From Nocardia nova SH22a (lineage in GTDB: Bacteria; Actinomycetota; Actinomycetes; Mycobacteriales; Mycobacteriaceae), in NCBI RefSeq assembly GCF_000523235.1, contig NZ_CP006850.1:1178001-1242000 (forward strand): 64,000 nucleotides of DNA, given 5' to 3'. Below are positions 1 through 64,000 of this stretch, one piece after another. Under the pieces are notes generated by a model. It worked only from the letters and a program-made list of their open reading frames with translations, did not search any database and had not been told where the DNA came from. How positions within the stretch are numbered: the stretch's first letter is position 1; each line of letters opens with the position of its first letter. Made by a program: the position numbers and the translations under genes.

Positions 1-1
1 C

Positions 2-154
2 ACCGACGGTGTGGCGCAGTTCGTGGACCACACCATCTCGATCGACGGTTGTGCCGGCGCCGCCCAGGCGCGCTCCTACATCACGATCACGGTGCACGAC
101 AAGGTCATGGACAGCACCATCACGCTGTGGGGCCGGCCGTTCGATCTGGGGTGA
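2..154 (+). CDS. MspA-family porin, C-terminal fragment
   Basis: The open frame runs in from the left edge and gives the last 50 residues of a protein ending in '...TLWGRPFDLG'. The pattern 'ISIDGCAGAAQARSY' followed by about 20 residues of beta-strand and a terminal '(Y/W)G-x-P-F-x-(I/L)-G' fits the C-terminus of MspA-type outer-membrane porins of mycolic-acid bacteria, which end in two such strands of the barrel. Function (octameric mycomembrane channel for small hydrophilic solutes) is inferred from the family. The start and signal peptide lie outside the window, so completeness cannot be judged. No terminator is obvious before the next gene. Confidence 0.6.
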   Translation, partial: TDGVAQFVDHTISIDGCAGAAQARSYITITVHDKVMDSTITLWGRPFDLG

Positions 155-255
155 TCGCGGGGAACGGCCGGTACCGGTCCACCGGCACCCCGAGATCGGG
201 AATCCGGGTATTTCCCGATGGTCGGCTGTCGGTCCGGCGTGCCAGTATCGAGTGC

Positions 256-1674
256 ATGTACCCCTCCATGCCCGCATTCGACGCGCGTTCGGGGTTCGAT
301 GGCCGCGCGGGGGTCGAACCGCGTCCGGTTCCGGACGGCCTCGGTGGCGGGCCGGTGGCGCCGCAACCGCGGCTGCTGCGGCGCTCCGGTGGCCGGGTCG
401 TCGGCGGGGTCGCCGGTGGTCTGGCCGACCATCTCGGGGTCGACGTCTTCAAGGTCCGGATGGCGTTCGTCCTGCTCTCGGCGCTGATGGGCGCGGGCAT
501 CGTCGCCTACGGGATGTTGTGGATCTTCACCTCGTCCGGTGCGGACGGTCCGCCGCCCACGGCGTCGGAGCGGCGGCAGGCGGTGGGGCTGGTCCTGCTC
601 GGGCTGGCGTTGTCGGTATCGATGGCGTGGTTGTTCAACGGCACCGCGGCGCGGGTGGTGGCGCCGATCATCGTGGTCGCCATCGGTGCGGCGCTGGTGT
701 GGCGCGAATTCGACGCCGAGGGCCCGCGGTCCATCCTGGGCCTGCCGGCCCGCCCGACCGTGCTCACCTGGACGCGCATCCTGGCCGGGGCGACGCTGAT
801 CGTGGTGGGGCTGGGTGTGGTGGTGCTCGCCCGCATCAACCTGAGCTCGCTGGGGTCGGCGCTGATCGCGGTCGCGGTCACCCTGATCGGCGTGGGCCTG
901 CTGACGGTGCCGCTGTGGTTGCGGATGATGCGCGCCCTCAACGCCGAGCGCTCCGCCCGCATCCGCAACGAGGAACGCGAGGAGATCGCCTCCCATCTGC
1001 ACGACTCGGTCCTGCAGACGCTGGCACTGATCCAGCGCCAGGCCGACGATCCGCAGGAGGTGGCGCGGCTGGCCCGCAGCCAGGAACGGGAACTGCGGAA
1101 ATGGCTGTTCGAGGATTCGGTGCCCGCGCAGTCGAGTCTGGCCGCCGCACTGCGCACCATCGCCGGTGAGGTCGAGGACCAATACAGCGTCCAGGTCACG
1201 CCGGTGATCGTCGGCGATGTGTCGATGGATCTCGGTGATACCGGAATCGGTTTGCCGCGAGAGCATTTCACCGCACTGCTGGGGGCCACCCGGGAGGCGC
1301 TGGTCAATGCCGCCAAACATGCCGGTGTGCCGACCATCGACGTGTTCGCCGAGGTGGAACCGCATCAGGTGAGTATCTTCGTGCGCGATCGTGGCGCGGG
1401 ATTCGATCCCGCCGAGGTGCCTGCCGATCGGCAGGGGCTGGCGAAGTCCATTCATGCGCGGATCGAGCGCCGGGGTGGCACGGTCGAGGTGCAGACCGCA
1501 CCGGGACGGGGTACCGAGGTGCGAATCATGATGCCCCGCACCGATTCCGAGGGGCAGGGGGACGAGTGCGCGGGGGACGTTGCGGGGCCCGATGCCGCGG
1601 ATGTCGTCACGGGCGCTTCGAGCCTTGATGACACGGATGTGGCACGCTCCGGGGGCGCGGGCGTGGGTGGTTGA
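256..1674 (+). CDS. PspC-domain sensor histidine kinase
   Basis: 472-residue membrane sensor kinase. A PspC domain lies at about residues 38-95 ('LRRSGGRVVGGVAGGLADHL' and its hydrophobic helix), followed by further hydrophobic segments at about 108-128, 133-149, 173-193 and 198-222. The HisKA_3 dimerisation/phosphoacceptor motif is 'EEREEIASHLHDSVLQTL' with the phospho-accepting His at about 249. The C-terminal HATPase has an N box ('REALVNAAKHAG') and G boxes ('DRGAGFDP', 'GRGTEV'). The last ~30 residues are an acidic, Gly/Ala-rich tail. The ATG at 256 was chosen because the open frame upstream overlaps the end of the porin gene and has no domain. Its cognate regulator is almost certainly the NarL-type gene at 2104, separated by an unusual repeat-rich spacer. 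By family it senses envelope or membrane stress; the signal here is unknown. Confidence 0.85.
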   Translation: MYPSMPAFDARSGFDGRAGVEPRPVPDGLGGGPVAPQPRLLRRSGGRVVGGVAGGLADHLGVDVFKVRMAFVLLSALMGAGIVAYGMLWIFTSSGADGPPPTASERRQAVGLVLLGLALSVSMAWLFNGTAARVVAPIIVVAIGAALVWREFDAEGPRSILGLPARPTVLTWTRILAGATLIVVGLGVVVLARINLSSLGSALIAVAVTLIGVGLLTVPLWLRMMRALNAERSARIRNEEREEIASHLHDSVLQTLALIQRQADDPQEVARLARSQERELRKWLFEDSVPAQSSLAAALRTIAGEVEDQYSVQVTPVIVGDVSMDLGDTGIGLPREHFTALLGATREALVNAAKHAGVPTIDVFAEVEPHQVSIFVRDRGAGFDPAEVPADRQGLAKSIHARIERRGGTVEVQTAPGRGTEVRIMMPRTDSEGQGDECAGDVAGPDAADVVTGASSLDDTDVARSGGAGVGG

Positions 1675-1798
1675 GACTTTGGGACGCACCGCCTCGATAG
1701 GTGATAGCTGTCCCGGGGCGACACACCCGAAACGGCAACCATCCGCACTTGAACCGCCCCGGCACGCCAAAAGCGTTTCCGGGGTAGTCCCACTGGGT

Positions 1799-1894
1799 GG
1801 TTTCGCGGCCGTCTCGCCGATCGGGTGCCGCTGCGTAGGCGACGAAGGAGCAAGCAGCGGTGCCCGATCGGCGAGACTCAGGGGCCGCGAAACC
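1799..1894. repeat. Long imperfect inverted repeat (REP-like hairpin)
   Basis: The left arm at 1799-1834 and right arm at 1854-1894 pair around a 19-nt loop. The outer 12 bp (GGTTTCGCGGCC / GGCCGCGAAACC) and the 15-bp block GTCTCGCCGATCGGG are perfect complements; the inner GCCGCTGC/GCAGCGG part pairs with two mismatches, and the right arm carries a ~5-nt insertion. The arms are far longer than an ordinary terminator and no U-run follows. It sits between the kinase and response-regulator genes. It may be a dispersed intergenic repeat or a structured mRNA segment. Confidence 0.7.
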
Positions 1895-1939
1895 CGCCGG
1901 AGCGAAGCGGAGGCCAAAAATACAGCCAATACCTTTTGG

Positions 1940-1984
1940 GGCAGTGTTCCCGGGTAGGCAGTGTTCCCCGGCGGGCAGTGTTCC
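1940..1984. repeat. Three 11-bp direct repeats, 17-bp period
   Basis: GGCAGTGTTCC occurs exactly at 1940-1950, 1957-1967 and 1974-1984, a strict 17-bp spacing. The array lies 120-164 bp upstream of the response-regulator start codon in the only gap between kinase and regulator. Regularly spaced direct repeats suggest a binding array for a regulator, possibly the NarL-type protein itself, but the array could also be a replication-slippage repeat. Confidence 0.6.
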
Positions 1985-2103
1985 AGGATGACCACCGTCC
2001 CCGGATGCACCCTCCGCATTCCCGGCGTCACGCCATCCGATGTGGTACCGATGAATTTGTGTTGCCGCGCCCGGCGATGGGCCGGGCCGAGGTGAGGAGA
2101 ACT

Positions 2104-2760
2104 GTGGGTATCCGGGTCTTTCTGGTCGACGACCACGCCGTGTTCCGGTCGGGTGTGCGGGCCGAGCTGAGCCGCGAGAACGATATGGACGTGGTCGGGG
2201 AGGCGGGCTCCGTGGCCGAGGCCGTGGCGGGGATCGGCTCGGCGAAGCCCGATGTGGTGCTGCTGGATGTGCATATGCCCGACGGTGGCGGGGTGGCGGT
2301 GCTGCAAGGGATCGACGATCGCGGTCCGGGGGACGCGCCGGTGTGCCTGGCGCTGAGCGTCTCCGATGCCGCCGAGGATGTGATCGCGGTGATTCGCGCG
2401 GGTGCGCGCGGCTACGTCACCAAGACCATCTCGGGTTCCGAACTGGCCGAAGGGATTCGGCGGGTCGCCGGTGGTGACGCGGTGTTCAGTCCGCGGCTGG
2501 CCGGATTCGTCCTGGACTCGTTCACCGGGCGCTCCCCGGCCCCGGAACCGCCACTGGACCCCGAACTGGATTCGCTCACCCCGCGCGAACTCGAGGTGTT
2601 GCGACTGCTGGCCCGCGGCTACACGTACCGCGAAATCGCCGAATCCCTCTTCATTTCCGTGAAAACCGTCGAAACGCACGCCTCGAATGTGCTGCGCAAA
2701 ACCCAGCAGTCCAATCGCAACGCCTTGACCCGGTGGGCGCATCGCCGCCGGATCGACTGA
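2104..2760 (+). CDS. NarL/LuxR-type response regulator
   Basis: 218-residue two-component DNA-binding regulator. The receiver domain (residues ~1-120) has the acidic pair 'VDDH', the phosphorylated Asp55 in 'VVLLDVHMPDGG', and the Lys of 'YVTKTI'. The C-terminal LuxR/GerE helix-turn-helix is at about 150-210 ('LTPRELEVLRLLARGYTYREIAE...VSVKTVETHASNVLRK', here with 'ISVKTVETH'). The GTG start at 2104 is preceded by GAGGAGA at 2095; the frame is open further upstream but carries no domain. It is presumably phosphorylated by the PspC-domain kinase at 256. It ends one base before the convergent protein-kinase gene stops, with no spacer for a terminator. Confidence 0.9.
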   Translation: MGIRVFLVDDHAVFRSGVRAELSRENDMDVVGEAGSVAEAVAGIGSAKPDVVLLDVHMPDGGGVAVLQGIDDRGPGDAPVCLALSVSDAAEDVIAVIRAGARGYVTKTISGSELAEGIRRVAGGDAVFSPRLAGFVLDSFTGRSPAPEPPLDPELDSLTPRELEVLRLLARGYTYREIAESLFISVKTVETHASNVLRKTQQSNRNALTRWAHRRRID

Positions 2761-3906
2761 TCACATCGCGGCGACGAGGATCACGATCAGGATGAGCAGT
2801 CCGATCAGCAGTCCGACCGCGATCGCGAGCGGCGCCGCGTTCGGCCCGAATTTGGTGAAGTCGATGTCGACCAGCTTCGACCGGCCCAATTTCTGCTGTG
2901 GCGCAACGGCTCCCGGTGCGGCCACCCGCGGCGGGCGGGGCAGCGGCGCGGAATGCGGGCTGCGCAGTCCGGCAGCGGAATTGCGGGCCGCCCATGCCGG
3001 GATGGTGCCGTCGTCGGTGCGGATCGGGGCGCCGAGAATATAGGGCGCGGTGCCGGGACCGAATGCGGCGGTGAGGATTTCCTCGCGCGCCTCGGCCATG
3101 GTGGGGCGACGCTGCGGCGCCGGTTCCATCATGTGCAGCAGTACCTGGGTGAGCGGTCCGCTGCGGGTGGGCGGGATGACCTGCGCCATGGCTGCGCGGG
3201 TGACGATCACCTCGTTGTCGTCGTCGAATCCGTACGGCGGCTGGCCCTCGATCGCGGTGTACAGCGTTGCGCCGAGCGAGAATACGTCACTGGCCGGGCC
3301 GGGCTTGGCCCCGCGCGCGACCTCCGGCGGCAGATAGGACGGGGTGCCGGTGATCACGTCCTCCGGCTCGTCGAAGGCCTCACCGGCGCTGGAGATACCG
3401 AAGTCGCTGAGTTTGGCCATCCCCACCTCGGCGCCGCGATCGGCGACGAGGATATTGCCCGGTTTGATATCGCGGTGCACGATCCCGGCGGCATGGGCCG
3501 TCGCCAGCGCGTCGGCCACCTGCGCGCCGATCTGCGCGACCTCGACCGGCGGCAGGGTGTCGGCCAGCGCCAGCGCCTTGGCGACGCTGCGGGAGGGCAG
3601 ATATTCCATCACCAGCCACGGCTCACCGGCCTCGAGTACGACGTCGTAGACGGCGATGGCGTGCTCGTGCGACAGTTTGGCCGCGACCCGGCCCTCGTGC
3701 ACGATCCGATCGCGGACCTCCGTCGCCTCGGCCTCGCTCAGCCCGGCGGTGGTGAGCACCTGTTTGATGGCGACTTCGCGATTGAGCAACCGGTCGGTGG
3801 CGAGCCATACCGCGCCCATACCTCCGCCGCCGAGTTTGGACTGCAGGCGGTACCGGCCCGCGACGAGATAGTCGGGGCCGACGATGGGGCGAGCGCGTTC
3901 GGTCAC
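2761..3906 (-). CDS. Membrane-anchored Ser/Thr protein kinase (PknB-like)
   Basis: 381-residue Hanks-type kinase. The glycine-rich loop is 'LGGGGMGAVW' (~25-34), the ATP-binding Lys is 48 in 'VAIKQ', the catalytic loop 'HRDIKPGN' has Asp146, and DFG is at 168-170, followed by an activation segment with 'GTPSYLPPE'. A Pro/Arg-rich juxtamembrane stretch leads to a single C-terminal transmembrane helix ('LAIAVGLLIGLLILIVILVAAM') with almost nothing outside, so there is no PASTA or other extracellular sensor domain. The GTG at 3906 (MTERARP...) is preferred; a TTG at 3930 would add eight residues. It is divergent from the LysR gene. Activity is predicted to be intact because all catalytic residues are present; the substrate is unknown. 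Confidence 0.88.
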   Translation of the reverse strand: MTERARPIVGPDYLVAGRYRLQSKLGGGGMGAVWLATDRLLNREVAIKQVLTTAGLSEAEATEVRDRIVHEGRVAAKLSHEHAIAVYDVVLEAGEPWLVMEYLPSRSVAKALALADTLPPVEVAQIGAQVADALATAHAAGIVHRDIKPGNILVADRGAEVGMAKLSDFGISSAGEAFDEPEDVITGTPSYLPPEVARGAKPGPASDVFSLGATLYTAIEGQPPYGFDDDNEVIVTRAAMAQVIPPTRSGPLTQVLLHMMEPAPQRRPTMAEAREEILTAAFGPGTAPYILGAPIRTDDGTIPAWAARNSAAGLRSPHSAPLPRPPRVAAPGAVAPQQKLGRSKLVDIDFTKFGPNAAPLAIAVGLLIGLLILIVILVAAM

Positions 3907-4175
3907 GGCGCGAGGATAGCCGAAAACCAAGGCGACCGGCCTGGTTCGGCGTTCCGTTGGCCACCGTCACAGTGGGCCGGTATACCCGCCGTAGGTGGCG
4001 ATCATAGCTTCGATATCGTCCGAAAACGTTGTTATCCAAGGGATTCGGGGTAGCGAGGTCCCGGTATCGTGTCGAGCCGCCGCCGCTGTGCGCACCGAAA
4101 CCGGCCGGGACCGCCTTGCACCCGACCGACCGGTACTGTTCTCGGGTACGCCCTGGCTGGGTTGGTGGGAATGCC

Positions 4176-5114
4176 GTGACTGTGATCAGCGGCCGCGATG
4201 TGGTGAGTGGAGTGGAACGGTACGAGATCGAGACGTTTCTGGCATTGGCCGAAGAACTCCACTTCACGCGCACCGCGGAACGATTGCGCATCTCTCCCGG
4301 CCGGGTGAGCCAGACGATCAAAGCCCTGGAACGCCGGATCGGCGGCGCACTGTTCGAACGCAGTAGCCGCCGGGTGGCTCTCACGGCGGTCGGGCGGGAG
4401 CTGCGGGACGAGCTGCTGCCCGCCTACCGGCAGATTCAGCGAGCGGTCGCCAACGCGTCCGCTGCCTACGCGGATATCAGCGGTGTGCTGCGGGTGGGTT
4501 TCACCACGGCCTGGTCGGCCGATCTCATCCTGCGCGCGGCCGAGCGGCTGCGCGCCCGTCATCCCCGCTGCGTCGTCGATCTGCGCGATGTGGCCTATGG
4601 CGTGACCGTCACAGCGCTGCGGGATACCGATGTCGATCTGGTGATCGCCGAACCTCCCGTAGACGAGCCGGGCATCGTCGTGGGCCCGCTGGTGTTCTCC
4701 GAGCGTCGTTGTCTCGTGGTGCCGACCGCCCATCCGCTGGCAGCCCGGGAAACCGTGTCGCAGGAGGATCTCGCTACGCTGCCGCTGATCACGGCGGCCG
4801 GTGTGCCCCCGGCCTGGTACGACTCGCACTTCCCGGACCGCACACCCTCGGGCCGCACGATCGTGCACGGCCGGGCCGCGGGGGGATGGCAGGAGATACT
4901 GTCGCTGGTCGGTGCCGGTGCGGGCGCCACCGTGGCCGCCGCCAGGGCAGGGCGGTACAACGCCCGCCCGGACATCGCCTTCATCCCTTTCGACGACGCG
5001 CCACCTGTCGAATACGCGCTGATGTGGCCGGACTCCGGCGAATCCGCCGGCGTCCGGGCGCTGATCCGAATCATGCTCGAGTTGGCCGAGATTCAGGCCG
5101 ACGCGATCGACTAG
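4176..5114 (+). CDS. LysR-family transcriptional regulator
   Basis: 312 residues. The N-terminal winged HTH is 'EIETFLALAEELHFTRTAERLRISPGRVSQTIKALERRIGG', a classic LysR motif, followed by a substrate-binding PBP2 domain beginning 'GVLRVGFTTAWS'. The GTG at 4176 was chosen because GGTGGGA lies 8 nt upstream; a downstream GTG at 4203 has no ribosome-binding site. The gene is convergent with and overlaps by 4 bp the MFS exporter at 5111. It may regulate that exporter operon or act elsewhere; LysR proteins usually control a divergent gene, which here would be the Ser/Thr kinase at 2761-3906, an unlikely target. Confidence 0.88.
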   Translation: MTVISGRDVVSGVERYEIETFLALAEELHFTRTAERLRISPGRVSQTIKALERRIGGALFERSSRRVALTAVGRELRDELLPAYRQIQRAVANASAAYADISGVLRVGFTTAWSADLILRAAERLRARHPRCVVDLRDVAYGVTVTALRDTDVDLVIAEPPVDEPGIVVGPLVFSERRCLVVPTAHPLAARETVSQEDLATLPLITAAGVPPAWYDSHFPDRTPSGRTIVHGRAAGGWQEILSLVGAGAGATVAAARAGRYNARPDIAFIPFDDAPPVEYALMWPDSGESAGVRALIRIMLELAEIQADAID

Positions 5115-6505
5115 CCGGATTCGCCGCGCCCGGCCCGCGGCAGTGCCAGGGTCGCGCCCGTGGTCAGGATGAGCCCGGCCGCCGCGAGCGCCATACTCCA
5201 CCGCATTCCGGCCGCGAAGGTCTGCGCCCCGGCCAGCAGCGCGCCGAAGACCGCCACCGCGATGGCCCCGCCGACCTGGCGGCCGGTGTTGAGCACGGCG
5301 CCCGCGGTACCCGCCCGGTTCGCGGGAACCGCGTCGAGCAGGAGCGCGGTCAGCGCCGGAACCGCCAGTGCCCCACCGAGTCCGACCGGCACCATCAGCG
5401 CCGTCACCACCCAGATCGAGGTGTGCGTGCCGACGGTGGTCAATGCCACCAGTCCGGCCGTCCCGACGAGCTGCCCGGCGATCATCGGCACGCGTGGCCC
5501 GAACCGCTCGGCCAGCTTCGCCGACGCGAGGTTCACCACCGCGACCAGTGCGGTCATCGGTATGAACATCAGGCCCGCCTGCAGTGCGGACTGTCCCCGT
5601 TCCTGCTGCAGATACAGGCTGAAGATGAACACCCCGCCGTAGTAGGCGGCATTGAGCATGAAGCCGATCATCAGCGACACCGCCACCACCCGCGAGCGGA
5701 ACAGCGGCAGCGGGAGCATCGGCTGTGTCCCCTTGGCCTGTGCGACGAGAAAGGCGACCGCCGCGATCACGGCGACCAGCAACGACACCATCACGAGCGG
5801 CTGGTCGAAGCCGCGGTCACCGCCCTCGATCACGCCGTAGGTCAGCGCGCCCATCGCGAGCACGGCCGTCACCTGCCCGACCGCGTCGATGCGTGCGGGC
5901 AGCCGGGGCGAGGCCGGTACGCGGGCCAGCAGGATCAGCGCCAGCAGGCTCGCGGGAAGGTTGACGAAGAAGATCCACCGCCACCCCACGGTCGCGCTGA
6001 GCGCACCGCCGAGGACCGGTCCAGCCGCCACCGCGACCGCACCGCCCACGGTCCAGATGGCGATCGCGCGTGCTCGCTGCGCCTGATCGGGAAATGCCTG
6101 CCGGACCAGCGCGAGCGAGGCGGGCATCATCGTCGCGGCCGCGGCCCCCTGCACCAGTCGCGCGATCACCAGCACGCCGAGTCCCGGCGCCAGCCCGCAC
6201 GCGGCCGAGGACAGAGCGAACACGATCAGCCCGCCGCCGAACGCCTGCCGTGCCCCGATGCGGTCGGAGAGGGCTCCGGCGGAGAGCATCAGCGCCGCGA
6301 AGGTCAACGTGTACCCGTCCACCACCCACTGCAGGCCGGACATGCCGACCTCCAGACTGCGGCCGATGTCGGGCAGTGCCACGGTGACGATCAGCGCGTC
6401 CAGTGAGATGAGGAAGAAGCCCAGCAATGCCGCGCACAGCACGACGGCCGAGCCCTGCCGCCCGGATTCGGTGCGGACGGCAGGGGAGTCGAGCAGAGGG
6501 TTCAC
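5111..6505 (-). CDS. MFS drug:H+ antiporter, DHA2 (EmrB/QacA) family
   Basis: 464 residues with about 14 hydrophobic segments. The start 'VVLCAALLGFFLISLDALIVTVALPDIGRSL' is the DHA2 signature (TM1 with D and P), and motif A-like 'GALSDRIGARQAF' follows TM2. The GTG start at 6505 overlaps the TGA of the SnoaL-like gene as GTGA, so the two are translationally coupled. It is expected to expel hydrophobic or cationic compounds across the inner membrane. It is third in a three-gene operon with a Cys-type alpha/beta hydrolase and a SnoaL-like protein, which suggests modification and export of one small molecule; the substrate is unknown. Confidence 0.87.
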   Translation of the reverse strand: MNPLLDSPAVRTESGRQGSAVVLCAALLGFFLISLDALIVTVALPDIGRSLEVGMSGLQWVVDGYTLTFAALMLSAGALSDRIGARQAFGGGLIVFALSSAACGLAPGLGVLVIARLVQGAAAATMMPASLALVRQAFPDQAQRARAIAIWTVGGAVAVAAGPVLGGALSATVGWRWIFFVNLPASLLALILLARVPASPRLPARIDAVGQVTAVLAMGALTYGVIEGGDRGFDQPLVMVSLLVAVIAAVAFLVAQAKGTQPMLPLPLFRSRVVAVSLMIGFMLNAAYYGGVFIFSLYLQQERGQSALQAGLMFIPMTALVAVVNLASAKLAERFGPRVPMIAGQLVGTAGLVALTTVGTHTSIWVVTALMVPVGLGGALAVPALTALLLDAVPANRAGTAGAVLNTGRQVGGAIAVAVFGALLAGAQTFAAGMRWSMALAAAGLILTTGATLALPRAGRGESG

Positions 6506-6972
6506 CGGGCGGCCCCGGAAAGGGCCTGGTTGCCATCGCCCCAGGTCGCGGTCATCACCACGGAGTCGATCAACCACCGGTCCCCGACCCGGGCAAGTTC
6601 CCATCGGTAGTCACCGCCGAGTGTCCACAGCGATGCGCCGTGCGCGGCGGCGAGACGGTGGGTGGCCTGGAAGGCGGCCGTGCAGACGGCACGTTCGCCG
6701 TCGATGCGGACCAGCTGGTTGGCGATCAGGTGCTGGGTGGCGTCGTAGACGCCGAGCGTCGCCGCCCACGCGTCGGTGATCTCCTGCGGAGTGAGGTGTA
6801 CCGGTTCGCCACCGGTCAGGCTGGTGTAGTCGAGGAGCACGGTGTCGGCGAAAAGTGTTCGTAGCAGCTCCCATTCGCGATGGTCCGCGTGGACGGCCAT
6901 CCGGGTGCAGGTCTCGGCGATCGCCAGTTTGGACTCGATCTCGGACAGTGCGGTGGTTCGGGATTCGGGCAC
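6502..6972 (-). CDS. SnoaL-like (NTF2-fold) protein
   Basis: 156-residue cone-fold protein. 'CTRMAVHADHREWELLRTLFADTVLLDYTSL' is the typical N-terminal half of SnoaL-like proteins (helix pair, then 'F-x-D-D/x-V-x-x-DY'), and the end 'YRWELARVGDRWLIDSVVMTATW' supplies the last strands. Such proteins are cyclases, isomerases or hydrolases of small molecules, often without obvious catalytic residues. The GTG at 6972 has GGAGAG six bases upstream; the in-frame ATG at 6990 is the alternative and would add six residues. It overlaps the MFS gene by GTGA and follows the hydrolase by about 26 bp. Specific function unknown. Confidence 0.75.
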   Translation of the reverse strand: MPESRTTALSEIESKLAIAETCTRMAVHADHREWELLRTLFADTVLLDYTSLTGGEPVHLTPQEITDAWAATLGVYDATQHLIANQLVRIDGERAVCTAAFQATHRLAAAHGASLWTLGGDYRWELARVGDRWLIDSVVMTATWGDGNQALSGAAR

Positions 6973-6998
6973 CGGGTGCTCTCCTGTCATCGGGGCGC

Positions 6999-7898
6999 TC
7001 ACAGCGTGCGAGCGAAATGTTCGGCCGCCGCGTCCACGGCGAAGCCGACGTGTGTCGGTTGGTCGTAGAAGTCGAACTGGCTGCCCTCGGTCCACAGGAA
7101 TTCCGCGGGCCCGGCCAGGGCATCGTGGAAGCGGCGCGCGCCGTCGGGGATGGCGGCATCCTCGCTGTGCACGAGCAGGACGGGCGCGGTCAGCTGCGGC
7201 GCGATCGCGATGGCATCGAAGTCCAGCCAGCCCGGCCAGGCCATGACGGCGAATCGATTGGGCCACTGCGGAATTCCGCCGCGCTCCGGATCGAGGTAGA
7301 AGTCGGCGTCGAAGGGGATGGCCGCATCCGGATCGCTACCGCTGACCGCGGGCACGTAGGTGACCACTCCGGTCTGTTGGTATTCGCGACGGGCTCGGTG
7401 CGCCGCCGCCTTCTTCGCCTCGATGCCCTGGGGACCGCCGTAGTTCTCCTCGCAGATCCGGCGATCGTGCAACCACGGCGCCACCAGGGCCAGCGCCCGG
7501 ACCCGAGCGTCCTGCGCGGCGAAGGCGCTCACATACATTGCGCCGGCGCATATTCCGAGCGCGCCCAGGCTCCCGGCATCGATCGTCGGATGGGTGCCGA
7601 GGAAGTCGGCGGCCGCTCGCAGGTCGCCGATCTTCAGCTCCGGTGACTCGTAGTCGCGCGGTTCGCCATCGGACTCGCCGTATCCGGTGAAATCGAACGA
7701 CAGCGCCGCGTAGCCACGCTGGGCCAGTTGTTCGGCGTAGCGGTCGGCCATCTGTTCCTTGACGCTGGTCCAGGTTCCGGCGACCAGCACTCCCGGCACC
7801 GAAGGGGTGTCGTCCGCGCGTGCGGATTCGGGCAGGAACAGGGTTCCGGTGAGCTTCGCCGCGCCACCGGGGAAGCTCACCTGCTCGCGCACAGGCAT
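6999..7898 (-). CDS. Alpha/beta hydrolase with Cys nucleophile
   Basis: 299 residues. Features of the fold are an oxyanion segment 'VLVAGTWTSVKEQM', 'FDFTGYGESDGEP', and a nucleophile elbow 'LGICAGA' in which the nucleophile is Cys117 rather than Ser, as in dienelactone-hydrolase relatives and some stress-induced hydrolases. The acid would be in 'LLVHSEDAAIPDG' and the His in 'HVGF'. The ATG at 7898 has AAGGAG six bases upstream, which decides against the longer frame. It is the first gene of a three-gene operon with a SnoaL-like protein and an MFS exporter, and is divergent from imuA'. The substrate is unknown. Confidence 0.8.
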   Translation of the reverse strand: MPVREQVSFPGGAAKLTGTLFLPESARADDTPSVPGVLVAGTWTSVKEQMADRYAEQLAQRGYAALSFDFTGYGESDGEPRDYESPELKIGDLRAAADFLGTHPTIDAGSLGALGICAGAMYVSAFAAQDARVRALALVAPWLHDRRICEENYGGPQGIEAKKAAAHRARREYQQTGVVTYVPAVSGSDPDAAIPFDADFYLDPERGGIPQWPNRFAVMAWPGWLDFDAIAIAPQLTAPVLLVHSEDAAIPDGARRFHDALAGPAEFLWTEGSQFDFYDQPTHVGFAVDAAAEHFARTL

Positions 7899-8100
7899 AT
7901 CGGGCTCCTTCGTATCGACAACGGAGAACACACGGTGTCAGCCGGGGCTCGCGCCGAACAATGCTCGATACCTAAGGCTGGATTTAGCGTGGCTAAACCT
8001 CGGCCGCCCGTGGAGGACCGAGCGTGTGCCGTGGGGCCGATGTGACGGGTGGGTTCGCGTGGGTTGACGAATACCGAACGGCCGGTTCTACTGAGTTCGA

Positions 8101-8116
8101 TCGAACGTATATTCGA
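8101..8116. promoter_or_regulatory. LexA (SOS) box upstream of imuA'
   Basis: TCGAACGTATATTCGA matches the actinobacterial LexA consensus TCGAAC-N4-GTTCGA with a single mismatch (A for the first G of the right half). It is 71 bp upstream of the imuA' start codon. With the matching site in front of dnaE2 this predicts joint DNA-damage induction. Confidence 0.82.
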
Positions 8117-8187
8117 TTACAATCGATAGCTGAATTGATGCTGGTGAGTCTGCTCAATCCGTTCGATGAGATAGGTGGTCGGCGAGG

Positions 8188-8961
8188 ATGGGTTCGGCGG
8201 CGGAGGCGCGAGCCGTGCAGTTGGCGGAACTGCGGCGGCGGATGGCCGCGATTCCGGCGCGCGGCGCCGAGAGTGTGGCGCGCGGTGCTGAGGTCGTGGA
8301 ACAGCCGTCGACGGCCGCCGAACTGCGCGGGGAACGTCTCCCCGTGCCGTCGGCCCTGGCCGGACTCCTGCCCGAGGGGGGAATCCCGAAGGGCTCGGTG
8401 GTGGCGTACTCGGGTGCGGGTTCGCTGCTGACCGGACTGCTGGCCGCGGTGACGGGCGACGGCGGCTATGCCGCGGCGATCGGATTGCCCCGGCTGGGGT
8501 TGCTCGCCGCCGCGGAGATGGGCGCCGATCTGCGGCGGCTGGCCGTGGTGGTCGACCCCGGACCGGACCCGATGGAGATCGCCGCAGTGTTGCTGGATGG
8601 TCTGGATCTGGTGGTGCTAGGTCTGGCCGGTAGATCGGTGCCGCCCAGCCGGACGCGGGTCCTCGCCGCTCGCGCGCGCAGTAAGGGCGCCACCCTGGTG
8701 GTGACGGGAGGGGACTGGAGCGGGCCGGTACTGCGGATCGATTCCAAGGTCGCGGGCTATTCGGGCCTGGGGCGCGGGCGCGGGCGCCTGCGCTCGGTCC
8801 ATCTGGACGTGCGCGTCGACGCCCGGTCCGCGCAGGCACGCACCGGCCGCCTGGATCTGTGCCCGCACAACGGTCGCGTCGAATGGATCGCACCGAAGGC
8901 GGATTCGCCGCGGGCGTCGGCCGCGCCGGTAGTCGAGATCGGCCGCGATGTCGCCTCCTGA
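8188..8961 (+). CDS. imuA': ImuA', accessory protein of the mutagenic mutasome
   Basis: 257 residues, RecA-like fold without a normal P-loop: 'LPEGGIPKGSVVAYSGAGSLLTGLLAAV' occupies the Walker A position but lacks the Lys. The strands 'LRRLAVVVDPGPDPMEIAAVLLDGLDLVVLG' and the 'RVLAARARSKGATLVVTGG' segment are typical of actinobacterial ImuA' (Rv3395c-like). In mycobacteria this protein works with ImuB and DnaE2 in damage-induced translesion synthesis and binds ImuB through its C-terminus. The ATG at 8188 is close behind a GCGAGG. A LexA box at 8101 precedes it. Unlike the usual tight imuA'-imuB coupling, 297 bp separate it from imuB here. Confidence 0.85.
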   Translation: MGSAAEARAVQLAELRRRMAAIPARGAESVARGAEVVEQPSTAAELRGERLPVPSALAGLLPEGGIPKGSVVAYSGAGSLLTGLLAAVTGDGGYAAAIGLPRLGLLAAAEMGADLRRLAVVVDPGPDPMEIAAVLLDGLDLVVLGLAGRSVPPSRTRVLAARARSKGATLVVTGGDWSGPVLRIDSKVAGYSGLGRGRGRLRSVHLDVRVDARSAQARTGRLDLCPHNGRVEWIAPKADSPRASAAPVVEIGRDVAS

Positions 8962-9258
8962 GCACCCCGCCACCGGCCGCGCGCACATCCCTTCGCCGAC
9001 ACGATCGCCGGGCGGTACCGGTATCCGGGGTTCGTGCTTTGTCAGGGTGCGGCGGCCTCGGGGCAGTGCCCGAGGACTGATCCGTTCGCCGAATCATGCT
9101 GGTATTCGGGCGCTGGTCGGGTATCGGTGCCTTGCCGGGGTAGGAGTGTCGCGGTCCTGTGGTCGTGACCGCGAATTGGTTCGCCCGCCGAATCATGCTG
9201 ACGCTCAGGAGGTTTTGCGATCCCTGGGCGCTGCGGCGGTCCCGGCGATATCCGGGTC
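8962..9258. other. 297-bp spacer between imuA' and imuB with short repeats
   Basis: No convincing gene. The 15-mer CGCCGAATCATGCTG occurs at 9087-9101 and again at 9186-9200 (99 bp apart), each preceded by a GTTCG-containing stretch, and GGTATCCGGGGTTCGTG (about 9018) resembles ATATCCGGGTCGTG (about 9247). The segment looks like degenerate duplications. No LexA box was found in it, so imuB probably depends on the imuA' promoter unless a cryptic one lies here. Confidence 0.5.
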
Positions 9259-10887
9259 GTGCCGCTCCCCGGCGGTGTCGCGGTGAAGCGGCCGGGCTTC
9301 CGGGTCTTGGCGGTGTGGTGTCCCGATTGGCCCGCCGTCGCGGCGGCGGCCGCGGCCGATATCGCTCCGCTGCGGCCGGTGGTGGTGCTGCACGCGAATC
9401 GGGTGGTGGCCTGTTCGGCGGCGGCGCGCGAGGCCGGGGTGCGGCGCGGGCTGACCAGGCGGGAGGCGCAGGCGCGGTGCCCGGAACTACATGTGGCGCA
9501 GTCCGATCCGGATCGTGACGCGCGGCTGTTCGAACCGGTGGTGACGGCGGTGGACGAGACCGTGCCGGGAGTCGAGGTCCTGCGTCCGGGGCTGCTGGTG
9601 CTCGGCGCGCGCGGTGCCGCCCGCTATTTCGGTTCCGAGGAACAGGCCGCCGAACGCCTGGTCGACGCGGTCGCCGCGACCGGGGTGGAATGCCGGATCG
9701 GGATCGCCGACGAACTGTCGGCCGCGGTGATCGCCGCCCGCCGCGCGCAGATCGTCGCATCCGGTGCGGCCGCGAATTTCCTGGCGCCGCTTCCGGTGGG
9801 TGAACTGGCCGTCGAACCCGCTCTGGCGCCGCCGGAACGCGGCGAACTGGTGGACCTGTTGCGCCGCTTGGGTTTACGCCGCATCGGTGATTTCGCCGCG
9901 CTCACGCCCGCCGAGGTCGCCTCCCGTTTCGGCGCCGATGCCATCCGCGCCCACCGCTGCGCCCGCGCGGAACCCGAGCGCCCGCCCTCGGCAGCCCCGC
10001 CCGCCCCGGACCTGGTGGTCGAGTATCACTGCGATCCGCCGATCGAACGGGTCGACGCCGCCGCGTTCGCGGGCCGCATGCTCGCCGCCCGGCTGCACGA
10101 CCGGCTGTCGGCGGCCGCGATGGCCTGCACCCGGCTCGCGGTGCACGCCGAGACCGGCGACGGGGAACACCTGTCGAGAATCTGGCGCTGTGCGCAGCCG
10201 CTGACCCCGGAGACCACCGCCGACCGGGTGCGCTGGCAGCTGGACGGCTGGCTCACCCACCGCGCGCTGACCCGTCGCACCGACGGCGGAAATCACGACG
10301 AGGCAAGCGATTCCGGCTCCCCGATCACCCTGTTGCGGCTGGAGCCGGTCGAGGTGGTGACGGCGGGCGCGCTGCAACTCGGGCTCTGGGGCGGTGTGGG
10401 CGAGGAGGAACAGCGCGCCCGCCGCGCCCTGGTCCGGGTGCAGGGCCTGCTCGGCGGCGAGGCGGTGCGGATCGGCGTGCGCAGCGGCGGCCGCGGTCCC
10501 GTCGAAAGCGTCACCCTCGTGACCTTCGGCGAGGAGGCGATACCCGCCACCGACCCCGACCAGCCCTGGCCCGGTCGGCTACCGCAACCGGCCCCCGTGG
10601 TGGTGCTGTCCAATCTTCCTGAAGTCCGGCTGGAAGCTGTTGCCGGACAAGTGGTCTGGGTCACCGAGCGGGGCGTGTTCACCGCGGAACCGGCCGTATT
10701 GCACTGGGGCAACCGATCGTGGCGGATCATCGGCTGGGCGGGTCCGTGGCTGGTGGACGAACGATGGTGGGGCACCGGAGATTCCGGCGAAACCGTCCGC
10801 GCCCAGATACTTCTCGACGAGCAGGAACGCGCGCTACTGCTGCTGGGGTACGAGCAGGTCTGGCACGTGGAGGGCCTCTACGAGTGA
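9259..10887 (+). CDS. imuB: ImuB, Y-family polymerase-like mutasome hub
   Basis: 542 residues, related to Y-family polymerases (Rv3394c-like). The N-terminal metal-binding Asp of the family motif is lost ('RVLAVWCPDWPAV'), as expected for ImuB, which is a scaffold rather than a polymerase; a 'AVDET' at about 98-101 remains at the position of the second acidic motif. The beta-clamp-binding motif is visible as QLGLWG at 373-378. In the family, ImuB links the clamp, ImuA' and DnaE2. The start is uncertain: GTG 9259 is the longest, and GTG 9283 just before 'KRPGFRVLAVW' would be eight residues shorter; neither has a clear ribosome-binding site. dnaE2 follows 9 kb downstream on the same strand. 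Confidence 0.88.
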   Translation: MPLPGGVAVKRPGFRVLAVWCPDWPAVAAAAAADIAPLRPVVVLHANRVVACSAAAREAGVRRGLTRREAQARCPELHVAQSDPDRDARLFEPVVTAVDETVPGVEVLRPGLLVLGARGAARYFGSEEQAAERLVDAVAATGVECRIGIADELSAAVIAARRAQIVASGAAANFLAPLPVGELAVEPALAPPERGELVDLLRRLGLRRIGDFAALTPAEVASRFGADAIRAHRCARAEPERPPSAAPPAPDLVVEYHCDPPIERVDAAAFAGRMLAARLHDRLSAAAMACTRLAVHAETGDGEHLSRIWRCAQPLTPETTADRVRWQLDGWLTHRALTRRTDGGNHDEASDSGSPITLLRLEPVEVVTAGALQLGLWGGVGEEEQRARRALVRVQGLLGGEAVRIGVRSGGRGPVESVTLVTFGEEAIPATDPDQPWPGRLPQPAPVVVLSNLPEVRLEAVAGQVVWVTERGVFTAEPAVLHWGNRSWRIIGWAGPWLVDERWWGTGDSGETVRAQILLDEQERALLLLGYEQVWHVEGLYE

Positions 10888-10946
10888 CGGTGCGGCGCGC
10901 AGCACGCGTGACAACCGGCACTGTGGAGGTCGCGGCGCGGTGAGCG

Positions 10947-11141
10947 TCAGCGGCGCCAGTGCAGCAGCCGGTAGAAGTTCAGGTCGTACCCCCAGCCGAA
11001 GGCCCTCGGCGTGAACAGTCGCGGATCGTCCGGATTCCACATCCGGGCGCGCATCCGGGCCCGGGTGGGCCGCCGCCAGTCGTAGGGCATTCCGAGTGCT
11101 TTGCCCTGTGGTTCGGGGATGCGCTCGTCGGGCTCGGTCAT
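10947..11141 (-). CDS. Small DUF5808-type protein
   Basis: 64 residues, MTEPDERIPEPQ... The C-terminal half 'NPDDPRLFTPRAFGWGYDLNF' matches the short DUF5808 motif (N-P-D-D-P-R-x-F-x-P-(K/R)-x-x-G-W-G-x-x-x-N-F), found alone or as a tail in many actinobacterial proteins; its role is unknown. The ATG at 11141 has AAGGGA five bases upstream, deciding against the longer open frame. It faces away from the hydrolase at 11272 and is convergent with imuB across 59 bp. Confidence 0.75.
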   Translation of the reverse strand: MTEPDERIPEPQGKALGMPYDWRRPTRARMRARMWNPDDPRLFTPRAFGWGYDLNFYRLLHWRR

Positions 11142-11271
11142 GGAAGTCCCTTCGCTCGATCGCTGTCCGGTTACCACCGACTCTACGGCGCGCGCCGGAT
11201 ACCGACCGCGCACTATGGAACACCCCACAGGCAGCGGCGGCCGGGCTCGCGGCGACGTATTCTGGCTGATC

Positions 11272-12039
11272 GTGGAAACGAACGTCGTGCAGGTGCCGTT
11301 GGCGGGTGTGCGGATCGCCTACCGTGACTCCGGAATCGCGGCGGTATCGTCTCCCCTCTCGGACGTCCCGGTGCTGCTCGTGCACGGTATGGGCGGTGAC
11401 GGGCACACCTGGGACCGGTTCGCCACCGCGCTGATCCGCTCGGGTCGCCGCGTCATCGTTCCCGATCTGCGCGGACACGGCCGCAGTGAGCGCACCGCCA
11501 CCTATCCGTTCGACGAATTCGGCGCGGATCTGCTGCGGTTGTGTGAGCGCCTGGAGCTGACCACCGTCGACCTGGTCGGCCATTCCCTGGGCGGCTACGC
11601 CTGTTCGTGGCTGGCGATCGAGCGCCCGGACCTGGTGCGGCGGCTGGTACTCGAGGAACAGCCGCTCCCGCTGCGCTCCGATGCCGAACAGCTCACGCTC
11701 ACCAGGCGTTTGCCATCGCTGCCGGAACTGTGGCACGCCACCACCAGCCTCATCCGTCATCCCCGGGCGGTCCTGGCCTACGACCGGTCGATGACCGCAC
11801 CGGCGCTCGAACAGTTCCGCACACCGCATCCGCAGTGGTGGGAGGGGCTGGCGAACATCACCGCTCCCACCCTGATGTTGCGCGGCGGTCCCGGCGGCTT
11901 GGTCGATCCGGAGAGACTGGAGACCTTCGTCGCTCAGGTGCCGGACTGCCGGGTCCGAAGTTTCACCTGCGGTCACAGTGTCCACCGCGACCGATACCGG
12001 GAGTTCGCGGCCGCGGTGCTTCCGTTCCTGGGGCCATGA
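11272..12039 (+). CDS. Alpha/beta hydrolase
   Basis: 255 residues. Canonical fold markers: 'VLLVHGMGGDGHTWDRF' (oxyanion hole), 'VPDLRGHGRSERT', nucleophile elbow 'GHSLGGYA' (Ser), and a terminal 'CGHSVHRD' supplying the His. The GTG at 11272 begins 'METNVVQVPLAGVRIAYRDSG', the usual first strands of the family; the longer frame upstream has no ribosome-binding site. It overlaps the next gene by ATGA, so the two are co-translated. The specific substrate cannot be read from the sequence; esterase, epoxide hydrolase and C-C hydrolase remain possible. Confidence 0.8.
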   Translation: METNVVQVPLAGVRIAYRDSGIAAVSSPLSDVPVLLVHGMGGDGHTWDRFATALIRSGRRVIVPDLRGHGRSERTATYPFDEFGADLLRLCERLELTTVDLVGHSLGGYACSWLAIERPDLVRRLVLEEQPLPLRSDAEQLTLTRRLPSLPELWHATTSLIRHPRAVLAYDRSMTAPALEQFRTPHPQWWEGLANITAPTLMLRGGPGGLVDPERLETFVAQVPDCRVRSFTCGHSVHRDRYREFAAAVLPFLGP

Positions 12040-12953
12040 GCGGCTTCGAGGGAATGACGTGCTCGGCGGCGGCCCTCGATATTCCGTTGCCCGGCAGTGC
12101 GACCCGGGTCGGCGGCTGGCTGTGTGTGGAACATCCCGGCGCCTGGGGCCGTGATGTCATCGGCGATGCGGTGCTGGGCGCGGAACTGACCGCCGAACTG
12201 GCCGTCCGCACCAAGGCCGCCAGGGTTCGCCCCACTCTGATCCGCCGCCCCGGCCGCAGCGAATTCACCGGTGCGCGAACGGTTCTGCTGGCCGCCAGCC
12301 GCCCGCACGGCTCGTGGTGCGAACGCCTGGAGATCACCGACCTGAAGCAACTGCTCGATATCGATCTGGAGCTGCTGAACGGCCCGCCACCGGGAATCGG
12401 TGTGCCGGTGACCGATCCGGTGACCCTGGTCTGCGCGCACGGCAAACGTGACCAGTGCTGTGCCCGGCTCGGCCGCCCGATCGCGGCCCGCCTCGCCGCG
12501 GAATATCCGGAGCTGGTGTGGGAGTGCTCGCACACCGGCGGCCATCGCTTCGCGCCCGCGATGGTGGTGCTGCCGTGGGGACTGACCTACGGCCGGGTCG
12601 ACGGTGACTCGGCGGTGCGGGCGGTGGCGCATACACACAGGAGTGCGTTGTCGCTGAATGGTTTTCGCGGTCGAAGCTGCGGTTCACCGATCGAGCAGGT
12701 CGCCGAGATAGCGGTGCGGGAACGGGTTTCGGCCGCACTCGACGACCTCACCGCCACCGAGTACACCGGCGCGGACGTGACCGGGGATCCGGCCGCTATC
12801 ACCGCCGCCGCGCGGGTGGTCCACCGCGACGGCCGCCGTTGGTTCGTCACCGCACGGTCGGTGGACTATCCGCCGCGGCAGGCTAGCTGCGGCGCGAAAC
12901 CCAAACCGGCGAAAGCGCTTGTCGTGACCGATATTCGCGTCATCGAGGAGTGA
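12036..12953 (+). CDS. Sucrase/ferredoxin-like (thioredoxin-fold Fe-S) protein
   Basis: 305 residues of the Suc_Fer-like family. Key features are 'VCAHGKRDQCCARLGRPIA' (Cys pair) and 'WECSHTGGHRFAPAMVVLPWGLTYGRV', the characteristic C...H-T-G-G-H-R-F/A-P signature for a thioredoxin-like ferredoxin with a C-x-n-C/H cluster, plus an early Cys ('MTCSAAALD'). Probably a cytosolic [2Fe-2S] electron carrier. ATG overlaps the stop of the alpha/beta hydrolase gene (ATGA). It is convergent with the SDR gene with no spacer between the stops. The electron partner is unknown. Confidence 0.8.
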   Translation: MSGFEGMTCSAAALDIPLPGSATRVGGWLCVEHPGAWGRDVIGDAVLGAELTAELAVRTKAARVRPTLIRRPGRSEFTGARTVLLAASRPHGSWCERLEITDLKQLLDIDLELLNGPPPGIGVPVTDPVTLVCAHGKRDQCCARLGRPIAARLAAEYPELVWECSHTGGHRFAPAMVVLPWGLTYGRVDGDSAVRAVAHTHRSALSLNGFRGRSCGSPIEQVAEIAVRERVSAALDDLTATEYTGADVTGDPAAITAAARVVHRDGRRWFVTARSVDYPPRQASCGAKPKPAKALVVTDIRVIEE

Positions 12954-13922
12954 TCACCAGTAGGTGCCGGGTACCAGCCGGGCGGCACGGCGCAGCGTCG
13001 ATCGCGTGACCCGACCGGCGGTCGACGGCGCGCGGCGCGGTTTCGGCAGCGGCGCGGGCACATTCGGTGTGGTCTCCGGCGCGGCCTCGCCCTTAGCGGC
13101 GGGGGAGTCCGGCAGCGCCCGGTAGTACCGGTGCAGCACCCGATCCTTGATCCGCGGCGCGAACAGCGTCCCGTACTCTGCCAGGGTGCCCAGCGGCACA
13201 TCGATGCGCCGGGGCCGCTCGCTCAGGGCCCGCACGATGGTGGCCGCCGCCCACTCCGGCGATTCCGAGGGGCCCTGATCGCCACTGGGCGCGATCATCG
13301 GCGTCCGTACCAGCGGCATGTGGATGGTGGTGAAGGTGATGTTGTCCGACAGCATTTCGGCCGCGGTGACCTCGGCGAACTTGTCCAGGGCGGCCTTGCT
13401 GGCGAGATAGGCGGCGAACCGGGGCGTCGCGACCTGCACTCCGGCACTCGAGATGTTCACGATGTGACCGAACCTGCGCTCGCGCATCTGCGGCAGCAGG
13501 GCCAGCGTCATCCGCACCGCGCCGAAGTAGTTGACCGCCATGGTCCGCTCGAAATCGTGCAGCCGGTCGGTGGAGCGGTGCACCGCGCGGCGGATGGACC
13601 GCCCGGCATTGTTGACCAGCATGTCGACATGGCCGTGGGTGTCGAGGATGGTCTTCACGGTGTGGTCCACCGATTCGGAATCGGTGACATCGCACTGATA
13701 GGCGTAGGCCCGCCCGCCCTCGGCGGTGATCTCCGCGACCACCGCGTTCAGTTCCTCGGCGCGCCGCGCGAGCAGCAGCACCACCGCGCCCTTGGCGGCC
13801 ACCGCACTCGCCGCCGCCCGTCCGATGCCGGAGGAGGCGCCGGTGATGACGACGTGTTTCCCGGCCAGATCCCGGTCGGCCCGTCGACGGGCCGCATTTC
13901 CGGTGGCGTGTTTGTCCGACAT
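12954..13922 (-). CDS. Short-chain dehydrogenase/reductase
   Basis: 322 residues. Rossmann motif 'VVITGASSGIGRAAA' near residue 24, 'NNAGRS', catalytic Ser-Tyr-Lys in 'NISSAG' and 'YLASK'. The C-terminal ~60 residues are Pro/Arg/Lys-rich and lie beyond the usual SDR core, so the protein may be membrane-associated, as seen in SDRs acting on fatty or lipid substrates. The ATG at 13922 has AAGGGAG about 5 bases upstream. Two palindromes lie in the 195-bp divergent gap toward the small gene at 14118, pointing to repression by a TetR-type regulator not encoded in this window. The substrate is unknown. Confidence 0.85.
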   Translation of the reverse strand: MSDKHATGNAARRRADRDLAGKHVVITGASSGIGRAAASAVAAKGAVVLLLARRAEELNAVVAEITAEGGRAYAYQCDVTDSESVDHTVKTILDTHGHVDMLVNNAGRSIRRAVHRSTDRLHDFERTMAVNYFGAVRMTLALLPQMRERRFGHIVNISSAGVQVATPRFAAYLASKAALDKFAEVTAAEMLSDNITFTTIHMPLVRTPMIAPSGDQGPSESPEWAAATIVRALSERPRRIDVPLGTLAEYGTLFAPRIKDRVLHRYYRALPDSPAAKGEAAPETTPNVPAPLPKPRRAPSTAGRVTRSTLRRAARLVPGTYW

Positions 13923-13955
13923 CGCTGCTCCCTTGCAGGTCCGATTTCCTCCGAA

Positions 13956-13971
13956 CTTACTCCAAAGTAAG
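13956..13971. promoter_or_regulatory. Inverted repeat, likely TetR-type operator of the SDR gene
   Basis: CTTACTCCAAAGTAAG: 6-bp arms around CCAA, 34 bp before the SDR start codon. On the minus strand it lies between TTGGCA and TAAGTT (18-bp spacing), so it would overlap a plausible promoter. Arms of this type are common TetR-family operators. Confidence 0.55.
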
Positions 13972-14012
13972 ATAGCCTGCCAAGGGGCGGGATCACATTC
14001 GTGCGACGGATT

Positions 14013-14034
14013 GCCTACCTCTCGAGAGGTAGGC
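14013..14034. promoter_or_regulatory. Perfect 22-bp palindrome
   Basis: The arms are GCCTACCTCTC and GAGAGGTAGGC, with no spacer and no mismatch. It lies in the middle of the divergent region between the SDR gene and the small gene at 14118. It is too AT-poor and isolated from any U-run to be a terminator, so a dimeric repressor site is the best guess. Confidence 0.55.
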
Positions 14035-14117
14035 GACGTCATCCCGCCGGGCGATCCGGCCGGGAGCTTTCCCGGTCATGCTGGGAGTGTTCGGATATTC
14101 GTGAGAGCCGGAAGGGG

Positions 14118-14309
14118 ATGACGGTGGGTCTGTGGAAAACGCTGCGCGAGCGGTCGGCGGCCAGGTACGCGAAGGCCGAGGCGGAAGGCTATGCGAAGGC
14201 GGTCGCGGCCGGTGCCTCCGAATCGGAGGCGAAGGCCGCGGGCGAGCGGGCGGCGCGCCGCAGTCGCCGTCGGCGCCGCATCCTGTTGTCGGGTGCCGGG
14301 CACGGCTGA
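14118..14309 (+). CDS. Small basic Ala/Glu-rich protein, function unknown
   Basis: 63 residues beginning 'MTVGLWKTLRER'. It contains an internally repetitive amphipathic helix ('ARYAKAEAEGYAKAVAAGAS', then 'ESEAKAAGERAA') and ends in a run of eight basic residues with one Ser inside (RRSRRRRRR-like) followed by 'ILLSGAGHG'. GAAGGGG is just upstream of the ATG. It has no recognised family. It may bind nucleic acid or acidic lipid through the Arg cluster. It is divergent from the SDR and convergent, with no gap, with the MHS transporter. Confidence 0.6.
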   Translation: MTVGLWKTLRERSAARYAKAEAEGYAKAVAAGASESEAKAAGERAARRSRRRRRILLSGAGHG

Positions 14310-15656
14310 TCAGGCGGTGAGGCGGTCGTCCTCGCTGATGAACAATGTCGCGATCACACTGATCACCGCCGTCGCCACCAGATAACCGCAGGCCAGCCAG
14401 GGCGTCTTACCGCCCACGGCAATGAGCGCCGTGACGATCATCGGGGTGATGCCCGAGGCGTAGATCCCGGAGACCTGGTACACGAACGACAACCCCGTGT
14501 ACCGGACCTCGGGCGGGTACAGACCGGCGTACAACGTGCCCTGCGCACCGTAGAACAGGGCGTGCGCCACCCCGAACACCGCGATGATCGCGATCGTGAA
14601 GACCACGATGTTTCCGGTCTCGAACAGCGCGAACACCGGATACACCAGCACCCCGTAGGCGGCGATACCCGCGATGTAGACCCGTCGCGGGCCGTATCGA
14701 TCGGTCAGATTCCCCGACACCGGGATGAGCACGGCCATCACCAGTGCCGCCAGCGTCACCGCGAGCAGTACCGGCACCTGCCGGAAGCCGAGATGTCCGG
14801 TCGCGAAGCTGATCGCGAACACACCCCAGGTGTTGAACGCCGCGCCCTCACCCCAGCGCGAGAGCAGTCCGAGCACGGTGTTGCGACGGCTGCGCGCGTT
14901 CCGGAACAGTTCCACCACAGGAACTTTCGAGATCCGATTGAGCCGGTCGATCTCCCGGAACGCCGGGGTCTCGTCGATCTTGAGCCGCACGATCACACCG
15001 ATCAGCACCAGGAAGACGCTGGCGCCGAACGCGATTCGCCACCCGTAGTTCAGGAATGCCTGCTCGCTGAGCGTCGAGCGCAACAGCGCGAAAACCCCGG
15101 TGCCCAAAGCGAGTCCGAGCGCCAATCCGATCTGCGGATAACTGCCGAACCGGCCGACCTTCTTACGCGGACTGTGCTCCACGGCCAGCAGGACCGCACC
15201 GGCCCATTCCCCGCCGAGGGCGAACCCCTGCAGAATCCGCAAGGCCAGCAACAGGATCGGCGCCGCCACCCCGATCGCCGCGCTCGTGGGCAGCACGCCC
15301 ATCAACGCGGTGGATCCGCCCATGATCGCCATGGTCAGCGCGAGGGTGCGCTTGCGGCCGATGCGATCACCGATATGGCCGAAGACCAGCCCGCCGATCG
15401 GGCGCATCACGAACCCGACCGCGAAGGTCGCGAACGACAACATGGTCCCGACGAACGCACTGGTGTCCGGGAAGAACAAGGTGTTGAACACCAGCCCGGC
15501 GGCGGTCGAGTAGAGGAAGAAGTCGTACCACTCGACGGTGGTCCCGATCAGACTCGCCGCGACCGCCGTGCGCGTGTCGGCGGTACCGAGCCGTTGCTGT
15601 GGTTCGTGTCCCGTGGAGCGCTCGGCGGTTACCGGCGTGGACTCCAGAAGCGACAT
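14310..15656 (-). CDS. MFS transporter, metabolite:H+ symporter (MHS) family
   Basis: 448 residues, 12 transmembrane segments. The MHS signature is clear: 'IGTTVEWYDFFLYSTAAGLVF' at TM1, 'RPIGGLVFGHIGDRIGRKRTL' (motif A) between TM2 and TM3, and 'RILQGFALGGEWAGAVLLAVEH'. Family members (ProP, KgtP, ShiA) import osmolytes, dicarboxylates or shikimate by proton symport; the substrate here is not determinable. The ATG at 15656 has AAAGGGA upstream; the longer frame to 15698 is not supported. It appears monocistronic. Confidence 0.88.
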   Translation of the reverse strand: MSLLESTPVTAERSTGHEPQQRLGTADTRTAVAASLIGTTVEWYDFFLYSTAAGLVFNTLFFPDTSAFVGTMLSFATFAVGFVMRPIGGLVFGHIGDRIGRKRTLALTMAIMGGSTALMGVLPTSAAIGVAAPILLLALRILQGFALGGEWAGAVLLAVEHSPRKKVGRFGSYPQIGLALGLALGTGVFALLRSTLSEQAFLNYGWRIAFGASVFLVLIGVIVRLKIDETPAFREIDRLNRISKVPVVELFRNARSRRNTVLGLLSRWGEGAAFNTWGVFAISFATGHLGFRQVPVLLAVTLAALVMAVLIPVSGNLTDRYGPRRVYIAGIAAYGVLVYPVFALFETGNIVVFTIAIIAVFGVAHALFYGAQGTLYAGLYPPEVRYTGLSFVYQVSGIYASGITPMIVTALIAVGGKTPWLACGYLVATAVISVIATLFISEDDRLTA

Positions 15657-15778
15657 GGGGTCCCTTTCCCTCACCGTCGGATTGGCCGTGGCGACCATAG
15701 TTCGGCGGCTGTACCTGCGGAAAGGGTTCTAATCAGCCGGATTTCAGGAGTGCGGCGACGGGGCGTGGATCACACCCG

Positions 15779-16495
15779 TCAGTCCACCTCGTCCAGTGCC
15801 GACAGCGCCGCGCTCGCCGCGAGTCCGGCCAGGCAACCGGGGAAGCAGTCGCGATGGACCTCCCACAACTTCCGGGCGCAGTCTCGTTCGAGGTGAGTGG
15901 GTTCCCACGTGCAGTCGTTCAGCGGCGGCGATGTCAGCGCATATGATTCCGTCGTTCCGGCCCGCCACAGCCTGGGCGGGGTGACGGTGGCGAAATCGAA
16001 ATCGGCACTGACACGTTCGGGCCGGTCATCGACGTGCGCGAGGTCGAATACGATGACGGCCGTCGCATCCAGCCCCGCAGCGATCGCGAGTGCGTATCCG
16101 ACCGGATCGCGCGTCCCTTCGGGCGGGCGCAGCGTGCACCGCCAGCGAAGGCCCAGATGATAAGCGAAACACTGTATTTCGAGATCGTGCCGGACGGTGT
16201 CAGGACCCGATATCTCGGGCCGCACCAGACCGACAGCTTTCGTGTGCGCGACCGACATGAGTGCCAGCGCACCGGCGACCTCACGTAGAGCAGACGACGC
16301 ACGCATCCTCTCGCTGATTGTGTTCCAGCCCTGCGTGTCTCGGCTCTTCTCGGCAAGCGAGCGGTTGTCGGTTCGCCGAATACGAGTCGGAAGCCGGGGA
16401 TATCCTCCTGCGCTCGGTAGGGAACCGCCGCCGTACGCGATGTCGGCAACAGCCTCCTCGTCCGAACGCCCGGGAATCAGACCGCCATCGCTCAC
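15779..16495 (-). CDS. Hypothetical protein
   Basis: 238 residues starting MSDGGLIPGRSDEE. A helical segment (~75-95, 'SALREVAGALALMSVAHTKAV') is followed by alternating strands ('LEIQCFAYHLGLRWRCTL', 'TAVIVFDLAHVDDRPERVSADFDFATVTPP'). No recognised domain. The GTG at 16495 has GGGAGAG upstream and overlaps the TGA of the gene before it (GTGA), so the two are coupled and probably act together. It is not obviously secreted. The region is somewhat less GC-biased than its flanks and next to an XRE/DUF397 locus, typical of accessory DNA. Confidence 0.6.
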   Translation of the reverse strand: MSDGGLIPGRSDEEAVADIAYGGGSLPSAGGYPRLPTRIRRTDNRSLAEKSRDTQGWNTISERMRASSALREVAGALALMSVAHTKAVGLVRPEISGPDTVRHDLEIQCFAYHLGLRWRCTLRPPEGTRDPVGYALAIAAGLDATAVIVFDLAHVDDRPERVSADFDFATVTPPRLWRAGTTESYALTSPPLNDCTWEPTHLERDCARKLWEVHRDCFPGCLAGLAASAALSALDEVD

Positions 16496-16836
16496 CGGAA
16501 GCTCTCCCGTCCGGGACCGGGCGCGCTGCCCGCGGCGGCGGCGATATCGGCCCAGAACTCGTGTTGAACGCTGTCCCACAATCGATTCCACTTCGGGCAC
16601 AGCTCGCGGGCGTCGGCGAGATCCGTGCCGCGCTCGAATCGCCGGACATGTTCCGGTTCGGCGTTCGTGTCGCAGACGGACGACACCTCGATACGGCCAC
16701 GTGGATCGCGAGTCGAACGCCATGTTGCCCGCACGCCACCGACCTCCGTAGTCCGATCGCCTTTCGTCGCCAGGTCCTCGTCGGGTATGTGCGCTGACAC
16801 ATCACGACCCCGCCGTGCCGATCGCTCAGTTGTCAT
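16492..16836 (-). CDS. Hypothetical protein, coupled to the gene at 15779
   Basis: 114 residues from ATG 16836 (GTG 16839 is immediately in front). Contains 'GGVRATWRSTRDPRGRIEVSSVCDTNAEPEHVRRFERGTDLADA' and 'WNRLWDSVQHEFWADIAAAAG', a mixed beta/alpha small domain with several Trp. No family recognised. Its stop overlaps the start of the downstream gene (GTGA). GAGGCG lies 10 bases upstream of the ATG. Confidence 0.5.
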   Translation of the reverse strand: MTTERSARRGRDVSAHIPDEDLATKGDRTTEVGGVRATWRSTRDPRGRIEVSSVCDTNAEPEHVRRFERGTDLADARELCPKWNRLWDSVQHEFWADIAAAAGSAPGPGRESFR

Positions 16837-16923
16837 CACTGCGACGCCTCGGGTCGACGGAAGGGCGCGAGCACAACTCCGATTTCGCAGACATGGCGAA
16901 CCTCACTGGGGTAGAGGACATTT

Positions 16924-17012
16924 GGTGCGCGGCACCCCGCACTCGCCGACCACGGCGATGACGGGTCCGATGACCGGCGGGGGCTCCCTGCTCGTGCCGG
17001 GTGCCGCGCACC
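16924..17012. repeat. 14-bp perfect inverted repeat enclosing 61 nt
   Basis: GGTGCGCGGCACCC (16924-16937) and GGGTGCCGCGCACC (16999-17012) are exact complements. The intervening sequence is GC-rich and could fold internally (GCCGACC...GGTCCGATG..CCGGCGG). The gap from 16837 to 17162 (326 bp) between the unknown gene pair and the XRE gene holds no other gene candidate. It could be a structured leader/ncRNA or an inverted-repeat scar. Confidence 0.45.
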
Positions 17013-17162
17013 ACAACGACAACACCCGCCCTGACCAGGCACAACCTTGGTGCGGAAATCCGTGGGAGAACGGTCGAATCCGCAGCGTCATTTCCGTCGG
17101 CTGTGCCAAACTTGTTCCGCTCCCTGCTGTCCACTGTTCCGTCTACCGAGGGGTAACGAGAG

Positions 17163-18050
17163 ATGGCTGAGGAAGACAGCACCCTGCCGCGCCGCCAATT
17201 GGGTCGGCTGCTGCGTCAGTATCGCGATGAGATCGGACTCACGATGGCGCAGGCTGCCCGCTTGGTGGAGGTCGGCACAACCACTTTGCACCGACTCGAG
17301 AGGGGGACCGCCGATAAGGTTCGCGTACGGATCATCCAGCACTTGTGTGAAATATACGAGCGATCGGCAGCTGAGACGACGACGCTGAAGCATCTCGCAG
17401 AACAAGCTGCGGTAAAGAGCTGGTACCACGAGTACAGCGGCCTGCTGCCCGGCAATTTCGACAACTATGTCGAGCTGGAAAGTGCTGCGAGACAGCTTGT
17501 CTCCTACCAAGAGCTGGTCCCTGGCTTGCTCCAGACGGAGGCGTACGCGCATACGGTGATGCGCAGCTTCGTTCCGGATGAACCGGAACCCACTCTCCAG
17601 CAACATGTTGCACTGCGAATGAAGAGGCAGCTCATCATCAAGCGCCGTGCGGAACCAGTCTTTCTCGATGTGGTACTGCACGAATCCGCGCTACGTCGGA
17701 TAGTCGGCGGCCCGAAGATCATGGCTTCCCAGCTTCGTCACCTCGCTGACGCCAGTACACGCCCCAACATCCAGCTGCGAGTTCTCCCTTTCAGCGCGGG
17801 CCTGCCGATGGGCCTGGTGCCAGGGCCATTCGTAATTTTGAAGTTCGGTGTCAACGGCAAAGGGAAGCCGATCGAACCTACCGTTGTCTACGTAGAAAGC
17901 GTGCTGACGGCGGCGATTTATCTGGAGAAGCCCGCCGACGTCGATCGATACAGTGAAGTATCGGCTGCCCTGCACGGTGCCGCCTTGGACCCGGTGAATA
18001 GCAGGATGCTGCTAAGGAAGATCGCAAAGGAGTACGAACAGTGGATGTGA
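17163..18050 (+). CDS. XRE-family regulator with DUF5753 (Scr1-type)
   Basis: 295 residues. The N-terminal HTH is at about 10-65 ('LGRLLRQYRDEIGLTMAQAARLVEVGTTTLHRLERG'), then the DUF5753 domain with the signature 'SYQELVPGLLQTEAYAHTVMRS' and 'VFLDVVLHESALRRIVGGPKIMASQLRHLAD...NIQLRVLPFSAG'. Such proteins are encoded beside DUF397 partners across actinomycetes (WhiJ/BldB-like systems that affect development and antibiotic production). It overlaps the first of three DUF397 genes by 10 bp. It is less GC-rich than the surrounding genes. Confidence 0.88.
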   Translation: MAEEDSTLPRRQLGRLLRQYRDEIGLTMAQAARLVEVGTTTLHRLERGTADKVRVRIIQHLCEIYERSAAETTTLKHLAEQAAVKSWYHEYSGLLPGNFDNYVELESAARQLVSYQELVPGLLQTEAYAHTVMRSFVPDEPEPTLQQHVALRMKRQLIIKRRAEPVFLDVVLHESALRRIVGGPKIMASQLRHLADASTRPNIQLRVLPFSAGLPMGLVPGPFVILKFGVNGKGKPIEPTVVYVESVLTAAIYLEKPADVDRYSEVSAALHGAALDPVNSRMLLRKIAKEYEQWM

Positions 18051-18241
18051 ATCTCAACAACGCAGAATGGTTCAAAAGCAGTCACAGCCAAGGGACTTCG
18101 GAGTGTGTCGAGGTCGCGTGGCTGGTCAACGGCTCGGTCGGCGTGCGCGACTCGAAGAACCCGACCGGACCCGCCCTCGTCTTCACGCCCACCGAGTGGG
18201 ACGCCTTCACCTCGGCTGTGGCGGGTACTGATCTCGGATAG
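18041..18241 (+). CDS. DUF397 protein, copy 1
   Basis: 66 residues, 'WFKSSHSQGTSECVEVAWL...GVRDSKNPTGPALVFTPTEWDAF', the complete DUF397 consensus. GTG at 18041 with AAAGGAG upstream, overlapping the end of the XRE gene, so translationally coupled to it. DUF397 proteins are small partners or antagonists of their XRE neighbours; the exact mechanism is not settled. First unit of a 254-bp tandem triplication. Confidence 0.85.
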   Translation: MDVNLNNAEWFKSSHSQGTSECVEVAWLVNGSVGVRDSKNPTGPALVFTPTEWDAFTSAVAGTDLG

Positions 18242-18294
18242 CCCACCACATATCGATCGCAGCCGCTACAACACAGAGCAAGGGAGTTCACGAA

Positions 18295-18495
18295 GTGAAC
18301 GCTGATCTGTCGATAACTCGCTGGTTCAAAAGTAGCCATAGCCAAGGAGCATCTGAGTGTGTAGAGGTTGCGTGGCTGGCGGATGGCTCGGTAGGCGTGC
18401 GCGACTCGAAGAACCCGACAGGGCCCGCCCTCGTCTTCACGCCCACCGAGTGGGACGCCTTCACCTCGATCGTGGCGGGCACCGATCTCGGATAA
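18295..18495 (+). CDS. DUF397 protein, copy 2
   Basis: 66 residues. It differs from copy 1 at 11 positions, seven of them in the first nine residues, and is otherwise nearly the same protein. GTG preceded by AAGGGAG. Its start lies exactly 254 bp after that of copy 1, and the intergenic spacer (CATATCGATCGCA...ACAGAGCAAGGGAG) is repeated with it. Confidence 0.85.
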   Translation: MNADLSITRWFKSSHSQGASECVEVAWLADGSVGVRDSKNPTGPALVFTPTEWDAFTSIVAGTDLG

Positions 18496-18548
18496 CCCAC
18501 CGCATATCGATCGCAACGGCCACGGCACAGAGCAAGGGAGTTCGCGAA

Positions 18549-18749
18549 GTGAATGCTGATCTGTCGACAGTTCGCTGGTTCAAAAGCACTCACAGCGGCG
18601 GCAGCCAAGACTGTGTCGAGGTCGCATTTCTCACCGATGGCATGGTCGGCGTGCGTGACTCGAAGAACCCGGCTGGGCCCGCTCTTGTCTTCACTCCCAG
18701 TGAGTGGGATGCCTTCACCTCGGTCGTAGCGGAAACCGATCTCGGCTGA
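18549..18749 (+). CDS. DUF397 protein, copy 3
   Basis: 66 residues. The most diverged copy: 'WFKSTHSGGSQDCVEVAFLTDGMVGVRDSKNPAGPALVFTPSEWDAF'. GTG preceded by AAGGGAG; start again 254 bp after copy 2. The shared cores and changed N-termini suggest the copies may now bind different partners. Confidence 0.85.
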   Translation: MNADLSTVRWFKSTHSGGSQDCVEVAFLTDGMVGVRDSKNPAGPALVFTPSEWDAFTSVVAETDLG

Positions 18750-18896
18750 ACCACTGGTCGTGCAAACCTCGGCGACTTGACGGCTTCTCTGCATTGTCGT
18801 CGAGGTCTGCGTGAGAAGTCGGGCGGCGTGCAGGTAGGTGCACGCCCAAGCCTCAACTGTCGCAACGATATTCACTGCATCGCCATAGGTGCTTGC

Positions 18897-19676
18897 TCAT
18901 AGACTGCGTTCGGCGCGTGTGACCCACGCGGTGAGAAGTGCGCGCAACACACCCGGTTGCTCATGCGGTAGCGCGTGTCCGGCGTCATCGATGACGGCGA
19001 GCGAGGCGTGGGGGTAGAAGTCGAGAAGGTCGGTGGCAGCGGCGTATCCGACCGTGGAGTCGAGTCGGCCCGCGACGATCACCGTCGGGCCTGCGTACGG
19101 TTGACCGTGATCGGTGCTGAGCTCCCACCGCCGGTCGATTCTCTCGGTAGCCGTCTCGTCGACGAAGGCTGCGGCCGGGGCGACGTAGTGCTCGTAGCGT
19201 TCGAGCATCTCCGGGGTTTGCACCACGAAGTAGCTGCGGAAACCGTCATCGCCGATCTCGCCGGTTCCGGCCACGACGCGGTGTTCCGGGACGTCGCGCA
19301 GTCCCGGTACCAACGGGCATACGAGCGCCAGCCCGGCGGTCTGCGCCGGACGCTGAGCGGCCATCGCCTGCGCGTAATACGCGCCCACCGAGTGCCCGGC
19401 GAGCAGGTATTCGGTTCCACCGGTGACTTTTTCGGCAAAGCTGAGCAGCGTGTCCAGGACATCGTCGGCGCTGCGCAACGTTTCCGGAGCGGTGGTCCGG
19501 CCCATCCCCGGGAGGTCGGGATATATCCGTCGCAGCCCCTCGATGCCGTCGAAAGCCGGTTCGAAGCACGCCTCGACCTCACGATGGTCCACACCGGCGC
19601 CGTGCAACACCACCACCGGCCGACCTGCCCCGTGTTCCACGTAGTGGACCACCACATCTCCCACGCGGATCTCCAT
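18897..19676 (-). CDS. Alpha/beta hydrolase
   Basis: 259 residues. 'VVVLHGAGVDHREVEACFEP', 'IYPDLPGMGRTTAPE', nucleophile elbow 'LAGHSVGAYYAQAMAA' (Ser), acid in 'VIVAGRLDSTVGY' and His in 'IDDAGHALPHEQPG', all in canonical order and length. Single gene facing away from dnaE2. Substrate unknown; the Ser-Asp-His triad is intact. Confidence 0.82.
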   Translation of the reverse strand: MEIRVGDVVVHYVEHGAGRPVVVLHGAGVDHREVEACFEPAFDGIEGLRRIYPDLPGMGRTTAPETLRSADDVLDTLLSFAEKVTGGTEYLLAGHSVGAYYAQAMAAQRPAQTAGLALVCPLVPGLRDVPEHRVVAGTGEIGDDGFRSYFVVQTPEMLERYEHYVAPAAAFVDETATERIDRRWELSTDHGQPYAGPTVIVAGRLDSTVGYAAATDLLDFYPHASLAVIDDAGHALPHEQPGVLRALLTAWVTRAERSL

Positions 19677-19868
19677 TTCCGCACGTTACCGTGCGGACCG
19701 GGCACGCGCGCGGCCCCGCGCTCAATGCCGGACGCGACCGTAGTCGGCCCCCGAATCGGGCGACCATCCGGCTCCCGAGTCCGGTATCGACGGTTCAGGT
19801 GATGCCGCAGGCTGCGGGGGCGGGTGGCTGCAGCGGGCACTTGTCGGACCCGCGAGCTAAGCTCGATT

Positions 19869-19884
19869 TCGAAAATATGTTCGA
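19869..19884. promoter_or_regulatory. LexA (SOS) box upstream of dnaE2
   Basis: TCGAAAATATGTTCGA matches TCGAAC-N4-GTTCGA with one mismatch (A for C at the end of the left half). It lies 15 bp before the start codon, so LexA would block the promoter or transcription start directly. Confidence 0.85.
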
Positions 19885-19899
19885 GTCGAGAGGGTGCTT

Positions 19900-22800
19900 A
19901 TGGGCTGGGGTAACGGTCCGCCGACCTGGGCGGAGATGGAGCGGGTGCTCTCCGGTCTGCCCGGTCGTGGATCGGAGCCGCCGGGGGACGGTGGGGACAG
20001 TCCGGCCTGGTCGCGCACTCGGGGGGAATACCGGGCGGGGGAGCGGCTGCCGCCGGAGGGGCCGGTGGTGCCGTATGCGGAGTTGCACGCGCATTCGGCC
20101 TACAGCTTTCTCGACGGCGCCTCCCAGCCCGAGGAGCTGGTGGAAGAGGCGGTGCGGCTGGGGCTGGAGGCGCTGGCGCTCACCGATCACAACGGGTTCT
20201 ACGGGGTGGTGCGGTTCGCCGAGGCGGCTCGCGAGTGGGGGCTGCCGACGGTGTTCGGCGCGGAACTGTCGCTGGGTGAAACACTCGATCCGGCAACATT
20301 TTTCGGGGCCGATGCGCCGACGATGGCCGATTCGCGGCCGCGCACCGGGGAACCGGATCCGTCCGGTCCGCATCTGCTGGTGCTGGCCCGCGGGCAGGAG
20401 GGATATCGGCGGCTGTCGCGGGAGATGTCGGCCGCGCACATGGTGGCCGGTGAGAAGGGAATTCTGCGCTACGACCCGGATCGGCTGGCCGCCGCCTCGG
20501 ACGGGCACTGGCATATTCTCACCGGCTGTCGTAAAGGCCAGGTGCGCCAGGCCCTCGAGCGCGGTGATGCCGAGGCGGAGGCAGCGCTGCGTGGTCTGAT
20601 GGACCGCTTCGGCCGCGACCGGGTCACGGTCGAAATCACTCACCACGGCATCCCCACCGACGACGAGCGGAACATCCGGCTGGTCGCCCTCGCCGAGCGG
20701 CTGCGGCTGCCGGTGGTCGCCACGACCGCGGCGCATTTCGCCGGACCGGCCCAGCGCCGCCGCGCCATGGCACTGGCGGCGATCCGCGCCCGGCGCAGTC
20801 TGGACGAGATCGCGGGCTGGCTTCCACCCGCCGGTGGGGCGCACCTGCGGTCGGGTGCGGAGATGTCGCGGTTGTTCGCCGAATACCCGCGGGCGGTGAC
20901 CGGCGCCGCCGAACTGGCGGCCGAATGCGCCTTCGATCTGAAGCTGATCGCCCCGCAACTGCCGCCGTTCGAGGTATCGGGCGGGCACGACGAGAATTCC
21001 TGGCTGCGCGCACTCACCTTCGAGGGAGCGCTCGGGCGATACGGCCCGCCGGAGCGAAATCCCAAGGCGTACCGGCAGATCGAACATGAACTGGACGTCA
21101 TCACCGAGTTGAAATTCCCCGGCTATTTCCTGGTCGTGCACGATATCGTCGATTTCTGCAAGCGGAACGACATCCTGTGCCAGGGCCGGGGTTCGGCCGC
21201 CAATTCCGCGGTCTGCTTCGCGATCGGTATCACCAATGTGGATCCGGTCGCCAACGATCTGCTGTTCGAGCGATTCCTGGCGCCCGAACGCGACGGTCCG
21301 CCCGATATCGACATCGATATCGAATCCGATCGCCGCGAGGAGGCCATCCAGTACGTCTACTCCAAGTACGGCCGCGAATATGCCGCCCAGGTGGCCAATG
21401 TGATCACTTATCGCGGTAAGTCGGCGGTGCGCGATGCCGCTCGGGCGCTGGGCTTTTCGCAGGGACAGCAGGACGCGTTCGGAAAACAGGTGAGCCGGTG
21501 GACCGGGGTCTCGGCCGAGACGCACACCGATATTCCGGAGCAGGTGCTGGAACTGGCCGGTGAGATCGAGGGACTGCCCCGGCATCTGGGCATTCATTCC
21601 GGCGGCATGGTGATCTGTGATCGCCCCATCGCGGATGTGTGCCCGGTGGAATGGGCGCGGATGCCGGGTCGCAGTGTGCTGCAGTGGGACAAGGACGACT
21701 GTGCCTCGGCGGGGCTGGTGAAATTCGATCTGCTCGGGCTGGGCATGTTGTCGGCGCTGCACTACATGATCGATCTGGTACGTGAGCACGAGGGCATCGA
21801 GATCGCCTTGCACTCCATCGATCTCACCGAATCCGCCGTGTACGACATGCTGGCGCGCGCGGATTCGGTGGGGGTGTTCCAGGTGGAGTCGCGGGCGCAG
21901 ATGGCGACGCTGCCTCGGCTGCGGCCGCGTATCTTCTACGACCTGGTCGTGGAGGTCGCGCTGATCCGCCCGGGCCCGATCCAGGGCGGCTCGGTGCATC
22001 CGTATATCCGCCGGCGCAACGGCAGCGAGAAATGGACTATCGATCATCCGGCACTGGAGAATTCGCTGGACCGCACCCTCGGCATTCCACTGTTCCAGGA
22101 ACAGTTGATGCAGATGGCGATCGATGTCGCGGGTTTCACCGCCGCCGAGGCGGATCAGCTGCGCCGGGCCATGGGGTCGAAACGCTCTCCGGAACGGATG
22201 GAGCGGTTGCGTGCACGCCTGTACGAGGGCATGCGTGAGCTGCACGGCATCACCGGCGCACTGGCCGATCGCATCTACGAGAAGATCTACGCCTTCGCCA
22301 ATTTCGGTTTTCCGGAAAGTCATTCGCAGAGTTTCGCCGCTCTGGTCTTCTATTCGGCCTGGTTCAAACTGCATCATCCGGCGGCCTTCTGCGCGGGTCT
22401 GCTGAATGCCCAGCCGATGGGTTTCTATTCGCCGCAGTCGCTGGTGGCCGATGCCCGGCGGCACGAGGTGGTGGTGCACGGGCCCGATATCAATCACAGT
22501 CTCGCCGGGGCGACACTGGCCGAACGCGGTACCCGGGTGCGGCTGGGGTTGTCCACGATCCGGCATATCGGTGACGAATTGGCCGAAAAGATCGTCGCGG
22601 CACGCACGTCCGGTCCGTACACATCGTTTCTGGATCTGACCGGGCGGGTCGAGCTGACGGTGCCGCAGGCCGAGGCGCTGGCCACCGCGGGCGCGCTCGG
22701 CAGCATCGGCGCCGAATCCGGGCGCGGACTCGACCGGCGGCAGGCGCTGTGGGCGGCGGGCGCGGCCGCGGGGGAGCGGGCGGACCGATTACCGGGCACC

Positions 22801-23247
22801 GGCGCTGTCACCGACGCGCCGATGCTGCCCGGGATGAGCGAATTGGAGTCCGCAGCCGCGGATGTGTGGGCCACCGGCGTATCGCCCGGCAGCTATCCGA
22901 CCGAATTCCTGCGCGCGCACTGGAACGACCTCGGGGTGATCCCGGCGAATCGGCTGCTGTCGGTGGCCGATGGGTCGAAGGTGCTGATCGGCGGTGCGGT
23001 GACGCATCGGCAGCGACCGGCCACCGCCTCCGGGATCACCTTCGTCAATCTGGAGGACGAGACGGGCATGGTGAACGTGGTGTGCTCGGTGGGGTTGTGG
23101 CACCGCTATCGCCGGATCGCGCAGGGGGCGCCTGCCCTGCTGATTCGCGGCCGGGTGCAGAACGCGGAGGGGGTGGTGAGTGTCGTGGCCGAACATCTGC
23201 AGCGGGTGGATCTACGCATGTCGTCGAAGTCCCGCGATTTCCGTTGA
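19900..23247 (+). CDS. dnaE2: Error-prone DNA polymerase DnaE2 (ImuC)
   Basis: 1115 residues, standard length. N-terminal 'MGWGNGPPTWAEMERVLSG' is typical of actinobacterial DnaE2. The PHP domain starts 'YAELHAHSAYSFLDGASQPEELVEEA', the catalytic centre includes 'PPDIDIDIESDRREE', followed by finger, beta-binding and OB-fold domains ('VLIGGAVTHRQRPATASGITFVNLEDETGMVNVVCS'). It is the mutagenic C-family polymerase that acts with ImuA' and ImuB after DNA damage. The ATG at 19900 is preceded by GAGAGGG; a GTG two codons earlier is not needed. The LexA box at 19869 predicts SOS control. Confidence 0.95.
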   Translation: MGWGNGPPTWAEMERVLSGLPGRGSEPPGDGGDSPAWSRTRGEYRAGERLPPEGPVVPYAELHAHSAYSFLDGASQPEELVEEAVRLGLEALALTDHNGFYGVVRFAEAAREWGLPTVFGAELSLGETLDPATFFGADAPTMADSRPRTGEPDPSGPHLLVLARGQEGYRRLSREMSAAHMVAGEKGILRYDPDRLAAASDGHWHILTGCRKGQVRQALERGDAEAEAALRGLMDRFGRDRVTVEITHHGIPTDDERNIRLVALAERLRLPVVATTAAHFAGPAQRRRAMALAAIRARRSLDEIAGWLPPAGGAHLRSGAEMSRLFAEYPRAVTGAAELAAECAFDLKLIAPQLPPFEVSGGHDENSWLRALTFEGALGRYGPPERNPKAYRQIEHELDVITELKFPGYFLVVHDIVDFCKRNDILCQGRGSAANSAVCFAIGITNVDPVANDLLFERFLAPERDGPPDIDIDIESDRREEAIQYVYSKYGREYAAQVANVITYRGKSAVRDAARALGFSQGQQDAFGKQVSRWTGVSAETHTDIPEQVLELAGEIEGLPRHLGIHSGGMVICDRPIADVCPVEWARMPGRSVLQWDKDDCASAGLVKFDLLGLGMLSALHYMIDLVREHEGIEIALHSIDLTESAVYDMLARADSVGVFQVESRAQMATLPRLRPRIFYDLVVEVALIRPGPIQGGSVHPYIRRRNGSEKWTIDHPALENSLDRTLGIPLFQEQLMQMAIDVAGFTAAEADQLRRAMGSKRSPERMERLRARLYEGMRELHGITGALADRIYEKIYAFANFGFPESHSQSFAALVFYSAWFKLHHPAAFCAGLLNAQPMGFYSPQSLVADARRHEVVVHGPDINHSLAGATLAERGTRVRLGLSTIRHIGDELAEKIVAARTSGPYTSFLDLTGRVELTVPQAEALATAGALGSIGAESGRGLDRRQALWAAGAAAGERADRLPGTGAVTDAPMLPGMSELESAAADVWATGVSPGSYPTEFLRAHWNDLGVIPANRLLSVADGSKVLIGGAVTHRQRPATASGITFVNLEDETGMVNVVCSVGLWHRYRRIAQGAPALLIRGRVQNAEGVVSVVAEHLQRVDLRMSSKSRDFR

Positions 23248-23398
23248 ACGGGTGCGTCTTCCGAGACGGGGTGCGGCTGATGACTCGTACGTGACGCGGA
23301 CGCAGACGCTGGTTACGTTCGAAAGGGGGGCACCGAACAGGGATGTCCGATCGTTCGACCCGAGCGATCGGATCCGACAGGAAGCCAAGGGGGCGGAT

Positions 23399-24046
23399 GT
23401 GAACTGTACGGATACGAACTGCGGAGAAACCGGAGCGGCCGCGCACAGCGGCTGCGGCCGTGTCACGCAGCGGCCGGAGCGCGGCTCGATCCCGCTGCGC
23501 TCGATGCTCGATATCCGAGGCGCGGCCGAAAACCCGCAGGCGCCGATCGCCCGGCGGATCGCCGATCTGGCGGCGGCCTCGGCCTGGGCCCGCGATATCT
23601 GTGGTGAGCTCGGCGGCCCCGGATCACGAAGCGGTGCTACGGATTCGGGCCCGTACGGCATGCCGACCGGTGAAGGTCTGCGCATATCCCTGCGCGCCGC
23701 GGCACTGTGCGATGTGGCCGGGCAAGCTCTGCGCGATCTGCACAACACGATCTCGGCCTTGTCGGACTGCGTCGCGGATGCGGAGACCGCGGGCTGCGCG
23801 GTCGACGCGGACTGGACCGTCACCGGCGGCCGGGACGGCGACGCCGGGGAATGGACCGAGATCATCGCCGCGGCGGTCACCACCGTGAGCACCGCCGATC
23901 AGCGCAGCCGCGAGGCGATCCGCGCCGCGTCGAGCGCACTACTGGATATGGCGAATGTCTTCGAACCGAATGTCGGCATCGGCGCCGTCGCGTGGACGGA
24001 TTCACCACTCGCGGAGGCCGCGGATGGCACAAGGGGCGGCTCATGA
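23399..24046 (+). CDS. Hypothetical protein, mostly helical
   Basis: 215 residues from GTG 23399 with AAGGGGG five bases upstream. A Cys-rich start ('NCTDTNCGETGAAAHSGCG') precedes a helical body with Ala-rich segments ('ARRIADLAAASAWARDICGEL', 'LRISLRAAALCDVAGQALRDLHNTISALSDCVADAETAG', 'EIIAAAVTTVSTADQRSREAIRAASSALLDMANVFEP'). No family recognised. The pattern of long Ala-rich helices is seen in nocardial cell-envelope and T7SS-associated proteins, but no WXG motif is present. A palindrome-like CCGATCG-N11-CGATCGG at 23347-23371 lies just upstream. It follows dnaE2 on the same strand, 151 bp away. Confidence 0.55.
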   Translation: MNCTDTNCGETGAAAHSGCGRVTQRPERGSIPLRSMLDIRGAAENPQAPIARRIADLAAASAWARDICGELGGPGSRSGATDSGPYGMPTGEGLRISLRAAALCDVAGQALRDLHNTISALSDCVADAETAGCAVDADWTVTGGRDGDAGEWTEIIAAAVTTVSTADQRSREAIRAASSALLDMANVFEPNVGIGAVAWTDSPLAEAADGTRGGS

Positions 24047-24335
24047 TCGCCACCGGTCCTCCGGCAGCGGGCGAGCCGCGAAATCGATGGCGCTGGTGGT
24101 TATCCGAGAGGGCGCGCGGCCTGCGCCGAACGGCCGCACGGATTCTGATGCGTTCCACCTGTTCCGGGCTCGTCGAGCAGTGCTCGCCGACCAGGTGGTG
24201 GTCTGCTGTCGCGCGCGGCCGTCTGCGTGCGCAGGCACGACAGCTGAGCCATCGGGTATCGGAGGCAGGTGACTATTCTGCGGGGAAGACGGAGCTACCG
24301 TCGACAACCGAGCCACCGCTATCGAGGAGCCGTAC

Positions 24336-24566
24336 GTGCCGACCGTGGTCCGCGCGACCATCAAGCCCAACAGCCGCAAGGGGCCGCTCGTCGAAACCGG
24401 CGAGGACGGCACCCTGGTGCTCTACGTCCGCGCACCCGCGGTGGAGGGGAAGGCCAACAAGGCGGCGACGGAACTGCTGGCCGAGCACTACGGCGTCGCC
24501 AAATCCGCGGTCCGGCTCACCGCCGGTGCCACCTCCCGCTTCAAGCGCTTCGAGATCGACGACTGA
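24336..24566 (+). CDS. YggU family (DUF167) protein
   Basis: 76 residues matching the DUF167/YggU fold across its whole length: 'RATIKPNSRKG', 'LVLYVRAPAVEGKANKAATELLAEHYGV', 'VRLTAGATSRFKRFEID'. These small conserved proteins have no agreed function. GTG start with GAGGAG seven bases upstream. The stretch 24047-24335 before it contains no supported gene; an ATG at 24043 overlapping the previous stop opens a frame, but it runs through this gene out of phase and looks non-coding. Confidence 0.88.
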   Translation: MPTVVRATIKPNSRKGPLVETGEDGTLVLYVRAPAVEGKANKAATELLAEHYGVAKSAVRLTAGATSRFKRFEIDD

Positions 24567-24594
24567 TCCGGTACCCGCCGGGCGGCGGCCCGCC

Positions 24595-25059
24595 CTACAC
24601 CGCCCCCGGAAAACCCAGCTGCCGCCATGCCTCGTACACCGCGACGGCCGCGGCATTGGACAGGTTCATCGACCGGCGGCCCGGAAGCATCGGGATACGC
24701 AGCTGGTCGGTGATGTGCGGATCGGTCAGAACCTCCTCCGGCAGGCCGGTCGGTTCCGGCCCGAACAGCAGGACGTCCCCGGCGCGGTAGGAGATGTCGG
24801 TACTGCGGGTGGTGGCGTGGGTGGTGAACGCGAATACCCGCTCGGGGCGCAGCGATTTCCATGCGGCCGTGAGGTTCTCGTGCACCGTCACCACCGCCAG
24901 ATCGTGATAGTCGAGTCCGGCGCGGCGCAGCTTCGGCTCCGACAGATCGAAGCCGAGCGGTTCGATCAGATGCAGTTCACATCCCGTGCCGGCCGCCAGA
25001 CGGATCGCATTGCCCGTATTCGGCGGGATACGCGGTTCGAAGAAGACCAGCTTGAGCAC
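24595..25059 (-). CDS. trmL: tRNA (cytidine(34)-2'-O)-methyltransferase, TrmL/SpoU type
   Basis: 154 residues, a minimal single-domain SPOUT methylase. Motif 1 'PRIPPNTGNAIRLAAGTG', motif 2 'DVLLFGPEPTGLPEEVL', and motif 3 'IRIPMLPGRRSMNLSNAAAVAVYEAWRQ' with the SAM-binding knot. TrmL methylates the wobble position of some leucine tRNAs. The gene starts at GTG 25059 ('VLKLVFFEPR'); the open frame continues upstream without function. The homologous gene is near dnaE2 in mycobacteria as well. Annotation at the family level is firm; the exact tRNA target is inferred. Confidence 0.87.
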   Translation of the reverse strand: MLKLVFFEPRIPPNTGNAIRLAAGTGCELHLIEPLGFDLSEPKLRRAGLDYHDLAVVTVHENLTAAWKSLRPERVFAFTTHATTRSTDISYRAGDVLLFGPEPTGLPEEVLTDPHITDQLRIPMLPGRRSMNLSNAAAVAVYEAWRQLGFPGAV

Positions 25060-25129
25060 ACCGAGACCGTACCCGCTCGCCCGGCCCGCCACGCGCCGGA
25101 CCTGGGCCGAACCAGGTGTCTGTTACCGT

Positions 25130-25159
25130 GATCGGCGGCCGTCTCCGCGACGGCCGATC
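25130..25159 (+). other. GC-rich hairpin upstream of a small ORF
   Basis: GGCCGTC-tccgc-GACGGCC (7-bp stem, 5-nt loop) extended by an outer GATC/GATC pairing with a bulge. It lies about 57 bp before the 26-codon ORF at 25216, within the leader toward the acetyltransferase gene. Confidence 0.35.
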
Positions 25160-25215
25160 CGTTCCAGCGGTGCCGATCGTCACGGCATCGATGAGTTTTC
25201 GCAGGAGGTGGGTTG

Positions 25216-25296
25216 ATGACTGTGCATGAGGCCGTCGTGCGCGCATCTGCCGAATACCTCCCTGGGAGCGTCGGTTCCTTCCGCGCGTCGGCCTGA
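25216..25296 (+). CDS. 26-codon small ORF with a consensus ribosome-binding site
   Basis: ATG at 25216 preceded by AGGAGG (25203-25208) with 7-nt spacing, the best Shine-Dalgarno in the region. It encodes MTVHEAVVRASAEYLPGSVG then SFRASA-stop. It sits 88 bp ahead of the GNAT gene, whose TTG start has no ribosome-binding site, so it may be a leader peptide or an independent small protein. Confidence 0.4.
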   Translation: MTVHEAVVRASAEYLPGSVGSFRASA

Positions 25297-25363
25297 TCCC
25301 GTCCGCGGTCGCGGCTGAGCACTCGTTCGCCCGCGCAACCGCGTCGACTCATCACCCCACCGA

Positions 25364-25380
25364 TACGAAACGGATTCGTA
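25364..25380. promoter_or_regulatory. Short inverted repeat in front of the GNAT gene
   Basis: TACGAA-acgga-TTCGTA, 6-bp arms, ending three bases before the TTG start codon. Possible operator or RNA element masking the start. Confidence 0.35.
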
Positions 25381-25383
25381 CCA

Positions 25384-25896
25384 TTGAGTATTCGCAACTG
25401 GACCACGCGCGCAGAAACCACCGCCGACATCCCCGCCGTCCATGCGATCAATACCGCCGCATTCGACCGCCCGGACGAGGCCGACCTCGTCGAGGCGCTT
25501 CGCACCGACCCGGCCTGGATCGACGGCCTGTCGATCGTGGCGACCGCAGCGGACGGCACCGTCGTCGGCTTCGCGCTGCTGACCCGCTGCCATATCGGCG
25601 ACACCCCGGCCCTGTGCCTGGGACCGTGTGCTGTATTGCCCGAGTTCCAGCGCACCGGCGCGGGAGCCGCGGCCATCCGCACCGCGTTGCGAGCCGCGGC
25701 CGACCGTGGGGAGCATTTCGTCACAGTGCTCGGCCATCCCGAGTACTACCCGCGGTTCGGTTTCCAGCGGGCAAGCCGATACGGCATCGATCTGAGTATC
25801 GATGTCCCCGATGACGCACTGATGGTCCTCGCACTCGACGAGGACCACCCGCTTCCGCCGGGCCGTATCCGCTACGCCGCTCCGTTCGGCATCTGA
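25384..25896 (+). CDS. GNAT-family N-acetyltransferase
   Basis: 170 residues. 'IRNWTTRAETTADIPAVHAINTAAFDRPDEADLVEAL' is the N-terminal strand and helices; 'CLGPCAVLPEFQRTGAGAAAIRTAL' carries the acetyl-CoA pyrophosphate-binding loop (Q/R-x-x-G-x-G/A); 'VTVLGHPEYYPRFGFQRA' is the YhbS-type 'G-x-P-x-Y-Y-x-R-F-G-F' end. Cytosolic acetyl transfer to an unknown amine. The only start consistent with the first strand is the TTG at 25384. The upstream leader holds a small ORF and an inverted repeat. Confidence 0.85.
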   Translation: MSIRNWTTRAETTADIPAVHAINTAAFDRPDEADLVEALRTDPAWIDGLSIVATAADGTVVGFALLTRCHIGDTPALCLGPCAVLPEFQRTGAGAAAIRTALRAAADRGEHFVTVLGHPEYYPRFGFQRASRYGIDLSIDVPDDALMVLALDEDHPLPPGRIRYAAPFGI

Positions 25897-26056
25897 TCAC
25901 CGCCGGGGCGGAGGTTGCCGCATCCAGCGGCAGCCCTCCGCACCGGCTGGGCGTATCGGCCCCCCAGCCGAGTTCGGGACCTCACCCCGTGCCTGGTCGC
26001 GGCGACCGCGTCCGGCGGTCGTCGCGACCCGGGCCGCACATGCGAGAATCGCAGCC

Positions 26057-26374
26057 GTGACCGACGCGCCGACCACCCACCCGCAGCATTCGAGTCCGGT
26101 GAACCGCTTCCTGCAGGTTCATCTGCCGATGTTGCTGGTCGTCGTGGTCCTGCTGGTCGCGGTGGTATTCGTGGCCCAGGACCGGTGGCGGCGCGGCGCC
26201 TTCTTCATCGGCGGGGCGACGCTGCTCGCGGCGGCGCTACGGCTGTGCCTGCCGACGGCCCGGGTCGGATTGCTCGCCGTCCGGAGCCGCCCCTTCGACA
26301 TCGGCGCCTACACCGTGCTCGGCGGCGCCATCGTCGTGCTGGCGGCCACCATCAGCAGCCTCGGCGTCGGCTGA
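26057..26374 (+). CDS. DUF3017 membrane protein
   Basis: 105 residues, three hydrophobic segments ('LPMLLVVVVLLVAVVFVA', 'GAFFIGGATLLAAALRLCLP', 'IGAYTVLGGAIVVLAATISSLGVG') with 'DRWRRG' between the first two, the usual DUF3017 layout. GTG start at 26057. Function unknown. It is convergent with metX across 30 bp. In related genomes the gene usually neighbours folD and metX, which supports synteny. Confidence 0.8.
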   Translation: MTDAPTTHPQHSSPVNRFLQVHLPMLLVVVVLLVAVVFVAQDRWRRGAFFIGGATLLAAALRLCLPTARVGLLAVRSRPFDIGAYTVLGGAIVVLAATISSLGVG

Positions 26375-26404
26375 GCAGGTTCTCGCCGCTACCCGGCGGG
26401 AAGC

Positions 26405-27571
26405 TCAGCCGGCTCGCCGCTCGCGTGCCGCCCGCGCCAGATCCATGGTCTGTTCCAGCAGTTTGCCGATGGCCACGGTCTCGGTGAGAAACCCGTCGTG
26501 CCCGTCGCGGGAGTGCACCACTTCCAGCCCCTTGCAGCCGGGTAGCAGATCGGCCAGCTCCTGCTGGGTCCGCAACGGGTACAAGCGATCCGAGTCCACC
26601 CCGCCGACCAGGCACGGCACCGAGATCGCGGCCAGGGCGGCCTCGATTCCGCCGCGACCACGTCCCACATCGTGGCGGTTCATCGCCTCGCTGAGCAGGA
26701 TGTAGGTGGCGGCGTCGAAACGCGCGACCAGCTTGTCGGCCTGATGGTCCAGATAGCTCTGCACCGCGTAACGCCCACCGTCCCAGGGATCTTCGTCGCC
26801 CTGGGCCTGGTTGGCGAACCGGTGATCGAGTTCGAATTCGGTGCGGTAGGTCAGGTGCGCGATACGGCGCGCGATGCCCAGTCCGGCTCGCGGACTGCGC
26901 CCGGTGCCGTGGTATTCACCGCCCTGCCAGTCCGGATCGGCCTTGATCGCGGCGATCTGGGTGGTCTGGGTGCCGATCTGATCGGCGGTGGCACGAGCGC
27001 CGACGGCCAGGACCAGCGCGGCGTCGACACGATCGGGGTGTCCGGCCATCCACTCCAGCACCCGCATCCCGCCCATGGAACCGCCGACCACCGCGGCCGT
27101 GCGGGCGATACCCAGCCGATCCAGCAGCATCGCCTCGGCCTCGACCTGATCGCGGATCGAGATCTCGGGAAACCGCGGGCCCCACGGTTTTCCGTCCGGA
27201 GCGGTCGAGGCGGGCCCGGTACTGCCCTGACAGCCGCCGAGCACATTCGTCGCGACGACACACCAGCGATCGGTGTCCAGTGCCGCGCCGGGGCCGACCA
27301 GGCCGTCCCACCAGCCGGGCAGCGCATGCCGATCGTCCGGATTCCCGCAGACGTGCGAATCGCCGGTCAGCGCGTGCTCGACCAGAACCACATTGTCGAG
27401 TTCGGGGGAGAGCTCACCCCAGCGCTGGACGGCCAGTTCCACATCAGGGACGACCGCGCCGTTCTCCAGCCGGACGTCACCGATCCCGATAACTCCGAGG
27501 CTGCCGTCCGCCGGTGGTAGCAGTGCGGTTGCGCCCGTGCGGGACGCACTCGATTCGATACTCACGGTCAC
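26405..27571 (-). CDS. metX: Homoserine O-acetyltransferase
   Basis: 388 residues, alpha/beta-hydrolase-fold acyltransferase of methionine biosynthesis (acetyl-CoA + homoserine to O-acetylhomoserine). Signatures: '[16 protein letters not shown]', '[16 protein letters not shown]', nucleophile elbow '[15 protein letters not shown]' (Ser165), acid in '[11 protein letters not shown]' and His in '[11 protein letters not shown]'. The GTG at 27571 overlaps the TGA of a 78-residue ORF (GTGA); GTG 27565 is an alternative. Expression should be set by the SAM-IV riboswitch upstream. The metY sulfhydrylase that usually precedes metX in this setting is absent. Confidence 0.93.
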
Positions 27572-27804
27572 CGCGCTGTCACCGTGTCGTACCGCGCGGT
27601 GTGGCCGATCACCGCGGTGCCCTCCGGTCTGCGGCCCGGCCGGGGCATGGCACCGACGGCCGCCAGATCGGCACGCGACGAGTGCGCGCGCGAGGTCGAG
27701 GCGGCACGGACGGCGAGATAACACACATCGTCGATGGTAGCGACCCGGCCGGAACGCCCTGCCGCCTCCACCGGGTTGTCACCGGGCACGGTGAATTCAC
27801 TCAC
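27568..27804 (-). CDS. Small protein between SAM-IV riboswitch and metX
   Basis: 78 residues, [20 protein letters not shown]... with no known domain and a basic Arg/Ala-rich second half. GTG at 27804 has AGGAG with the correct spacing. It is the first ORF after the riboswitch and overlaps metX by GTGA, so ribosomes translating it would re-initiate on metX. It may be a true small protein, a leader cistron or the eroded remnant of another gene. Confidence 0.6.
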
Positions 27805-27828
27805 TGGTAGCTCCTGATCGTCGCGCTT

Positions 27829-27847
27829 GCCCTCGGCTCTCGAGGGC
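27829..27847 (-). other. Hairpin between riboswitch and ribosome-binding site
   Basis: GCCCTCG-agagc-CGAGGGC on the transcript, 7-bp stem, ending 14 nt before the AGGAG of the small ORF. No U-run follows, so it is more likely part of the expression platform than an intrinsic terminator. Confidence 0.5.
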
Positions 27848-27849
27848 CC

Positions 27850-27929
27850 GGTCAATCACCCGGAGCACCCCACCGCAACTGGAGGGTTGCCGGCCAGCGA
27901 GCCGGGGCTTGGCACTGGCGCTCATGACC
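27850..27929 (-). ncRNA. SAM-IV riboswitch
   Basis: Read on the minus strand, the aptamer starts GGTCATGAG, continues with GCCAGTG...AAGCCCCGGCT, CGCTGGCCGGCAACCCTCC, then GGTGGGGTGCTCCGGGTGA and closes with TTGACC. The P1 stem GGTCA/TGACC pairs the two ends. This is the SAM-IV consensus of actinomycetes, where SAM binding shuts down methionine-biosynthesis genes. It lies 46 nt upstream of the first ORF and controls metX indirectly. Confidence 0.9.
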
Positions 27930-28230
27930 TGTCGTGGATGTTAACAATCGGCCCCTGTGGACGCGAGGGTTGGGCTCAGCCGATTCGGCGCGGACAACCG
28001 GGTCGATCGCCCCGGTGCGGGCAGTCGGGTGTGACGTGGGCCTCCCTCAATGGGGCAGCCCCTGTCGTTGAGACCCAGCGCACCAGTACGCTTGTCTTGT
28101 TTAGCACCAGGCGTCTCGTGGACAACGCGAGGCGTATACGTTGTCTGTTGAACAGCTGGGGTCCGCTCACAAGCGTGCTCGCCTGGCCGTGCAATGGGAG
28201 CACACCTTCCTTAGGAGGACACGAAGATCC
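27930..28230. promoter_or_regulatory. Divergent promoter region metX / icd
   Basis: 301 bp between the riboswitch (minus strand) and icd (plus strand). On the minus strand TTAACAT at about 27941-27947 is a possible -10 for the riboswitch transcript. The icd side has AGGAGG at 28213-28218 but no promoter that I can assign with confidence. No gene is supported here. Confidence 0.4.
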
Positions 28231-29448
28231 ATGTCCAAGATCAAGGTTGAAGGGACCGTCGTCGAACTCGACGGCGACGAGATGACCCGGATCATCTGGC
28301 AGTTCATCAAGGACAAGCTGATCCATCCGTACCTCGATGTGAATCTCGAGTACTACGACCTGGGCATCGAATACCGCGACAAGACCGATGACCAGGTGAC
28401 CGTCGACGCGGCCAACGCCATCAAGAAACACGGCGTGGGCGTCAAGTGCGCCACCATCACCCCCGACGAGGCGCGGGTCGAGGAGTTCAATCTCAAGAAG
28501 ATGTGGCGTTCGCCGAACGGCACGATTCGTAACATCCTCGGCGGCACCATCTTCCGCGCGCCGATCATCATCTCCAACGTTCCGCGTCTGGTTCCCGGCT
28601 GGACCAAGCCGATCATCATCGGCCGTCACGCCTTCGGTGACCAGTACCGCGCCACGGACTTCAAGGTGCACCAGGCGGGCACCGTCACGATCCAGTTCAC
28701 CCCGGAGGACGGCTCCGAGCCGATCGTCCACGAAGTGGTGAAGATGCCCGAGGACGGCGGCGTCGTCATGGGCATGTACAACTTCAAGAAGTCCATCGAG
28801 GACTTCGCGCGGGCCTCGCTGAACTACGGCCTGCAGCAGAACTACCCGGTCTACATGTCGACCAAGAACACCATCCTGAAGGCCTACGACGGCATGTTCA
28901 AGGATACGTTCCAGGAGATCTTCGAGACCGAGTTCAAGCAGGAGTTCGATGCCGCCGGGCTCACCTACGAGCACCGTCTGATCGACGACATGGTCGCCTC
29001 CGCCCTGAAGTGGGAGGGCGGCTACGTCTGGGCCTGCAAGAACTACGACGGCGATGTGCAGTCCGACACCGTGGCGCAGGGCTTCGGCTCGCTGGGCCTG
29101 ATGACCTCGGTGCTGCTCACCCCGGACGGCCGCACCTGTGAGGCCGAGGCCGCGCACGGCACCGTGACCCGCCACTTCCGCCAGCACCAGCAGGGCAAGC
29201 CCACCTCCACGAACCCGATCGCCTCGATCTTCGCGTGGAGCCGTGGCCTCGCCCACCGCGGCAAGCTGGACAACACCCCCGAGGTCATCGGCTTCGCGCA
29301 GACCCTCGAGGATGTCGTCATCAAGACCGTCGAGAGCGGCCAGATGACCAAGGATCTGGCGCTGCTGGTCGGCGGCAACCAGGGCTATCTGACCACCGAG
29401 GAATTCCTCGGCGTTCTCGATGCCAACCTGGCGCGCGAACTGAAGTAA
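28231..29448 (+). CDS. icd: NADP-dependent isocitrate dehydrogenase
   Basis: 405 residues of the eukaryote-like dimeric IDH class (Icd1 of mycobacteria). '[20 protein letters not shown]' is the N-terminal signature; '[40 protein letters not shown]' binds substrate; '[43 protein letters not shown]' holds the metal-binding Asp residues. Catalyses isocitrate to 2-oxoglutarate + CO2 with NADPH production in the TCA cycle. ATG at 28231; AGGAGG is 12 bases upstream, slightly long. It is followed by a clear terminator hairpin. Confidence 0.96.
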
Positions 29449-29492
29449 CGCCTCATCTGCCCGGCTTCCGGCGCGGGCGATAGCGATATATC

Positions 29493-29539
29493 CGGGCACC
29501 CGCCCCCACCGCACCGGTGGCCGCGGGTGCCCGAATTGT
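29493..29539 (+). terminator. Intrinsic terminator after icd
   Basis: CGGGCACCCGC (29493-29503) pairs perfectly with GCGGGTGCCCG (29523-29533); a short T-rich tail (AATTGTTT) follows. Lies 45 bp after the icd stop. Confidence 0.75.
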
Positions 29540-29706
29540 TTCCCGGGCGCGGGGTTCGATGTGAGGTAGTCGACAGAGTTTCATCCGGTTCGAGAGTGAT
29601 TGCTCCGCAACGGTTTCGGCGGTCTCGCCGCATGGGTCCGGTGTGGTGAGCCGAATCACCCCGGTCACCGGGAGGACGCCGGTGCGGGCCGGTGTTGGCT
29701 CCAGCC

Positions 29707-31053
29707 ATGGCCGACCCGATTTCCGTGCGCACCGCGCCGACCATCGATTCTCCGCAGGGCGCACCCGCAGACGACCTGCCGGACCCGGCACGCGACTCGG
29801 GGACCGCGGCGTCCACGGTTGCCGCTGCACCGACGATCGCCGGGCCGACCGCGGGCCGCGCCGAGCGCACCGGCTGGCACATTCCCGCGATGCTCGCTCT
29901 CGCGCTCGGTGGTTTCGGGATCGGCACCACCGAATTCGTCACGATGGGCCTGCTGCCCGATATCGCGGCTGATCTCGGCGTCTCCGAGCCCGCCGCCGGA
30001 CACGCGGTCTCGGCGTACGCGCTGGGCGTGGTGGTGGGCGCGCCGGTGATCGCGGCCCTGTGTGCCCGGATGCCGCGCAAGCGCCTGCTGATCGCCCTGA
30101 TGATCGCGTTCACCGTCGGCAATATCGCCTCGGTGCTCGCGCCGGCCTTCCCCGCACTCGTCGCGGCGCGTTTCGTCGCCGGACTACCGCACGGCGCCTT
30201 CTTCGGTGTCGCCTCGCTCGCGGCGGCCTCGCTGGCGCCGGTGGGGCAACGCGCGAAGGCGGTCGCCGCGGTGATGCTGGGGCTGAGCGCCGCCAATGTG
30301 GTGGGCGTCCCGGCAGCCACCTGGCTGGGGCAGGGACTGGGCTGGCGCGACGCGTATGTGGTCGTCGCCGTTATCGGACTCGCCACGATCTTCGCGATCG
30401 CACGTTTCGTTCCCGACCTGCACGGTGTGCGGGTGACCGATCCGCGTACCGAGCTGACCGCGCTGCGCCGCCCGCAGGTCCTGCTGACGTTGCTGGTCGG
30501 CGCGGTCGGCTTCGGCGGCATGTTCGCGGTGTACACCTACATCACCTCCACACTCACCGGCGTGGCCGGAATGTCGCAGGGCCTGGTGCCGATCGTGCTG
30601 GCCCTGTTCGGCCTCGGCATGGTCGCGGGCAATATCGTCGGCGGGGTCCTGGCCGATCGCGGCGTGGACCGTTCGATATTCGCCGCCCTCGTCGCGATGG
30701 TGGTGGTCCTCGCCGGATTCGTCGCCGCGGCACACAATCCGTTCACCGCGGCCGCGGGCGCCTTCCTGGTCGGCGCGTCCGGCGCCGCCATCGCGCCGGG
30801 CCTGCAAACCCGCCTGATGGACGTCGCCCACGACGCCCAGACCCTGGCCGCCGCCCTCAACCACGCGGCACTGAACATCGCCAACGCGGCCGGTGCCTGG
30901 CTGGGCGGGCTGGTCATCGCCGCGGGCCTGGGTTACACCGCCCCCGCGGTGGTGGGCGCGGGCCTCGCCGTCGCGGGCGTCGTACTGTTCACCATCACGA
31001 CGTGGCTGGCCGGTCGGGCGGCGGGGCCCCGGAATGTGGCCGCTGTCCGGTAA
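29707..31053 (+). CDS. MFS transporter, DHA1 (AraJ/sugar-efflux-like)
   Basis: 448 residues. A ~55-residue Ala/Pro/Thr-rich N-terminal extension precedes TM1 'MLALALGGFGIGTTEFVTMGLLPDIAADL', the AraJ/PbuE/NepI signature. Motif 'VIAALCARMPRKRLLIALM', 'FVAGLPHGAFFGVA' and 12 hydrophobic segments follow. Likely exports a small hydrophilic compound (arabinose, purine or drug in relatives). ATG at 29707 chosen; a TTG at 29692 precedes it. No operon partner. Confidence 0.85.
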   Translation: MADPISVRTAPTIDSPQGAPADDLPDPARDSGTAASTVAAAPTIAGPTAGRAERTGWHIPAMLALALGGFGIGTTEFVTMGLLPDIAADLGVSEPAAGHAVSAYALGVVVGAPVIAALCARMPRKRLLIALMIAFTVGNIASVLAPAFPALVAARFVAGLPHGAFFGVASLAAASLAPVGQRAKAVAAVMLGLSAANVVGVPAATWLGQGLGWRDAYVVVAVIGLATIFAIARFVPDLHGVRVTDPRTELTALRRPQVLLTLLVGAVGFGGMFAVYTYITSTLTGVAGMSQGLVPIVLALFGLGMVAGNIVGGVLADRGVDRSIFAALVAMVVVLAGFVAAAHNPFTAAAGAFLVGASGAAIAPGLQTRLMDVAHDAQTLAAALNHAALNIANAAGAWLGGLVIAAGLGYTAPAVVGAGLAVAGVVLFTITTWLAGRAAGPRNVAAVR

Positions 31054-31243
31054 GTGTGAATTGTGCTATGTCCCGGTCTTTTTCGGGGCAGAAAGCGGAC
31101 TCCGGACTTGTTAATGTAGAGGTCTGTCAGGCCGATACAGAGATCGAACCGCGCTGCGACAAGGGGGTTGCCGCGTTCGAGGCCGATCATTTTCCGATCG
31201 AACATCGTATGGCCGGCCGTGACATCATTCGGGAGGGGAAAAC

Positions 31244-32290
31244 ATGCGCGGAGCAGAACTCTCGTGCGGGCACGGAGAAGTACCCAATCTCCGGCTCAGA
31301 ATTCACAATCACGACACCGCACCGGCGGATCGGCTCGAGCATTGGAACGAGCTGACCAAACACACCCGCTACGGCGACAAGGGAATGCCCGAGGTGCGGG
31401 GGGAACGCACTTTCGAAGCCGATTACAGCGCCAGTTGGTTCGGCACCACCGGGGTGGTGGCCGGCGCGATGGACGGCGGAGTATTCGTCATGGACCGACG
31501 ACGCACCGGGCATCTCGATTCCGGCCGGGTTCAGCTGGCATTGACGGGTAGTGCGCCGCAGTACATCGATCTCGGTGACGAACAACGCGAAATACCACCG
31601 AACTCGCTTTTTCTGCAGTTTCACGATCGGCCGCGCAGCACCCTGCGCCGGGAACACGATCACATGCTGTTCGTCGATATCGATGTCACCAGGCTGACCA
31701 TCGATCCCGGTACGTTGCGCCGGGCGCATTTCGCCGCCCTGGCGGTGGATCGTCCGGTGGCCGAGATGTTCGCGCAGGCCGCGCTGGGTCTGTTGCAGTT
31801 ACCCCGCTGTGAACCGCATGCCGCCGACAGCTTCCTCGTCAGTCTGGTGGATCTGGTGGTGCGCAACGCTTTTCACGACGAATTACAGGTGTCCGAGACC
31901 ACTCCGGCGCGCCGGGCGCAGGCGCTGCGGGTCATGCGCGAGAACCTGTCCAATACCGATTTCAGCGCCGAGGATCTCGCGGCGGCGCTGAACATCTCCC
32001 GCCGCAGCCTGTTCCAGTTGTTCCGGACCGACGAGGCGCCGATGTCGGTACTGCGGCGGATGCGGATCGCCCGGGCGAAGGACATCCTGGGCGATCCGGA
32101 GCGGGATTCTCTGACCATGGACCAGATCGCCAGAATGTGCGGATTCAGCACCGCCCGCGGACTCGGTGTCGCGTTTCGCCGTGAACTCGGCCGCTCGCCG
32201 AGCGACTTCCGGCGTATCCGTGCCGCCGTACTCGACACGGAATACCGTGGTGAACCGGATACTCCGGTGGTCGAGGACTACGCGAGCTGA
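31244..32290 (+). CDS. AraC-family regulator
   Basis: 348 residues. A cupin-like AraC-binding N-terminal half ('FEADYSASWFGTTGVVAGAMDG', 'QREIPPNSLFLQFHDR') and a C-terminal double HTH ('NTDFSAEDLAAALNISRRSLFQLFRTDEAPMSVLRRMRIARAKDIL' and 'MDQIARMCGFSTARGLGVAFRRELGRSPSDFR'). ATG at 31244 after GGGAGGGG. It marks the left edge of the polyketide cluster, convergent with the DUF1772 gene with 13 bp of overlap. It may regulate the cluster or be unrelated; position alone does not settle this. Confidence 0.88.
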   Translation: MRGAELSCGHGEVPNLRLRIHNHDTAPADRLEHWNELTKHTRYGDKGMPEVRGERTFEADYSASWFGTTGVVAGAMDGGVFVMDRRRTGHLDSGRVQLALTGSAPQYIDLGDEQREIPPNSLFLQFHDRPRSTLRREHDHMLFVDIDVTRLTIDPGTLRRAHFAALAVDRPVAEMFAQAALGLLQLPRCEPHAADSFLVSLVDLVVRNAFHDELQVSETTPARRAQALRVMRENLSNTDFSAEDLAAALNISRRSLFQLFRTDEAPMSVLRRMRIARAKDILGDPERDSLTMDQIARMCGFSTARGLGVAFRRELGRSPSDFRRIRAAVLDTEYRGEPDTPVVEDYAS

Positions 32291-32736
32291 CTGAGTGGCA
32301 CCAGTGCCGTGCCCGCGAATCCCGCCAGCGCGACGGCGGTACGGATCGCATGATAGTGCCGCCACTTGTCCCGGTCCTGTGACCAGGTCGGTGGGTGCTG
32401 CGATCCGGTCCACCCGTCCGCCCGGATGTTCAACGGCACCAGGACGGTGAAGGTGAGTGCGATGGTGATCACCATCGAGGCGAGTGCGATGACACTGCCG
32501 ACCACGGCCGACGGCGATCGGCCCAGATCGAGTACCACCATCATCACCGTCGAGGTCAGGCCGACGACGAAAACGCCCGGCATCAGCCGTCCGTAATCAC
32601 GATTGATCGCCTGCCAGTACTCCACGTAGGCGTGCGAACTCAGTTGCGCCACACTGCGATTGGCGGCGATCCCCACCGACAATCCGGCGAACAGGCCGGA
32701 TGTCAGCAGCGACAGCGCGATCGAGGTAACGTACAT
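32278..32736 (-). CDS. DUF1772 membrane protein, anthrone-oxygenase family
   Basis: 152 residues with four transmembrane segments: 'VTSIALSLLTSGLFAGLSVGIAA', 'LMPGVFVVGLTSTVMMVVLDL', 'VVGSVIALASMVITIALTFTVLVPLNI' and a C-terminal 'AIRTAVALAGFAGTALVPL'. The 'GWTGSQHPPTWSQDRDKWRHYHAIRT' loop (W...D..RW..YH..R) is the DUF1772 hallmark. The family includes fungal anthrone oxygenases such as HypC that oxidise anthrones to anthraquinones. ATG at 32736 with GAAGGGG upstream. Last of the three minus-strand genes MFS / membrane protein / DUF1772. In a type II PKS cluster this makes post-PKS oxidation its likely role; direct activity is not proven. Confidence 0.8.
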   Translation of the reverse strand: MYVTSIALSLLTSGLFAGLSVGIAANRSVAQLSSHAYVEYWQAINRDYGRLMPGVFVVGLTSTVMMVVLDLGRSPSAVVGSVIALASMVITIALTFTVLVPLNIRADGWTGSQHPPTWSQDRDKWRHYHAIRTAVALAGFAGTALVPLSQLA

Positions 32737-32770
32737 GGACCACCCCTTCCACCGGCCCGCGAAATCCGAT

Positions 32771-33202
32771 TCAGTCTCGGATCGCGCGCCGCGCATTCGA
32801 GACACACACTGCGGCAAAGGCATACAGTATCGCGCCCACACCCGCCGAGATACCCATGCTCGGCAGACCGTGGGACAGGCCGATCACCGTGTCGCCGAGC
32901 TGAACTATCGCCGACAGGACCAGCACGATCGTCGGATCGACGCGGTCGCGCCGGATGATCACATAGATCGCGGCCAGGCCGAGCGGGATGTTGCGCGCGG
33001 CGATCAGGGCGCCGAAGAACTGCACGCCGGTGGTGACCGCGTCGTCGGGCGGCAGCATATTCGACTGCGCGAACAGCCCGATGAACCCGAAGGCCACCAC
33101 GACGATGCTGAACACACCGGCCAGGGTCAGAGCCACCCGGATCTTCATGGGCGTCGACCGCGATGTGGTGTCGGAGGACCGGGTGCCGGAAATGGAAACC
33201 AT
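32771..33202 (-). CDS. Small four-helix membrane protein (DUF4267-like)
   Basis: 143 residues with four hydrophobic helices ('VALTLAGVFSIVVVAFGFIGLFAQ', 'FFGALIAARNIPLGLAAIYVIIRRD', 'TIVLVLSAIVQLGDTVIGLSHG', 'GISAGVGAILYAFAAVCVSNA'). The pattern 'ARNIPLGLAAIYVI...QLGDTVIGLSHG' resembles DUF4267-type proteins; assignment is tentative. ATG at 33202, 35 bp downstream of the exporter gene's stop. Probably works with the neighbouring exporter or DUF1772 protein; function unknown. Confidence 0.65.
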   Translation of the reverse strand: MVSISGTRSSDTTSRSTPMKIRVALTLAGVFSIVVVAFGFIGLFAQSNMLPPDDAVTTGVQFFGALIAARNIPLGLAAIYVIIRRDRVDPTIVLVLSAIVQLGDTVIGLSHGLPSMGISAGVGAILYAFAAVCVSNARRAIRD

Positions 33203-33237
33203 GGGAAACTCTTTTCTCGAGGAAGGTGGTGAACGGG

Positions 33238-34788
33238 TCAGGCCGTGGTCGGCAGTTCGGATCCGGCCTGATCGGAGGCTGTCCTGGGCGCACTCTCGGG
33301 TGCGGTGCCGGGGGTGCGCCGGATCAGCACGACACACACCACCGCGCCGATCAGCCCGGCGATGCCGGCGGTGTGCAGGGCGAAGTTCAATCCGGAGGCG
33401 AAGGCGGTGTGCACGGCGTCGGCGACCGCGTCGTGTTGTGCGCCGGGCGCGTGCGCCACGATCTGCCCGCCGCCACCGGAGGCGATGGTCCGCGCCGTCG
33501 CGCCGGAGTCCCCGCCGATTCCGCGTTCGCTCAACACATGTGCCGCACGATTCTGGAATACGGTGCCCAGCAACGCGATTCCGAACACCAGGCCCAGTTG
33601 CCGCGCGGTGTTCACGGCGCCTGCCGCCATACCGCCGCGGGCGACCGGCACCGCCGACATCGCGCTCGACACCAGGATCGGGGTGGCCAGTCCGACGCCG
33701 CATCCGGCCACGACCAGACCCACCTGCAATCGCACCCAGCTGGAGTCGGCGGTCAGAATGCCCTGTGCCGCGGCGCCCGCCGCGATCAACAACAGGCCGA
33801 GGCCGATGATCCAACGCGGATTCGAATCGTGCAGGTTCCGGCCGATCGCGCCGCTGACCACGAATCCGGCCAGTGCCAGGGCGACGGCGCCGGCCAGCCC
33901 GGCCGAGATCGGGCTCATGCCACGGTCGTCCTGCAGCCACAGCGCGGTGTAGAACAGGTAGCCGAAGGCGGCGAAGTTCAGCAGTGCGGAGCCGAGCAGA
34001 ATTCCCGCGAATTCCCGGTTGCGGAGCAGGCGCAGATCCAGAATCGGCTGTGGCACAACGCTTTCAGCGACCACGAAGCCGATCAGCGCGATGGCCGCGA
34101 CGGCGAAGGATCCGAGTACCCGGGTGTCGGACCACCCGCGTGGACCGGCCTCGATGAGCCCATAGGTGACCGCGGCCGCGGCCACGGTGAAGGTGAGAAT
34201 GCCCGCGATATCGAGCCGGCGCTCCCGGTCGATCCGCTCCGGGCCGAAGGTGCGCAGCGACAGCGCGATGGCGAGCACGGCGAGCGGGACATTGACGAAG
34301 AACACCCAGCGCCACGACAACCATTCGGTGAGCACACCGCCCAGGACCGGGCCGATGGCGCCTGCCGCACCCGCCGTCGCACCCCAGACGCCGAAGGCGA
34401 TACCGCGATCCTTACCGCTGGTGTACGCCTTGTTGAGCAGCGCGATGCTGGTGGCGAGCATGGCGGCGCCGCCGACGCCCTGCACGGCGCGCGCGGCGAC
34501 CAGTTCGGGCAGATTCGTGGCGAGACCGGCGACCAGCGAGGCGATCGCGAAAACGCCCAGGCCGTAGAGGTAGATCTTGACATGGCCCAGCCGGTCGGCC
34601 AGGCCGCCCGCACCGAGCAGTACCGCACCCAGTGCCAGGGCGTAGGCATTGACGACCCATTGCAGGTCGGCCAGGTCGGCGTCGAGATCGGCCGACATCT
34701 CGGGGATCGCGACGTTGACGATGGTCACGTCGATCAACAACATCAAGGTGCCCAGCGCCACGGCGCCGAGCGGAACCCATTTTCGCAT
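33238..34788 (-). CDS. MFS exporter, DHA2 family (polyketide export candidate)
   Basis: 516 residues, 14 transmembrane segments. TM1 'VPLGAVALGTLMLLIDVTIVNVAIPEMSADL' is the DHA2 signature; 'AVQGVGGAAMLATSIALLN' and 'GVWGATAGAAGAIGPVLGGVLTEWLSWRWVFFVNVPLAV' are motif C and the TM5 antiporter region. First gene of a minus-strand trio, divergent from the Lrp-type regulator at 34902, so likely controlled by it. Best candidate for efflux of and resistance to the type II polyketide. Confidence 0.87.
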   Translation of the reverse strand: MRKWVPLGAVALGTLMLLIDVTIVNVAIPEMSADLDADLADLQWVVNAYALALGAVLLGAGGLADRLGHVKIYLYGLGVFAIASLVAGLATNLPELVAARAVQGVGGAAMLATSIALLNKAYTSGKDRGIAFGVWGATAGAAGAIGPVLGGVLTEWLSWRWVFFVNVPLAVLAIALSLRTFGPERIDRERRLDIAGILTFTVAAAAVTYGLIEAGPRGWSDTRVLGSFAVAAIALIGFVVAESVVPQPILDLRLLRNREFAGILLGSALLNFAAFGYLFYTALWLQDDRGMSPISAGLAGAVALALAGFVVSGAIGRNLHDSNPRWIIGLGLLLIAAGAAAQGILTADSSWVRLQVGLVVAGCGVGLATPILVSSAMSAVPVARGGMAAGAVNTARQLGLVFGIALLGTVFQNRAAHVLSERGIGGDSGATARTIASGGGGQIVAHAPGAQHDAVADAVHTAFASGLNFALHTAGIAGLIGAVVCVVLIRRTPGTAPESAPRTASDQAGSELPTTA

Positions 34789-34901
34789 GTGTCAGTTCCT
34801 TCGAAGGGGGATGGGGTCCGTGACGGCTCTGTCTGTGAGTTCATGCTCGCAACGGTTTTGATGCATTGACAGATTCCGATCAGAAATTGAGGATTAATTC
34901 C

Positions 34902-35975
34902 ATGTCTCAGTCAGAATCGATGAATTCTGTCAGTGTGGACGATCTGGATATGAAGATCATCCAATGCCTATCGATTTACCATCGTGCGCCGGCCGCGCTG
35001 TTGTCCCAGGTCCTGGGCGCTTCGGAGCAGACCGTCGGCAGGCGCTACCGGCGTCTGGTCGCCGAGGGGGTGCTGCGGATCAGCGGACTGGCCGCCGGGG
35101 AGGATTCGGCGCACAGTTCCTGGACCGTGCGGCTGCGGTGCAATGCGCAGTCGGCGGACCAGATCTGCGCCACGCTGGCCCGCCGTGCCGATGTGTCGTG
35201 GGTATCGATTGCCGCGGGTGGTTCGGAGATCATCTGCAATATCGACTGCCGCACCATGCTCGACCGCGAATCGCTGTTGCTGAACCGGCTGCCGAAAGCC
35301 CGTGCGGTGGACCGGGTCTACGCCCACGAATGGTTGCACGGCTTCACCAAGACGAAGGGCGCGGATTGGCAGGCCTACGGAAATTACCTCACCGACGAGC
35401 AGCTTCGTGAGTTGAGCGCCGACTTGCCCTCCCGGCCGCAGCGCCCCGCGACAGCCGAGATCCTGCCCGAGGATCTTCCGATGCTGAATCTGCTGGCACG
35501 CGACGGGCGGACCAGTGTGGCCCGGCTGGCGCAGGCCGCTCGGATATCGCACGGACGGGCGTCGCGGCGGCTGAATGCCCTGACCGAGAACGGGGCCGTG
35601 GTCTTCGACATCGATCTGGCCTACGAACTGCTGGGATTTCGATCGCTGGCCTATCTCTGGCTGACCGTCCATCCCGAATACCTCGCTGCCGGTGGGCAAC
35701 TCCTGGCCGATCAGCCGGAGGTGCCGTTCGCGGTGGCGGTGACCGGCACCGCGAATCTGCTGGCCTCGGTCGTATGCCGCACGGCCGAGGATCTGTATGC
35801 CTTCATCACGACGAAAGTGCGTCTGCTGGAAGGACTGACGATGGTCGAGACCTCGCCGGTGATCCGGACGGTGAAGCAGGCCGGGGCCCTGCGCAACGGT
35901 CTGCGTCTGGCCGTGGCCCCGGCCGCTGCGAGCGAGTCCGCCTCGGGCTATCCGAAACCTATCGGTGCTATTTGA
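34902..35975 (+). CDS. Lrp/AsnC-type regulator with two HTH domains
   Basis: 357 residues from ATG 34902, with GAGGA eight bases upstream. Two Lrp-type units are visible: the first HTH '[46 protein letters not shown]' (~10-60) with a ligand-type domain, and a second HTH '[46 protein letters not shown]' (~195-240) with a further RAM-like domain. Duplicated Lrp proteins are common in actinomycete clusters. It is divergent from the exporter operon and its stop overlaps the acyl-CoA carboxylase gene by 8 bp. Likely local regulator of the exporter and/or PKS genes. Confidence 0.85.
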
Positions 35976-37737
35976 TTTCGGTGAGCACGGTGCCCTGGGT
36001 GATGGCGGCTCCGGCTTCGACCGCGAGGCCGGTGACGACACCGGCTTTGTGGGCGTTGACGGGGTTCTCCATCTTCATGGCCTCGAGGACGGCGATCAGG
36101 TCACCGGCCTCGACGGACTGGCCTTCCTCGACCGCGACCTTGACCACGGTGCCCTGCATGGGCGCGGTCACCGCGTCGCCGGAAGCGGCCGAGTTGCCCG
36201 CGCCGCCACGTTTACGCGGCCTCGGCTTCTGGTGTGCCGCACCGCCGTTGTTGCCGACGGTGATCCGACCGGGCATCGATACTTCGACTCTGCGGCCGCC
36301 GACTTCGACGACGACGGTCTGGCGCGGGGCCTCGTCCTCGTCCTCGATCGGTTGTCCGCCGGTGTAGGGCTCGATCGTGTTGTCCCACTCGTTCTCGATC
36401 CACTTGGTGTAGACGTCGAATGTTTCGGAACCGTCAGCGTTTACGTGACCGATGAACGCGGGGTTGGTGACGATATGACGATCGAACGGGATCACCGTCG
36501 CCAAACCCTCGATGTGGTACTCGGCCAGCGCACGCGCCGCCCGCTCCAAAGCCTGGGTCCGGTCCTCACCGGTCACGATCAACTTGGCCAGCATCGAGTC
36601 GAACTGACCACCGATCACACTGCCCTCGACCACACCCGAATCCACGCGCACACCCGGACCGGTCGGCTCCTTGTACACCGTCACCGGACCGGGAGCGGGC
36701 AGGAAGTTACGGCCCGCGTCCTCACCATTGATCCGGAACTCGATCGAATGCCCACGCGGAGTCGGATCCTCGGTGATCGTGAGTTCCTCACCATTGGCGA
36801 TACGGAACTGCCAGCGCACCAGATCCAGGCCCGAGGTCTCCTCGGTGACGGGATGCTCGACCTGCAGGCGGGTGTTGACCTCGAGGAACGACACGGTCTC
36901 GCCCTGCACCAGATACTCCACCGTGCCGGCACCGTAGTAACCGGCTTCCTTGCAGATCCGCTTCGCGGACTCGTGGATCTCGGCGCGGACCTCGTCGGAC
37001 AGGAACGGGGCCGGGGCCTCCTCGACCAGCTTCTGGAAACGCCGCTGTAGCGAGCAGTCACGGGTTCCGGCCACGATCACGTTCCCGTGCTGGTCGGCCA
37101 GGACCTGGGCCTCGACGTGGCGGGCCTTGTCCAGATACTGCTCCACGAAGCACTCGCCACGCCCGAACGCGGCGGTGGCCTCACGGGTCGCGGACTCGAA
37201 CAGTTCCGGGATCTCCTCGATGGTGTGGGCGACCTTCATACCGCGGCCACCACCACCGAACGCGGCCTTGATGGCCACCGGCACCCCGTACTGCTTCGCG
37301 AACTCCACCACCTCGGTCGCGTCCTTCACCGGGTCCTTCGTGCCCGCAGCCATCGGCGCGGACGCACGCTCGGCGATATGGCGGGCGGTGACCTTGTCCC
37401 CGAGGTCGCGGATGGACTGCGGCGACGGACCGATCCAAATCAACCCGGCATCCAGCACGGCCTGCGCGAAATCGGCGTTCTCCGAGAGGAATCCGTAGCC
37501 GGGGTGGATGGCGTCGGCGCCCGATTTGCGGGCCGCGTCGAGAATCTTGTCGAACACCAGGTACGACTCCGCCGACGTCTGACCGCCCAACGCGAACGCC
37601 TCGTCCGCCAACCCGACGAACGGCGCTCCCGCATCCGGTTCCGCGTACACGGCAACACTGGCGATACCGGCATCCTTCGCGGCCCGGATCACACGCACCG
37701 CGATCTCGCCGCGGTTGGCTATCAACACTTTTCGCAT
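35968..37737 (-). CDS. Acyl-CoA carboxylase alpha subunit (biotin carboxylase + BCCP)
   Basis: 589 residues. Biotin carboxylase domain (1-450) starts '[24 protein letters not shown]' and includes ATP-grasp '[14 protein letters not shown]' and '[15 protein letters not shown]'. The C-terminal biotinyl domain carries '[10 protein letters not shown]' with biotinylated Lys555. It carboxylates its own biotin for transfer by the beta subunit at 37971. ATG at 37737 follows AGGAG. As the last gene of the 13-gene PKS run, with AccE and AccD beside it, it would supply malonyl-CoA (or a substituted extender) for polyketide synthesis; it could also be the main housekeeping AccA3 homologue. Confidence 0.9.
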
Positions 37738-37752
37738 GACATCTCCTGGCAC

Positions 37753-37950
37753 TCAGGCGGCGCGCAACCAGCTGTTGGCAGACAGGAAGACCGTGTGCCG
37801 TTCGGGACGCAGCCAGGTCGCGGGCGCCGGGCGCAGCACCCGGTGCTCGGATTCGGCTCCGGCGTACAGCAGCAGCGCCACGATCAGAGCCGCCAGCTCC
37901 GTGTCGTCCGGACATCCACGTTCGATGCGAATTCCGATGGCGTCGTTCAT
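37753..37950 (-). CDS. Acyl-CoA carboxylase epsilon subunit
   Basis: 65 residues, 'IRIERGCPDDTELAALIVALLLYAGA...' is the start of the AccE consensus ('RG.P...ELAAL.A.L'), and 'WLRPERHTVFLSANSWLRAA' ends with the usual W-containing tail. This small subunit stabilises alpha-beta acyl-CoA carboxylase complexes in actinobacteria. ATG 37950 with GAGG upstream is preferred; a GTG at 37974 overlapping the AccD stop (GTGA) is the alternative. Confidence 0.85.
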   Translation of the reverse strand: MNDAIGIRIERGCPDDTELAALIVALLLYAGAESEHRVLRPAPATWLRPERHTVFLSANSWLRAA

Positions 37951-37970
37951 GATTGCCTCGTCTCTGGGTG

Positions 37971-39512
37971 TCACAGCGGTGGATTGCCGTGCTTGCGCAG
38001 CGGCAGATCGGCATGTTTGGTACGCAGCATGGCCAGGCCGCGGATCAGCGCCGACCGGGTGTCGGCGGGATCGATCACCTCATCGACGAGGCCCAGTTCG
38101 GCCGCGAAGTACGGGTGGACGAGCTCGTCCCGGTATTGCCGGATGCGCTCCTCGCGCAGAGTGCCCGGGTCCTCGGCGGTCTTCAGTTCCTTGCGGCACA
38201 CGACCTCCACGGCCCCGTCGGCGCCCATGACCGCGATCTCGTTGGTCGGCCACGCCAGGGCGAGATCGGCGCCGATCGAACGGGAGTCCATCACGATGTA
38301 GGCGCCGCCGAAGGCCTTCCGCAGCACCAGCGAGATACGTGGCACGGTCGCATTGCAGTACGCGGACAGCAATTTCGCGCCGTGCCGGATGACGCCGCCG
38401 TGCTCCTGCCCGACGCCCGGGAGGAATCCGGGAACGTCGACGAGGGTCACCAGAGCGATATTGAAGCAATCGCAGGTCTGTACGAAGCGGGCCGCCTTCT
38501 CCGACGCGGCGATGTCGAGGGCGCCGGCCAGCGCATTCGGCTGGCTGGCAACGATTCCCACGACCTGGCCGTCGAGTCTGGCGAACGCGCACACCACATT
38601 GCTCGCCCACTGGTCCTGCACCTCGAACAGGATGCCGTCGTCGACGATCTCCTCGATCACCGCATGCATGTCGTAGGGCCGGTTTCCGTCCACCGGAACC
38701 AGGTCGTAGAGCGCGTCGTTGCGGCGGTCGGCGGGATCGGTGCAGGGCGCCGCGGGTGGTTGTTCGCGGCTGTTCGACGGCAGCATCGACAACAGCAGTC
38801 GCACATCGTGCAGACAGGTCTGCTCGTCGTCGTAGGCGAAGTGCGCCAGTCCCGACCCTCGGGTGTGGACCTCGGTGCCACCGAGTTCTTCCATGGTCAC
38901 CTTCTCGCCGGTGACGGCGGCGATCACATCCGGACCGGTGAGGAACATCTGCGCGATACCGCGCACCATGAAGACGAAATCGGTCAGTGCCGGACTGTAG
39001 GCGGCCCCACCGGCGCACGGCCCGAGCATCACGCTGAGCTGTGGAATCACCCCGGACGCGCGGGCATTGCGGCGGAATATCCCACCGAATCCCGCCAATG
39101 CGGTCACGCCCTCCTGAATGCGGGCGCCGGCGCTGTCGTTGAGCGCCACCAGCGGCGCGCCGGTGGCCATCGCCAGATCCATGACCTTGTGGATCTTGGC
39201 CGCGTGCGCCTCGCCCAGGGCACCGCCCAGAATGCGGAAGTCCTGGGCGTAGACGAAGACGGTGCGGCCGTAGACGGTGCCCCACCCGGTCACCACACCG
39301 TCGGTGTGCGGGCGTCGCTGTGCCATCGCGAACCCGGCACCGCGGCCCCGCCGCAGGCTTTCCACCTCCTGGAACGATCCCTTGTCGAGTAGCATCTCGA
39401 TGCGCTCGCGGGCGGTCGACTTGCCCTGATCGTGTTGGCGCGCGGTGGCCTCGGCGGAGGAATTCACCACCGACTGCCGCAGTTCCGTCAGTTCGGCGAC
39501 GGCTCGATACAT
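37971..39512 (-). CDS. Acyl-CoA carboxylase beta subunit (carboxyltransferase)
   Basis: 513 residues. 'KSTARERIEMLLDKGSFQEVESL', 'VYAQDFRILGGALGEAHAAKIHKVMDLAMATGAPLVALNDSAGARIQEGV', and 'LVDVPGFLPGVGQEHGGVIRHGAKLLSAY' with 'KAFGGAYIVM' are the N- and C-terminal crotonase-fold halves of an AccD5-like carboxyltransferase. Transfers CO2 from biotin to acetyl- or propionyl-CoA. ATG at 39512; its GAGGAG lies inside the end of the upstream dienelactone-hydrolase gene, two bases away, so translation is coupled. Substrate preference cannot be read reliably. Confidence 0.9.
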   Translation of the reverse strand: MYRAVAELTELRQSVVNSSAEATARQHDQGKSTARERIEMLLDKGSFQEVESLRRGRGAGFAMAQRRPHTDGVVTGWGTVYGRTVFVYAQDFRILGGALGEAHAAKIHKVMDLAMATGAPLVALNDSAGARIQEGVTALAGFGGIFRRNARASGVIPQLSVMLGPCAGGAAYSPALTDFVFMVRGIAQMFLTGPDVIAAVTGEKVTMEELGGTEVHTRGSGLAHFAYDDEQTCLHDVRLLLSMLPSNSREQPPAAPCTDPADRRNDALYDLVPVDGNRPYDMHAVIEEIVDDGILFEVQDQWASNVVCAFARLDGQVVGIVASQPNALAGALDIAASEKAARFVQTCDCFNIALVTLVDVPGFLPGVGQEHGGVIRHGAKLLSAYCNATVPRISLVLRKAFGGAYIVMDSRSIGADLALAWPTNEIAVMGADGAVEVVCRKELKTAEDPGTLREERIRQYRDELVHPYFAAELGLVDEVIDPADTRSALIRGLAMLRTKHADLPLRKHGNPPL

Positions 39513-39514
39513 GA

Positions 39515-40240
39515 TTACTCCTCGGCGTCGGGGCCCGGGGTGCCGGGCCGCAGATGGGTGTCGAAGAAGTCGAAGACCCGGCGCCAGGCGTCCTCGGCGG
39601 CGCCCTGCTGGTAACCGAATCCGGTGACCCGCAGCACGGGTGTCATCGGACCAGCGTTCCAGTGGTTGGCGAAGCCGTGGCCGACGCCGGGATAGGTCTT
39701 CACATCGTGCGGAATGTCGTTGTGCGCCAAGGCCGTGGCGAGTTTGTCGCCGGCGCCGATGAGTGAGGGATCGCGGCGGCCGAAGCTGCCGACCACCGGA
39801 CAACTGCCGCGCAGCGCCTCCTGCGGATTCTTCGGCAGATTGCCGTAGAACGGCGCCGAGGCATCGAATCCGTCCGTCGCGGTGGCGAGGGCGAAGCCGC
39901 CGCCGATGCAGAATCCCACCACACCGACGCGTCCGGTGCAGTCCGCCTGCCCCTTCAGATATTCCCGGGCCGCGGTGATCCGGTCGAATGCGATGCCGTG
40001 CCCGCGGTTGAAATCGCGGAACAATCCCACCAGGCACCGCGGCCCGCTGCCGTCGGTGAGCCGGGGCGCCACCGTCAGATATCCCGCCGCGGCGACGGTG
40101 CGGGTGATCTCGCGCAGATCGTCGTTGACACCCAGGACGTCGTGGATGACGACCACGCCCGGCCAGGGGCCCGAGCCTTCGGGCCGGACGAGTTCGGCAT
40201 CGATGACGCCGTGCGGTGTGTCGATACGGGTCTGGTTCAT
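39515..40240 (-). CDS. Dienelactone hydrolase family protein
   Basis: 241 residues. 'WPGVVVIHDVLGVNDDLREITRTVAAAGYLTVAPRL' is the N-terminal half; the elbow 'VGVVGFCIGGGFALA' has the Cys nucleophile typical of dienelactone hydrolases; 'GSFGRRDPSL' and 'YPGVGHGFANHWN' provide Asp and His. Within the polyketide operon it could open lactones or hydrolyse a cyclic ester intermediate. ATG overlaps the stop of the ligase gene (ATGA). Confidence 0.87.
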   Translation of the reverse strand: MNQTRIDTPHGVIDAELVRPEGSGPWPGVVVIHDVLGVNDDLREITRTVAAAGYLTVAPRLTDGSGPRCLVGLFRDFNRGHGIAFDRITAAREYLKGQADCTGRVGVVGFCIGGGFALATATDGFDASAPFYGNLPKNPQEALRGSCPVVGSFGRRDPSLIGAGDKLATALAHNDIPHDVKTYPGVGHGFANHWNAGPMTPVLRVTGFGYQQGAAEDAWRRVFDFFDTHLRPGTPGPDAEE

Positions 40241-41799
40241 TGCGCTTCTCCTCGTGCGATGTCGGACAGAGCGGCGCGGTCGACCTTCCCGTTGGGGAGG
40301 CGTGGCAGCCGCTCCACTCGTTGGATCGAACTCAATTGTGCTGCTTCGGCGTAGGTCTCGCGCAGTTCCTCGGGATCACCGGCGGACACCACGAATCCGG
40401 CCAGCCGGGTTCGATCGCCGTCGCGGAAACCCACCACCTCGCATTCGTCGACCCCCGGATGCGATTCCAGAGCACGACGTATCGCCGAGGGCGAGACGAC
40501 CTCGTCACCGTGGCGGACCAGATCGCGAATGCGGTCGATCACGCTGAGCAGGCCGTCGGAGTCCAGTTGTCCGTAATCGCCGGTGGGGAACCAGGTTCCG
40601 GGCGTGCTCTCGATGCGTGCGCCGTTGTAGTAGCCGAGCATGATGGCGGGGCCGGAGGCCCAGATCTGGCCGGGTGCGCCGTTCGGAACCGGATCCGGCC
40701 GGTCGTCGTCCAGTCCGGCGATGCGGATCGCGACACCGCCGACGGGAGTCCCCACCGAACCGACTCGCTCGGATCCGGCACGTTCGGTACTGATCAGCGA
40801 GGTCGTCTCGGTCAGCCCGTAACCCTGCCAGCAGGGCAGCCCCAGCACCGAACGTATGCGCCGATTGGCACGGGCCGACAGAGCGGTGCTACCGGAGCCG
40901 ATCATCCGCAGATGCCGAATGCCGGTGGTATCGAAGGCCGGATCGGCCGCGAGTTGTTCCAGCCGCACCGGCAGCGAATACAGATGGGTGGCGCGCAACT
41001 GATCGGCCACCTCCACCGACCGGCGCACATGGGAGTGTCCCGCCAGGATCTGGCGCAGGCCGACCCGGACCGAGGCGTTCATGTGCATCGGGTAGTAGAT
41101 GGGGCGACTGTGCGCGAGACCGTCACCGTCGGCCAGGGCGTGCGCTCCGGCCAGTTGTTCCGCATTGGCCCGAATATTGGTGTGGCTGTAGCAGACCGCC
41201 TTGGCGGGGCCGGTGGAGCCGCTGGTGAACATGAGTGCCGCGGCATCCTCCGGTAGTCCGGGATCCCGATCGGCGCGCTCCGTGGTGCGGACCAGCCAAC
41301 CGGCGTCGATCCGCACGACCTCCTGCAGCAGCGCCGTGATCCGCTCCTCGCGCAGCGCCTTGGCCAGAAACTGTTCCAGCCCGCGTTCGCTGACCAGTAC
41401 CGCGGCCGGGCGCGACAGTTCCAGGACATGGGCCAGAGCCTGCGCCGGCAGGAGCGGATTGATCGGCGCCACCACGTTGCCGCTGCGGATTCCGCCGTAG
41501 TAGCAGGCCGGGAAGGAGGGGTCGAGATCGGCGACGACGCCGACCACCCGGCCGGTCCCGACCGTGCCCGCCAGTGTCCGGGCCACCGAGTCGGCCAGAT
41601 CATCCAGGGTTCGGAAGGTCAGCACCGACGATTCGGTCTGCACCGCGGTGCGCGGTCCGTGCGTGCGGGCCGCCTCGGTGAGCAGCCCGTCGACGGTTCC
41701 GGAGGTGTCGGCCGGGGCGGGCGCGCCGCACAGCCAGGAGACGGCAGGGTCCGGCCGTAGCGCCGCCGGCGTGACGGTGATCGTGCTATCGCTGTTCAT
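40237..41799 (-). CDS. Acyl-CoA ligase (ANL superfamily)
   Basis: 520 residues. The adenylation motif 'AALMFTSGSTGPAKAVCYSHTNI' is the P-loop-like ANL signature; 'GYGLTETTSLIS', 'TGDYGQLDSDGLLSVIDRIRDLV' and 'PNGKVDRAAL' (with the catalytic Lys) complete the core. It activates an acid as acyl-AMP and thioester. In this operon it may load a starter unit onto CoA or the ACP, or activate a tailoring acid. It overlaps the DLH gene (ATGA) and follows the MBL gene by 14 bp. Confidence 0.88.
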   Translation of the reverse strand: MNSDSTITVTPAALRPDPAVSWLCGAPAPADTSGTVDGLLTEAARTHGPRTAVQTESSVLTFRTLDDLADSVARTLAGTVGTGRVVGVVADLDPSFPACYYGGIRSGNVVAPINPLLPAQALAHVLELSRPAAVLVSERGLEQFLAKALREERITALLQEVVRIDAGWLVRTTERADRDPGLPEDAAALMFTSGSTGPAKAVCYSHTNIRANAEQLAGAHALADGDGLAHSRPIYYPMHMNASVRVGLRQILAGHSHVRRSVEVADQLRATHLYSLPVRLEQLAADPAFDTTGIRHLRMIGSGSTALSARANRRIRSVLGLPCWQGYGLTETTSLISTERAGSERVGSVGTPVGGVAIRIAGLDDDRPDPVPNGAPGQIWASGPAIMLGYYNGARIESTPGTWFPTGDYGQLDSDGLLSVIDRIRDLVRHGDEVVSPSAIRRALESHPGVDECEVVGFRDGDRTRLAGFVVSAGDPEELRETYAEAAQLSSIQRVERLPRLPNGKVDRAALSDIARGEAQ

Positions 41800-41813
41800 C
41801 TTTCGTCCTCGTA

Positions 41814-42755
41814 TCAGGCGGCGCAGTGAGGCAGCACGCCGCCGTTGAAAGTGACCATCTCGCCGAAGACCGACACCACATCGAGTTCCTCGCCCGGGGC
41901 GGCGCCGCCGAGTTCGGCGTAGGCGCGGTGCAGATTGCCCACCAGCCGCTCCGGATCGCTCCAGCCGGCGATCTCGGCCGGGGCCTCGGCATGCCGCGCG
42001 ACATCGAGCGGGGCCTGACCGGCGCGCACACCCACCACCGAGATGGCGGCGATCCAGTCCAGATAGCGCGCCGTCACATCGAGCAGTGCGGGCCCGGCGA
42101 TCGGGCCGTGTCCCGGGACGATCACGCGCGGGCGCAGTGCCCGCATCGCCTCGACCGCGCGCTGCATCCCGTCCAGCGAGCCCATCAGGAAGAACGGCGT
42201 GCATTCCGACATCAGCAGGTCGCCGCTGAACAGCACTCGCTCCTCGGGCAGCCAGACCGCCACATCGCCACGGGTGTGCGCGGGGCCGAGGTGGATCAGT
42301 TCCACCGTCCGGCCGTTGTGCAGGGTCAGCCGATCGTCGAAGGTGGTGTCCGGCAACCGCAATGCCACCGGACCCCAGTCGATGTCCGGCCACAGCCCGG
42401 TCAGTGCCGTGCCGTTGGCGGCCATGTCCGCGCGGGTCAGCCGATGCGCCAGGATCCGGGTGCGGTCGGGGAACAGGCGGTTGCCGAAGACGTGATCGCC
42501 GTGGAAGTGGGTGTTCACCAGGTCGGTTACCGGCGCGATGTCCAGATCCGCGACGGCGGCGAGCTGAGCCAGCGTGCGGGCCTCGGTGGCACAGGTGTCG
42601 ATGACCACGGTGGTGTCGGGCCCGGCGATCACCCCGCAGTTGTTGACACACCACCCGGCGTGCTCCTGGAGATAGGCGAACACGCCGGGGGCGAGTTCGA
42701 ACATCGCCGGAGCCGCGGGCAGTGCGGTGGGCGCACCGGCCGGAAGCACGGTCAT
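41814..42755 (-). CDS. Metallo-beta-lactamase-fold hydrolase, polyketide cyclase/thioesterase candidate
   Basis: 313 residues. Zn-binding motif 'NTHFHGDH' (His83, His85, Asp87, His88), 'LGPAHTRGDVAVWLPEERVLFSGDLL' and 'VPGHGPI'. The fold is that of ActIV-type second-ring cyclase/thioesterases in type II polyketide pathways, and the gene overlaps the aromatase/cyclase gene (ATGA with 42752). The role of releasing or cyclising the chain is inferred from this context; the fold alone is broad. Confidence 0.85.
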   Translation of the reverse strand: MTVLPAGAPTALPAAPAMFELAPGVFAYLQEHAGWCVNNCGVIAGPDTTVVIDTCATEARTLAQLAAVADLDIAPVTDLVNTHFHGDHVFGNRLFPDRTRILAHRLTRADMAANGTALTGLWPDIDWGPVALRLPDTTFDDRLTLHNGRTVELIHLGPAHTRGDVAVWLPEERVLFSGDLLMSECTPFFLMGSLDGMQRAVEAMRALRPRVIVPGHGPIAGPALLDVTARYLDWIAAISVVGVRAGQAPLDVARHAEAPAEIAGWSDPERLVGNLHRAYAELGGAAPGEELDVVSVFGEMVTFNGGVLPHCAA

Positions 42756-43660
42756 CGCGCCCCGCTTCCGAGTCGCTGCCGTGCGATTCGCATCGTGGAC
42801 ATACTGTTGTCGCTCAGTGCGTTTCGCGCCTTGTCGAGGTTGGCTTGCTGCAGTTCCGCGGTCGCGTGCTCGGGACGCAGCCGGATGGTGTGCGAGGAGG
42901 TCAGGACGGTGTCGGCGCCGGTGGCATCGATGGTCCAGCTGCCCAGGTGCAGATCCAGCAGCGGCGGCAGAGTCAGCTGCTTGTATTCGATCCTGCTGTG
43001 CCCGTCGGTGATTCGAATCGACATCGTGTCGTGCACCCCCACACTGGAGCGGGTCGTCATGGTGAGCGCGTGGATGCCCTCCTCGAACTCCCGGATGTCG
43101 ATCGCCTGCACATGCGGTAGTTCATCGGTCCACCGCTGTGCGTCCCAGATGAATTCGTGCACCGCCTTGGGGTCGGCGGCGATACGGATCGAATCGGAGA
43201 AGGTCCGTACCTCCGCGGCGCCGGACAGTCGCTCCGCCAGGGTCTTCAGTCCCGCGAGTTCCGTCCGGCTGTTCTCGTCGGTCACCCGCTCGATCCACTG
43301 CAGCGTGTGCGGGTCGTCGTCGGCAGCCGAGAAGCTGTGCTCCAGTACGAGAGTCGTGCGTTCGGCCGAGACCGGCCGGACGGTCCACACGCCGGTCATG
43401 GCGGCGATCGGTGCGGCGGGCGCGGTCTGACGGAACACGATCCGCCCGGCCGCATCGTCGAGCTCCCGCACGGAGGTCCAGGATTTGACGTCGTCGCCGG
43501 CCCGCGCCCAGATCCGCAACATCTCCGAATCCGTTGAGCGGTGCAGATATTCGACACGGAGGGTGGGCGCGAGCAGCTCCGGCCAGTATTCGGCGCGGGC
43601 GAGCAGATCGTAGACGGCCGAGGAGCCGGCCTCGATATCGATGGAATGTATGGTGTCCAT
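42752..43660 (-). CDS. Didomain aromatase/cyclase (SRPBCC)
   Basis: 302 residues composed of two START/Bet v1-like halves (about 1-148 and 155-302): 'HSIDIEAGSSAVYDLLARAEYWPELLAPTLRVEYLHRS' begins the first and 'TFSDSIRIAADPKAVHEFIWDAQRWTDELPHVQAIDIREF' the second. This is the didomain ARO/CYC architecture of type II PKS, which cyclises and aromatises the first ring, usually after C9 ketoreduction. It follows the ketoreductase gene by 30 bp. Confidence 0.9.
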   Translation of the reverse strand: MDTIHSIDIEAGSSAVYDLLARAEYWPELLAPTLRVEYLHRSTDSEMLRIWARAGDDVKSWTSVRELDDAAGRIVFRQTAPAAPIAAMTGVWTVRPVSAERTTLVLEHSFSAADDDPHTLQWIERVTDENSRTELAGLKTLAERLSGAAEVRTFSDSIRIAADPKAVHEFIWDAQRWTDELPHVQAIDIREFEEGIHALTMTTRSSVGVHDTMSIRITDGHSRIEYKQLTLPPLLDLHLGSWTIDATGADTVLTSSHTIRLRPEHATAELQQANLDKARNALSDNSMSTMRIARQRLGSGAR

Positions 43661-43690
43661 GGTGTGCGTCCCTCGATCGGTGCGTGCGGG

Positions 43691-44476
43691 TCAGTAGTTG
43701 CCCAGGCCGCCGCAGACATTGATCGCCTGCGCGGTGATGGCGGCAGCCGCCGGGGTGGTCAGGTATTCGACCAGGCCCGCCACCTCATCGGGGGTGGTGT
43801 AGCGGCCCAGCGGGATCTTGGCCTCGAATCGGGTGAGCACGTCCGACTCGTCGATATCCCAGATCTTGGAATAGTTGGACCGAACATGTTGTGCCATGGG
43901 CGTTTCCACGTAGCCCGGGCAGACCGCGTTCGCCGTGATACCGGTGGCGGCCAGCTCGAGTCCGAGTGCCTTGGTGAAGCCGACCACGCCGTGTTTCGAC
44001 GCGCTGTACGGGGCGCCCAGCACGACCCCCTGTTTACCGCCGGTCGAGGCGATATTGATGATCCGCCCGGTGGACCGGGTGGTCATCAGTCCGGTGGTCA
44101 GCGCGTATTTCGACATCAGGAAGACGCTGCGCAGATTCGTGGCGATGACGTTGTCCCACAGTTCGCTGGACAGCCCGCTGGTCACGCCGCCACCGGGAAT
44201 TCCGGCATTGTTGACCACCGTGTCGACCGCGCCGAATCGCGCCACACCCGCGGCGACGAAGGACTCGACATCGGCCTCGTCGCGGACGTCGCAGGTGCGG
44301 CCGTCGGCGTCGATACCCAGGGTGCGCAGATCCTCGAGGGTGGTCTGCAACCGGTCGGAGTTGCGGGCGCAGAGGAAGATCCGGAAGCCCGCCGATCCCA
44401 GGCGGGTCGCGGTGGCCAGGCCGATTCCGCTGGTACCACCGGAGATCAGGGCCACCCGGCCGTCGTCAGGCGACAT
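43691..44476 (-). CDS. Polyketide C9-type ketoreductase (ActIII-like SDR)
   Basis: 261 residues. 'ALISGGTSGIGLATA' (NADPH binding), 'NNAGIPGGGVTSGL' with the PGG triad at 94-96 seen in ActIII-type type II polyketide ketoreductases, catalytic Ser144, Tyr157 and Lys161 ('YSASK'). Reduces one ketone of the nascent poly-beta-ketone before first-ring cyclisation. ATG overlaps the end of the ACP gene by 11 bp. Presence of a KR plus a didomain ARO/CYC predicts a reduced aromatic product. Confidence 0.9.
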   Translation of the reverse strand: MSPDDGRVALISGGTSGIGLATATRLGSAGFRIFLCARNSDRLQTTLEDLRTLGIDADGRTCDVRDEADVESFVAAGVARFGAVDTVVNNAGIPGGGVTSGLSSELWDNVIATNLRSVFLMSKYALTTGLMTTRSTGRIINIASTGGKQGVVLGAPYSASKHGVVGFTKALGLELAATGITANAVCPGYVETPMAQHVRSNYSKIWDIDESDVLTRFEAKIPLGRYTTPDEVAGLVEYLTTPAAAAITAQAINVCGGLGNY

Positions 44477-44738
44477 CGCGCAGCTCCTCGTCGATCGCGG
44501 ACACCAGCTGTGCGGGTGTCAGGGCCTGTTCGAGCACGTCGTCGTCGAGTGCGATGCCGTGCTCGCGCTTGAGCCGGTTGAGCACCTCCAGCAACGCGAT
44601 GGAGTCGAAACCCAGGTCCTCGAAGAGGGTTTCGTCTCCCGCCGCGTCCAGGGTCGCCGCGTCGATGGCGTCGTCGTCACCGGCGACCTGGCGCAGAACG
44701 GTGGCGAGGAGCTGTTTGCTCGATACTTGAACGGTCAT
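44466..44738 (-). CDS. Acyl carrier protein of the type II PKS
   Basis: 90 residues. The phosphopantetheine attachment site is Ser46 in 'LFEDLGFDSIALLEVLNRL', with the acidic helix II typical of ACPs. Tethers the growing chain. It lies between the chain-length factor and ketoreductase genes, the usual minimal-PKS order. Confidence 0.93.
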   Translation of the reverse strand: MTVQVSSKQLLATVLRQVAGDDDAIDAATLDAAGDETLFEDLGFDSIALLEVLNRLKREHGIALDDDVLEQALTPAQLVSAIDEELRDVA

Positions 44739-44742
44739 GATG

Positions 44743-45984
44743 TCACTTCTCTCCGGCCGGGATCGTCACCGCGACGTCGCTGCCCGGCCTGCGCAGCAGA
44801 GTCGCCGAATTGAAACCGCCGCGCCCTCGCGAAAGGACAAGTGCGACAGTGATATCGGTCTTCTCGGGATGTTCGGGAATGTGCAGATCGCGGGCGCGGC
44901 CCGACCGCGGATAGACCCGGGTGGGCGGCACCGTGCCGTGCGCGATCGCCAGGCACGCGGTGGCGATGTCCAGGGCGCCGGTACCGCAACCCGCCCGGCC
45001 GAATCCGGCCTTGGGAATCGTCACCGGAACCGATCCGATGCCGAACACCGCGGTGATCGCGTGGACCTCCTGCTCGTCCATGTCCGCCGTGCCGAATCCG
45101 TCCGCGAAGATCACATCGACCTCGGCGGGATCGGTGCCGGCGTCGGCGAGAGCGCCCCGGATCGCGCGCCGCAATCCCTCCGCCGGCGTACCTCGGCCGT
45201 CGAAAGTCGAAGCGAATCCGGCTATTTCGGCGTACTGGCGATGTGGTGCCGTACCGTCGGGCGTCCGGTCGGACTGCACCGTCATGAGGGCGCCGCCCTC
45301 GGCGGAGACGAATCCCGACGCCCCGGGGGAGAACGGTCGGTAGGCGGTGTCCGGATCGGCGCCGTGGGACATCAGACCGGCGCCGGTATAGGCCGACCAG
45401 CCCCATGGGCACAGGTTGGTGTCGACCGCACCCGCGAGCACGGTGCGGCTGCCGTCGCGCAACTGCCGCCGGGCATGTCCGATCGTCTCCATACCGCCGG
45501 CGTCGTCGGCGACCAAGGCCCGCCCCGGCCCCTTCAGCCCGTGCCGGATGGAGATCTGACCGGTGTTGACCGCGTAGAACCACGCGAACGACTGATACGC
45601 GCTGACATGATCGGGTCCCTGCGACCACAGCGCCTGCATTTCCCGCTGCGCGAATTCGAATCCGCCGCCGTTGTTTGCGGTCACGACCGATCCGGAGTTC
45701 CCGCCGAACTCCTCGGCGGACAGTTCCGCGTCGGCGAATGCGGCCTCGGCGGCGACCAGGGCGAATCGGGTCACCCGATCGGTTTGCGGGAGCAGGCGCG
45801 AGGGCAGATGGAGGGCCGCGTCGAAGCCGGGCACCTCACCGGCGACGCCGGTGGCGTATCGGGTGCCGTCGAAACGGGTGATCGGTGCGATGGCGTTGCG
45901 CGCCTCCAGCAGCGCCGACCAGAACACCTCGGTGCCCAGACCGTAGGGCGACAGCACGCCCAATCCGGTGATGATCGCCTTCAT
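44743..45984 (-). CDS. Chain-length factor (KS-beta)
   Basis: 413 residues of the thiolase-fold KS-beta family ('AIITGLGVLSPYGLGTEVFWSALLEARNAIAPITRFD'). The KS active-site Cys is missing: the equivalent segment reads 'ALVADDAGGMETI', with Asp161 where most chain-length factors have Gln. It pairs with KS-alpha and sets chain length. It overlaps the KS-alpha gene by ATGA-type coupling (45981-45984). The unusual residue makes prediction of length from known factors uncertain. Confidence 0.9.
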   Translation of the reverse strand: MKAIITGLGVLSPYGLGTEVFWSALLEARNAIAPITRFDGTRYATGVAGEVPGFDAALHLPSRLLPQTDRVTRFALVAAEAAFADAELSAEEFGGNSGSVVTANNGGGFEFAQREMQALWSQGPDHVSAYQSFAWFYAVNTGQISIRHGLKGPGRALVADDAGGMETIGHARRQLRDGSRTVLAGAVDTNLCPWGWSAYTGAGLMSHGADPDTAYRPFSPGASGFVSAEGGALMTVQSDRTPDGTAPHRQYAEIAGFASTFDGRGTPAEGLRRAIRGALADAGTDPAEVDVIFADGFGTADMDEQEVHAITAVFGIGSVPVTIPKAGFGRAGCGTGALDIATACLAIAHGTVPPTRVYPRSGRARDLHIPEHPEKTDITVALVLSRGRGGFNSATLLRRPGSDVAVTIPAGEK

Positions 45985-47249
45985 CGGGCACCTGCCCGGG
46001 AGATCACCATGGCGCTCTGGAAGCCGCCGAATCCGCTACCGACGGTGAGGATGTGGTCGAGTGCGGCCGGGCGGGCCTCACCCGGGACATAGTCCAGATC
46101 GCACTGCGGATCACGGGTGTTCCAGTTGGCTGTCGGTGGTACCAGGTCGTTGGTCAGCGTCAGCAGGCACGCGGCGATCTCGATCGAGCCGATCGCGCCC
46201 AGTGAGTGCCCGACCATCGACTTGATCGAACTGATCGGGGTCGCGTAGGCGTGGTCACCGAGCGCGCGTTTGAACGCGGCAGTCTCGTGCCGATCGTTCT
46301 GCTTGGTGCCCGAGCCGTGCGCGTTGATGTAGCCGATGTCGGTGGGATCGAGCCGGGCCCGGTGCAGTGCGGAGGTGATCGCGTCGGCCATCTCGACGCC
46401 GTCGGGCCGCAACCCGGTCATGTGATGGGCGTTGCAACGTCCGGCGAACCCGCTGATCTCCCCGTAGATCGGCACCCCGCGCCGGACCGCGGCCGACATC
46501 TCCTCGATCACGAACATGGCCGCGCCCTCACCGAGGACGAATCCGTTGCGGGACAGATCGAATGGGCGTGATGCCCGTTCGGGGTCCTCCAGTCGCGGCG
46601 TGGTCGCCTTGATCGCGTCGAAGCAGGCGATGGTGATCGGCGAGATCGGCGCGTCCGAGGCCCCGCACACGGCGCGCTCGACAGTGCCCTCCCGGACCAG
46701 GTCGACGGCGTGCGCGACGGCATCCAGACCGGAGGTGCAACCACTGGACACCACCGAGACCGGTCCCCGGGCGTCCACTTCCAAAGCCAGTTCGGCGGCA
46801 ATGGAACTCGGAATGTAATACGAGTAGTAGTTGGGTGAGGCGGCCCGTTCGTTCACCTCCCACAGCCGGCCGTGATCGCTCATCCGCACGTATTCGGTCT
46901 CCAGCCCCGGCGTGGATCCCACGGCGGTGCCGACCACCACCCCGGTATCGCACGGATCGGTGCGGTCGAATTCCAGACCGCTGTCGACCAGCGCTTCGCG
47001 CGCTGCGACGAGTGCGAATTGACCGACCCGGTCCATCCGCGCGGTCTCGGCCGGGCTCAGGCCGCACAACAGGGGGTCGAAGTCGACCTCGGCTGCGACC
47101 TGGGAGCGGAAGGGCTCCGGATCGACGAGTGTCATGCGGCGGGTCGCGGTGCGCCCGCCGGAGATGAGATTCCAGAAATTCTTGCGCCCTGGGGTGCCGG
47201 GCGCGACCACACCGATTCCGGTGACAACGACTCTGCGGTCGTCGGACAT
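45981..47249 (-). CDS. Ketosynthase alpha (KS-alpha)
   Basis: 422 residues with an intact active site: Cys171 in 'VVSSGCTSGLDAVAHAVD', His311 in 'NAHGSGTKQND', Lys343 and His348 in 'IKSMVGHSLGAIGS'. 'RRVVVTGIGVVAPGTPGRKNFW' is the type II KS N-terminus. Catalyses the chain-elongating Claisen condensations with KS-beta and ACP. ATG has AGGAG upstream. With KS-beta and ACP it forms the minimal PKS. Confidence 0.95.
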   Translation of the reverse strand: MSDDRRVVVTGIGVVAPGTPGRKNFWNLISGGRTATRRMTLVDPEPFRSQVAAEVDFDPLLCGLSPAETARMDRVGQFALVAAREALVDSGLEFDRTDPCDTGVVVGTAVGSTPGLETEYVRMSDHGRLWEVNERAASPNYYSYYIPSSIAAELALEVDARGPVSVVSSGCTSGLDAVAHAVDLVREGTVERAVCGASDAPISPITIACFDAIKATTPRLEDPERASRPFDLSRNGFVLGEGAAMFVIEEMSAAVRRGVPIYGEISGFAGRCNAHHMTGLRPDGVEMADAITSALHRARLDPTDIGYINAHGSGTKQNDRHETAAFKRALGDHAYATPISSIKSMVGHSLGAIGSIEIAACLLTLTNDLVPPTANWNTRDPQCDLDYVPGEARPAALDHILTVGSGFGGFQSAMVISRAGAR

Positions 47250-47312
47250 AACGACTCCTGAATGAAATGTGCCGGGTGTCGGGTCCGGCCGGAGAAAGTG
47301 AATTGGCGACGG

Positions 47313-47711
47313 TTATCCGAGAAGCTCCGCATTACGGGATTCGACCCATATCCCGCCGTCGTCGGCGGGGGTGAGCAGATCCTCGCAGGAAATGATTCCG
47401 GTCGGAATTGCCGGACGTCCGGGGCTGGACTCGACGGTGAGCACACAGGCCCGCACGCAGGTGCCGGACGGCATTGCCCGGATCGAATAATCGAACATGT
47501 AGTGGCGCTGGATCGCGCCGCGCAACGATCGTTCGGAACGCATCAGCAGGCTGTGGCCGACGATCTCGTCGCGGCCGCGTAGCGTCGGGCCACCGGCTAT
47601 CCGGAAGATCGAGCCGGGGCCGAAGGTCGCCGCGTAACCGTCGAAATCACCGTCGTCGAGCGCGTGCACCTGCGTGGCGTAGAACTGCCGGACGAGGTCG
47701 GTGGCGATCAT
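47313..47711 (-). CDS. SnoaL-like (NTF2-fold) protein
   Basis: 132 residues. 'VRQFYATQVHALDDGDFDGYAATFGPGSIFRIAG' and the strand pattern ending 'GIWVESRNAELLG' give the cone fold. Such proteins act as cyclases, oxygenases or hydroxylation partners in aromatic polyketide pathways. ATG overlaps the stop of the paralogous gene at 47708. First or second gene of the operon, upstream of KS-alpha by 63 bp. Confidence 0.75.
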   Translation of the reverse strand: MIATDLVRQFYATQVHALDDGDFDGYAATFGPGSIFRIAGGPTLRGRDEIVGHSLLMRSERSLRGAIQRHYMFDYSIRAMPSGTCVRACVLTVESSPGRPAIPTGIISCEDLLTPADDGGIWVESRNAELLG

Positions 47712-48139
47712 GAGCGCTGCCAGGGCTTGTCGTCGCGGGTCACCCGGCGGAACCGGATACGCCAGCCCTCGTCGCGGCGAATCAGCAGGTCTTCGCACAG
47801 CGTGCTGGCGTGAATCGCGGACTCCCCGCCGATCCGCGATTCGACGACCAGCACATAACTGGTTGCCCGCGTCATGGTCGGAGTGCGTGGCTGCAACCGC
47901 AGCATCGAAACCAGATGCCGGTGCCGGAGTCCGGATTCGGCGCGCGCGGCATGGCCGGCGGCGGCCGCGCGTTCGATCTGCCCGGCTCCGTGCAGCGGGG
48001 CGTCCAGACCGCTGGCGGCGAACGTGGCCTCGGGAAGGAAATCGGACGACCATCGGGCGACGTCGCCCTCGTCGAGGGCTGTCATGTGATCCGCGTAGAA
48101 CCTGTTCAGGAGATCGTATTCTGATGCAATTGTTTCCAT
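47708..48139 (-). CDS. SnoaL-like (NTF2-fold) protein
   Basis: 143 residues. 'LLNRFYADHMTALDEGDVARWSSDFLPEATFAASG' parallels the start of its neighbour, and it ends 'LIRRDEGWRIRFRRVTRDDKPWQ', a strand typical of NTF2-like and dioxygenase small-subunit proteins. Probably forms a hetero-oligomer with the protein from 47313. ATG at 48139 after GGGGTGG. First gene of the polyketide operon, so its 5' region should hold the main promoter. Confidence 0.75.
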   Translation of the reverse strand: METIASEYDLLNRFYADHMTALDEGDVARWSSDFLPEATFAASGLDAPLHGAGQIERAAAAGHAARAESGLRHRHLVSMLRLQPRTPTMTRATSYVLVVESRIGGESAIHASTLCEDLLIRRDEGWRIRFRRVTRDDKPWQRS

Positions 48140-48378
48140 TCGACGCCACCCCGTTGGAATAGTGTTAACATTTTCGTCACCGGTGCCGATGGCCTCTCTT
48201 CCGTCGGTCGGTAATTCGAAGGTATTTCCGGTTCCCGGCTGTGGCAATATGAATGCACTCCGGTTCGCATGTTCCGCACTTTTGTTCGCCCATTCGAATC
48301 GGCCGTATCCGCGTGAACCGGCGATCCGCGTGGTCGAGTGATCCGCGATCGCGGTGGCAGTCGACCGGGAGGTCCGAT

Positions 48379-48915
48379 ATGGATCCGCAGTCACATCGGC
48401 AGGGCGTCCGGGCGCGGCGGCGGGCGGTACTGGCTTGTGCGATCCGGGTCGCGCTGACGACCGTCGTGCTGGTCGCGGCCTATTTCGTGCTGCCCTTCCA
48501 GCATGTGGACGAACTCGGCCCGGTACTCGGTCTGTGTGGTGGTCTGGTGCTGGTCGTCGTGCTCGTCGTCTGGCAGGTCAAGCGCATTCTGGCGGCCCGC
48601 TATCCGGGCCTGCGCGGGGTCGAGGCGCTGGCCGTGATCACGGTGGTCTTCATCCTGCTGTTCGCGACGACCTACACGCTGAGCTCGTCCGTCGCGCCGG
48701 ACAGTTTCACCACACCGCTGACCCGCGTCGACGCGCTCTACTTCACGGTGACCGTGTTGGGTACGGTCGGTTTCGGCGATATCGCGGCGGCCTCGCAGGG
48801 CGCGCGGATCATCGTGACGGTGCAGATCCTGGCCGATATCGCGCTCATCGGCGCCGGGGTGCGAGTCCTGATCGCGGCGATACAGCGCGGCCGGGCGGCG
48901 CATCCGGCCGAGTGA
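48379..48915 (+). CDS. Two-pore-domain-like potassium channel protein
   Basis: 178 residues. Four hydrophobic segments, with a pore loop 'DALYFTVTVLGTVGFGDIAAASQGARI' containing the K+ selectivity filter (TVGFGD) between the last two. A helix-helix pair 'FHVDELGPVLGLCGGLVLVVVLVVWQ'-like segment precedes it. Homotetrameric K+ channel at the cytoplasmic membrane, without a regulatory RCK domain. ATG at 48379 with GGGAGG six bases upstream. It is divergent from the polyketide operon; any functional link is uncertain. Confidence 0.82.
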   Translation: MDPQSHRQGVRARRRAVLACAIRVALTTVVLVAAYFVLPFQHVDELGPVLGLCGGLVLVVVLVVWQVKRILAARYPGLRGVEALAVITVVFILLFATTYTLSSSVAPDSFTTPLTRVDALYFTVTVLGTVGFGDIAAASQGARIIVTVQILADIALIGAGVRVLIAAIQRGRAAHPAE

Positions 48916-48993
48916 ATCGGTGCGCTGCCGTCATGGGCGGGAAGACGCCCGGCCACCGCACTATGATGACCGCGTGTCGGAGCCGGTGAGATC

Positions 48994-50250
48994 ATGACTG
49001 CTCACGAGCCTGCTCCCGCCGAATTCGAGACCGATTTCGGCGGCCTGCATCGGGCGACGCCCACCGCCGTACACCGGATGCCCGCCGCGTTCCCCGCGGC
49101 CCTGCTCGGTTCCGGCCGCCGCCTGACACTTCGCGGTTCCGGCCATTCCTGTGCCGGGCAGACCGTCACCGACGGCGAGCTACTGGTCACCTATTCGCCC
49201 GACACCGCTGTCCGGGAGATCAGAGATCTCGGGGAGGGGCTGTTCGAGGTGCCCGCGGGGGCGAGTTGGTATGGGGTCGAGCGTTATCTGAACAAGCGCG
49301 GGCGGGCATTTCCGGTACTGCCGAATTATCTGCACATGTCGGTGGGCGGCACTTTGTCGGTCGGCGGGGCCGGTGCCGGTTCGGTGCGGTGGGGCTGGCA
49401 GGGCGACCAGGTGGAACGCATTCAGCTGGTCGACGGTATCGGAGCAAGCCGTTGGTGTAGTCGGACCGAGGACAGCGAACTGTTCCGATTCGCTCTCGGA
49501 GGTATGGGCACGATTGGGCTGATCGAGCGCGCGATGGTGCGCACGGTCGAACATGAGCCCCGGATCCATCTGCACCGCAACGATCATCCGACTCTGCGTG
49601 CGCTCGCGGAACATACTGCGCGAGTCGCGCAGGACGGCGACGCCGACAGTTATTGGGGCATGGCCCGTTACGGCAGGATCGGTTCGGTAACCGGGTGGCG
49701 CGGCCCGGGCCGGTCGTGCGCGGGCGAGGACTGTGCCGATGTCATCGAGTCGCTGCCATCACGGACCGATCCGCATGGAGCGCGGGAGCCCCGCGCCGGT
49801 CGGGTCCGGATGTGGGCCGACTGGGTCGTACCTGCCGAACACGCGGTGCCGATGATCGAATCCGTTGCAGCACAATTCGATCGCGTTCCGTTCGATGATC
49901 CGGGGACCATGCTCTACGTCCTCGTCCTGCGGCGACCCACCACGGCGGTCCCGTTCGCATTCGCCCCCGTCGTTCCCGGGCCCGTATCGGTCGCCGTCGG
50001 TCTGTACGCGACAGTCGATTCCGATCCGGACGTGACCTCCGCTGTGCGGGAGGCAGTCCGCGACCTGCAGCGACGTTGTGGCGAGTGGGGTGGCCGTCCG
50101 TATCTGTACGGAGTCGGTGACTTCGATCATGTGCAAGCGGCCGGTCTCTATCTCGGCGATCTGGATCGCCTGGCCGAACTGCGCGCCGAATTGCGACTCG
50201 AACACGTCAACGCGCATCTGCCACTCATACGAGCGGCCGGGAAGTCCTGA
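48994..50250 (+). CDS. FAD-dependent oxidoreductase, cytokinin-dehydrogenase-like
   Basis: 418 residues. The PCMH FAD domain is clear: 'LTLRGSGHSCAGQT' places a His for a covalent 8-alpha-histidyl FAD, and 'YLHMSVGGTLSVGGAGAGSVRWGWQGDQVERIQLVDG' resembles cytokinin dehydrogenases ('VGGTLS-x-GG...WG-x-Q-x-D'). Oxidises an amine or alcohol, passing electrons to O2 or a quinone. ATG at 48994. The stop overlaps the stop of the prenyltransferase gene by 26 bp (convergent), so the two are neighbours but not one operon. Substrate unknown. Confidence 0.83.
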   Translation: MTAHEPAPAEFETDFGGLHRATPTAVHRMPAAFPAALLGSGRRLTLRGSGHSCAGQTVTDGELLVTYSPDTAVREIRDLGEGLFEVPAGASWYGVERYLNKRGRAFPVLPNYLHMSVGGTLSVGGAGAGSVRWGWQGDQVERIQLVDGIGASRWCSRTEDSELFRFALGGMGTIGLIERAMVRTVEHEPRIHLHRNDHPTLRALAEHTARVAQDGDADSYWGMARYGRIGSVTGWRGPGRSCAGEDCADVIESLPSRTDPHGAREPRAGRVRMWADWVVPAEHAVPMIESVAAQFDRVPFDDPGTMLYVLVLRRPTTAVPFAFAPVVPGPVSVAVGLYATVDSDPDVTSAVREAVRDLQRRCGEWGGRPYLYGVGDFDHVQAAGLYLGDLDRLAELRAELRLEHVNAHLPLIRAAGKS

Positions 50251-51298
50251 GTTCGGCCGGTTCCGGTGCGTTCTCCCATGTCGGCATTCCGTAGACGTTC
50301 AGCTTGTCGATGCCGTAATCCGGTGAGAAGCCCAACCCGTATGCCGAATAGCGCCAGGTTGCCCGGCATGAACGAGCGGCGCGGGCCATCGCGTCGACGG
50401 CCGCGGTGGAACCGTGGTGCCGGAACGCCAGTTCGTGGATCAGGTCGGTGGGGTCGGTGTCCCGTCTGGTCATCACGCTGATGGTGTAGGACGGGTGGCC
50501 GTCGGCGTCGCGGGTACAGCACACGAAGTATTGATCGTTGTGCAGGTCGGCGGCATCGGCACCACATCTGGCGAGTTCGGCGAGGGCTTCCCAGGCAGCC
50601 TCGCCGAAGTGGCGGGCCATCTTCATCGGCACCCCTACGTTCGTTGTGCGTGCCTTGAGATAGATCTTGTATTTGACGGTCGCGCGTGAATCCACCTCTA
50701 TCGCCAACCCCGCCCACCGGAAAAGCTCGTCGTTCTGGGCCACGGGACTCAATCCGTCGAATCCGGGCCACCGGCGGCGCACGGCGTCGACAACATCAGC
50801 CCTGGCTGCCGGGCTGAGATAAACCTTCAGACCGGCAAGGCGATCCGGTTCGGCGGGGTGATGCACGATTCCGAACCACATGGCCAGGCGACGGCCCGGT
50901 TCGATGGCCGCAGGATCGGGATAGACGGTGTTCACGAAGGAATGCAGGAGATCGGTCACCGCGTCGTCTCCACCGGGCAGTCGGCGGACGAGCTCCGCGA
51001 CGGTGGCCAGATACGCCCGCAACCGAACGGTGAAATCCGGCTCCCACGTGGTGGTCTCGGTGAGGTAGCGAATTATCGGGCTGTGCTGTCCCCGCCCGCC
51101 TGTCACGCTGGCTTCGAATGGAATTCCGGACGATGTGATACCACTCGCGCGAGCCCCATCCCGCCCGCGCACGTCCAAACGGCCACCGCAGGCACTCAGC
51201 AGGACCGAGCGCACGGCTTCCGGCGAACAGCCGATACCCAGTTCCCGCGCCAGCCCGGTGAGGAAGTCTCCTGCCGACCGCGCTGCCACCGCCGTCAT
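50225..51298 (-). CDS. DMATS-type aromatic prenyltransferase
   Basis: 357 residues with the alternating beta-strand pattern of ABBA/DMATS prenyltransferases: 'GIPFEASV', 'RYLTETTTW', 'AMWFGIVHHPAEPDRLAGLKVYLSP', 'ATVKYKIYLKARTT', 'PSYTISVM' and 'GIDKLNVYGMP'. The Lys-x-(Tyr) residues in KVY, KYKIY and KLNVY are in the positions that hold the pyrophosphate of DMAPP. The enzyme would attach a prenyl group to an aromatic substrate such as tryptophan or a polyketide. ATG overlaps the stop of the 717-residue T7SS-like gene (ATGA), which is unexpected. Confidence is high on fold, low on substrate. Confidence 0.82.
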   Translation of the reverse strand: MTAVAARSAGDFLTGLARELGIGCSPEAVRSVLLSACGGRLDVRGRDGARASGITSSGIPFEASVTGGRGQHSPIIRYLTETTTWEPDFTVRLRAYLATVAELVRRLPGGDDAVTDLLHSFVNTVYPDPAAIEPGRRLAMWFGIVHHPAEPDRLAGLKVYLSPAARADVVDAVRRRWPGFDGLSPVAQNDELFRWAGLAIEVDSRATVKYKIYLKARTTNVGVPMKMARHFGEAAWEALAELARCGADAADLHNDQYFVCCTRDADGHPSYTISVMTRRDTDPTDLIHELAFRHHGSTAAVDAMARAARSCRATWRYSAYGLGFSPDYGIDKLNVYGMPTWENAPEPAELRTSRPLV

Positions 51299-53448
51299 GT
51301 TCGGCGGGTGCCAGGATCTGCCGGCCGAGTGCCAGTCGTCGACGGCGGGGCGATCGCCGCCATCGTCTGCGTTTGGCCTTGCCCGGAACCGTCAGCGTCG
51401 CCCACCGCGGAGGGGCGGAACAAGCCTTGGAAATTACCGAATTCTTCCCGGCCGCCGAACGGCGGATTGTTCAGATCCAGCGGATGCTGCGGATCGGTCG
51501 GTCGCAGCGGGACCATGTGCCCGTCGACGACCAGAAACTTGTCGTCGGCACCTTCGCTGACCACGATCGCGCTGCGGTTGTCCCATTTCACGATGTCACC
51601 GGTGACCAGATCCTGCGCGTTCCCGATCTGGCTGAGATTTCCGAGATTGCTGCCGTAGGCGTTGATCGCATTACAGCCGTTGGGGTTGTTCATCTCCTTG
51701 TTGACCGCGTCGGCCACGGCCGGAGTGACTTGCTGCGACTGGTCGCTGTTCGGCAACTTCATATCCACCGAGGTGTGTGTCGGCAGGGTGGGTGCGGGGG
51801 TGCCCGCCAGGGCCGGATTGGCGGAGACGCCCGATATCGGATTCGTGTAAGCGGCCTGCTGTGCCGTGGTGCCCGCACCGGTCTGGCCCTGGCCTGAGGT
51901 GAGCCCGGACATGCCGGGAATCGAGTCCCTTCCGAGCCCGGCGGCGCTCTGACCCATCTGTGCGAACGGATTGTTCTGGCCCGTACCAGGATTCATGAAC
52001 GAACTCATGGGGTTCTGGAATGCGTTCATGAACGGGTTCGTCATGGGGCTTCCGGTGGCGGCAGGGTTGGTCACCGAGGCAGCCGGAGTCACTTCGGTGG
52101 TGCCGCCGGTCTGATCGGTTTCCGTGCCACCATCCGATTCCTGGTCGGTATCGTCCGAGGGACCGAACAGATCGTCGGTCCCGGACCCGTCCTCGGTGCT
52201 GTCCGGATCGGAAATATTCAATGTGTCGGTGGCGTCGCCGGTGGGGTCCTGAGGATCGCTCAGGTCGTCCGGGAACACATCGCTCCAGTCGTCATCGCTC
52301 GGAGCGGACGGGTCCTCGGTATTGCCCACCGGGGTTGCCGGACCGGCGGGACTCGACGGCCCCGGATTGGTCGGTCCTGGATTGGCCGGCCCCTTCGGCT
52401 CGGGGTCGTCCTTCTGCTTACCCGGATTGTCCGGCTTCTTCGGGGCCGGATCGTCGTCGTCGACATCCGAGCCCGCCTTCTGGAATTTCATCGCCGTGTC
52501 GTCTTGAATCTTGTTCCATTTATCCACGGCGGTCTGGATGGGCACGACGAAGTACTGGTGCTCCGCTGCCGGCGTCAGCTTGAACTCGTCCTTGTACGTC
52601 TTCCGGGTGTAGAGAGTTTGCCCGACTTCTTTGGCGCTGGGGCCACCCGGTGGTGTGCTGTAGACAATTTTATTGTGATCTTGTGTGGTCGTATCGCCGG
52701 GGGTGAAATCCGTTTGCAGCACATTGTTCAGTTCGTCTATGACTTGTTCGAAAGATTTGGCGCAGGCAACGAGATCTTCCTGAGTGGTCTTGGTTGTGAA
52801 ATTGACTTTGTCGTTCTTCTTGTTGTACGTATCCTCGCTGTTCTCGAAGCGCTTGTGGAAATCATTATAATTCTCGATGGTGTGCGACCAGCCGTCGGAC
52901 TTCTTCAACTGGTGATTTTCCAATTCGTCCGAGAAGTCCGGCGCGTCCTTGGGATCGCGGGCGCCGAGCGAATCCATACCGCCTTGCATGGTGTGCTGCG
53001 TGCCCAGGATCATGTCGTACAGCGCATCGCTGGCGCCTTTGGGAAGGTACAGTTGCACCTGCCTGAAGTGCTTCTTGCCATCGCTGGGGAGGAAGCCCCC
53101 GCCTCTTTTGTCGAATTTCGCCGGACTTGAATCTCTTTTGTCTTGCTGCTTGTTCTTGTAATCCATCGCAGCGTCTAATTTATTGTCCCCCATGGCCTTG
53201 GCGATGCCTTTGAATCTATCGTCTTTTTCGGGGTCCCAATCGCCGTCTATGTCGTGAGAGAGGTCGACTCTCTCATCATTTGTGAGCCCTTGCCATACTT
53301 TTTTGAACTCGTCCGGTGTCAGCTCGTCGAGTTTGGTCAGATTGCTTTTGGCCTCGCCCACGCTGTAGTCATCGTCCCAGCCGCCGACGTGGTGATCGTC
53401 TTGGATTGTTTTTATGAGGTCATCGACTTTTTTGTCCTCGTCGCTCAA
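51295..53448 (-). CDS. Large T7SS-associated/secreted protein, unknown function
   Basis: 717 residues in three parts. The N-terminal ~300 residues are charged and helical ('SDEDKKVDDLIKTIQDDHHV', 'FKKVWQGLTNDERVDLSHDIDGDWDPEKDDR'). The middle is a Pro/Asp/Gly/Thr-rich low-complexity stretch (~335-470) with repeated 'PGPTNPGPSSP'-type units, then an Asn/Gln/Met-rich segment ('MTNPFMNAFQNPMSSFMNPG'). The end is a small domain ('GDIVKWDNRSAIVVSEG...FLVVDGHMVPLRPTDPQ'). No signal peptide or transmembrane helix. Gene layout (overlapped by EspC-like upstream and prenyltransferase downstream) fits an ESX-type substrate. The 5' half is visibly AT-richer than the flanks, a sign of foreign origin. Confidence 0.6.
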   Translation of the reverse strand: MSDEDKKVDDLIKTIQDDHHVGGWDDDYSVGEAKSNLTKLDELTPDEFKKVWQGLTNDERVDLSHDIDGDWDPEKDDRFKGIAKAMGDNKLDAAMDYKNKQQDKRDSSPAKFDKRGGGFLPSDGKKHFRQVQLYLPKGASDALYDMILGTQHTMQGGMDSLGARDPKDAPDFSDELENHQLKKSDGWSHTIENYNDFHKRFENSEDTYNKKNDKVNFTTKTTQEDLVACAKSFEQVIDELNNVLQTDFTPGDTTTQDHNKIVYSTPPGGPSAKEVGQTLYTRKTYKDEFKLTPAAEHQYFVVPIQTAVDKWNKIQDDTAMKFQKAGSDVDDDDPAPKKPDNPGKQKDDPEPKGPANPGPTNPGPSSPAGPATPVGNTEDPSAPSDDDWSDVFPDDLSDPQDPTGDATDTLNISDPDSTEDGSGTDDLFGPSDDTDQESDGGTETDQTGGTTEVTPAASVTNPAATGSPMTNPFMNAFQNPMSSFMNPGTGQNNPFAQMGQSAAGLGRDSIPGMSGLTSGQGQTGAGTTAQQAAYTNPISGVSANPALAGTPAPTLPTHTSVDMKLPNSDQSQQVTPAVADAVNKEMNNPNGCNAINAYGSNLGNLSQIGNAQDLVTGDIVKWDNRSAIVVSEGADDKFLVVDGHMVPLRPTDPQHPLDLNNPPFGGREEFGNFQGLFRPSAVGDADGSGQGQTQTMAAIAPPSTTGTRPADPGTRRT

Positions 53449-55364
53449 CGGACACTCCTCTGTTCATCGTTGAGCCCCGGGCTCACAGCAAGACTCGAAT
53501 ATTCGCCCACCGGATCCGGGACGGCATCGCCTCTGGACGAACTCACATCGACAGAACCGATATCCGCCGTCCGCGTCGGTGCCGCCTCCAACATGTCCTG
53601 GAGTTGTGGATGTTCCGCTATCTGATCGTGCACATACAGAATGTCGCGGAGCATACGGCGATCGCCGTTTCCGGCGAGCAGTAGCGATATCAATTCATCG
53701 GCCCGGCGTTCCAATGCCCGCCCCCGTTCGATATCCACGTCCGACGACGGCGGGGCGACGGCGCCGGATCGGATCGCGAGTCCTCCCGGTGCGCGCGATC
53801 CGGTAGACGGTGCGAATACGGCCGTGGATGAGGTGGCCGGAGTAGCGGTTCCGGTGACCATCGTGTGCTCGGTGCGAAGGGAATCCAGGGCGCGCCGCCG
53901 CCGAGCTCGTTGCGCGCCGGTCGCCGGATCATCGCCGGGGACCACCCGCCGGACCAGTTCGTCGGCAGCGCTGGCCAATTGCAGGCAGACGGCATGGATA
54001 TCGGCGTCCGGTACGAGGTCCGCCCGCTGCTTCGAGATCGGCGAACCGGCCATGTCCAGTCGGTCGGCCAGACCCGTGCCGGGCTCGGACAGGTCGACCG
54101 CGGATTCACCCGCTACCACCCCGTCCGCGATAGCGACCTCGTCGCCGAGTGCGGCACGCACGAAGTCGTCGACGCGAATCGACGAGGCGAGGGCGCGCAG
54201 CCTTCCGCGTCGTGTGCGGGATACGTGGCGACCGAATTCGGTGATGATGCGTGCGGGATCGGCATTGTTTTCGAACCGGGTCATGGCGGCCCGCCCGTCG
54301 GCGTCCAGCAGCGAATCCCATCGCCACAACACCAATACCTCAGAGGGCAGAAATAGTCCGGCCGGTATCCACCCGCGGCCTTCCGTGGAGGTCAGCAGGA
54401 CGACCGTGCCCCTGTCGGTCCGCGCCACTCCCGTTGCCCACTCGACGCCCCGCGCCGTGTCGTCGACCGCCGAGAGTACGGCGCTGAGCAACGCGCGGGC
54501 CAGCGCAAGATCATCGTCCATCCCGTCGCCGACCACCAGCGGCAGACCCTCTCGTTGTCCGGGGGTGGGATGCGCGGAGACTGCGAAAGGTCCTGTCCGC
54601 AGGGGCCGCGGTGGTCGGTCGGGGGCCGGAACAGTGGGGCCGGAGGCGGTCGGCGCCATCGGCGGCATCGCTTGGCCGGTCGGTGCATGGACTGGAGCGA
54701 AGGAGCCGACTGGAGCGGAGGAATCGGCCGAACCGGAAGGGTCGCCCGGTTCGGATGGTTCGGCTGCCGCGGAGTGCTCCCCGGCGCTGTCCCCGGCAGT
54801 GGGGGAGACGAACTGGGGTGCAGTGTGCGCCGGGGCCGTGTCGTCGACCGGATGTTCGGCATACGGCATCGACCGCGGAGGATCGATGGGCCCGGCCGTG
54901 GGCGGTGTGGCAGACACGGCAGGCCCACCGTCCTGCCCGGGCTCGGACACCGCATCAGGTATGTGCCGCAGTGAATACTCATGTGGCTCGGGGGTATTCG
55001 GCCTCACCGCGGGTGGTTCGCCGGGGCCGCTGGGTGTCCGGTCCGGCCCGGCACCGGGAAACGCCTTGCCGAGCTGGTGTTTCCCGGTGTCATCGGTCTT
55101 GTCGAAGCCGTCGGCGGCGGCCCGCAGTGAATCTCGGGTTCGCGCAGCCGCTTCGGCCTGTGCTTCGGCCTTCTCATGGCGGCGCTGGTAGTAGTCGTGC
55201 AGCGCGTCGTGGAGCGGGCCGGCTATGGAGCCGTAGCTGTCCGGAAACTCCCGGAGCCAGTCTTTGGGAATCTCGCCCCACTTCCGGACCGCGTCGATAT
55301 AGGCGTCGTATTGCAAGGCGATCGCGCGCAGCTCATCCGGTTCGAGATTCAGATAGTCCGCCAT
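53445..55364 (-). CDS. EspC/DUF2580-type T7SS protein with long Pro/Ala-rich centre
   Basis: 639 residues. The first ~95 residues ('ADYLNLEPDELRAIALQYDAYIDAVRKW...GPLHDALHDYYQRRHEKAEAQAEAAARTRDSLRAAADGFDKTD') are a helical hairpin like those of EspC-type ESX substrates. A ~180-residue Pro/Ala/Ser/Thr-rich linker follows, then a structured domain (~280-560) with 'LALARALLSAVLSAVDDTARGVEWATGVARTDRGTVVLLTST' and a C-terminal helical part. Likely a type VII-secreted protein or its partner. ATG overlaps nothing upstream, but its stop overlaps the next gene (ATGA at 53445-53448). Confidence 0.7.
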   Translation of the reverse strand: MADYLNLEPDELRAIALQYDAYIDAVRKWGEIPKDWLREFPDSYGSIAGPLHDALHDYYQRRHEKAEAQAEAAARTRDSLRAAADGFDKTDDTGKHQLGKAFPGAGPDRTPSGPGEPPAVRPNTPEPHEYSLRHIPDAVSEPGQDGGPAVSATPPTAGPIDPPRSMPYAEHPVDDTAPAHTAPQFVSPTAGDSAGEHSAAAEPSEPGDPSGSADSSAPVGSFAPVHAPTGQAMPPMAPTASGPTVPAPDRPPRPLRTGPFAVSAHPTPGQREGLPLVVGDGMDDDLALARALLSAVLSAVDDTARGVEWATGVARTDRGTVVLLTSTEGRGWIPAGLFLPSEVLVLWRWDSLLDADGRAAMTRFENNADPARIITEFGRHVSRTRRGRLRALASSIRVDDFVRAALGDEVAIADGVVAGESAVDLSEPGTGLADRLDMAGSPISKQRADLVPDADIHAVCLQLASAADELVRRVVPGDDPATGAQRARRRRALDSLRTEHTMVTGTATPATSSTAVFAPSTGSRAPGGLAIRSGAVAPPSSDVDIERGRALERRADELISLLLAGNGDRRMLRDILYVHDQIAEHPQLQDMLEAAPTRTADIGSVDVSSSRGDAVPDPVGEYSSLAVSPGLNDEQRSVR

Positions 55365-55397
55365 GATCGGCCAATCCTCCCGCCAGCTGTCCGCATC

Positions 55398-55781
55398 TTA
55401 TTTTTCTGGGTTCCCAGAGGTGGGTGGTTCAGGAGAATCCATCTCCTCCCGCCACTGTCGCGCCTTCTCAGTGATGGGGACCCAGTGGTGGTTGTCGTTC
55501 ATGGCGATGTGGTACTGCAGCTGTGCGTCGGCGGTGCTCTCTCGCACGGCGGTCATGATCTCGGCGACGAGTTCTTCGCTGCTGAACCGATCGCAAGCGC
55601 CGGGTGCGAGATACAGATCGGTCAACCGGCCGAAGGCGTCGACCTCGGGAATCGCCAGTCCGCTGGGGGAGGGGCGGCGTGCGACGATGCTGTTGGACCG
55701 CTCCAGGAATTCGGCAATGCGGTGCTGCATCTCCCGCCCCATCGCCATGTTGACCCGGACATCGGGATGAAGTTCTCGCAT
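55398..55781 (-). CDS. YbaB/EbfC-like protein of a T7SS-type locus
   Basis: 127 residues. 'MAMGREMQHRIAEFLERSNSIVARRPSPSGLAIPEVDAFGRLTDLYLAPGACDRFSSEELVAEIMTAVREST' follows the YbaB/EbfC family pattern (N-helix, strands 'V-x-D-x-x-G-R-L-x-D-L-x-L', helix). Such proteins occur next to ESX substrates as EspL-like partners or chaperones. ATG at 55781; first gene of the four-gene operon. Assignment is by pattern and context. Confidence 0.65.
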   Translation of the reverse strand: MRELHPDVRVNMAMGREMQHRIAEFLERSNSIVARRPSPSGLAIPEVDAFGRLTDLYLAPGACDRFSSEELVAEIMTAVRESTADAQLQYHIAMNDNHHWVPITEKARQWREEMDSPEPPTSGNPEK

Positions 55782-55962
55782 CAATCCTCGCGCAGCTTCG
55801 GGTGGACAACTCTATGAGAGTCTCTCAACCGAAGCCGTCGACGTGTCGCGCCACGATTTCCCATTGCGGGGAAGCGCTCCTTGCCGAGGCTCGCCGACAT
55901 CGCAGTGCGGTGGAATCGAAGCGAGTTTCATTCACCCCTGTATGTAAGTGTAGGATTTCCGG

Positions 55963-56613
55963 ATGGCCAGATCTGTCGTCGGTAAGGCGCCGCGGCGCAC
56001 GCAGGAGCAGCGCAGCACCGAGATGCGAGCGCGGCTGCTCGACGCGACGATCGAATGCCTGGTCGAGTACGGCTATGCCGGGACCACCACGCCGCGGGTC
56101 GCCGAGCGGGCGGGGGTGACCAGGGGAGCGCAGGTGCATCACTTCGGTTCCAAGACCGATCTGGTCATGGCCGCCATCTCGCATCTGGCCCAGCGGCGCA
56201 CCGAGGCGGCGATGAAGGAACTGGGTCGTCTGCGAGTGGGGGACGATCCGATCGGCACGACCCTGGAAGCGATGTGGGATCTGCATCAGGGTCCGCTGTT
56301 CGTCGCCGCGATGGAACTGTGGGTGGCTGGGCGCACCGATCCGGTGCTGGCTGCCGAGGCGGAGAAGGTCGAGCCGTTCGTCAACAACGCGGTGCTGCTG
56401 GCGGTATCGCAGTTGGTGCCGGATGAGATGCGTCGCAAGGAAGTTCGCGATTTCGCCTATACCGCCATGGATACCCTGCGCGGAATTCTGGTGTCGAATT
56501 TCGTCTCCCCGGATCCCGATCGGGCATATCGGCGCTGGCAGCGGGCCTCGGCGCAGCTGCGGTTGGCGGCCGAGGCGGCGCTGCCGGGGCTGGGTATGGG
56601 CGAGCGGGCCTGA
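55963..56613 (+). CDS. TetR-family regulator of the acyl-CoA operon
   Basis: 216 residues. HTH: 'MRARLLDATIECLVEYGYAGTTTPRVAERAGVTRGAQVHHFGSKTDLVMAAI' (~20-70), followed by a ligand-binding helical domain. Located directly upstream of a five-gene beta-oxidation-like operon on the same strand. Its own start is preceded at 55939 by TGTATGTAAGTGTA, similar to the palindrome in the operon promoter, so autoregulation is likely. Inducer is probably an acyl-CoA intermediate. Confidence 0.88.
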   Translation: MARSVVGKAPRRTQEQRSTEMRARLLDATIECLVEYGYAGTTTPRVAERAGVTRGAQVHHFGSKTDLVMAAISHLAQRRTEAAMKELGRLRVGDDPIGTTLEAMWDLHQGPLFVAAMELWVAGRTDPVLAAEAEKVEPFVNNAVLLAVSQLVPDEMRRKEVRDFAYTAMDTLRGILVSNFVSPDPDRAYRRWQRASAQLRLAAEAALPGLGMGERA

Positions 56614-56730
56614 GCCTGTTTCGGGGAACAGCGACCGGCACGGGTCACTTGGCACCTCATCGTGCACGTATCGAAACATGCCGCTGAACTGCGCATCCGC
56701 ATTGAGGAATGCCTAGTTCCCGGCAAACCC

Positions 56731-56759
56731 TTGCGCATTTACATACAGCTTCGTATGTT
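56731..56759 (+). promoter_or_regulatory. Promoter/operator of the acyl-CoA operon
   Basis: TTGCGC (-35, 56731-56736) and TATGTT (-10, 56754-56759) are 17 bp apart, and the inverted repeat ACATAC-agcttc-GTATGT (56741-56758) fills the spacer and covers the -10. A TetR protein bound there would block RNA polymerase. Confidence 0.65.
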
Positions 56760-56833
56760 TGTTTTGAGCTCGATCGGAACGGATCGGCCATGACCGCGCG
56801 GTGCCGCGAGGCGGTGCGGATGGGAGGAGTTCG

Positions 56834-58051
56834 ATGGCGAACAAGGTCTATGTCGTCGGTGTGGGAATGACGAAGTTCGAGAAGCCCGGCCGCCGCCAGG
56901 TCACCGAGGCCGACGGCACCACCCGGGCGTGGGACTACCCGGATATGGCCCGCGAATCCGGTACCAACGCACTCGCCGACGCGGGCATCGACTACCGCGA
57001 GATCCAGCAAGCCTACGTCGGCTACGTCTACGGCGAGTCCACCTCGGGTCAGCGCGCGGTCTACGAACTGGGTATGACCGGTATCCCCGTGGTCAACGTG
57101 AACAACAACTGCTCCACCGGGTCGACCGCGTTGTACCTTGCGGCACAAGCGATCCGGGGCGGGCTCGCGGACTGCACGCTGGCACTGGGCTTCGAGAAGA
57201 TGCAGCCCGGTTCGCTGGGCTCCACCTGGGACGACCGCGAACAGCCGATGGCCAAGCACATGATGGCGCTGGCCGAGATCTCCGAGGTGCTTTTCCCGCC
57301 CGCACCGTGGATGTTCGGCGCCGCGGGCCGCGAGCACATGAAGCAATTCGGCACCACCGCCGAGCATTTCGCGAAGATCGGCTACAAGAACCACAAGCAT
57401 TCGGTGAACAATCCGTATTCGCAGTTCCAGGACGCCTATTCACTCGACGACATCCTGGGCTCGCGGATGATCTACGACCCGCTCACCAAACTGCAGTGCT
57501 CGCCGACCTCGGACGGCTCCGGCGCGGTGATCCTGGCCTCGGAGGATTTCGTGGATCGGCACGGCCTGTCGGCCCGCGCGGTCGAGATCGTCGGCCAGGC
57601 GATGACCACCGACTTCGCCTCCACCTTCGACGGCACCGCCCGCAACCTCATCGGCTACGACATGAATGTCCAAGCCGCGCAACAGGTGTACGGCCAGTCG
57701 GGACTGGGTCCGCAGGACTTTCAGGTCATCGAACTGCACGACTGCTTCTCCGCCAACGAACTGCTGCTCTACGAGGCGCTGGGCCTGTGCGGCGAGGGCG
57801 AGGCGGGCAGCCTGGTCGACGGCGACCAGACCACCTACGGCGGCAAGTGGGTCGTCAACCCCTCCGGCGGCCTGATCTCCAAGGGTCATCCGCTCGGCGC
57901 CACCGGACTGGCGCAGTGCAGCGAACTGACCTGGCAGTTGCGCGGCGAAGCCGACAAACGCCAGGTCGAGGGTGTTTCCGCCGCCCTCCAGCACAACATC
58001 GGACTCGGCGGCGCCGCCGTCGTCACCGCCTATCAGCGCGCCGATCGCTGA
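56834..58051 (+). CDS. Thiolase-like lipid-transfer protein (SCP-x type)
   Basis: 405 residues. '[15 protein letters not shown]' start, active-site Cys in '[21 protein letters not shown]', '[10 protein letters not shown]' and '[17 protein letters not shown]' give the thiolase catalytic set (Cys, His, His). In actinobacteria such proteins perform aldol-type or thiolytic steps of sterol or branched-chain degradation and often need a DUF35 partner, which is absent here. ATG at 56834 with GGGAGGAG upstream; first gene of the operon. Confidence 0.88.
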
Positions 58052-58087
58052 CCCGCACACCGAACGAACTCGACGAGGAGTATCAGC

Positions 58088-58522
58088 ATGGGGCACATCG
58101 AAGCAACGAAGGATCTCGCCGCCACCCCCGACGCGCTGTGGGCGGTGGTGTCGGACCCGCAGACCTGGGACAAGTGGTTCACCATCCACGAGCGCTGGAT
58201 GGAGGAACCGCCCGCCACGCTCACCGCGGGGTCGAAACTGGTCGCCAAGATCATGATGCTCGGCATGGCGAACAAGATGGAATGGGTTGTGGAGGAGGTC
58301 GATTCGCCGAGCAACCTGGTCCTCACCGGTTCCGGAATGGCGGGGGTGAAGGTGCGATTCTCCTTCGACATCGCCCCGAACGACACCGGCAGTACCTTCT
58401 CGGTGTCCGGCGATTTCGAGGGTGCGCTCATCAAGGGCGCGCTCGGTAAGGCGGTCGAGAAGGACGGCGCCACCCAGCTCGACAAGACCCTGGGCCAGCT
58501 CGACGCGCTCGCGACCGCCTGA
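58088..58522 (+). CDS. SRPBCC-family lipid-binding protein
   Basis: 144 residues, single START/Bet v1-like domain ('HIEATKDLAATPDALWAVVSDPQTWDKWFTIHERWMEEPP' ... 'FSVSGDFEGALIKGALGKAVEK'). Expected to bind a hydrophobic acyl or sterol ligand. ATG at 58088, 36 bp after the thiolase. The gene is co-directional with four acyl-CoA enzymes, suggesting the ligand is their substrate. Confidence 0.83.
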   Translation: MGHIEATKDLAATPDALWAVVSDPQTWDKWFTIHERWMEEPPATLTAGSKLVAKIMMLGMANKMEWVVEEVDSPSNLVLTGSGMAGVKVRFSFDIAPNDTGSTFSVSGDFEGALIKGALGKAVEKDGATQLDKTLGQLDALATA

Positions 58523-58535
58523 GCCCGGAGCTGTC

Positions 58536-59411
58536 ATGGCTACCGAAACCGGCTCGCGGCCCGTCGAATTCGATGATGCGGGCCTGAACGTCTGGTCGGA
58601 CGAGGAGCGTTTCGAGGTCACGCGCGAGCGCATCGCCGAATACGCCGCCGCGACCAACGATCCGATCCCCGCCCATCTCTCCGGCGATATCGCGCCCCCG
58701 GTCTTCGCCATCGTCCCGGTCTTCGAGGCGATGATGATGCCGGTCATCGACGTGGTGCCGATGGACATCTTCGGCCGGGTGGTCCACGGCGAGCAGGACT
58801 TCCACTTCCATCGCCCGATCCGGCCGGGCGATCGGCTGGTCTCGCGCGCCCGGGCGGTCGGCTACGAGGGCCGGGAGAACGGCACCACCATCACCATTCA
58901 CATCGAATGCCGCACCGACGACGGTGAATTGGTGAACGAGCAGTATCTGACCGCGTTCTTCCGCAATATCGACGTCGGTAAGCGGGTCGGCGAATCCGCC
59001 CCCGTGCACAAATTCGACCCGGAGCAGGCCGAGCAACCACCCGTCGCCACGGTGGCCCAGCACGTGGACGACGACCAAACCTACCGTTACGCACCGGCTT
59101 CCGGTGATCCGGTGCCGCTGCACCTGGACGAGCAGGTGGCCAAGGACGCCGGACTGCCCGGCATCATCGCACACGGTCTGTGCACGATGGCGATGTCGTC
59201 GTGGGCGGTGCTCACCGAGGTCGCGGGGTCGGATGTGCACCGGTTGAAGCGGTTCGCGGTGCGCTTCTCGAAGATGGTCTTCCCCGGCGACGACCTCGAG
59301 ACCCGGATCTGGCAAGTCGGTTCCGGTGAGGGCGAGACGAGCTACGGCTTCCGGACCACTCGCGGCGACGACGCGGTCCTCACCGACGGACTCGCCGTCA
59401 TCGCGGACTGA
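58536..59411 (+). CDS. MaoC-family (R)-specific enoyl-CoA hydratase, double hotdog
   Basis: 291 residues with two hotdog folds: the first half 'FEVTRERIAEYAAATNDPIPAHLSGDIAPPVFAI' and the second with the MaoC active site 'YRYAPASGDPVPLHLDEQVAKDAGLPGIIAHGLCTMAM' (D-x-x-P-x-H and His). Hydrates enoyl-CoA in acyl or sterol side-chain breakdown. ATG at 58536 with GGAG upstream; 13 bp after the previous gene. Confidence 0.88.
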   Translation: MATETGSRPVEFDDAGLNVWSDEERFEVTRERIAEYAAATNDPIPAHLSGDIAPPVFAIVPVFEAMMMPVIDVVPMDIFGRVVHGEQDFHFHRPIRPGDRLVSRARAVGYEGRENGTTITIHIECRTDDGELVNEQYLTAFFRNIDVGKRVGESAPVHKFDPEQAEQPPVATVAQHVDDDQTYRYAPASGDPVPLHLDEQVAKDAGLPGIIAHGLCTMAMSSWAVLTEVAGSDVHRLKRFAVRFSKMVFPGDDLETRIWQVGSGEGETSYGFRTTRGDDAVLTDGLAVIAD

Positions 59412-59471
59412 GCTCACCACGGAATGCGGTTCACCGCAGTGCCTTTCACATACTTGATCAAGGAGATTTTC

Positions 59472-60341
59472 ATGGGTGCACTGGATGGTCGGGTGGCCGT
59501 GGTCACCGGCGCCGGACGCGGAATCGGCCGCGAACACGCACTGCTGTTCGCCGCCGAAGGTGCGGCGGTGGTCGTGAACGACCTCGGCGGCAGCAATGCG
59601 GGCGAGGGTTCCGACACCGGCCCCGCGCAGGCGGTGGTCGACGAGATCCTGGCGGCGGGCGGGAAGGCCGTCGCCAACACCGACAATGTCGCGCTGTGGG
59701 ACGGCGCGAAGAACCTTGTCGATCAGGCGATCTCGGAATTCGGCACCCTGGATGTGGTGATCAACAACGCCGGGATTCTGCGGGACGGATTCATCGCCTC
59801 GCTCGAGGAATTGCAGTGGGACGCGGTGATCGCGGTCCATCTCAAGGGCCACTTCAATGTGCTGCGGCATGCGGCGGCCTACTGGAAGGACCAGTCCAAG
59901 GCCGGGAAGCAGCCGAATGCCGCAGTGGTCAACACCGCGTCGGCCTCGGGTGTCACGCTGCCCAATGCCGGACAGGCGAATTACGGTGCGGCCAAGGCCG
60001 GTATCGCCGCGCTGACCCTGGTGGCGGCCGAGGAGCTGGAGCGTTACGGCGTGCGCGTCAACGCCATCGCCCCGATGGCCCGCACCCGGCTGACCCTGGC
60101 CACACCCGGAATGGGGGCGATTTTCGCCGCCGAGGTGGCCGAGGGAGAATTCGACTCGTTCAGCCCCGCCAACATCTCCCCGCTGGTCGCCTATCTGTCC
60201 ACCGACAAATGCCCGCTCACCGGCAAGGTGTTCGCGGTGCAGGGCGGCGCCATCTCGGAACTGGGTGGCTGGCACGACGTGAAGACCATCGAAACCGACG
60301 GGCCCTGGCTGATCGACGACATCGCCGCCCGCCTGCCCTGA
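59472..60341 (+). CDS. SDR 3-hydroxyacyl-CoA dehydrogenase-like protein
   Basis: 289 residues. 'VAVVTGAGRGIGREHALLFAAEGAAVVVNDLGG', 'NNAGILRDGFI', and 'NTASASGVTLPNAGQANYGAAKAG' with Tyr-Lys. The N-terminal 'GREHALLFA' and 'NDLGG' resemble the dehydrogenase part of peroxisomal multifunctional enzyme 2, so it probably oxidises the 3-hydroxyacyl-CoA formed by the MaoC hydratase. ATG at 59472 with AAGGAG upstream decides the start. Confidence 0.88.
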   Translation: MGALDGRVAVVTGAGRGIGREHALLFAAEGAAVVVNDLGGSNAGEGSDTGPAQAVVDEILAAGGKAVANTDNVALWDGAKNLVDQAISEFGTLDVVINNAGILRDGFIASLEELQWDAVIAVHLKGHFNVLRHAAAYWKDQSKAGKQPNAAVVNTASASGVTLPNAGQANYGAAKAGIAALTLVAAEELERYGVRVNAIAPMARTRLTLATPGMGAIFAAEVAEGEFDSFSPANISPLVAYLSTDKCPLTGKVFAVQGGAISELGGWHDVKTIETDGPWLIDDIAARLP

Positions 60342-60354
60342 ACGGAGAACGACG

Positions 60355-61611
60355 ATGTTCGAATGGTCCGAGACCGACGAGATGATCCGTGCCGCGGTAC
60401 GGGGTTTCATCGACAAGGAGATCCGCCCGCATCTCGACGCGCTCGACAGCGGCGAGATGGAGCCGTATCCGATTCTGCGAAAGTTGTTCGCCGACTTCGG
60501 AATCGGTGCGATGGGCGGCGAGGCGATCGAGAAGATGCTCGCCAAACAGCGCGCCCGCGAGTCCGCCCCCGCCGGGCAGGAGCCGAAGAAGTCGAGTTCG
60601 GGTTCCGATCCCTTCGGTGATCAGCAGTCGCTGATGGCGGTGCTGATCAGCGAGATCTCCGGTGTGAGTATGGGGCTGGTCGCGGCGATGGGCGTCTCCA
60701 TCGGCCTCGGCGCGGCCACCATCATGTCCCGGGGCACACTCGCGCAGAAGGAACGCTGGCTCGCCGATATCGTCACCTTGAAGAAGGTGGCGGCGTGGGC
60801 CATCACCGAGCCGGACTCCGGATCGGATGCCTTCGGCGGCATGAAGACCTACGTCAAACGCGACGGTGACGACTACATCCTCAACGGGCAGAAGACCTTC
60901 ATCACCAACGGCCCCTACGCCGATGTCGTGATCGTCTACGCCAAACTCGACGAGGGCGACAGCACCGTCGACAAACGCGACCGCAAGGTGCTGACCTTCG
61001 TTCTCGACAAGGGGATGGAGGGTTTCACCCAGGGTAAGCCGTTCAAGAAGATGGGCCTGCACTCCTCGCCGACCGGCGAATTGTTCTTCGACAACGTGCG
61101 ATTGGGCCGCGACCGGCTGCTCGGCGAGACCGAGGAGCACAAGAGCGGCGACGGACGCGACAGTGCCCGTGCGAGTTTCGTCGCCGAACGGGTCGGCGTC
61201 GGATTCATGGCGCTGGGCATCATCAACGAATGTCACCGGCTCTGTGTGGAATACGCCAACAGTCGCACCCTGTGGGGCCAGGAGATCGGGCGTTTCCAGC
61301 TGGTGCAGCTCAAACTCGCCAAGATGGAGATCGCGCGAATCAACGTGCAGAACATGGTGTTCAACACCCTCGAACGCGGCAAGGCCGGGAAACCGCCCAC
61401 CCTCGCCGAGGCGTCGGCGATCAAGCTGTACTGCTCGGAGGCGGCCACCGAGGTGGCGATGGAGGCCGTGCAATTGTTCGGCGGCAACGGTTATATGCAG
61501 GAATACCGGGTCGAACAGCTCGCCCGCGACGCGAAATCGCTGATGATCTACGCGGGCAGTAACGAAATCCAGGTCACCCACATCGCCAAGGGGCTGCTCG
61601 GCAGGTCGTGA
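60355..61611 (+). CDS. Acyl-CoA dehydrogenase
   Basis: 418 residues. 'SEISGVSMGLVAAMGVSIGLGAATIMSRGTLAQKERWLADIVTLKKVAAWAITEPDSGSDAFGGMKT' is the FAD/acyl-CoA core; 'YILNGQKTFITNGPYADVVIVYAKL' and 'ARDAKSLMIYAGSNEIQVTHIAKGL' are the later signatures, with the catalytic carboxylate in 'GSNE'. A 'KKSSSGSDPFGD' insert at about 80-92 is unusual for the family. Desaturates the acyl-CoA at C2-C3 as the first step of the operon's beta-oxidation. It starts 13 bp after the SDR gene. Confidence 0.92.
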   Translation: MFEWSETDEMIRAAVRGFIDKEIRPHLDALDSGEMEPYPILRKLFADFGIGAMGGEAIEKMLAKQRARESAPAGQEPKKSSSGSDPFGDQQSLMAVLISEISGVSMGLVAAMGVSIGLGAATIMSRGTLAQKERWLADIVTLKKVAAWAITEPDSGSDAFGGMKTYVKRDGDDYILNGQKTFITNGPYADVVIVYAKLDEGDSTVDKRDRKVLTFVLDKGMEGFTQGKPFKKMGLHSSPTGELFFDNVRLGRDRLLGETEEHKSGDGRDSARASFVAERVGVGFMALGIINECHRLCVEYANSRTLWGQEIGRFQLVQLKLAKMEIARINVQNMVFNTLERGKAGKPPTLAEASAIKLYCSEAATEVAMEAVQLFGGNGYMQEYRVEQLARDAKSLMIYAGSNEIQVTHIAKGLLGRS

Positions 61612-61620
61612 GCGTGGGTC

Positions 61621-61669
61621 GGCCGGTGGATCGGCGCCGAGGGGTTCGCACCGATCCACCGGCCTCTTT
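61621..61669. terminator. Bidirectional intrinsic terminator
   Basis: GGCCGGTGGATCGG (61621-61634) pairs perfectly with CCGATCCACCGGCC (61651-61664), followed by TCTTT. It closes the acyl-CoA operon and may also serve the convergent hydrolase gene, whose stop lies at its edge. Confidence 0.85.
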
Positions 61670-62523
61670 CACACCGCCCGCAGACGCGTGCGGCTGGCAT
61701 AGACGTGCTCGGCGATGAGGGTCGCGATGCGGTCGGGAGCCTCCAGCATCGGCACGTGCCCCACCCCGTGCACCAGGATCCGGTCGGCGGATTCGGGCAG
61801 TTCGCGCAGGAACCGCTGGGCGTAGGTGCGGTTCGGGATGATCCGGTCGTATTCGCACATCAGCAGCCGCACCGGGGCGGTGACCGCGCCCAGATCCGAC
61901 AGCGTCGACATCCGGAGTCCGCCCGCGAGCAGCGGCAGCAGGGCGGTGCAGTTGATGGCCGACACGATCGCCGCCTCCACCCCGCGCCGCGAGGTGACGG
62001 CGGAGTTCTTGCTCAGCAGCAGGGAGACCGCGCGCCGCACCGGAGCACTGAACCGGACGGACGGCGGCAGCCGCTTGCCGACCTCGATGATCGGCAGCAG
62101 CGACAGGAATTCCAGGCCCACCCGCAGCTGTGCCAGTGACGGATTCCGCCAGCCGCCCGCGGGGGCGATCGCGGTGAGGGTGCGGGCCCGGCCGCGGCGC
62201 GCCAGCTCGAATCCGACCCAGCCGCCGAGCGAGTTCCCGGCGATATGACAGGTACGCCAGCCCAGGTCGTCGAGCTGCTGCTCCACCCGGTCGGCGAGTT
62301 CGGTCACGCTCGTGGACCAGCCGTTGAGCTCCGATCCGCCCCAGTGTCCGGCGAAGGCGGGCGCGTAGACCTCGCAGGTGGCCGACAATCGCATCGCCAC
62401 CTCTTCCCAGCAGTGCGGCGACATCATGAATCCGTGCAGCAGCAGCACCGGATCACCCGATCCGGTATGCAGCGCCGTCATCGGCGCGAGGGAAGGATGG
62501 TTGTGGGTGGTGCTCGACATCAT
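61669..62523 (-). CDS. Alpha/beta hydrolase
   Basis: 284 residues. 'PVLLLHGFMMSPHCWEEVAMRLSATCEVYAPAFAGHWGGSE', nucleophile elbow 'IAGNSLGGWVGFELARRG' (Ser, with Asn replacing the usual His after Gly), 'LLMCEYDRIIPNRTY' (Asp) and 'VHGVGHVPMLEAPDRI' (His). The stop adjoins the terminator hairpin. Start ATG 62523 or the adjacent ATG 62520. It is divergent from the exonuclease III gene. Substrate unknown. Confidence 0.85.
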   Translation of the reverse strand: MMSSTTHNHPSLAPMTALHTGSGDPVLLLHGFMMSPHCWEEVAMRLSATCEVYAPAFAGHWGGSELNGWSTSVTELADRVEQQLDDLGWRTCHIAGNSLGGWVGFELARRGRARTLTAIAPAGGWRNPSLAQLRVGLEFLSLLPIIEVGKRLPPSVRFSAPVRRAVSLLLSKNSAVTSRRGVEAAIVSAINCTALLPLLAGGLRMSTLSDLGAVTAPVRLLMCEYDRIIPNRTYAQRFLRELPESADRILVHGVGHVPMLEAPDRIATLIAEHVYASRTRLRAV

Positions 62524-62592
62524 CGTCGTCACCCCTTCCGGATCGGTCCGGGGCCGACGCGATCCGGCCCGCATGTCCGTGAGGACGGGTTG

Positions 62593-63405
62593 ATGACCAG
62601 ATTGTACGGTCGTTCCGTGAGCAATATCGTCAGTACGGTCAATGTGAACGGCATACGTGCGGCAACCGGTAAGACCGGACGGGGAATGCTCGAATGGCTG
62701 GCGGTGACCGAAGCCGACATCATCTGCCTGCAGGAGACCCGGGCAACCGATGAGCAGACCCACAAGGCACTCGCTTCGGCTCTGGCCGACGGCTGGTGTC
62801 TGAGCCACGCCGAACCCGCCACCAAGGGCCGCGCCGGAGTGGGAATTCTGTCCCGCCGGGAGCCGCGCGCCGTCCGCATCGGATTCGGCAGCGAGGAGTT
62901 CGACGGGCTGGGTCGCTTCATCGAGGCCGAATTCGACGACCTGACCGTCGCGAGCGTGTACGTGCACACCGGCGAGGCCGACACCCCGGTCCAGGACGAG
63001 AAATACCGTTTCCTGGACGGACTCGGCGCCCACCTGAAGGCGCGCACCGGCGACTACGTGATCTGCGGCGACTGGAACATCGCCCACACCGAACGCGACA
63101 TCAAGAACTGGAAGGGCAATATCGGCAAGTCCGGATTCCTGCCGGGGGAGCGCGCCTGGCTCGACGACATCCTCGCCTCCGGCTACGTCGACGTGGTCCG
63201 CGAACTGCATCCCGACGTGTCCGGTCCGTACAGCTGGTGGTCCTATCGCGGCCGCGCGTACGACACGGATGCCGGGTGGCGGATCGATTATCACCTTGCG
63301 CGGGGTGAGATCGCCGGTAGGGCGAAGCAGGTCGTGGTCGAACGCGCCCCCGAATACGCGCTGCGCTGGTCCGACCATGCCCCGGTCACCGTGCAGTACC
63401 GTTGA
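62593..63405 (+). CDS. xth: Exonuclease III (AP endonuclease)
   Basis: 270 residues of the ExoA/Xth family. 'IVSTVNVNGIRAATGKTGRGMLEWLAVTEADIICLQETRATDEQ' holds the Asn and the metal-binding Glu; 'VYVHTGEADTPVQDEKYRFLDGL' , 'VICGDWNIAHTERDIKNWKGN' (Asp, Asn) and 'DYHLARGEIAG...RWSDHAPVTVQYR' (Asp-His) complete the active site. Cuts at abasic sites in base-excision repair and trims 3' ends. ATG 62593 has GAGGA upstream; a GTG at 62617 would give 262 residues. Confidence 0.93.
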   Translation: MTRLYGRSVSNIVSTVNVNGIRAATGKTGRGMLEWLAVTEADIICLQETRATDEQTHKALASALADGWCLSHAEPATKGRAGVGILSRREPRAVRIGFGSEEFDGLGRFIEAEFDDLTVASVYVHTGEADTPVQDEKYRFLDGLGAHLKARTGDYVICGDWNIAHTERDIKNWKGNIGKSGFLPGERAWLDDILASGYVDVVRELHPDVSGPYSWWSYRGRAYDTDAGWRIDYHLARGEIAGRAKQVVVERAPEYALRWSDHAPVTVQYR

Positions 63406-63516
63406 CTCCCGATCGACCGACCGTGGTTCGGGTGTAGTGCCCGCACTGCGCCCCCGTCAGCGGGCCCGCGGTAATCGTTGGTCCCACCATGTTCCGGTCA
63501 CGGTGGAGTTCGCCGA

Positions 63517-63918
63517 CTAGGACGGTTTCGAGGCTGGATTCTGGTCGATGATCGAGTTCACTGCTTGTGCGTTCGTGTAGTCCTGATTGGTCAGTCGCGC
63601 AATCGATATCGCCATGACTTCACGCATGTTCTTCACGATTTCGATGTTGTCCTTGATGACCTCGGCCATAGAGTTCGGGGTGCCGGCCGCCTGCGTCCGG
63701 AACTTGTCCTCGAGCTGCCGTGCCATGTCGAAATCGCCGAAACCACTGACGGTTTGGATCTGCTGCACGAGCTCGCCCATCTCCTGTAAGTCCTCGATGC
63801 GCTGGTTACACGCCTTCAAGCACTCGTGGGCTGCTGCTTCATCGTTGAGGTACAGGCCACCCGATCGTGCGTCGCTGGCGAACTTTCGCCATGCTGTGAG
63901 TTCTTCACTGTCGGCCAT
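63517..63918 (-). CDS. Helical protein of T7SS-associated type
   Basis: 133 residues, almost entirely helical: 'MADSEELTAWRKFASDARSG', 'LNDEAAAHECLKACNQRIEDLQEMGELVQQIQTVSGFGDFDMARQLEDKFRTQ', 'MAEVIKDNIEIVKNMREVMAISIARLTNQD'. It resembles the helical leader proteins of nocardial ESX-type substrate operons but has no WXG motif. AGGGGGG lies upstream of the ATG. It is less GC-rich than the neighbouring exonuclease. The region right of 63918 continues off the window. Confidence 0.55.
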   Translation of the reverse strand: MADSEELTAWRKFASDARSGGLYLNDEAAAHECLKACNQRIEDLQEMGELVQQIQTVSGFGDFDMARQLEDKFRTQAAGTPNSMAEVIKDNIEIVKNMREVMAISIARLTNQDYTNAQAVNSIIDQNPASKPS

Positions 63919-64000
63919 AGCCGTTGCCCCCCTGGCTATTTCGGGAATGTCGGAACTATCGAGTCACCCACTTCGAGAAGTGCCGAACAGGGATCGATCG

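Follow-up and report, generated by a model that had tools for sequence, protein, structure and literature searches.

The window, a stretch of 64,000 nucleotides from Nocardia nova SH22a, carries a type II, actinorhodin (act)-like biosynthetic cluster that belongs to a rare and divergent clade. The explanation that serves best overall, to which we give about an even chance, is an act-like type II polyketide synthase (PKS) in which a DUF1772 protein oxidizes the anthrone in the stead of an ABM-type monooxygenase, and whose acid product is activated by a ligase. Thirteen co-directional minus-strand genes, all intact, run from 48139 to 35968, from a SnoaL-like pair through to AccD-AccE-AccA, and the features concerned are as follows.

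31244..32290, plus strand: AraC-family regulator (Pfam HTH_18), convergent with the DUF1772 gene and unnamed in the earlier sequence-only reading of this DNA
32278..32736, minus strand: DUF1772 protein of 152 aa, putative anthrone oxygenase (PF08592, Anthrone_oxy; Pfam on the longer ORF 32278-32841)
33238..34788, minus strand: MFS exporter (Pfam MFS_1; the label DHA2 comes from the sequence-only reading)
34866..35975, plus strand: Lrp/AsnC-type regulator with two HTH stretches (Pfam)
35968..37737, minus strand: AccA, biotin carboxylase with biotinyl domain (Pfam on ORF 35968-37752)
37753..37974, minus strand: AccE, acyl-CoA carboxylase epsilon subunit, 73 aa (Pfam ACC_epsilon)
37971..39512, minus strand: AccD, carboxyltransferase (Pfam on ORF 37971-40037; PDB alignments, best 7w5u)
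39515..40240, minus strand: dienelactone-hydrolase (DLH)-family protein (Pfam DLH), Nocardia clusters only
40237..41799, minus strand: AMP-binding acyl-CoA ligase, 520 aa (Pfam on ORF 40237-42654; PDB matches to CoA ligases)
41814..42755, minus strand: metallo-beta-lactamase (MBL)-fold protein, probable ActIV-like cyclase/hydrolase (Pfam Lactamase_B; HxHxDH motif in the translation)
42752..43660, minus strand: didomain aromatase/cyclase (ARO/CYC), 302 aa (Pfam Polyketide_cyc2 at residues 5-143; second domain predicted from length)
43691..44476, minus strand: ketoreductase (KR), SDR family (Pfam adh_short; YxxxK and PGG motifs in the translation)
44466..44738, minus strand: acyl carrier protein, ACP (GFDSI motif in the translation; Pfam PP-binding)
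44743..45984, minus strand: chain-length factor, CLF (Asp at the act Gln161 position; gate F/A/M/F)
45981..47249, minus strand: KS-alpha, KSα (SSGCTSG active site; Pfam; best PDB match the actinorhodin KS, 1tqy_A)
47313..47711, minus strand: SnoaL2, SnoaL_4 protein (Pfam on ORF 47313-48149; matched in three relatives)
47708..48139, minus strand: SnoaL1, SnoaL_4 protein (Pfam on ORF 47708-48394; model with mean pLDDT 93.6; Foldseek)

The sequence-only reading had described a nearly gapless 13-gene run with many ATGA overlaps, and this is borne out: the re-derived ORFs contain no internal stops, intergenic spacing from AccA (35968) to SnoaL1 (48139) ranges from −11 to +63 bases, and at five junctions the neighbouring genes share 4 bases, reading ATGA at four (SnoaL1/SnoaL2, KSα/CLF, ARO-CYC/MBL and ligase/DLH) and GTGA at one (AccD/AccE). 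Pfam also agrees with the gene families named there, returning two SnoaL_4 and two ketoacyl synthase members, PP-binding, adh_short, Polyketide_cyc2, Lactamase_B, AMP-binding, DLH, Carboxyl_trans, ACC_epsilon and a biotin carboxylase with biotinyl domain, and it places the DUF1772 protein, the exporter and the Lrp regulator where they had been put (PF08592, MFS and Lrp/AsnC respectively). Among the cluster genes Pfam found no methyltransferase, glycosyltransferase or further oxygenase, no second reductase beside the KR, and no third ketosynthase, acyltransferase or second ACP.

Gene order is shared with clusters in N. mexicana, N. wallacei and Saccharothrix, which makes a chance arrangement untenable. 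The family occurs in 3 of 150 Nocardia genomes and in Saccharothrix, where 12 of the 13 operon genes stand in the same order. AccA has 73–87% identity to the three relatives and the exporter 83–84% in N. mexicana and N. wallacei; neither the exporter nor the DLH protein has a match in the Saccharothrix region, and the Lrp/AsnC regulator was matched in the Nocardia relatives only. The convergent DUF1772–AraC pair is present in all four clusters read, the AraC protein having 56–69% identity in the three relatives. As this pair stays together even though it lies at the opposite end in Saccharothrix, both genes are likely to be true cluster members. Other neighbouring genes were rejected as members. 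The ion-channel gene (48253-48915) and the FAD-binding gene (48994-50250) have no match in the compared N. mexicana, N. wallacei and Saccharothrix regions, and a further MFS gene (29692-31053) and isocitrate dehydrogenase (28141-29448) have matches in both Nocardia regions and none in that of Saccharothrix, so that we take the latter two to be chromosomal neighbours.

The minimal PKS is of type II: the KSα has the active-site Cys (SSGCTSG), the adjacent CLF has none (ADDAGG) and the ACP has its Ser (GFDSI). The Asp of this CLF at the position of act Gln161 is found in 5/5 clade CLFs and in 0/115 others; it does not exclude type II membership, since 33 of those 115 also lack the Gln and have His, Gly, Glu or Thr instead. 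The residue is one associated with the start of the chain, and the clade supplies a naturally occurring change there. The F/A/M/F gate is private to the clade, differs at positions 112 and 116 (A/M) from the F/T/F/F of act and from all act-group rows, and fits neither the FGLF nor the FTFF pattern. We take these gate positions, after Tang 2003, to be the chain-length site and F/T/F/F to denote an octaketide, a gate that the clade CLF does not have. Both trees were quick searches with SH-aLRT support only. In the KSα tree the clade lies inside a 15-row set (SH-aLRT 96; only 69 for an inner set of 12 rows) with ABM-bearing loci and the Streptomyces steffisburgensis KSα (P0087), presumably that of steffimycin. 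In the CLF tree its branch, of length 1.04, leaves close to the point where the FALF/MBL group, the act group and all other rows meet. Chain length is not fixed by this phylogeny. The sequence-only reading had named placement of the KS pair with spore-pigment clades as a refutation, and no such placement appeared in the KSα tree, which holds no verified WhiE row; the 15-row set excludes the TGMI-gated L117, and the cluster has a KR.

The presence of an acyl-CoA carboxylase within the cluster had been considered uncommon, a view that neither the wider comparison nor the literature, in excerpt, sustains: AccD is found in at least 40 and AccA in at least 27 of 80 type II loci, this clade included, both counts being lower bounds because 26 of the 80 loci are incomplete. 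PDB alignments place an Ile (GGAYIVM) at the PccB-422 position of AccD, where we understand the wild-type residue to be Asp and to bear on acyl-CoA substrate choice, and on account of this Ile we rejected methylmalonyl-CoA supply.

The DUF1772 protein scores 43.5 bits against PF08592 (cut-off 27.3), and P101, N103, W125 and R132 are invariant among 15 DUF1772 rows. Its model (mean pLDDT 87.9) is a helical bundle of four long helices with no match to any solved oxygenase. We take the fungal anthrone oxidase HypC to be a DUF1772 protein as well. HypC oxidizes anthrone in vitro (PMC3202775, in excerpt); hypC deletion is leaky and anthrones also oxidize spontaneously, as far as the excerpted source goes. 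The claim that such a protein is uncommon in this setting holds in numbers, as DUF1772 lies inside only 2 of 80 loci near KSα as fetched, but not in precedent, for the DUF1772 protein PerU6 is listed next to the persiamycin KSα (PMC7296137, in excerpt).

ABM-type monooxygenases are the family tied to bacterial anthrone oxygenases, and SnoaB and AknX belong to it. All 8 loci of the KSα sister set, seven of them distinct, have ABM, as do all 5 ligase loci outside the clade, with L071 counted in both. In L045, L071 and L114 ABM is part of a fusion with the ligase, in L077 it is the next frame after the ligase and in L080 a separate gene. No ABM domain was found in the 520-aa ligase of the cluster, nor was ABM found in the clade's clusters, which have DUF1772 instead. 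ABM genes that could act in trans lie elsewhere in all four clade genomes. No more than 14 of the 80 loci have ABM (L107 and L059 being borderline), which leaves the majority of type II loci with neither ABM nor DUF1772. The putative replacement of one by the other is a single event on the tree, not many. In addition, ABM proteins may be linked in function to cyclases (PMC4383371, in excerpt), so the absence of ABM need not signify that DUF1772 replaces an oxidation.

Among known systems, actinorhodin shares the KR, ARO/CYC, MBL-fold protein, best KSα structural match and a SnoaL1 fold near ActVI-ORFA; the Nocardia cluster differs in its CLF (Asp for Gln161, A/M at gate 112/116), in having a ligase, DLH, DUF1772 and a linked carboxylase, and in lacking a second reductase. 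Mithramycin (PMC7247220, in excerpt) is alike by family in its minimal PKS, aromatase, KR, acyl-CoA ligase (approx. 515 aa) and SnoaL-like protein, so that a ligase and a SnoaL-like protein occur together in one type II cluster as in the MtmL/MtmX system, whereas the Nocardia cluster has one KR rather than two, an MBL-fold protein and DUF1772, and neither an MtmOII-type oxygenase nor sugar genes. Nogalamycin and aclacinomycin (PMC9764417) share the logic of C9 ketoreduction, a first-ring aromatase, further cyclization, anthrone oxidation, carboxyl derivatization and a SnoaL-type protein; in Nocardia DUF1772 would replace SnoaB/AknX, a ligase stands in place of the methyl-ester step and the SnoaL proteins are SnoaL_4. 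In the excerpted account of persiamycin from Streptomonospora sp. PA3 (PMC7296137), PerU6, annotated as hypothetical, adjoins the KSα (Per1) and a carboxylase set, perHIJ, is present, although the cyclases are WhiE/tetracenomycin-like. The uncharacterized type II locus L080 of Streptomyces populi A249 agrees in its KS-CLF-ACP-KR-ARO/CYC-AccD order and in the presence of MBL, ligase, SnoaL_4 and MFS genes, but it has a separate ABM gene and a CLF with gate FALF and Gln, and no DUF1772 was found within the locus. The fungal emodin-family clusters (PMC9890505) combine an MBL-type enzyme with a HypC-kind anthrone oxidase; this is a functional parallel, as the fungi use a multidomain non-reducing PKS and a separate decarboxylase, in contrast with the discrete KSα, CLF and ACP of Nocardia.

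The analysis shows which genes the cluster has, that they are intact and conserved as members, that ABM is missing among them and which key residues they carry; every catalytic step, the chain length and the product are inferred. The carboxylase would supply malonyl-CoA, from which KSα, CLF and ACP would assemble a poly-β-ketone; the KR would reduce this chain, probably at C9, and the ARO/CYC would close and aromatize the first ring. The ActIV-like enzyme may then close further rings and release an anthrone carboxylic acid, which the membrane protein DUF1772 would oxidize to the anthraquinone, the job of an ABM-family oxygenase in the nearest relatives. The ligase may activate the free carboxyl group for a further step in which the SnoaL-like pair assists and which might be the closing of ring four, and in Nocardia the exporter would carry the product out. 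Regulation would fall to AraC, joined in Nocardia by Lrp. The most likely product is a C9-reduced anthraquinone-type acid, oxidized by DUF1772, activated by the ligase at its carboxyl group and possibly closed to four rings.

We regard as possible, though on balance doubtful, a four-ring aglycone, in which the ligase and SnoaL-like proteins would close ring four of a nona- or decaketide to give a tetracenequinone or anthracyclinone. The grouping of the KSα with P0087, presumably the steffimycin protein, and the departure of the CLF from act at the gate speak for it. So does the fact that 7/80 loci pass the ligase threshold, three of them from this clade, and that 7/7 carry a SnoaL-type protein, as does an eighth ligase locus outside the threshold set (L077), against 19/80 overall. 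MtmL and MtmX, which close the fourth ring of mithramycin on an activated acid (PMC7247220, in excerpt), provide the precedent. This is countered by the FAMF gate, by the absence of methyltransferase, glycosyltransferase and further oxygenase by Pfam, by the distance of the clade ligases from their relatives in L045, L071, L077, L080 and L114 (219–300 bits), and by the SnoaL1 model, which among the Foldseek matches listed is closest in fold to S-DNPA-bound Caci_6494, ActVI-ORFA and Aln2, with SnoaL absent from the 50 listed. The first two of those matches point rather to an act-like octaketide, yielding a DMAC-type anthraquinone acid or a pyranonaphthoquinone with an ActVI-ORFA-like role for the SnoaL-like pair, which we hold to be rather unlikely. 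The set of KR, didomain ARO/CYC and ActIV-like MBL is complete, the ActIV likeness being one of family and motif, and in the act system ARO/CYC and ActIV carry the reduced octaketide on to DMAC, an anthraquinone (PMC340942, in excerpt); of the six full loci grouping with the act CLF, L055, L064, L076 and L115 have MBL homologues, while L047 and L113 have none. These last two points count for our main explanation as well. Against the octaketide, the KR is the sole reductase found by Pfam, the gate is unlike that of act, and the KSα falls outside the act-like loci in a tree that omits the act KS itself.

The clade-wide Asp would also suit non-acetate priming, with the ligase acting on a carboxylic acid that it loads as starter unit and not on the product, and in Lysobacter pigment was lost when the Gln of a CLF-like protein was changed to Ala (PMC3691225, in excerpt); yet the Gln appears dispensable in places, given its replacement in other CLFs, and the cluster has no third ketosynthase, acyltransferase or second ACP by Pfam, and we consider this very unlikely. 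That DUF1772 is a membrane resistance, transport or redox-support protein and not an oxygenase is unlikely in our estimation. The family is broad, with three members in genome G000 alone and one in a RiPP cluster (PMC11002830, in excerpt), the model matched no solved structure, and the gene is convergent with a regulator and adjoins the exporter in Nocardia; on the other hand, it is kept in Saccharothrix, whose region offers no match to either the exporter or Lrp, and HypC-kind anthrone oxidases have been characterized in fungi, in the source excerpts.

Relative to the sequence-only reading, the rare family, the AraC partner, the missing ABM, the unusual CLF and the combination of ligase and SnoaL-like pair are new. 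In-cluster carboxylases are common, and DUF1772 beside KSα has a precedent in persiamycin. The clade probably makes an undescribed compound, none having been recognized in our literature search. DUF1772 proteins are widespread, and the literature examined, partly in excerpt, assigns them no function in bacterial type II PKS systems, PerU6 being called hypothetical; a compact cluster in which DUF1772 is kept across two actinomycete families and the ABM of the nearest loci is missing therefore offers a clean test of a bacterial DUF1772 protein as anthrone oxygenase. We tentatively propose, while thinking it somewhat less than probable, that a bacterial type II PKS lineage swapped its ABM anthrone oxygenase for an unrelated membrane protein from DUF1772, a family familiar from fungal anthraquinone pathways, paired with an MBL-type release enzyme, and so converged with fungi on a two-enzyme route to an anthraquinone acid. 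The CLF of this lineage, in which Asp takes the place of the Gln used in priming and the gate is its own, would suggest that initiation or chain length has altered. If true, rare bacterial clusters would have replaced the usual oxidation enzyme with a kind best known from fungi.

We re-read the open reading frames in the window, which lies in a single-contig Nocardia genome of 8.35 Mb, and found 13 tightly packed minus-strand genes, each intact, with overlapping junctions of ATGA at four places and GTGA at one. The gene families named by the sequence-only reading agree with the Pfam assignments.

48139-47708, minus: SnoaL1, first gene of the operon
Following in order: SnoaL2, KSα (ketosynthase), CLF (chain-length factor), ACP, KR, ARO/CYC, MBL-fold protein (ActIV-like), AMP-ligase, DLH (dienelactone-hydrolase family), AccD, AccE
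Ending at 35968, minus: AccA, last operon gene
Beyond AccA: Lrp-type regulator, MFS exporter, PF08592 (DUF1772) protein, AraC regulator

Near the cluster, a FAD_binding_4 protein (48994-50250, plus) had no match in the relatives' compared regions. The window also encodes, on the minus strand, a 357-aa protein (50225-51298) with neither a Pfam match at 0.001 nor a PDB match, whose K-x-Y strands, judged by eye, we take to resemble ABBA-type prenyltransferases, and an Asp- and Pro-rich 717-aa protein (51295-53448) with no Pfam match at 0.001.

Conservation was assessed for 17 genes, i.e. the 13 operon genes plus Lrp, exporter, DUF1772 and AraC. All 17 were matched in unchanged order in both Nocardia mexicana and N. 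wallacei. Saccharothrix sp. NRRL B-16348 keeps that order for 12 operon genes; DLH, the remaining one, had no match in the compared region, and neither had Lrp or the exporter. In Saccharothrix, DUF1772 and AraC form a convergent pair adjoining SnoaL1, at the opposite operon end, and because this arrangement is kept despite the changed position there is good evidence, from gene order, that both are pathway members. As this genome has four PF08592 genes in its 10.9 Mb, it is, on a rough estimate, unlikely that one would fall so close to the cluster (a few kb) by chance. N. thraciensis also gave protein matches to the CLF and to DUF1772 (linkage not seen).

KSα at 91% identity or more was found in three of 150 genomes of the genus, own included, with the next best at 67%. 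In a large protein database, with scoring limited to the ~8000 candidates sharing most words, KSα identities dropped from 79-80% (Actinosynnema, Actinophytocola) to 69%, and those of the CLF from 64-65% to 53-54%. In a sample of 397 genomes of the order, the cluster's own CLF was the sole one to pass E 1e-140. Type II PKSs are themselves common in the genus, since 76 of the 150 genomes have at least one KSα match at E 1e-90 or better; one, G018, has three. The cluster family is real, intact and rare.

The in-cluster carboxylase had been offered as one reason for rarity, a claim that finds no support: among 80 type II PKS loci fetched for comparison (26 of them shorter than 21.2 kb), AccD relatives lie within ~10 kb of KSα in 40, AccA in 27 and AccE in nine, clade counted. 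Carboxylase genes are also listed in the portions available of papers on the persiamycin (PMC7296137), rubiginone and grecocycline clusters, where JadJ is cited as jadomycin's malonyl-CoA supplier. A linked carboxylase is therefore an ordinary feature. AccD carries Ile at the PccB D422 position, aligned with chains bearing Ile and Val there, which points to acetyl-CoA as its probable substrate; wild-type PccB has Asp there.

The other reason, DUF1772, holds in part: it is uncommon, with PF08592 relatives inside two of the 80 loci as fetched (our own profile, matches confirmed with Pfam), namely one in the clade locus L041 and two in L117, but the persiamycin cluster offers a precedent. The copies of N. 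mexicana and N. wallacei lie farther out than the 10 kb flank and turned up once the DNA was extended. L117 (Streptomyces dysideae; PF08592 genes at 7808-8449 and 13002-13463) also has several ABM-like matches and a TGMI CLF gate, and is reminiscent of the persiamycin arrangement.

ActVA-ORF6 is tied to the ABM monooxygenase family (PF03992) in the section available of PMC4383371. ABM relatives occur in 14 of the 80 loci, L107 and L059 being borderline. SnoaB and AknX also belong to the ABM family. A relaxed search found none in the window, the clade loci L039-L041 or extended DNA (best E-value 6.1), and a whole-genome PF03992 search found none inside the window or on the cluster contigs of genomes G075, G145 and G152, its matches in all four cluster-bearing genomes lying elsewhere. 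The 15-row KSα set containing the clade (SH-aLRT 96) has nine non-clade rows; ABM was present in all eight with DNA (L017, L018, L019, L020, L022, L069, L071 and L112; the L019 and L112 CLFs are identical), and for the ninth, P0087 (S. steffisburgensis), there is just a protein record. ABM was likewise present in 5/5 non-clade ligase loci, in L077 as two domains in the reading frame following the ligase, in L080 as a separate gene, and in three as fusions.

L045, 16568-18769: ligase with one or two ABM domains fused C-terminally
L071, 16756-18561: ligase with one or two ABM domains fused C-terminally
L114, 15385-17901: ligase with one or two ABM domains fused C-terminally

These arrangements suggest a possible physical coupling of ligation to the ABM step. 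The clade shows the opposite pattern, with ligase unfused, ABM absent and DUF1772 present, which fits a single putative replacement event. This pattern does not establish what DUF1772 does: ABM proteins have been proposed to be functionally linked to cyclases (PMC4383371), PF08592 is a broad family and, in the majority of the 80 loci, both genes are lacking.

The CLF is also distinctive. Where act CLF has Gln161, Asp stands in all five clade members among the listed large-database CLFs, compared with none of 115 others (82 Gln, 26 His, 5 Gly, 1 Glu, 1 Thr). In the locus set Asp occurs in 7/7 clade rows (four genomes, three entered twice) versus 0/105 others (act and some duplicates included), and the gate F/A/M/F is found in all clade rows and no other row of either set. 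The portion available of PMC3691225 links the Gln to decarboxylative priming and reports that pigment was lost when this residue was changed to Ala in a CLF-like protein of Lysobacter.

Two product readings are retained as rivals. The high-confidence predicted fold of SnoaL1 has Caci_6494 (one structure S-DNPA-bound), ActVI-ORFA and Aln2 as nearest solved structures (~25-28% identity), which favours an act-like product. A four-ring product has precedent in mithramycin, whose fourth ring is closed by the ligase MtmL and SnoaL-like MtmX (PMC7247220, in the text available), and is favoured by co-occurrence: a SnoaL-type protein is present in all seven loci passing the ligase threshold, three being one clade, versus 19/80 overall, and in L077, whose ligase is cut by the locus end.

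From the protein families involved, the most likely order of steps would begin with malonyl-CoA supplied by the cluster carboxylase and a chain built by KSα-CLF-ACP, reduced at C9 and cyclised by ARO/CYC and MBL to an anthrone acid; the act enzyme set yields DMAC (PMC340942, as far as available). DUF1772 would oxidize the anthrone acid, the ligase would activate its carboxyl, the SnoaL-like pair would act next and the product would be exported. The anthrone/anthraquinone-like class proposed earlier is reasonable, and the DUF1772-for-ABM pattern together with the odd CLF gives stronger grounds for calling the cluster unusual than the two originally put forward.
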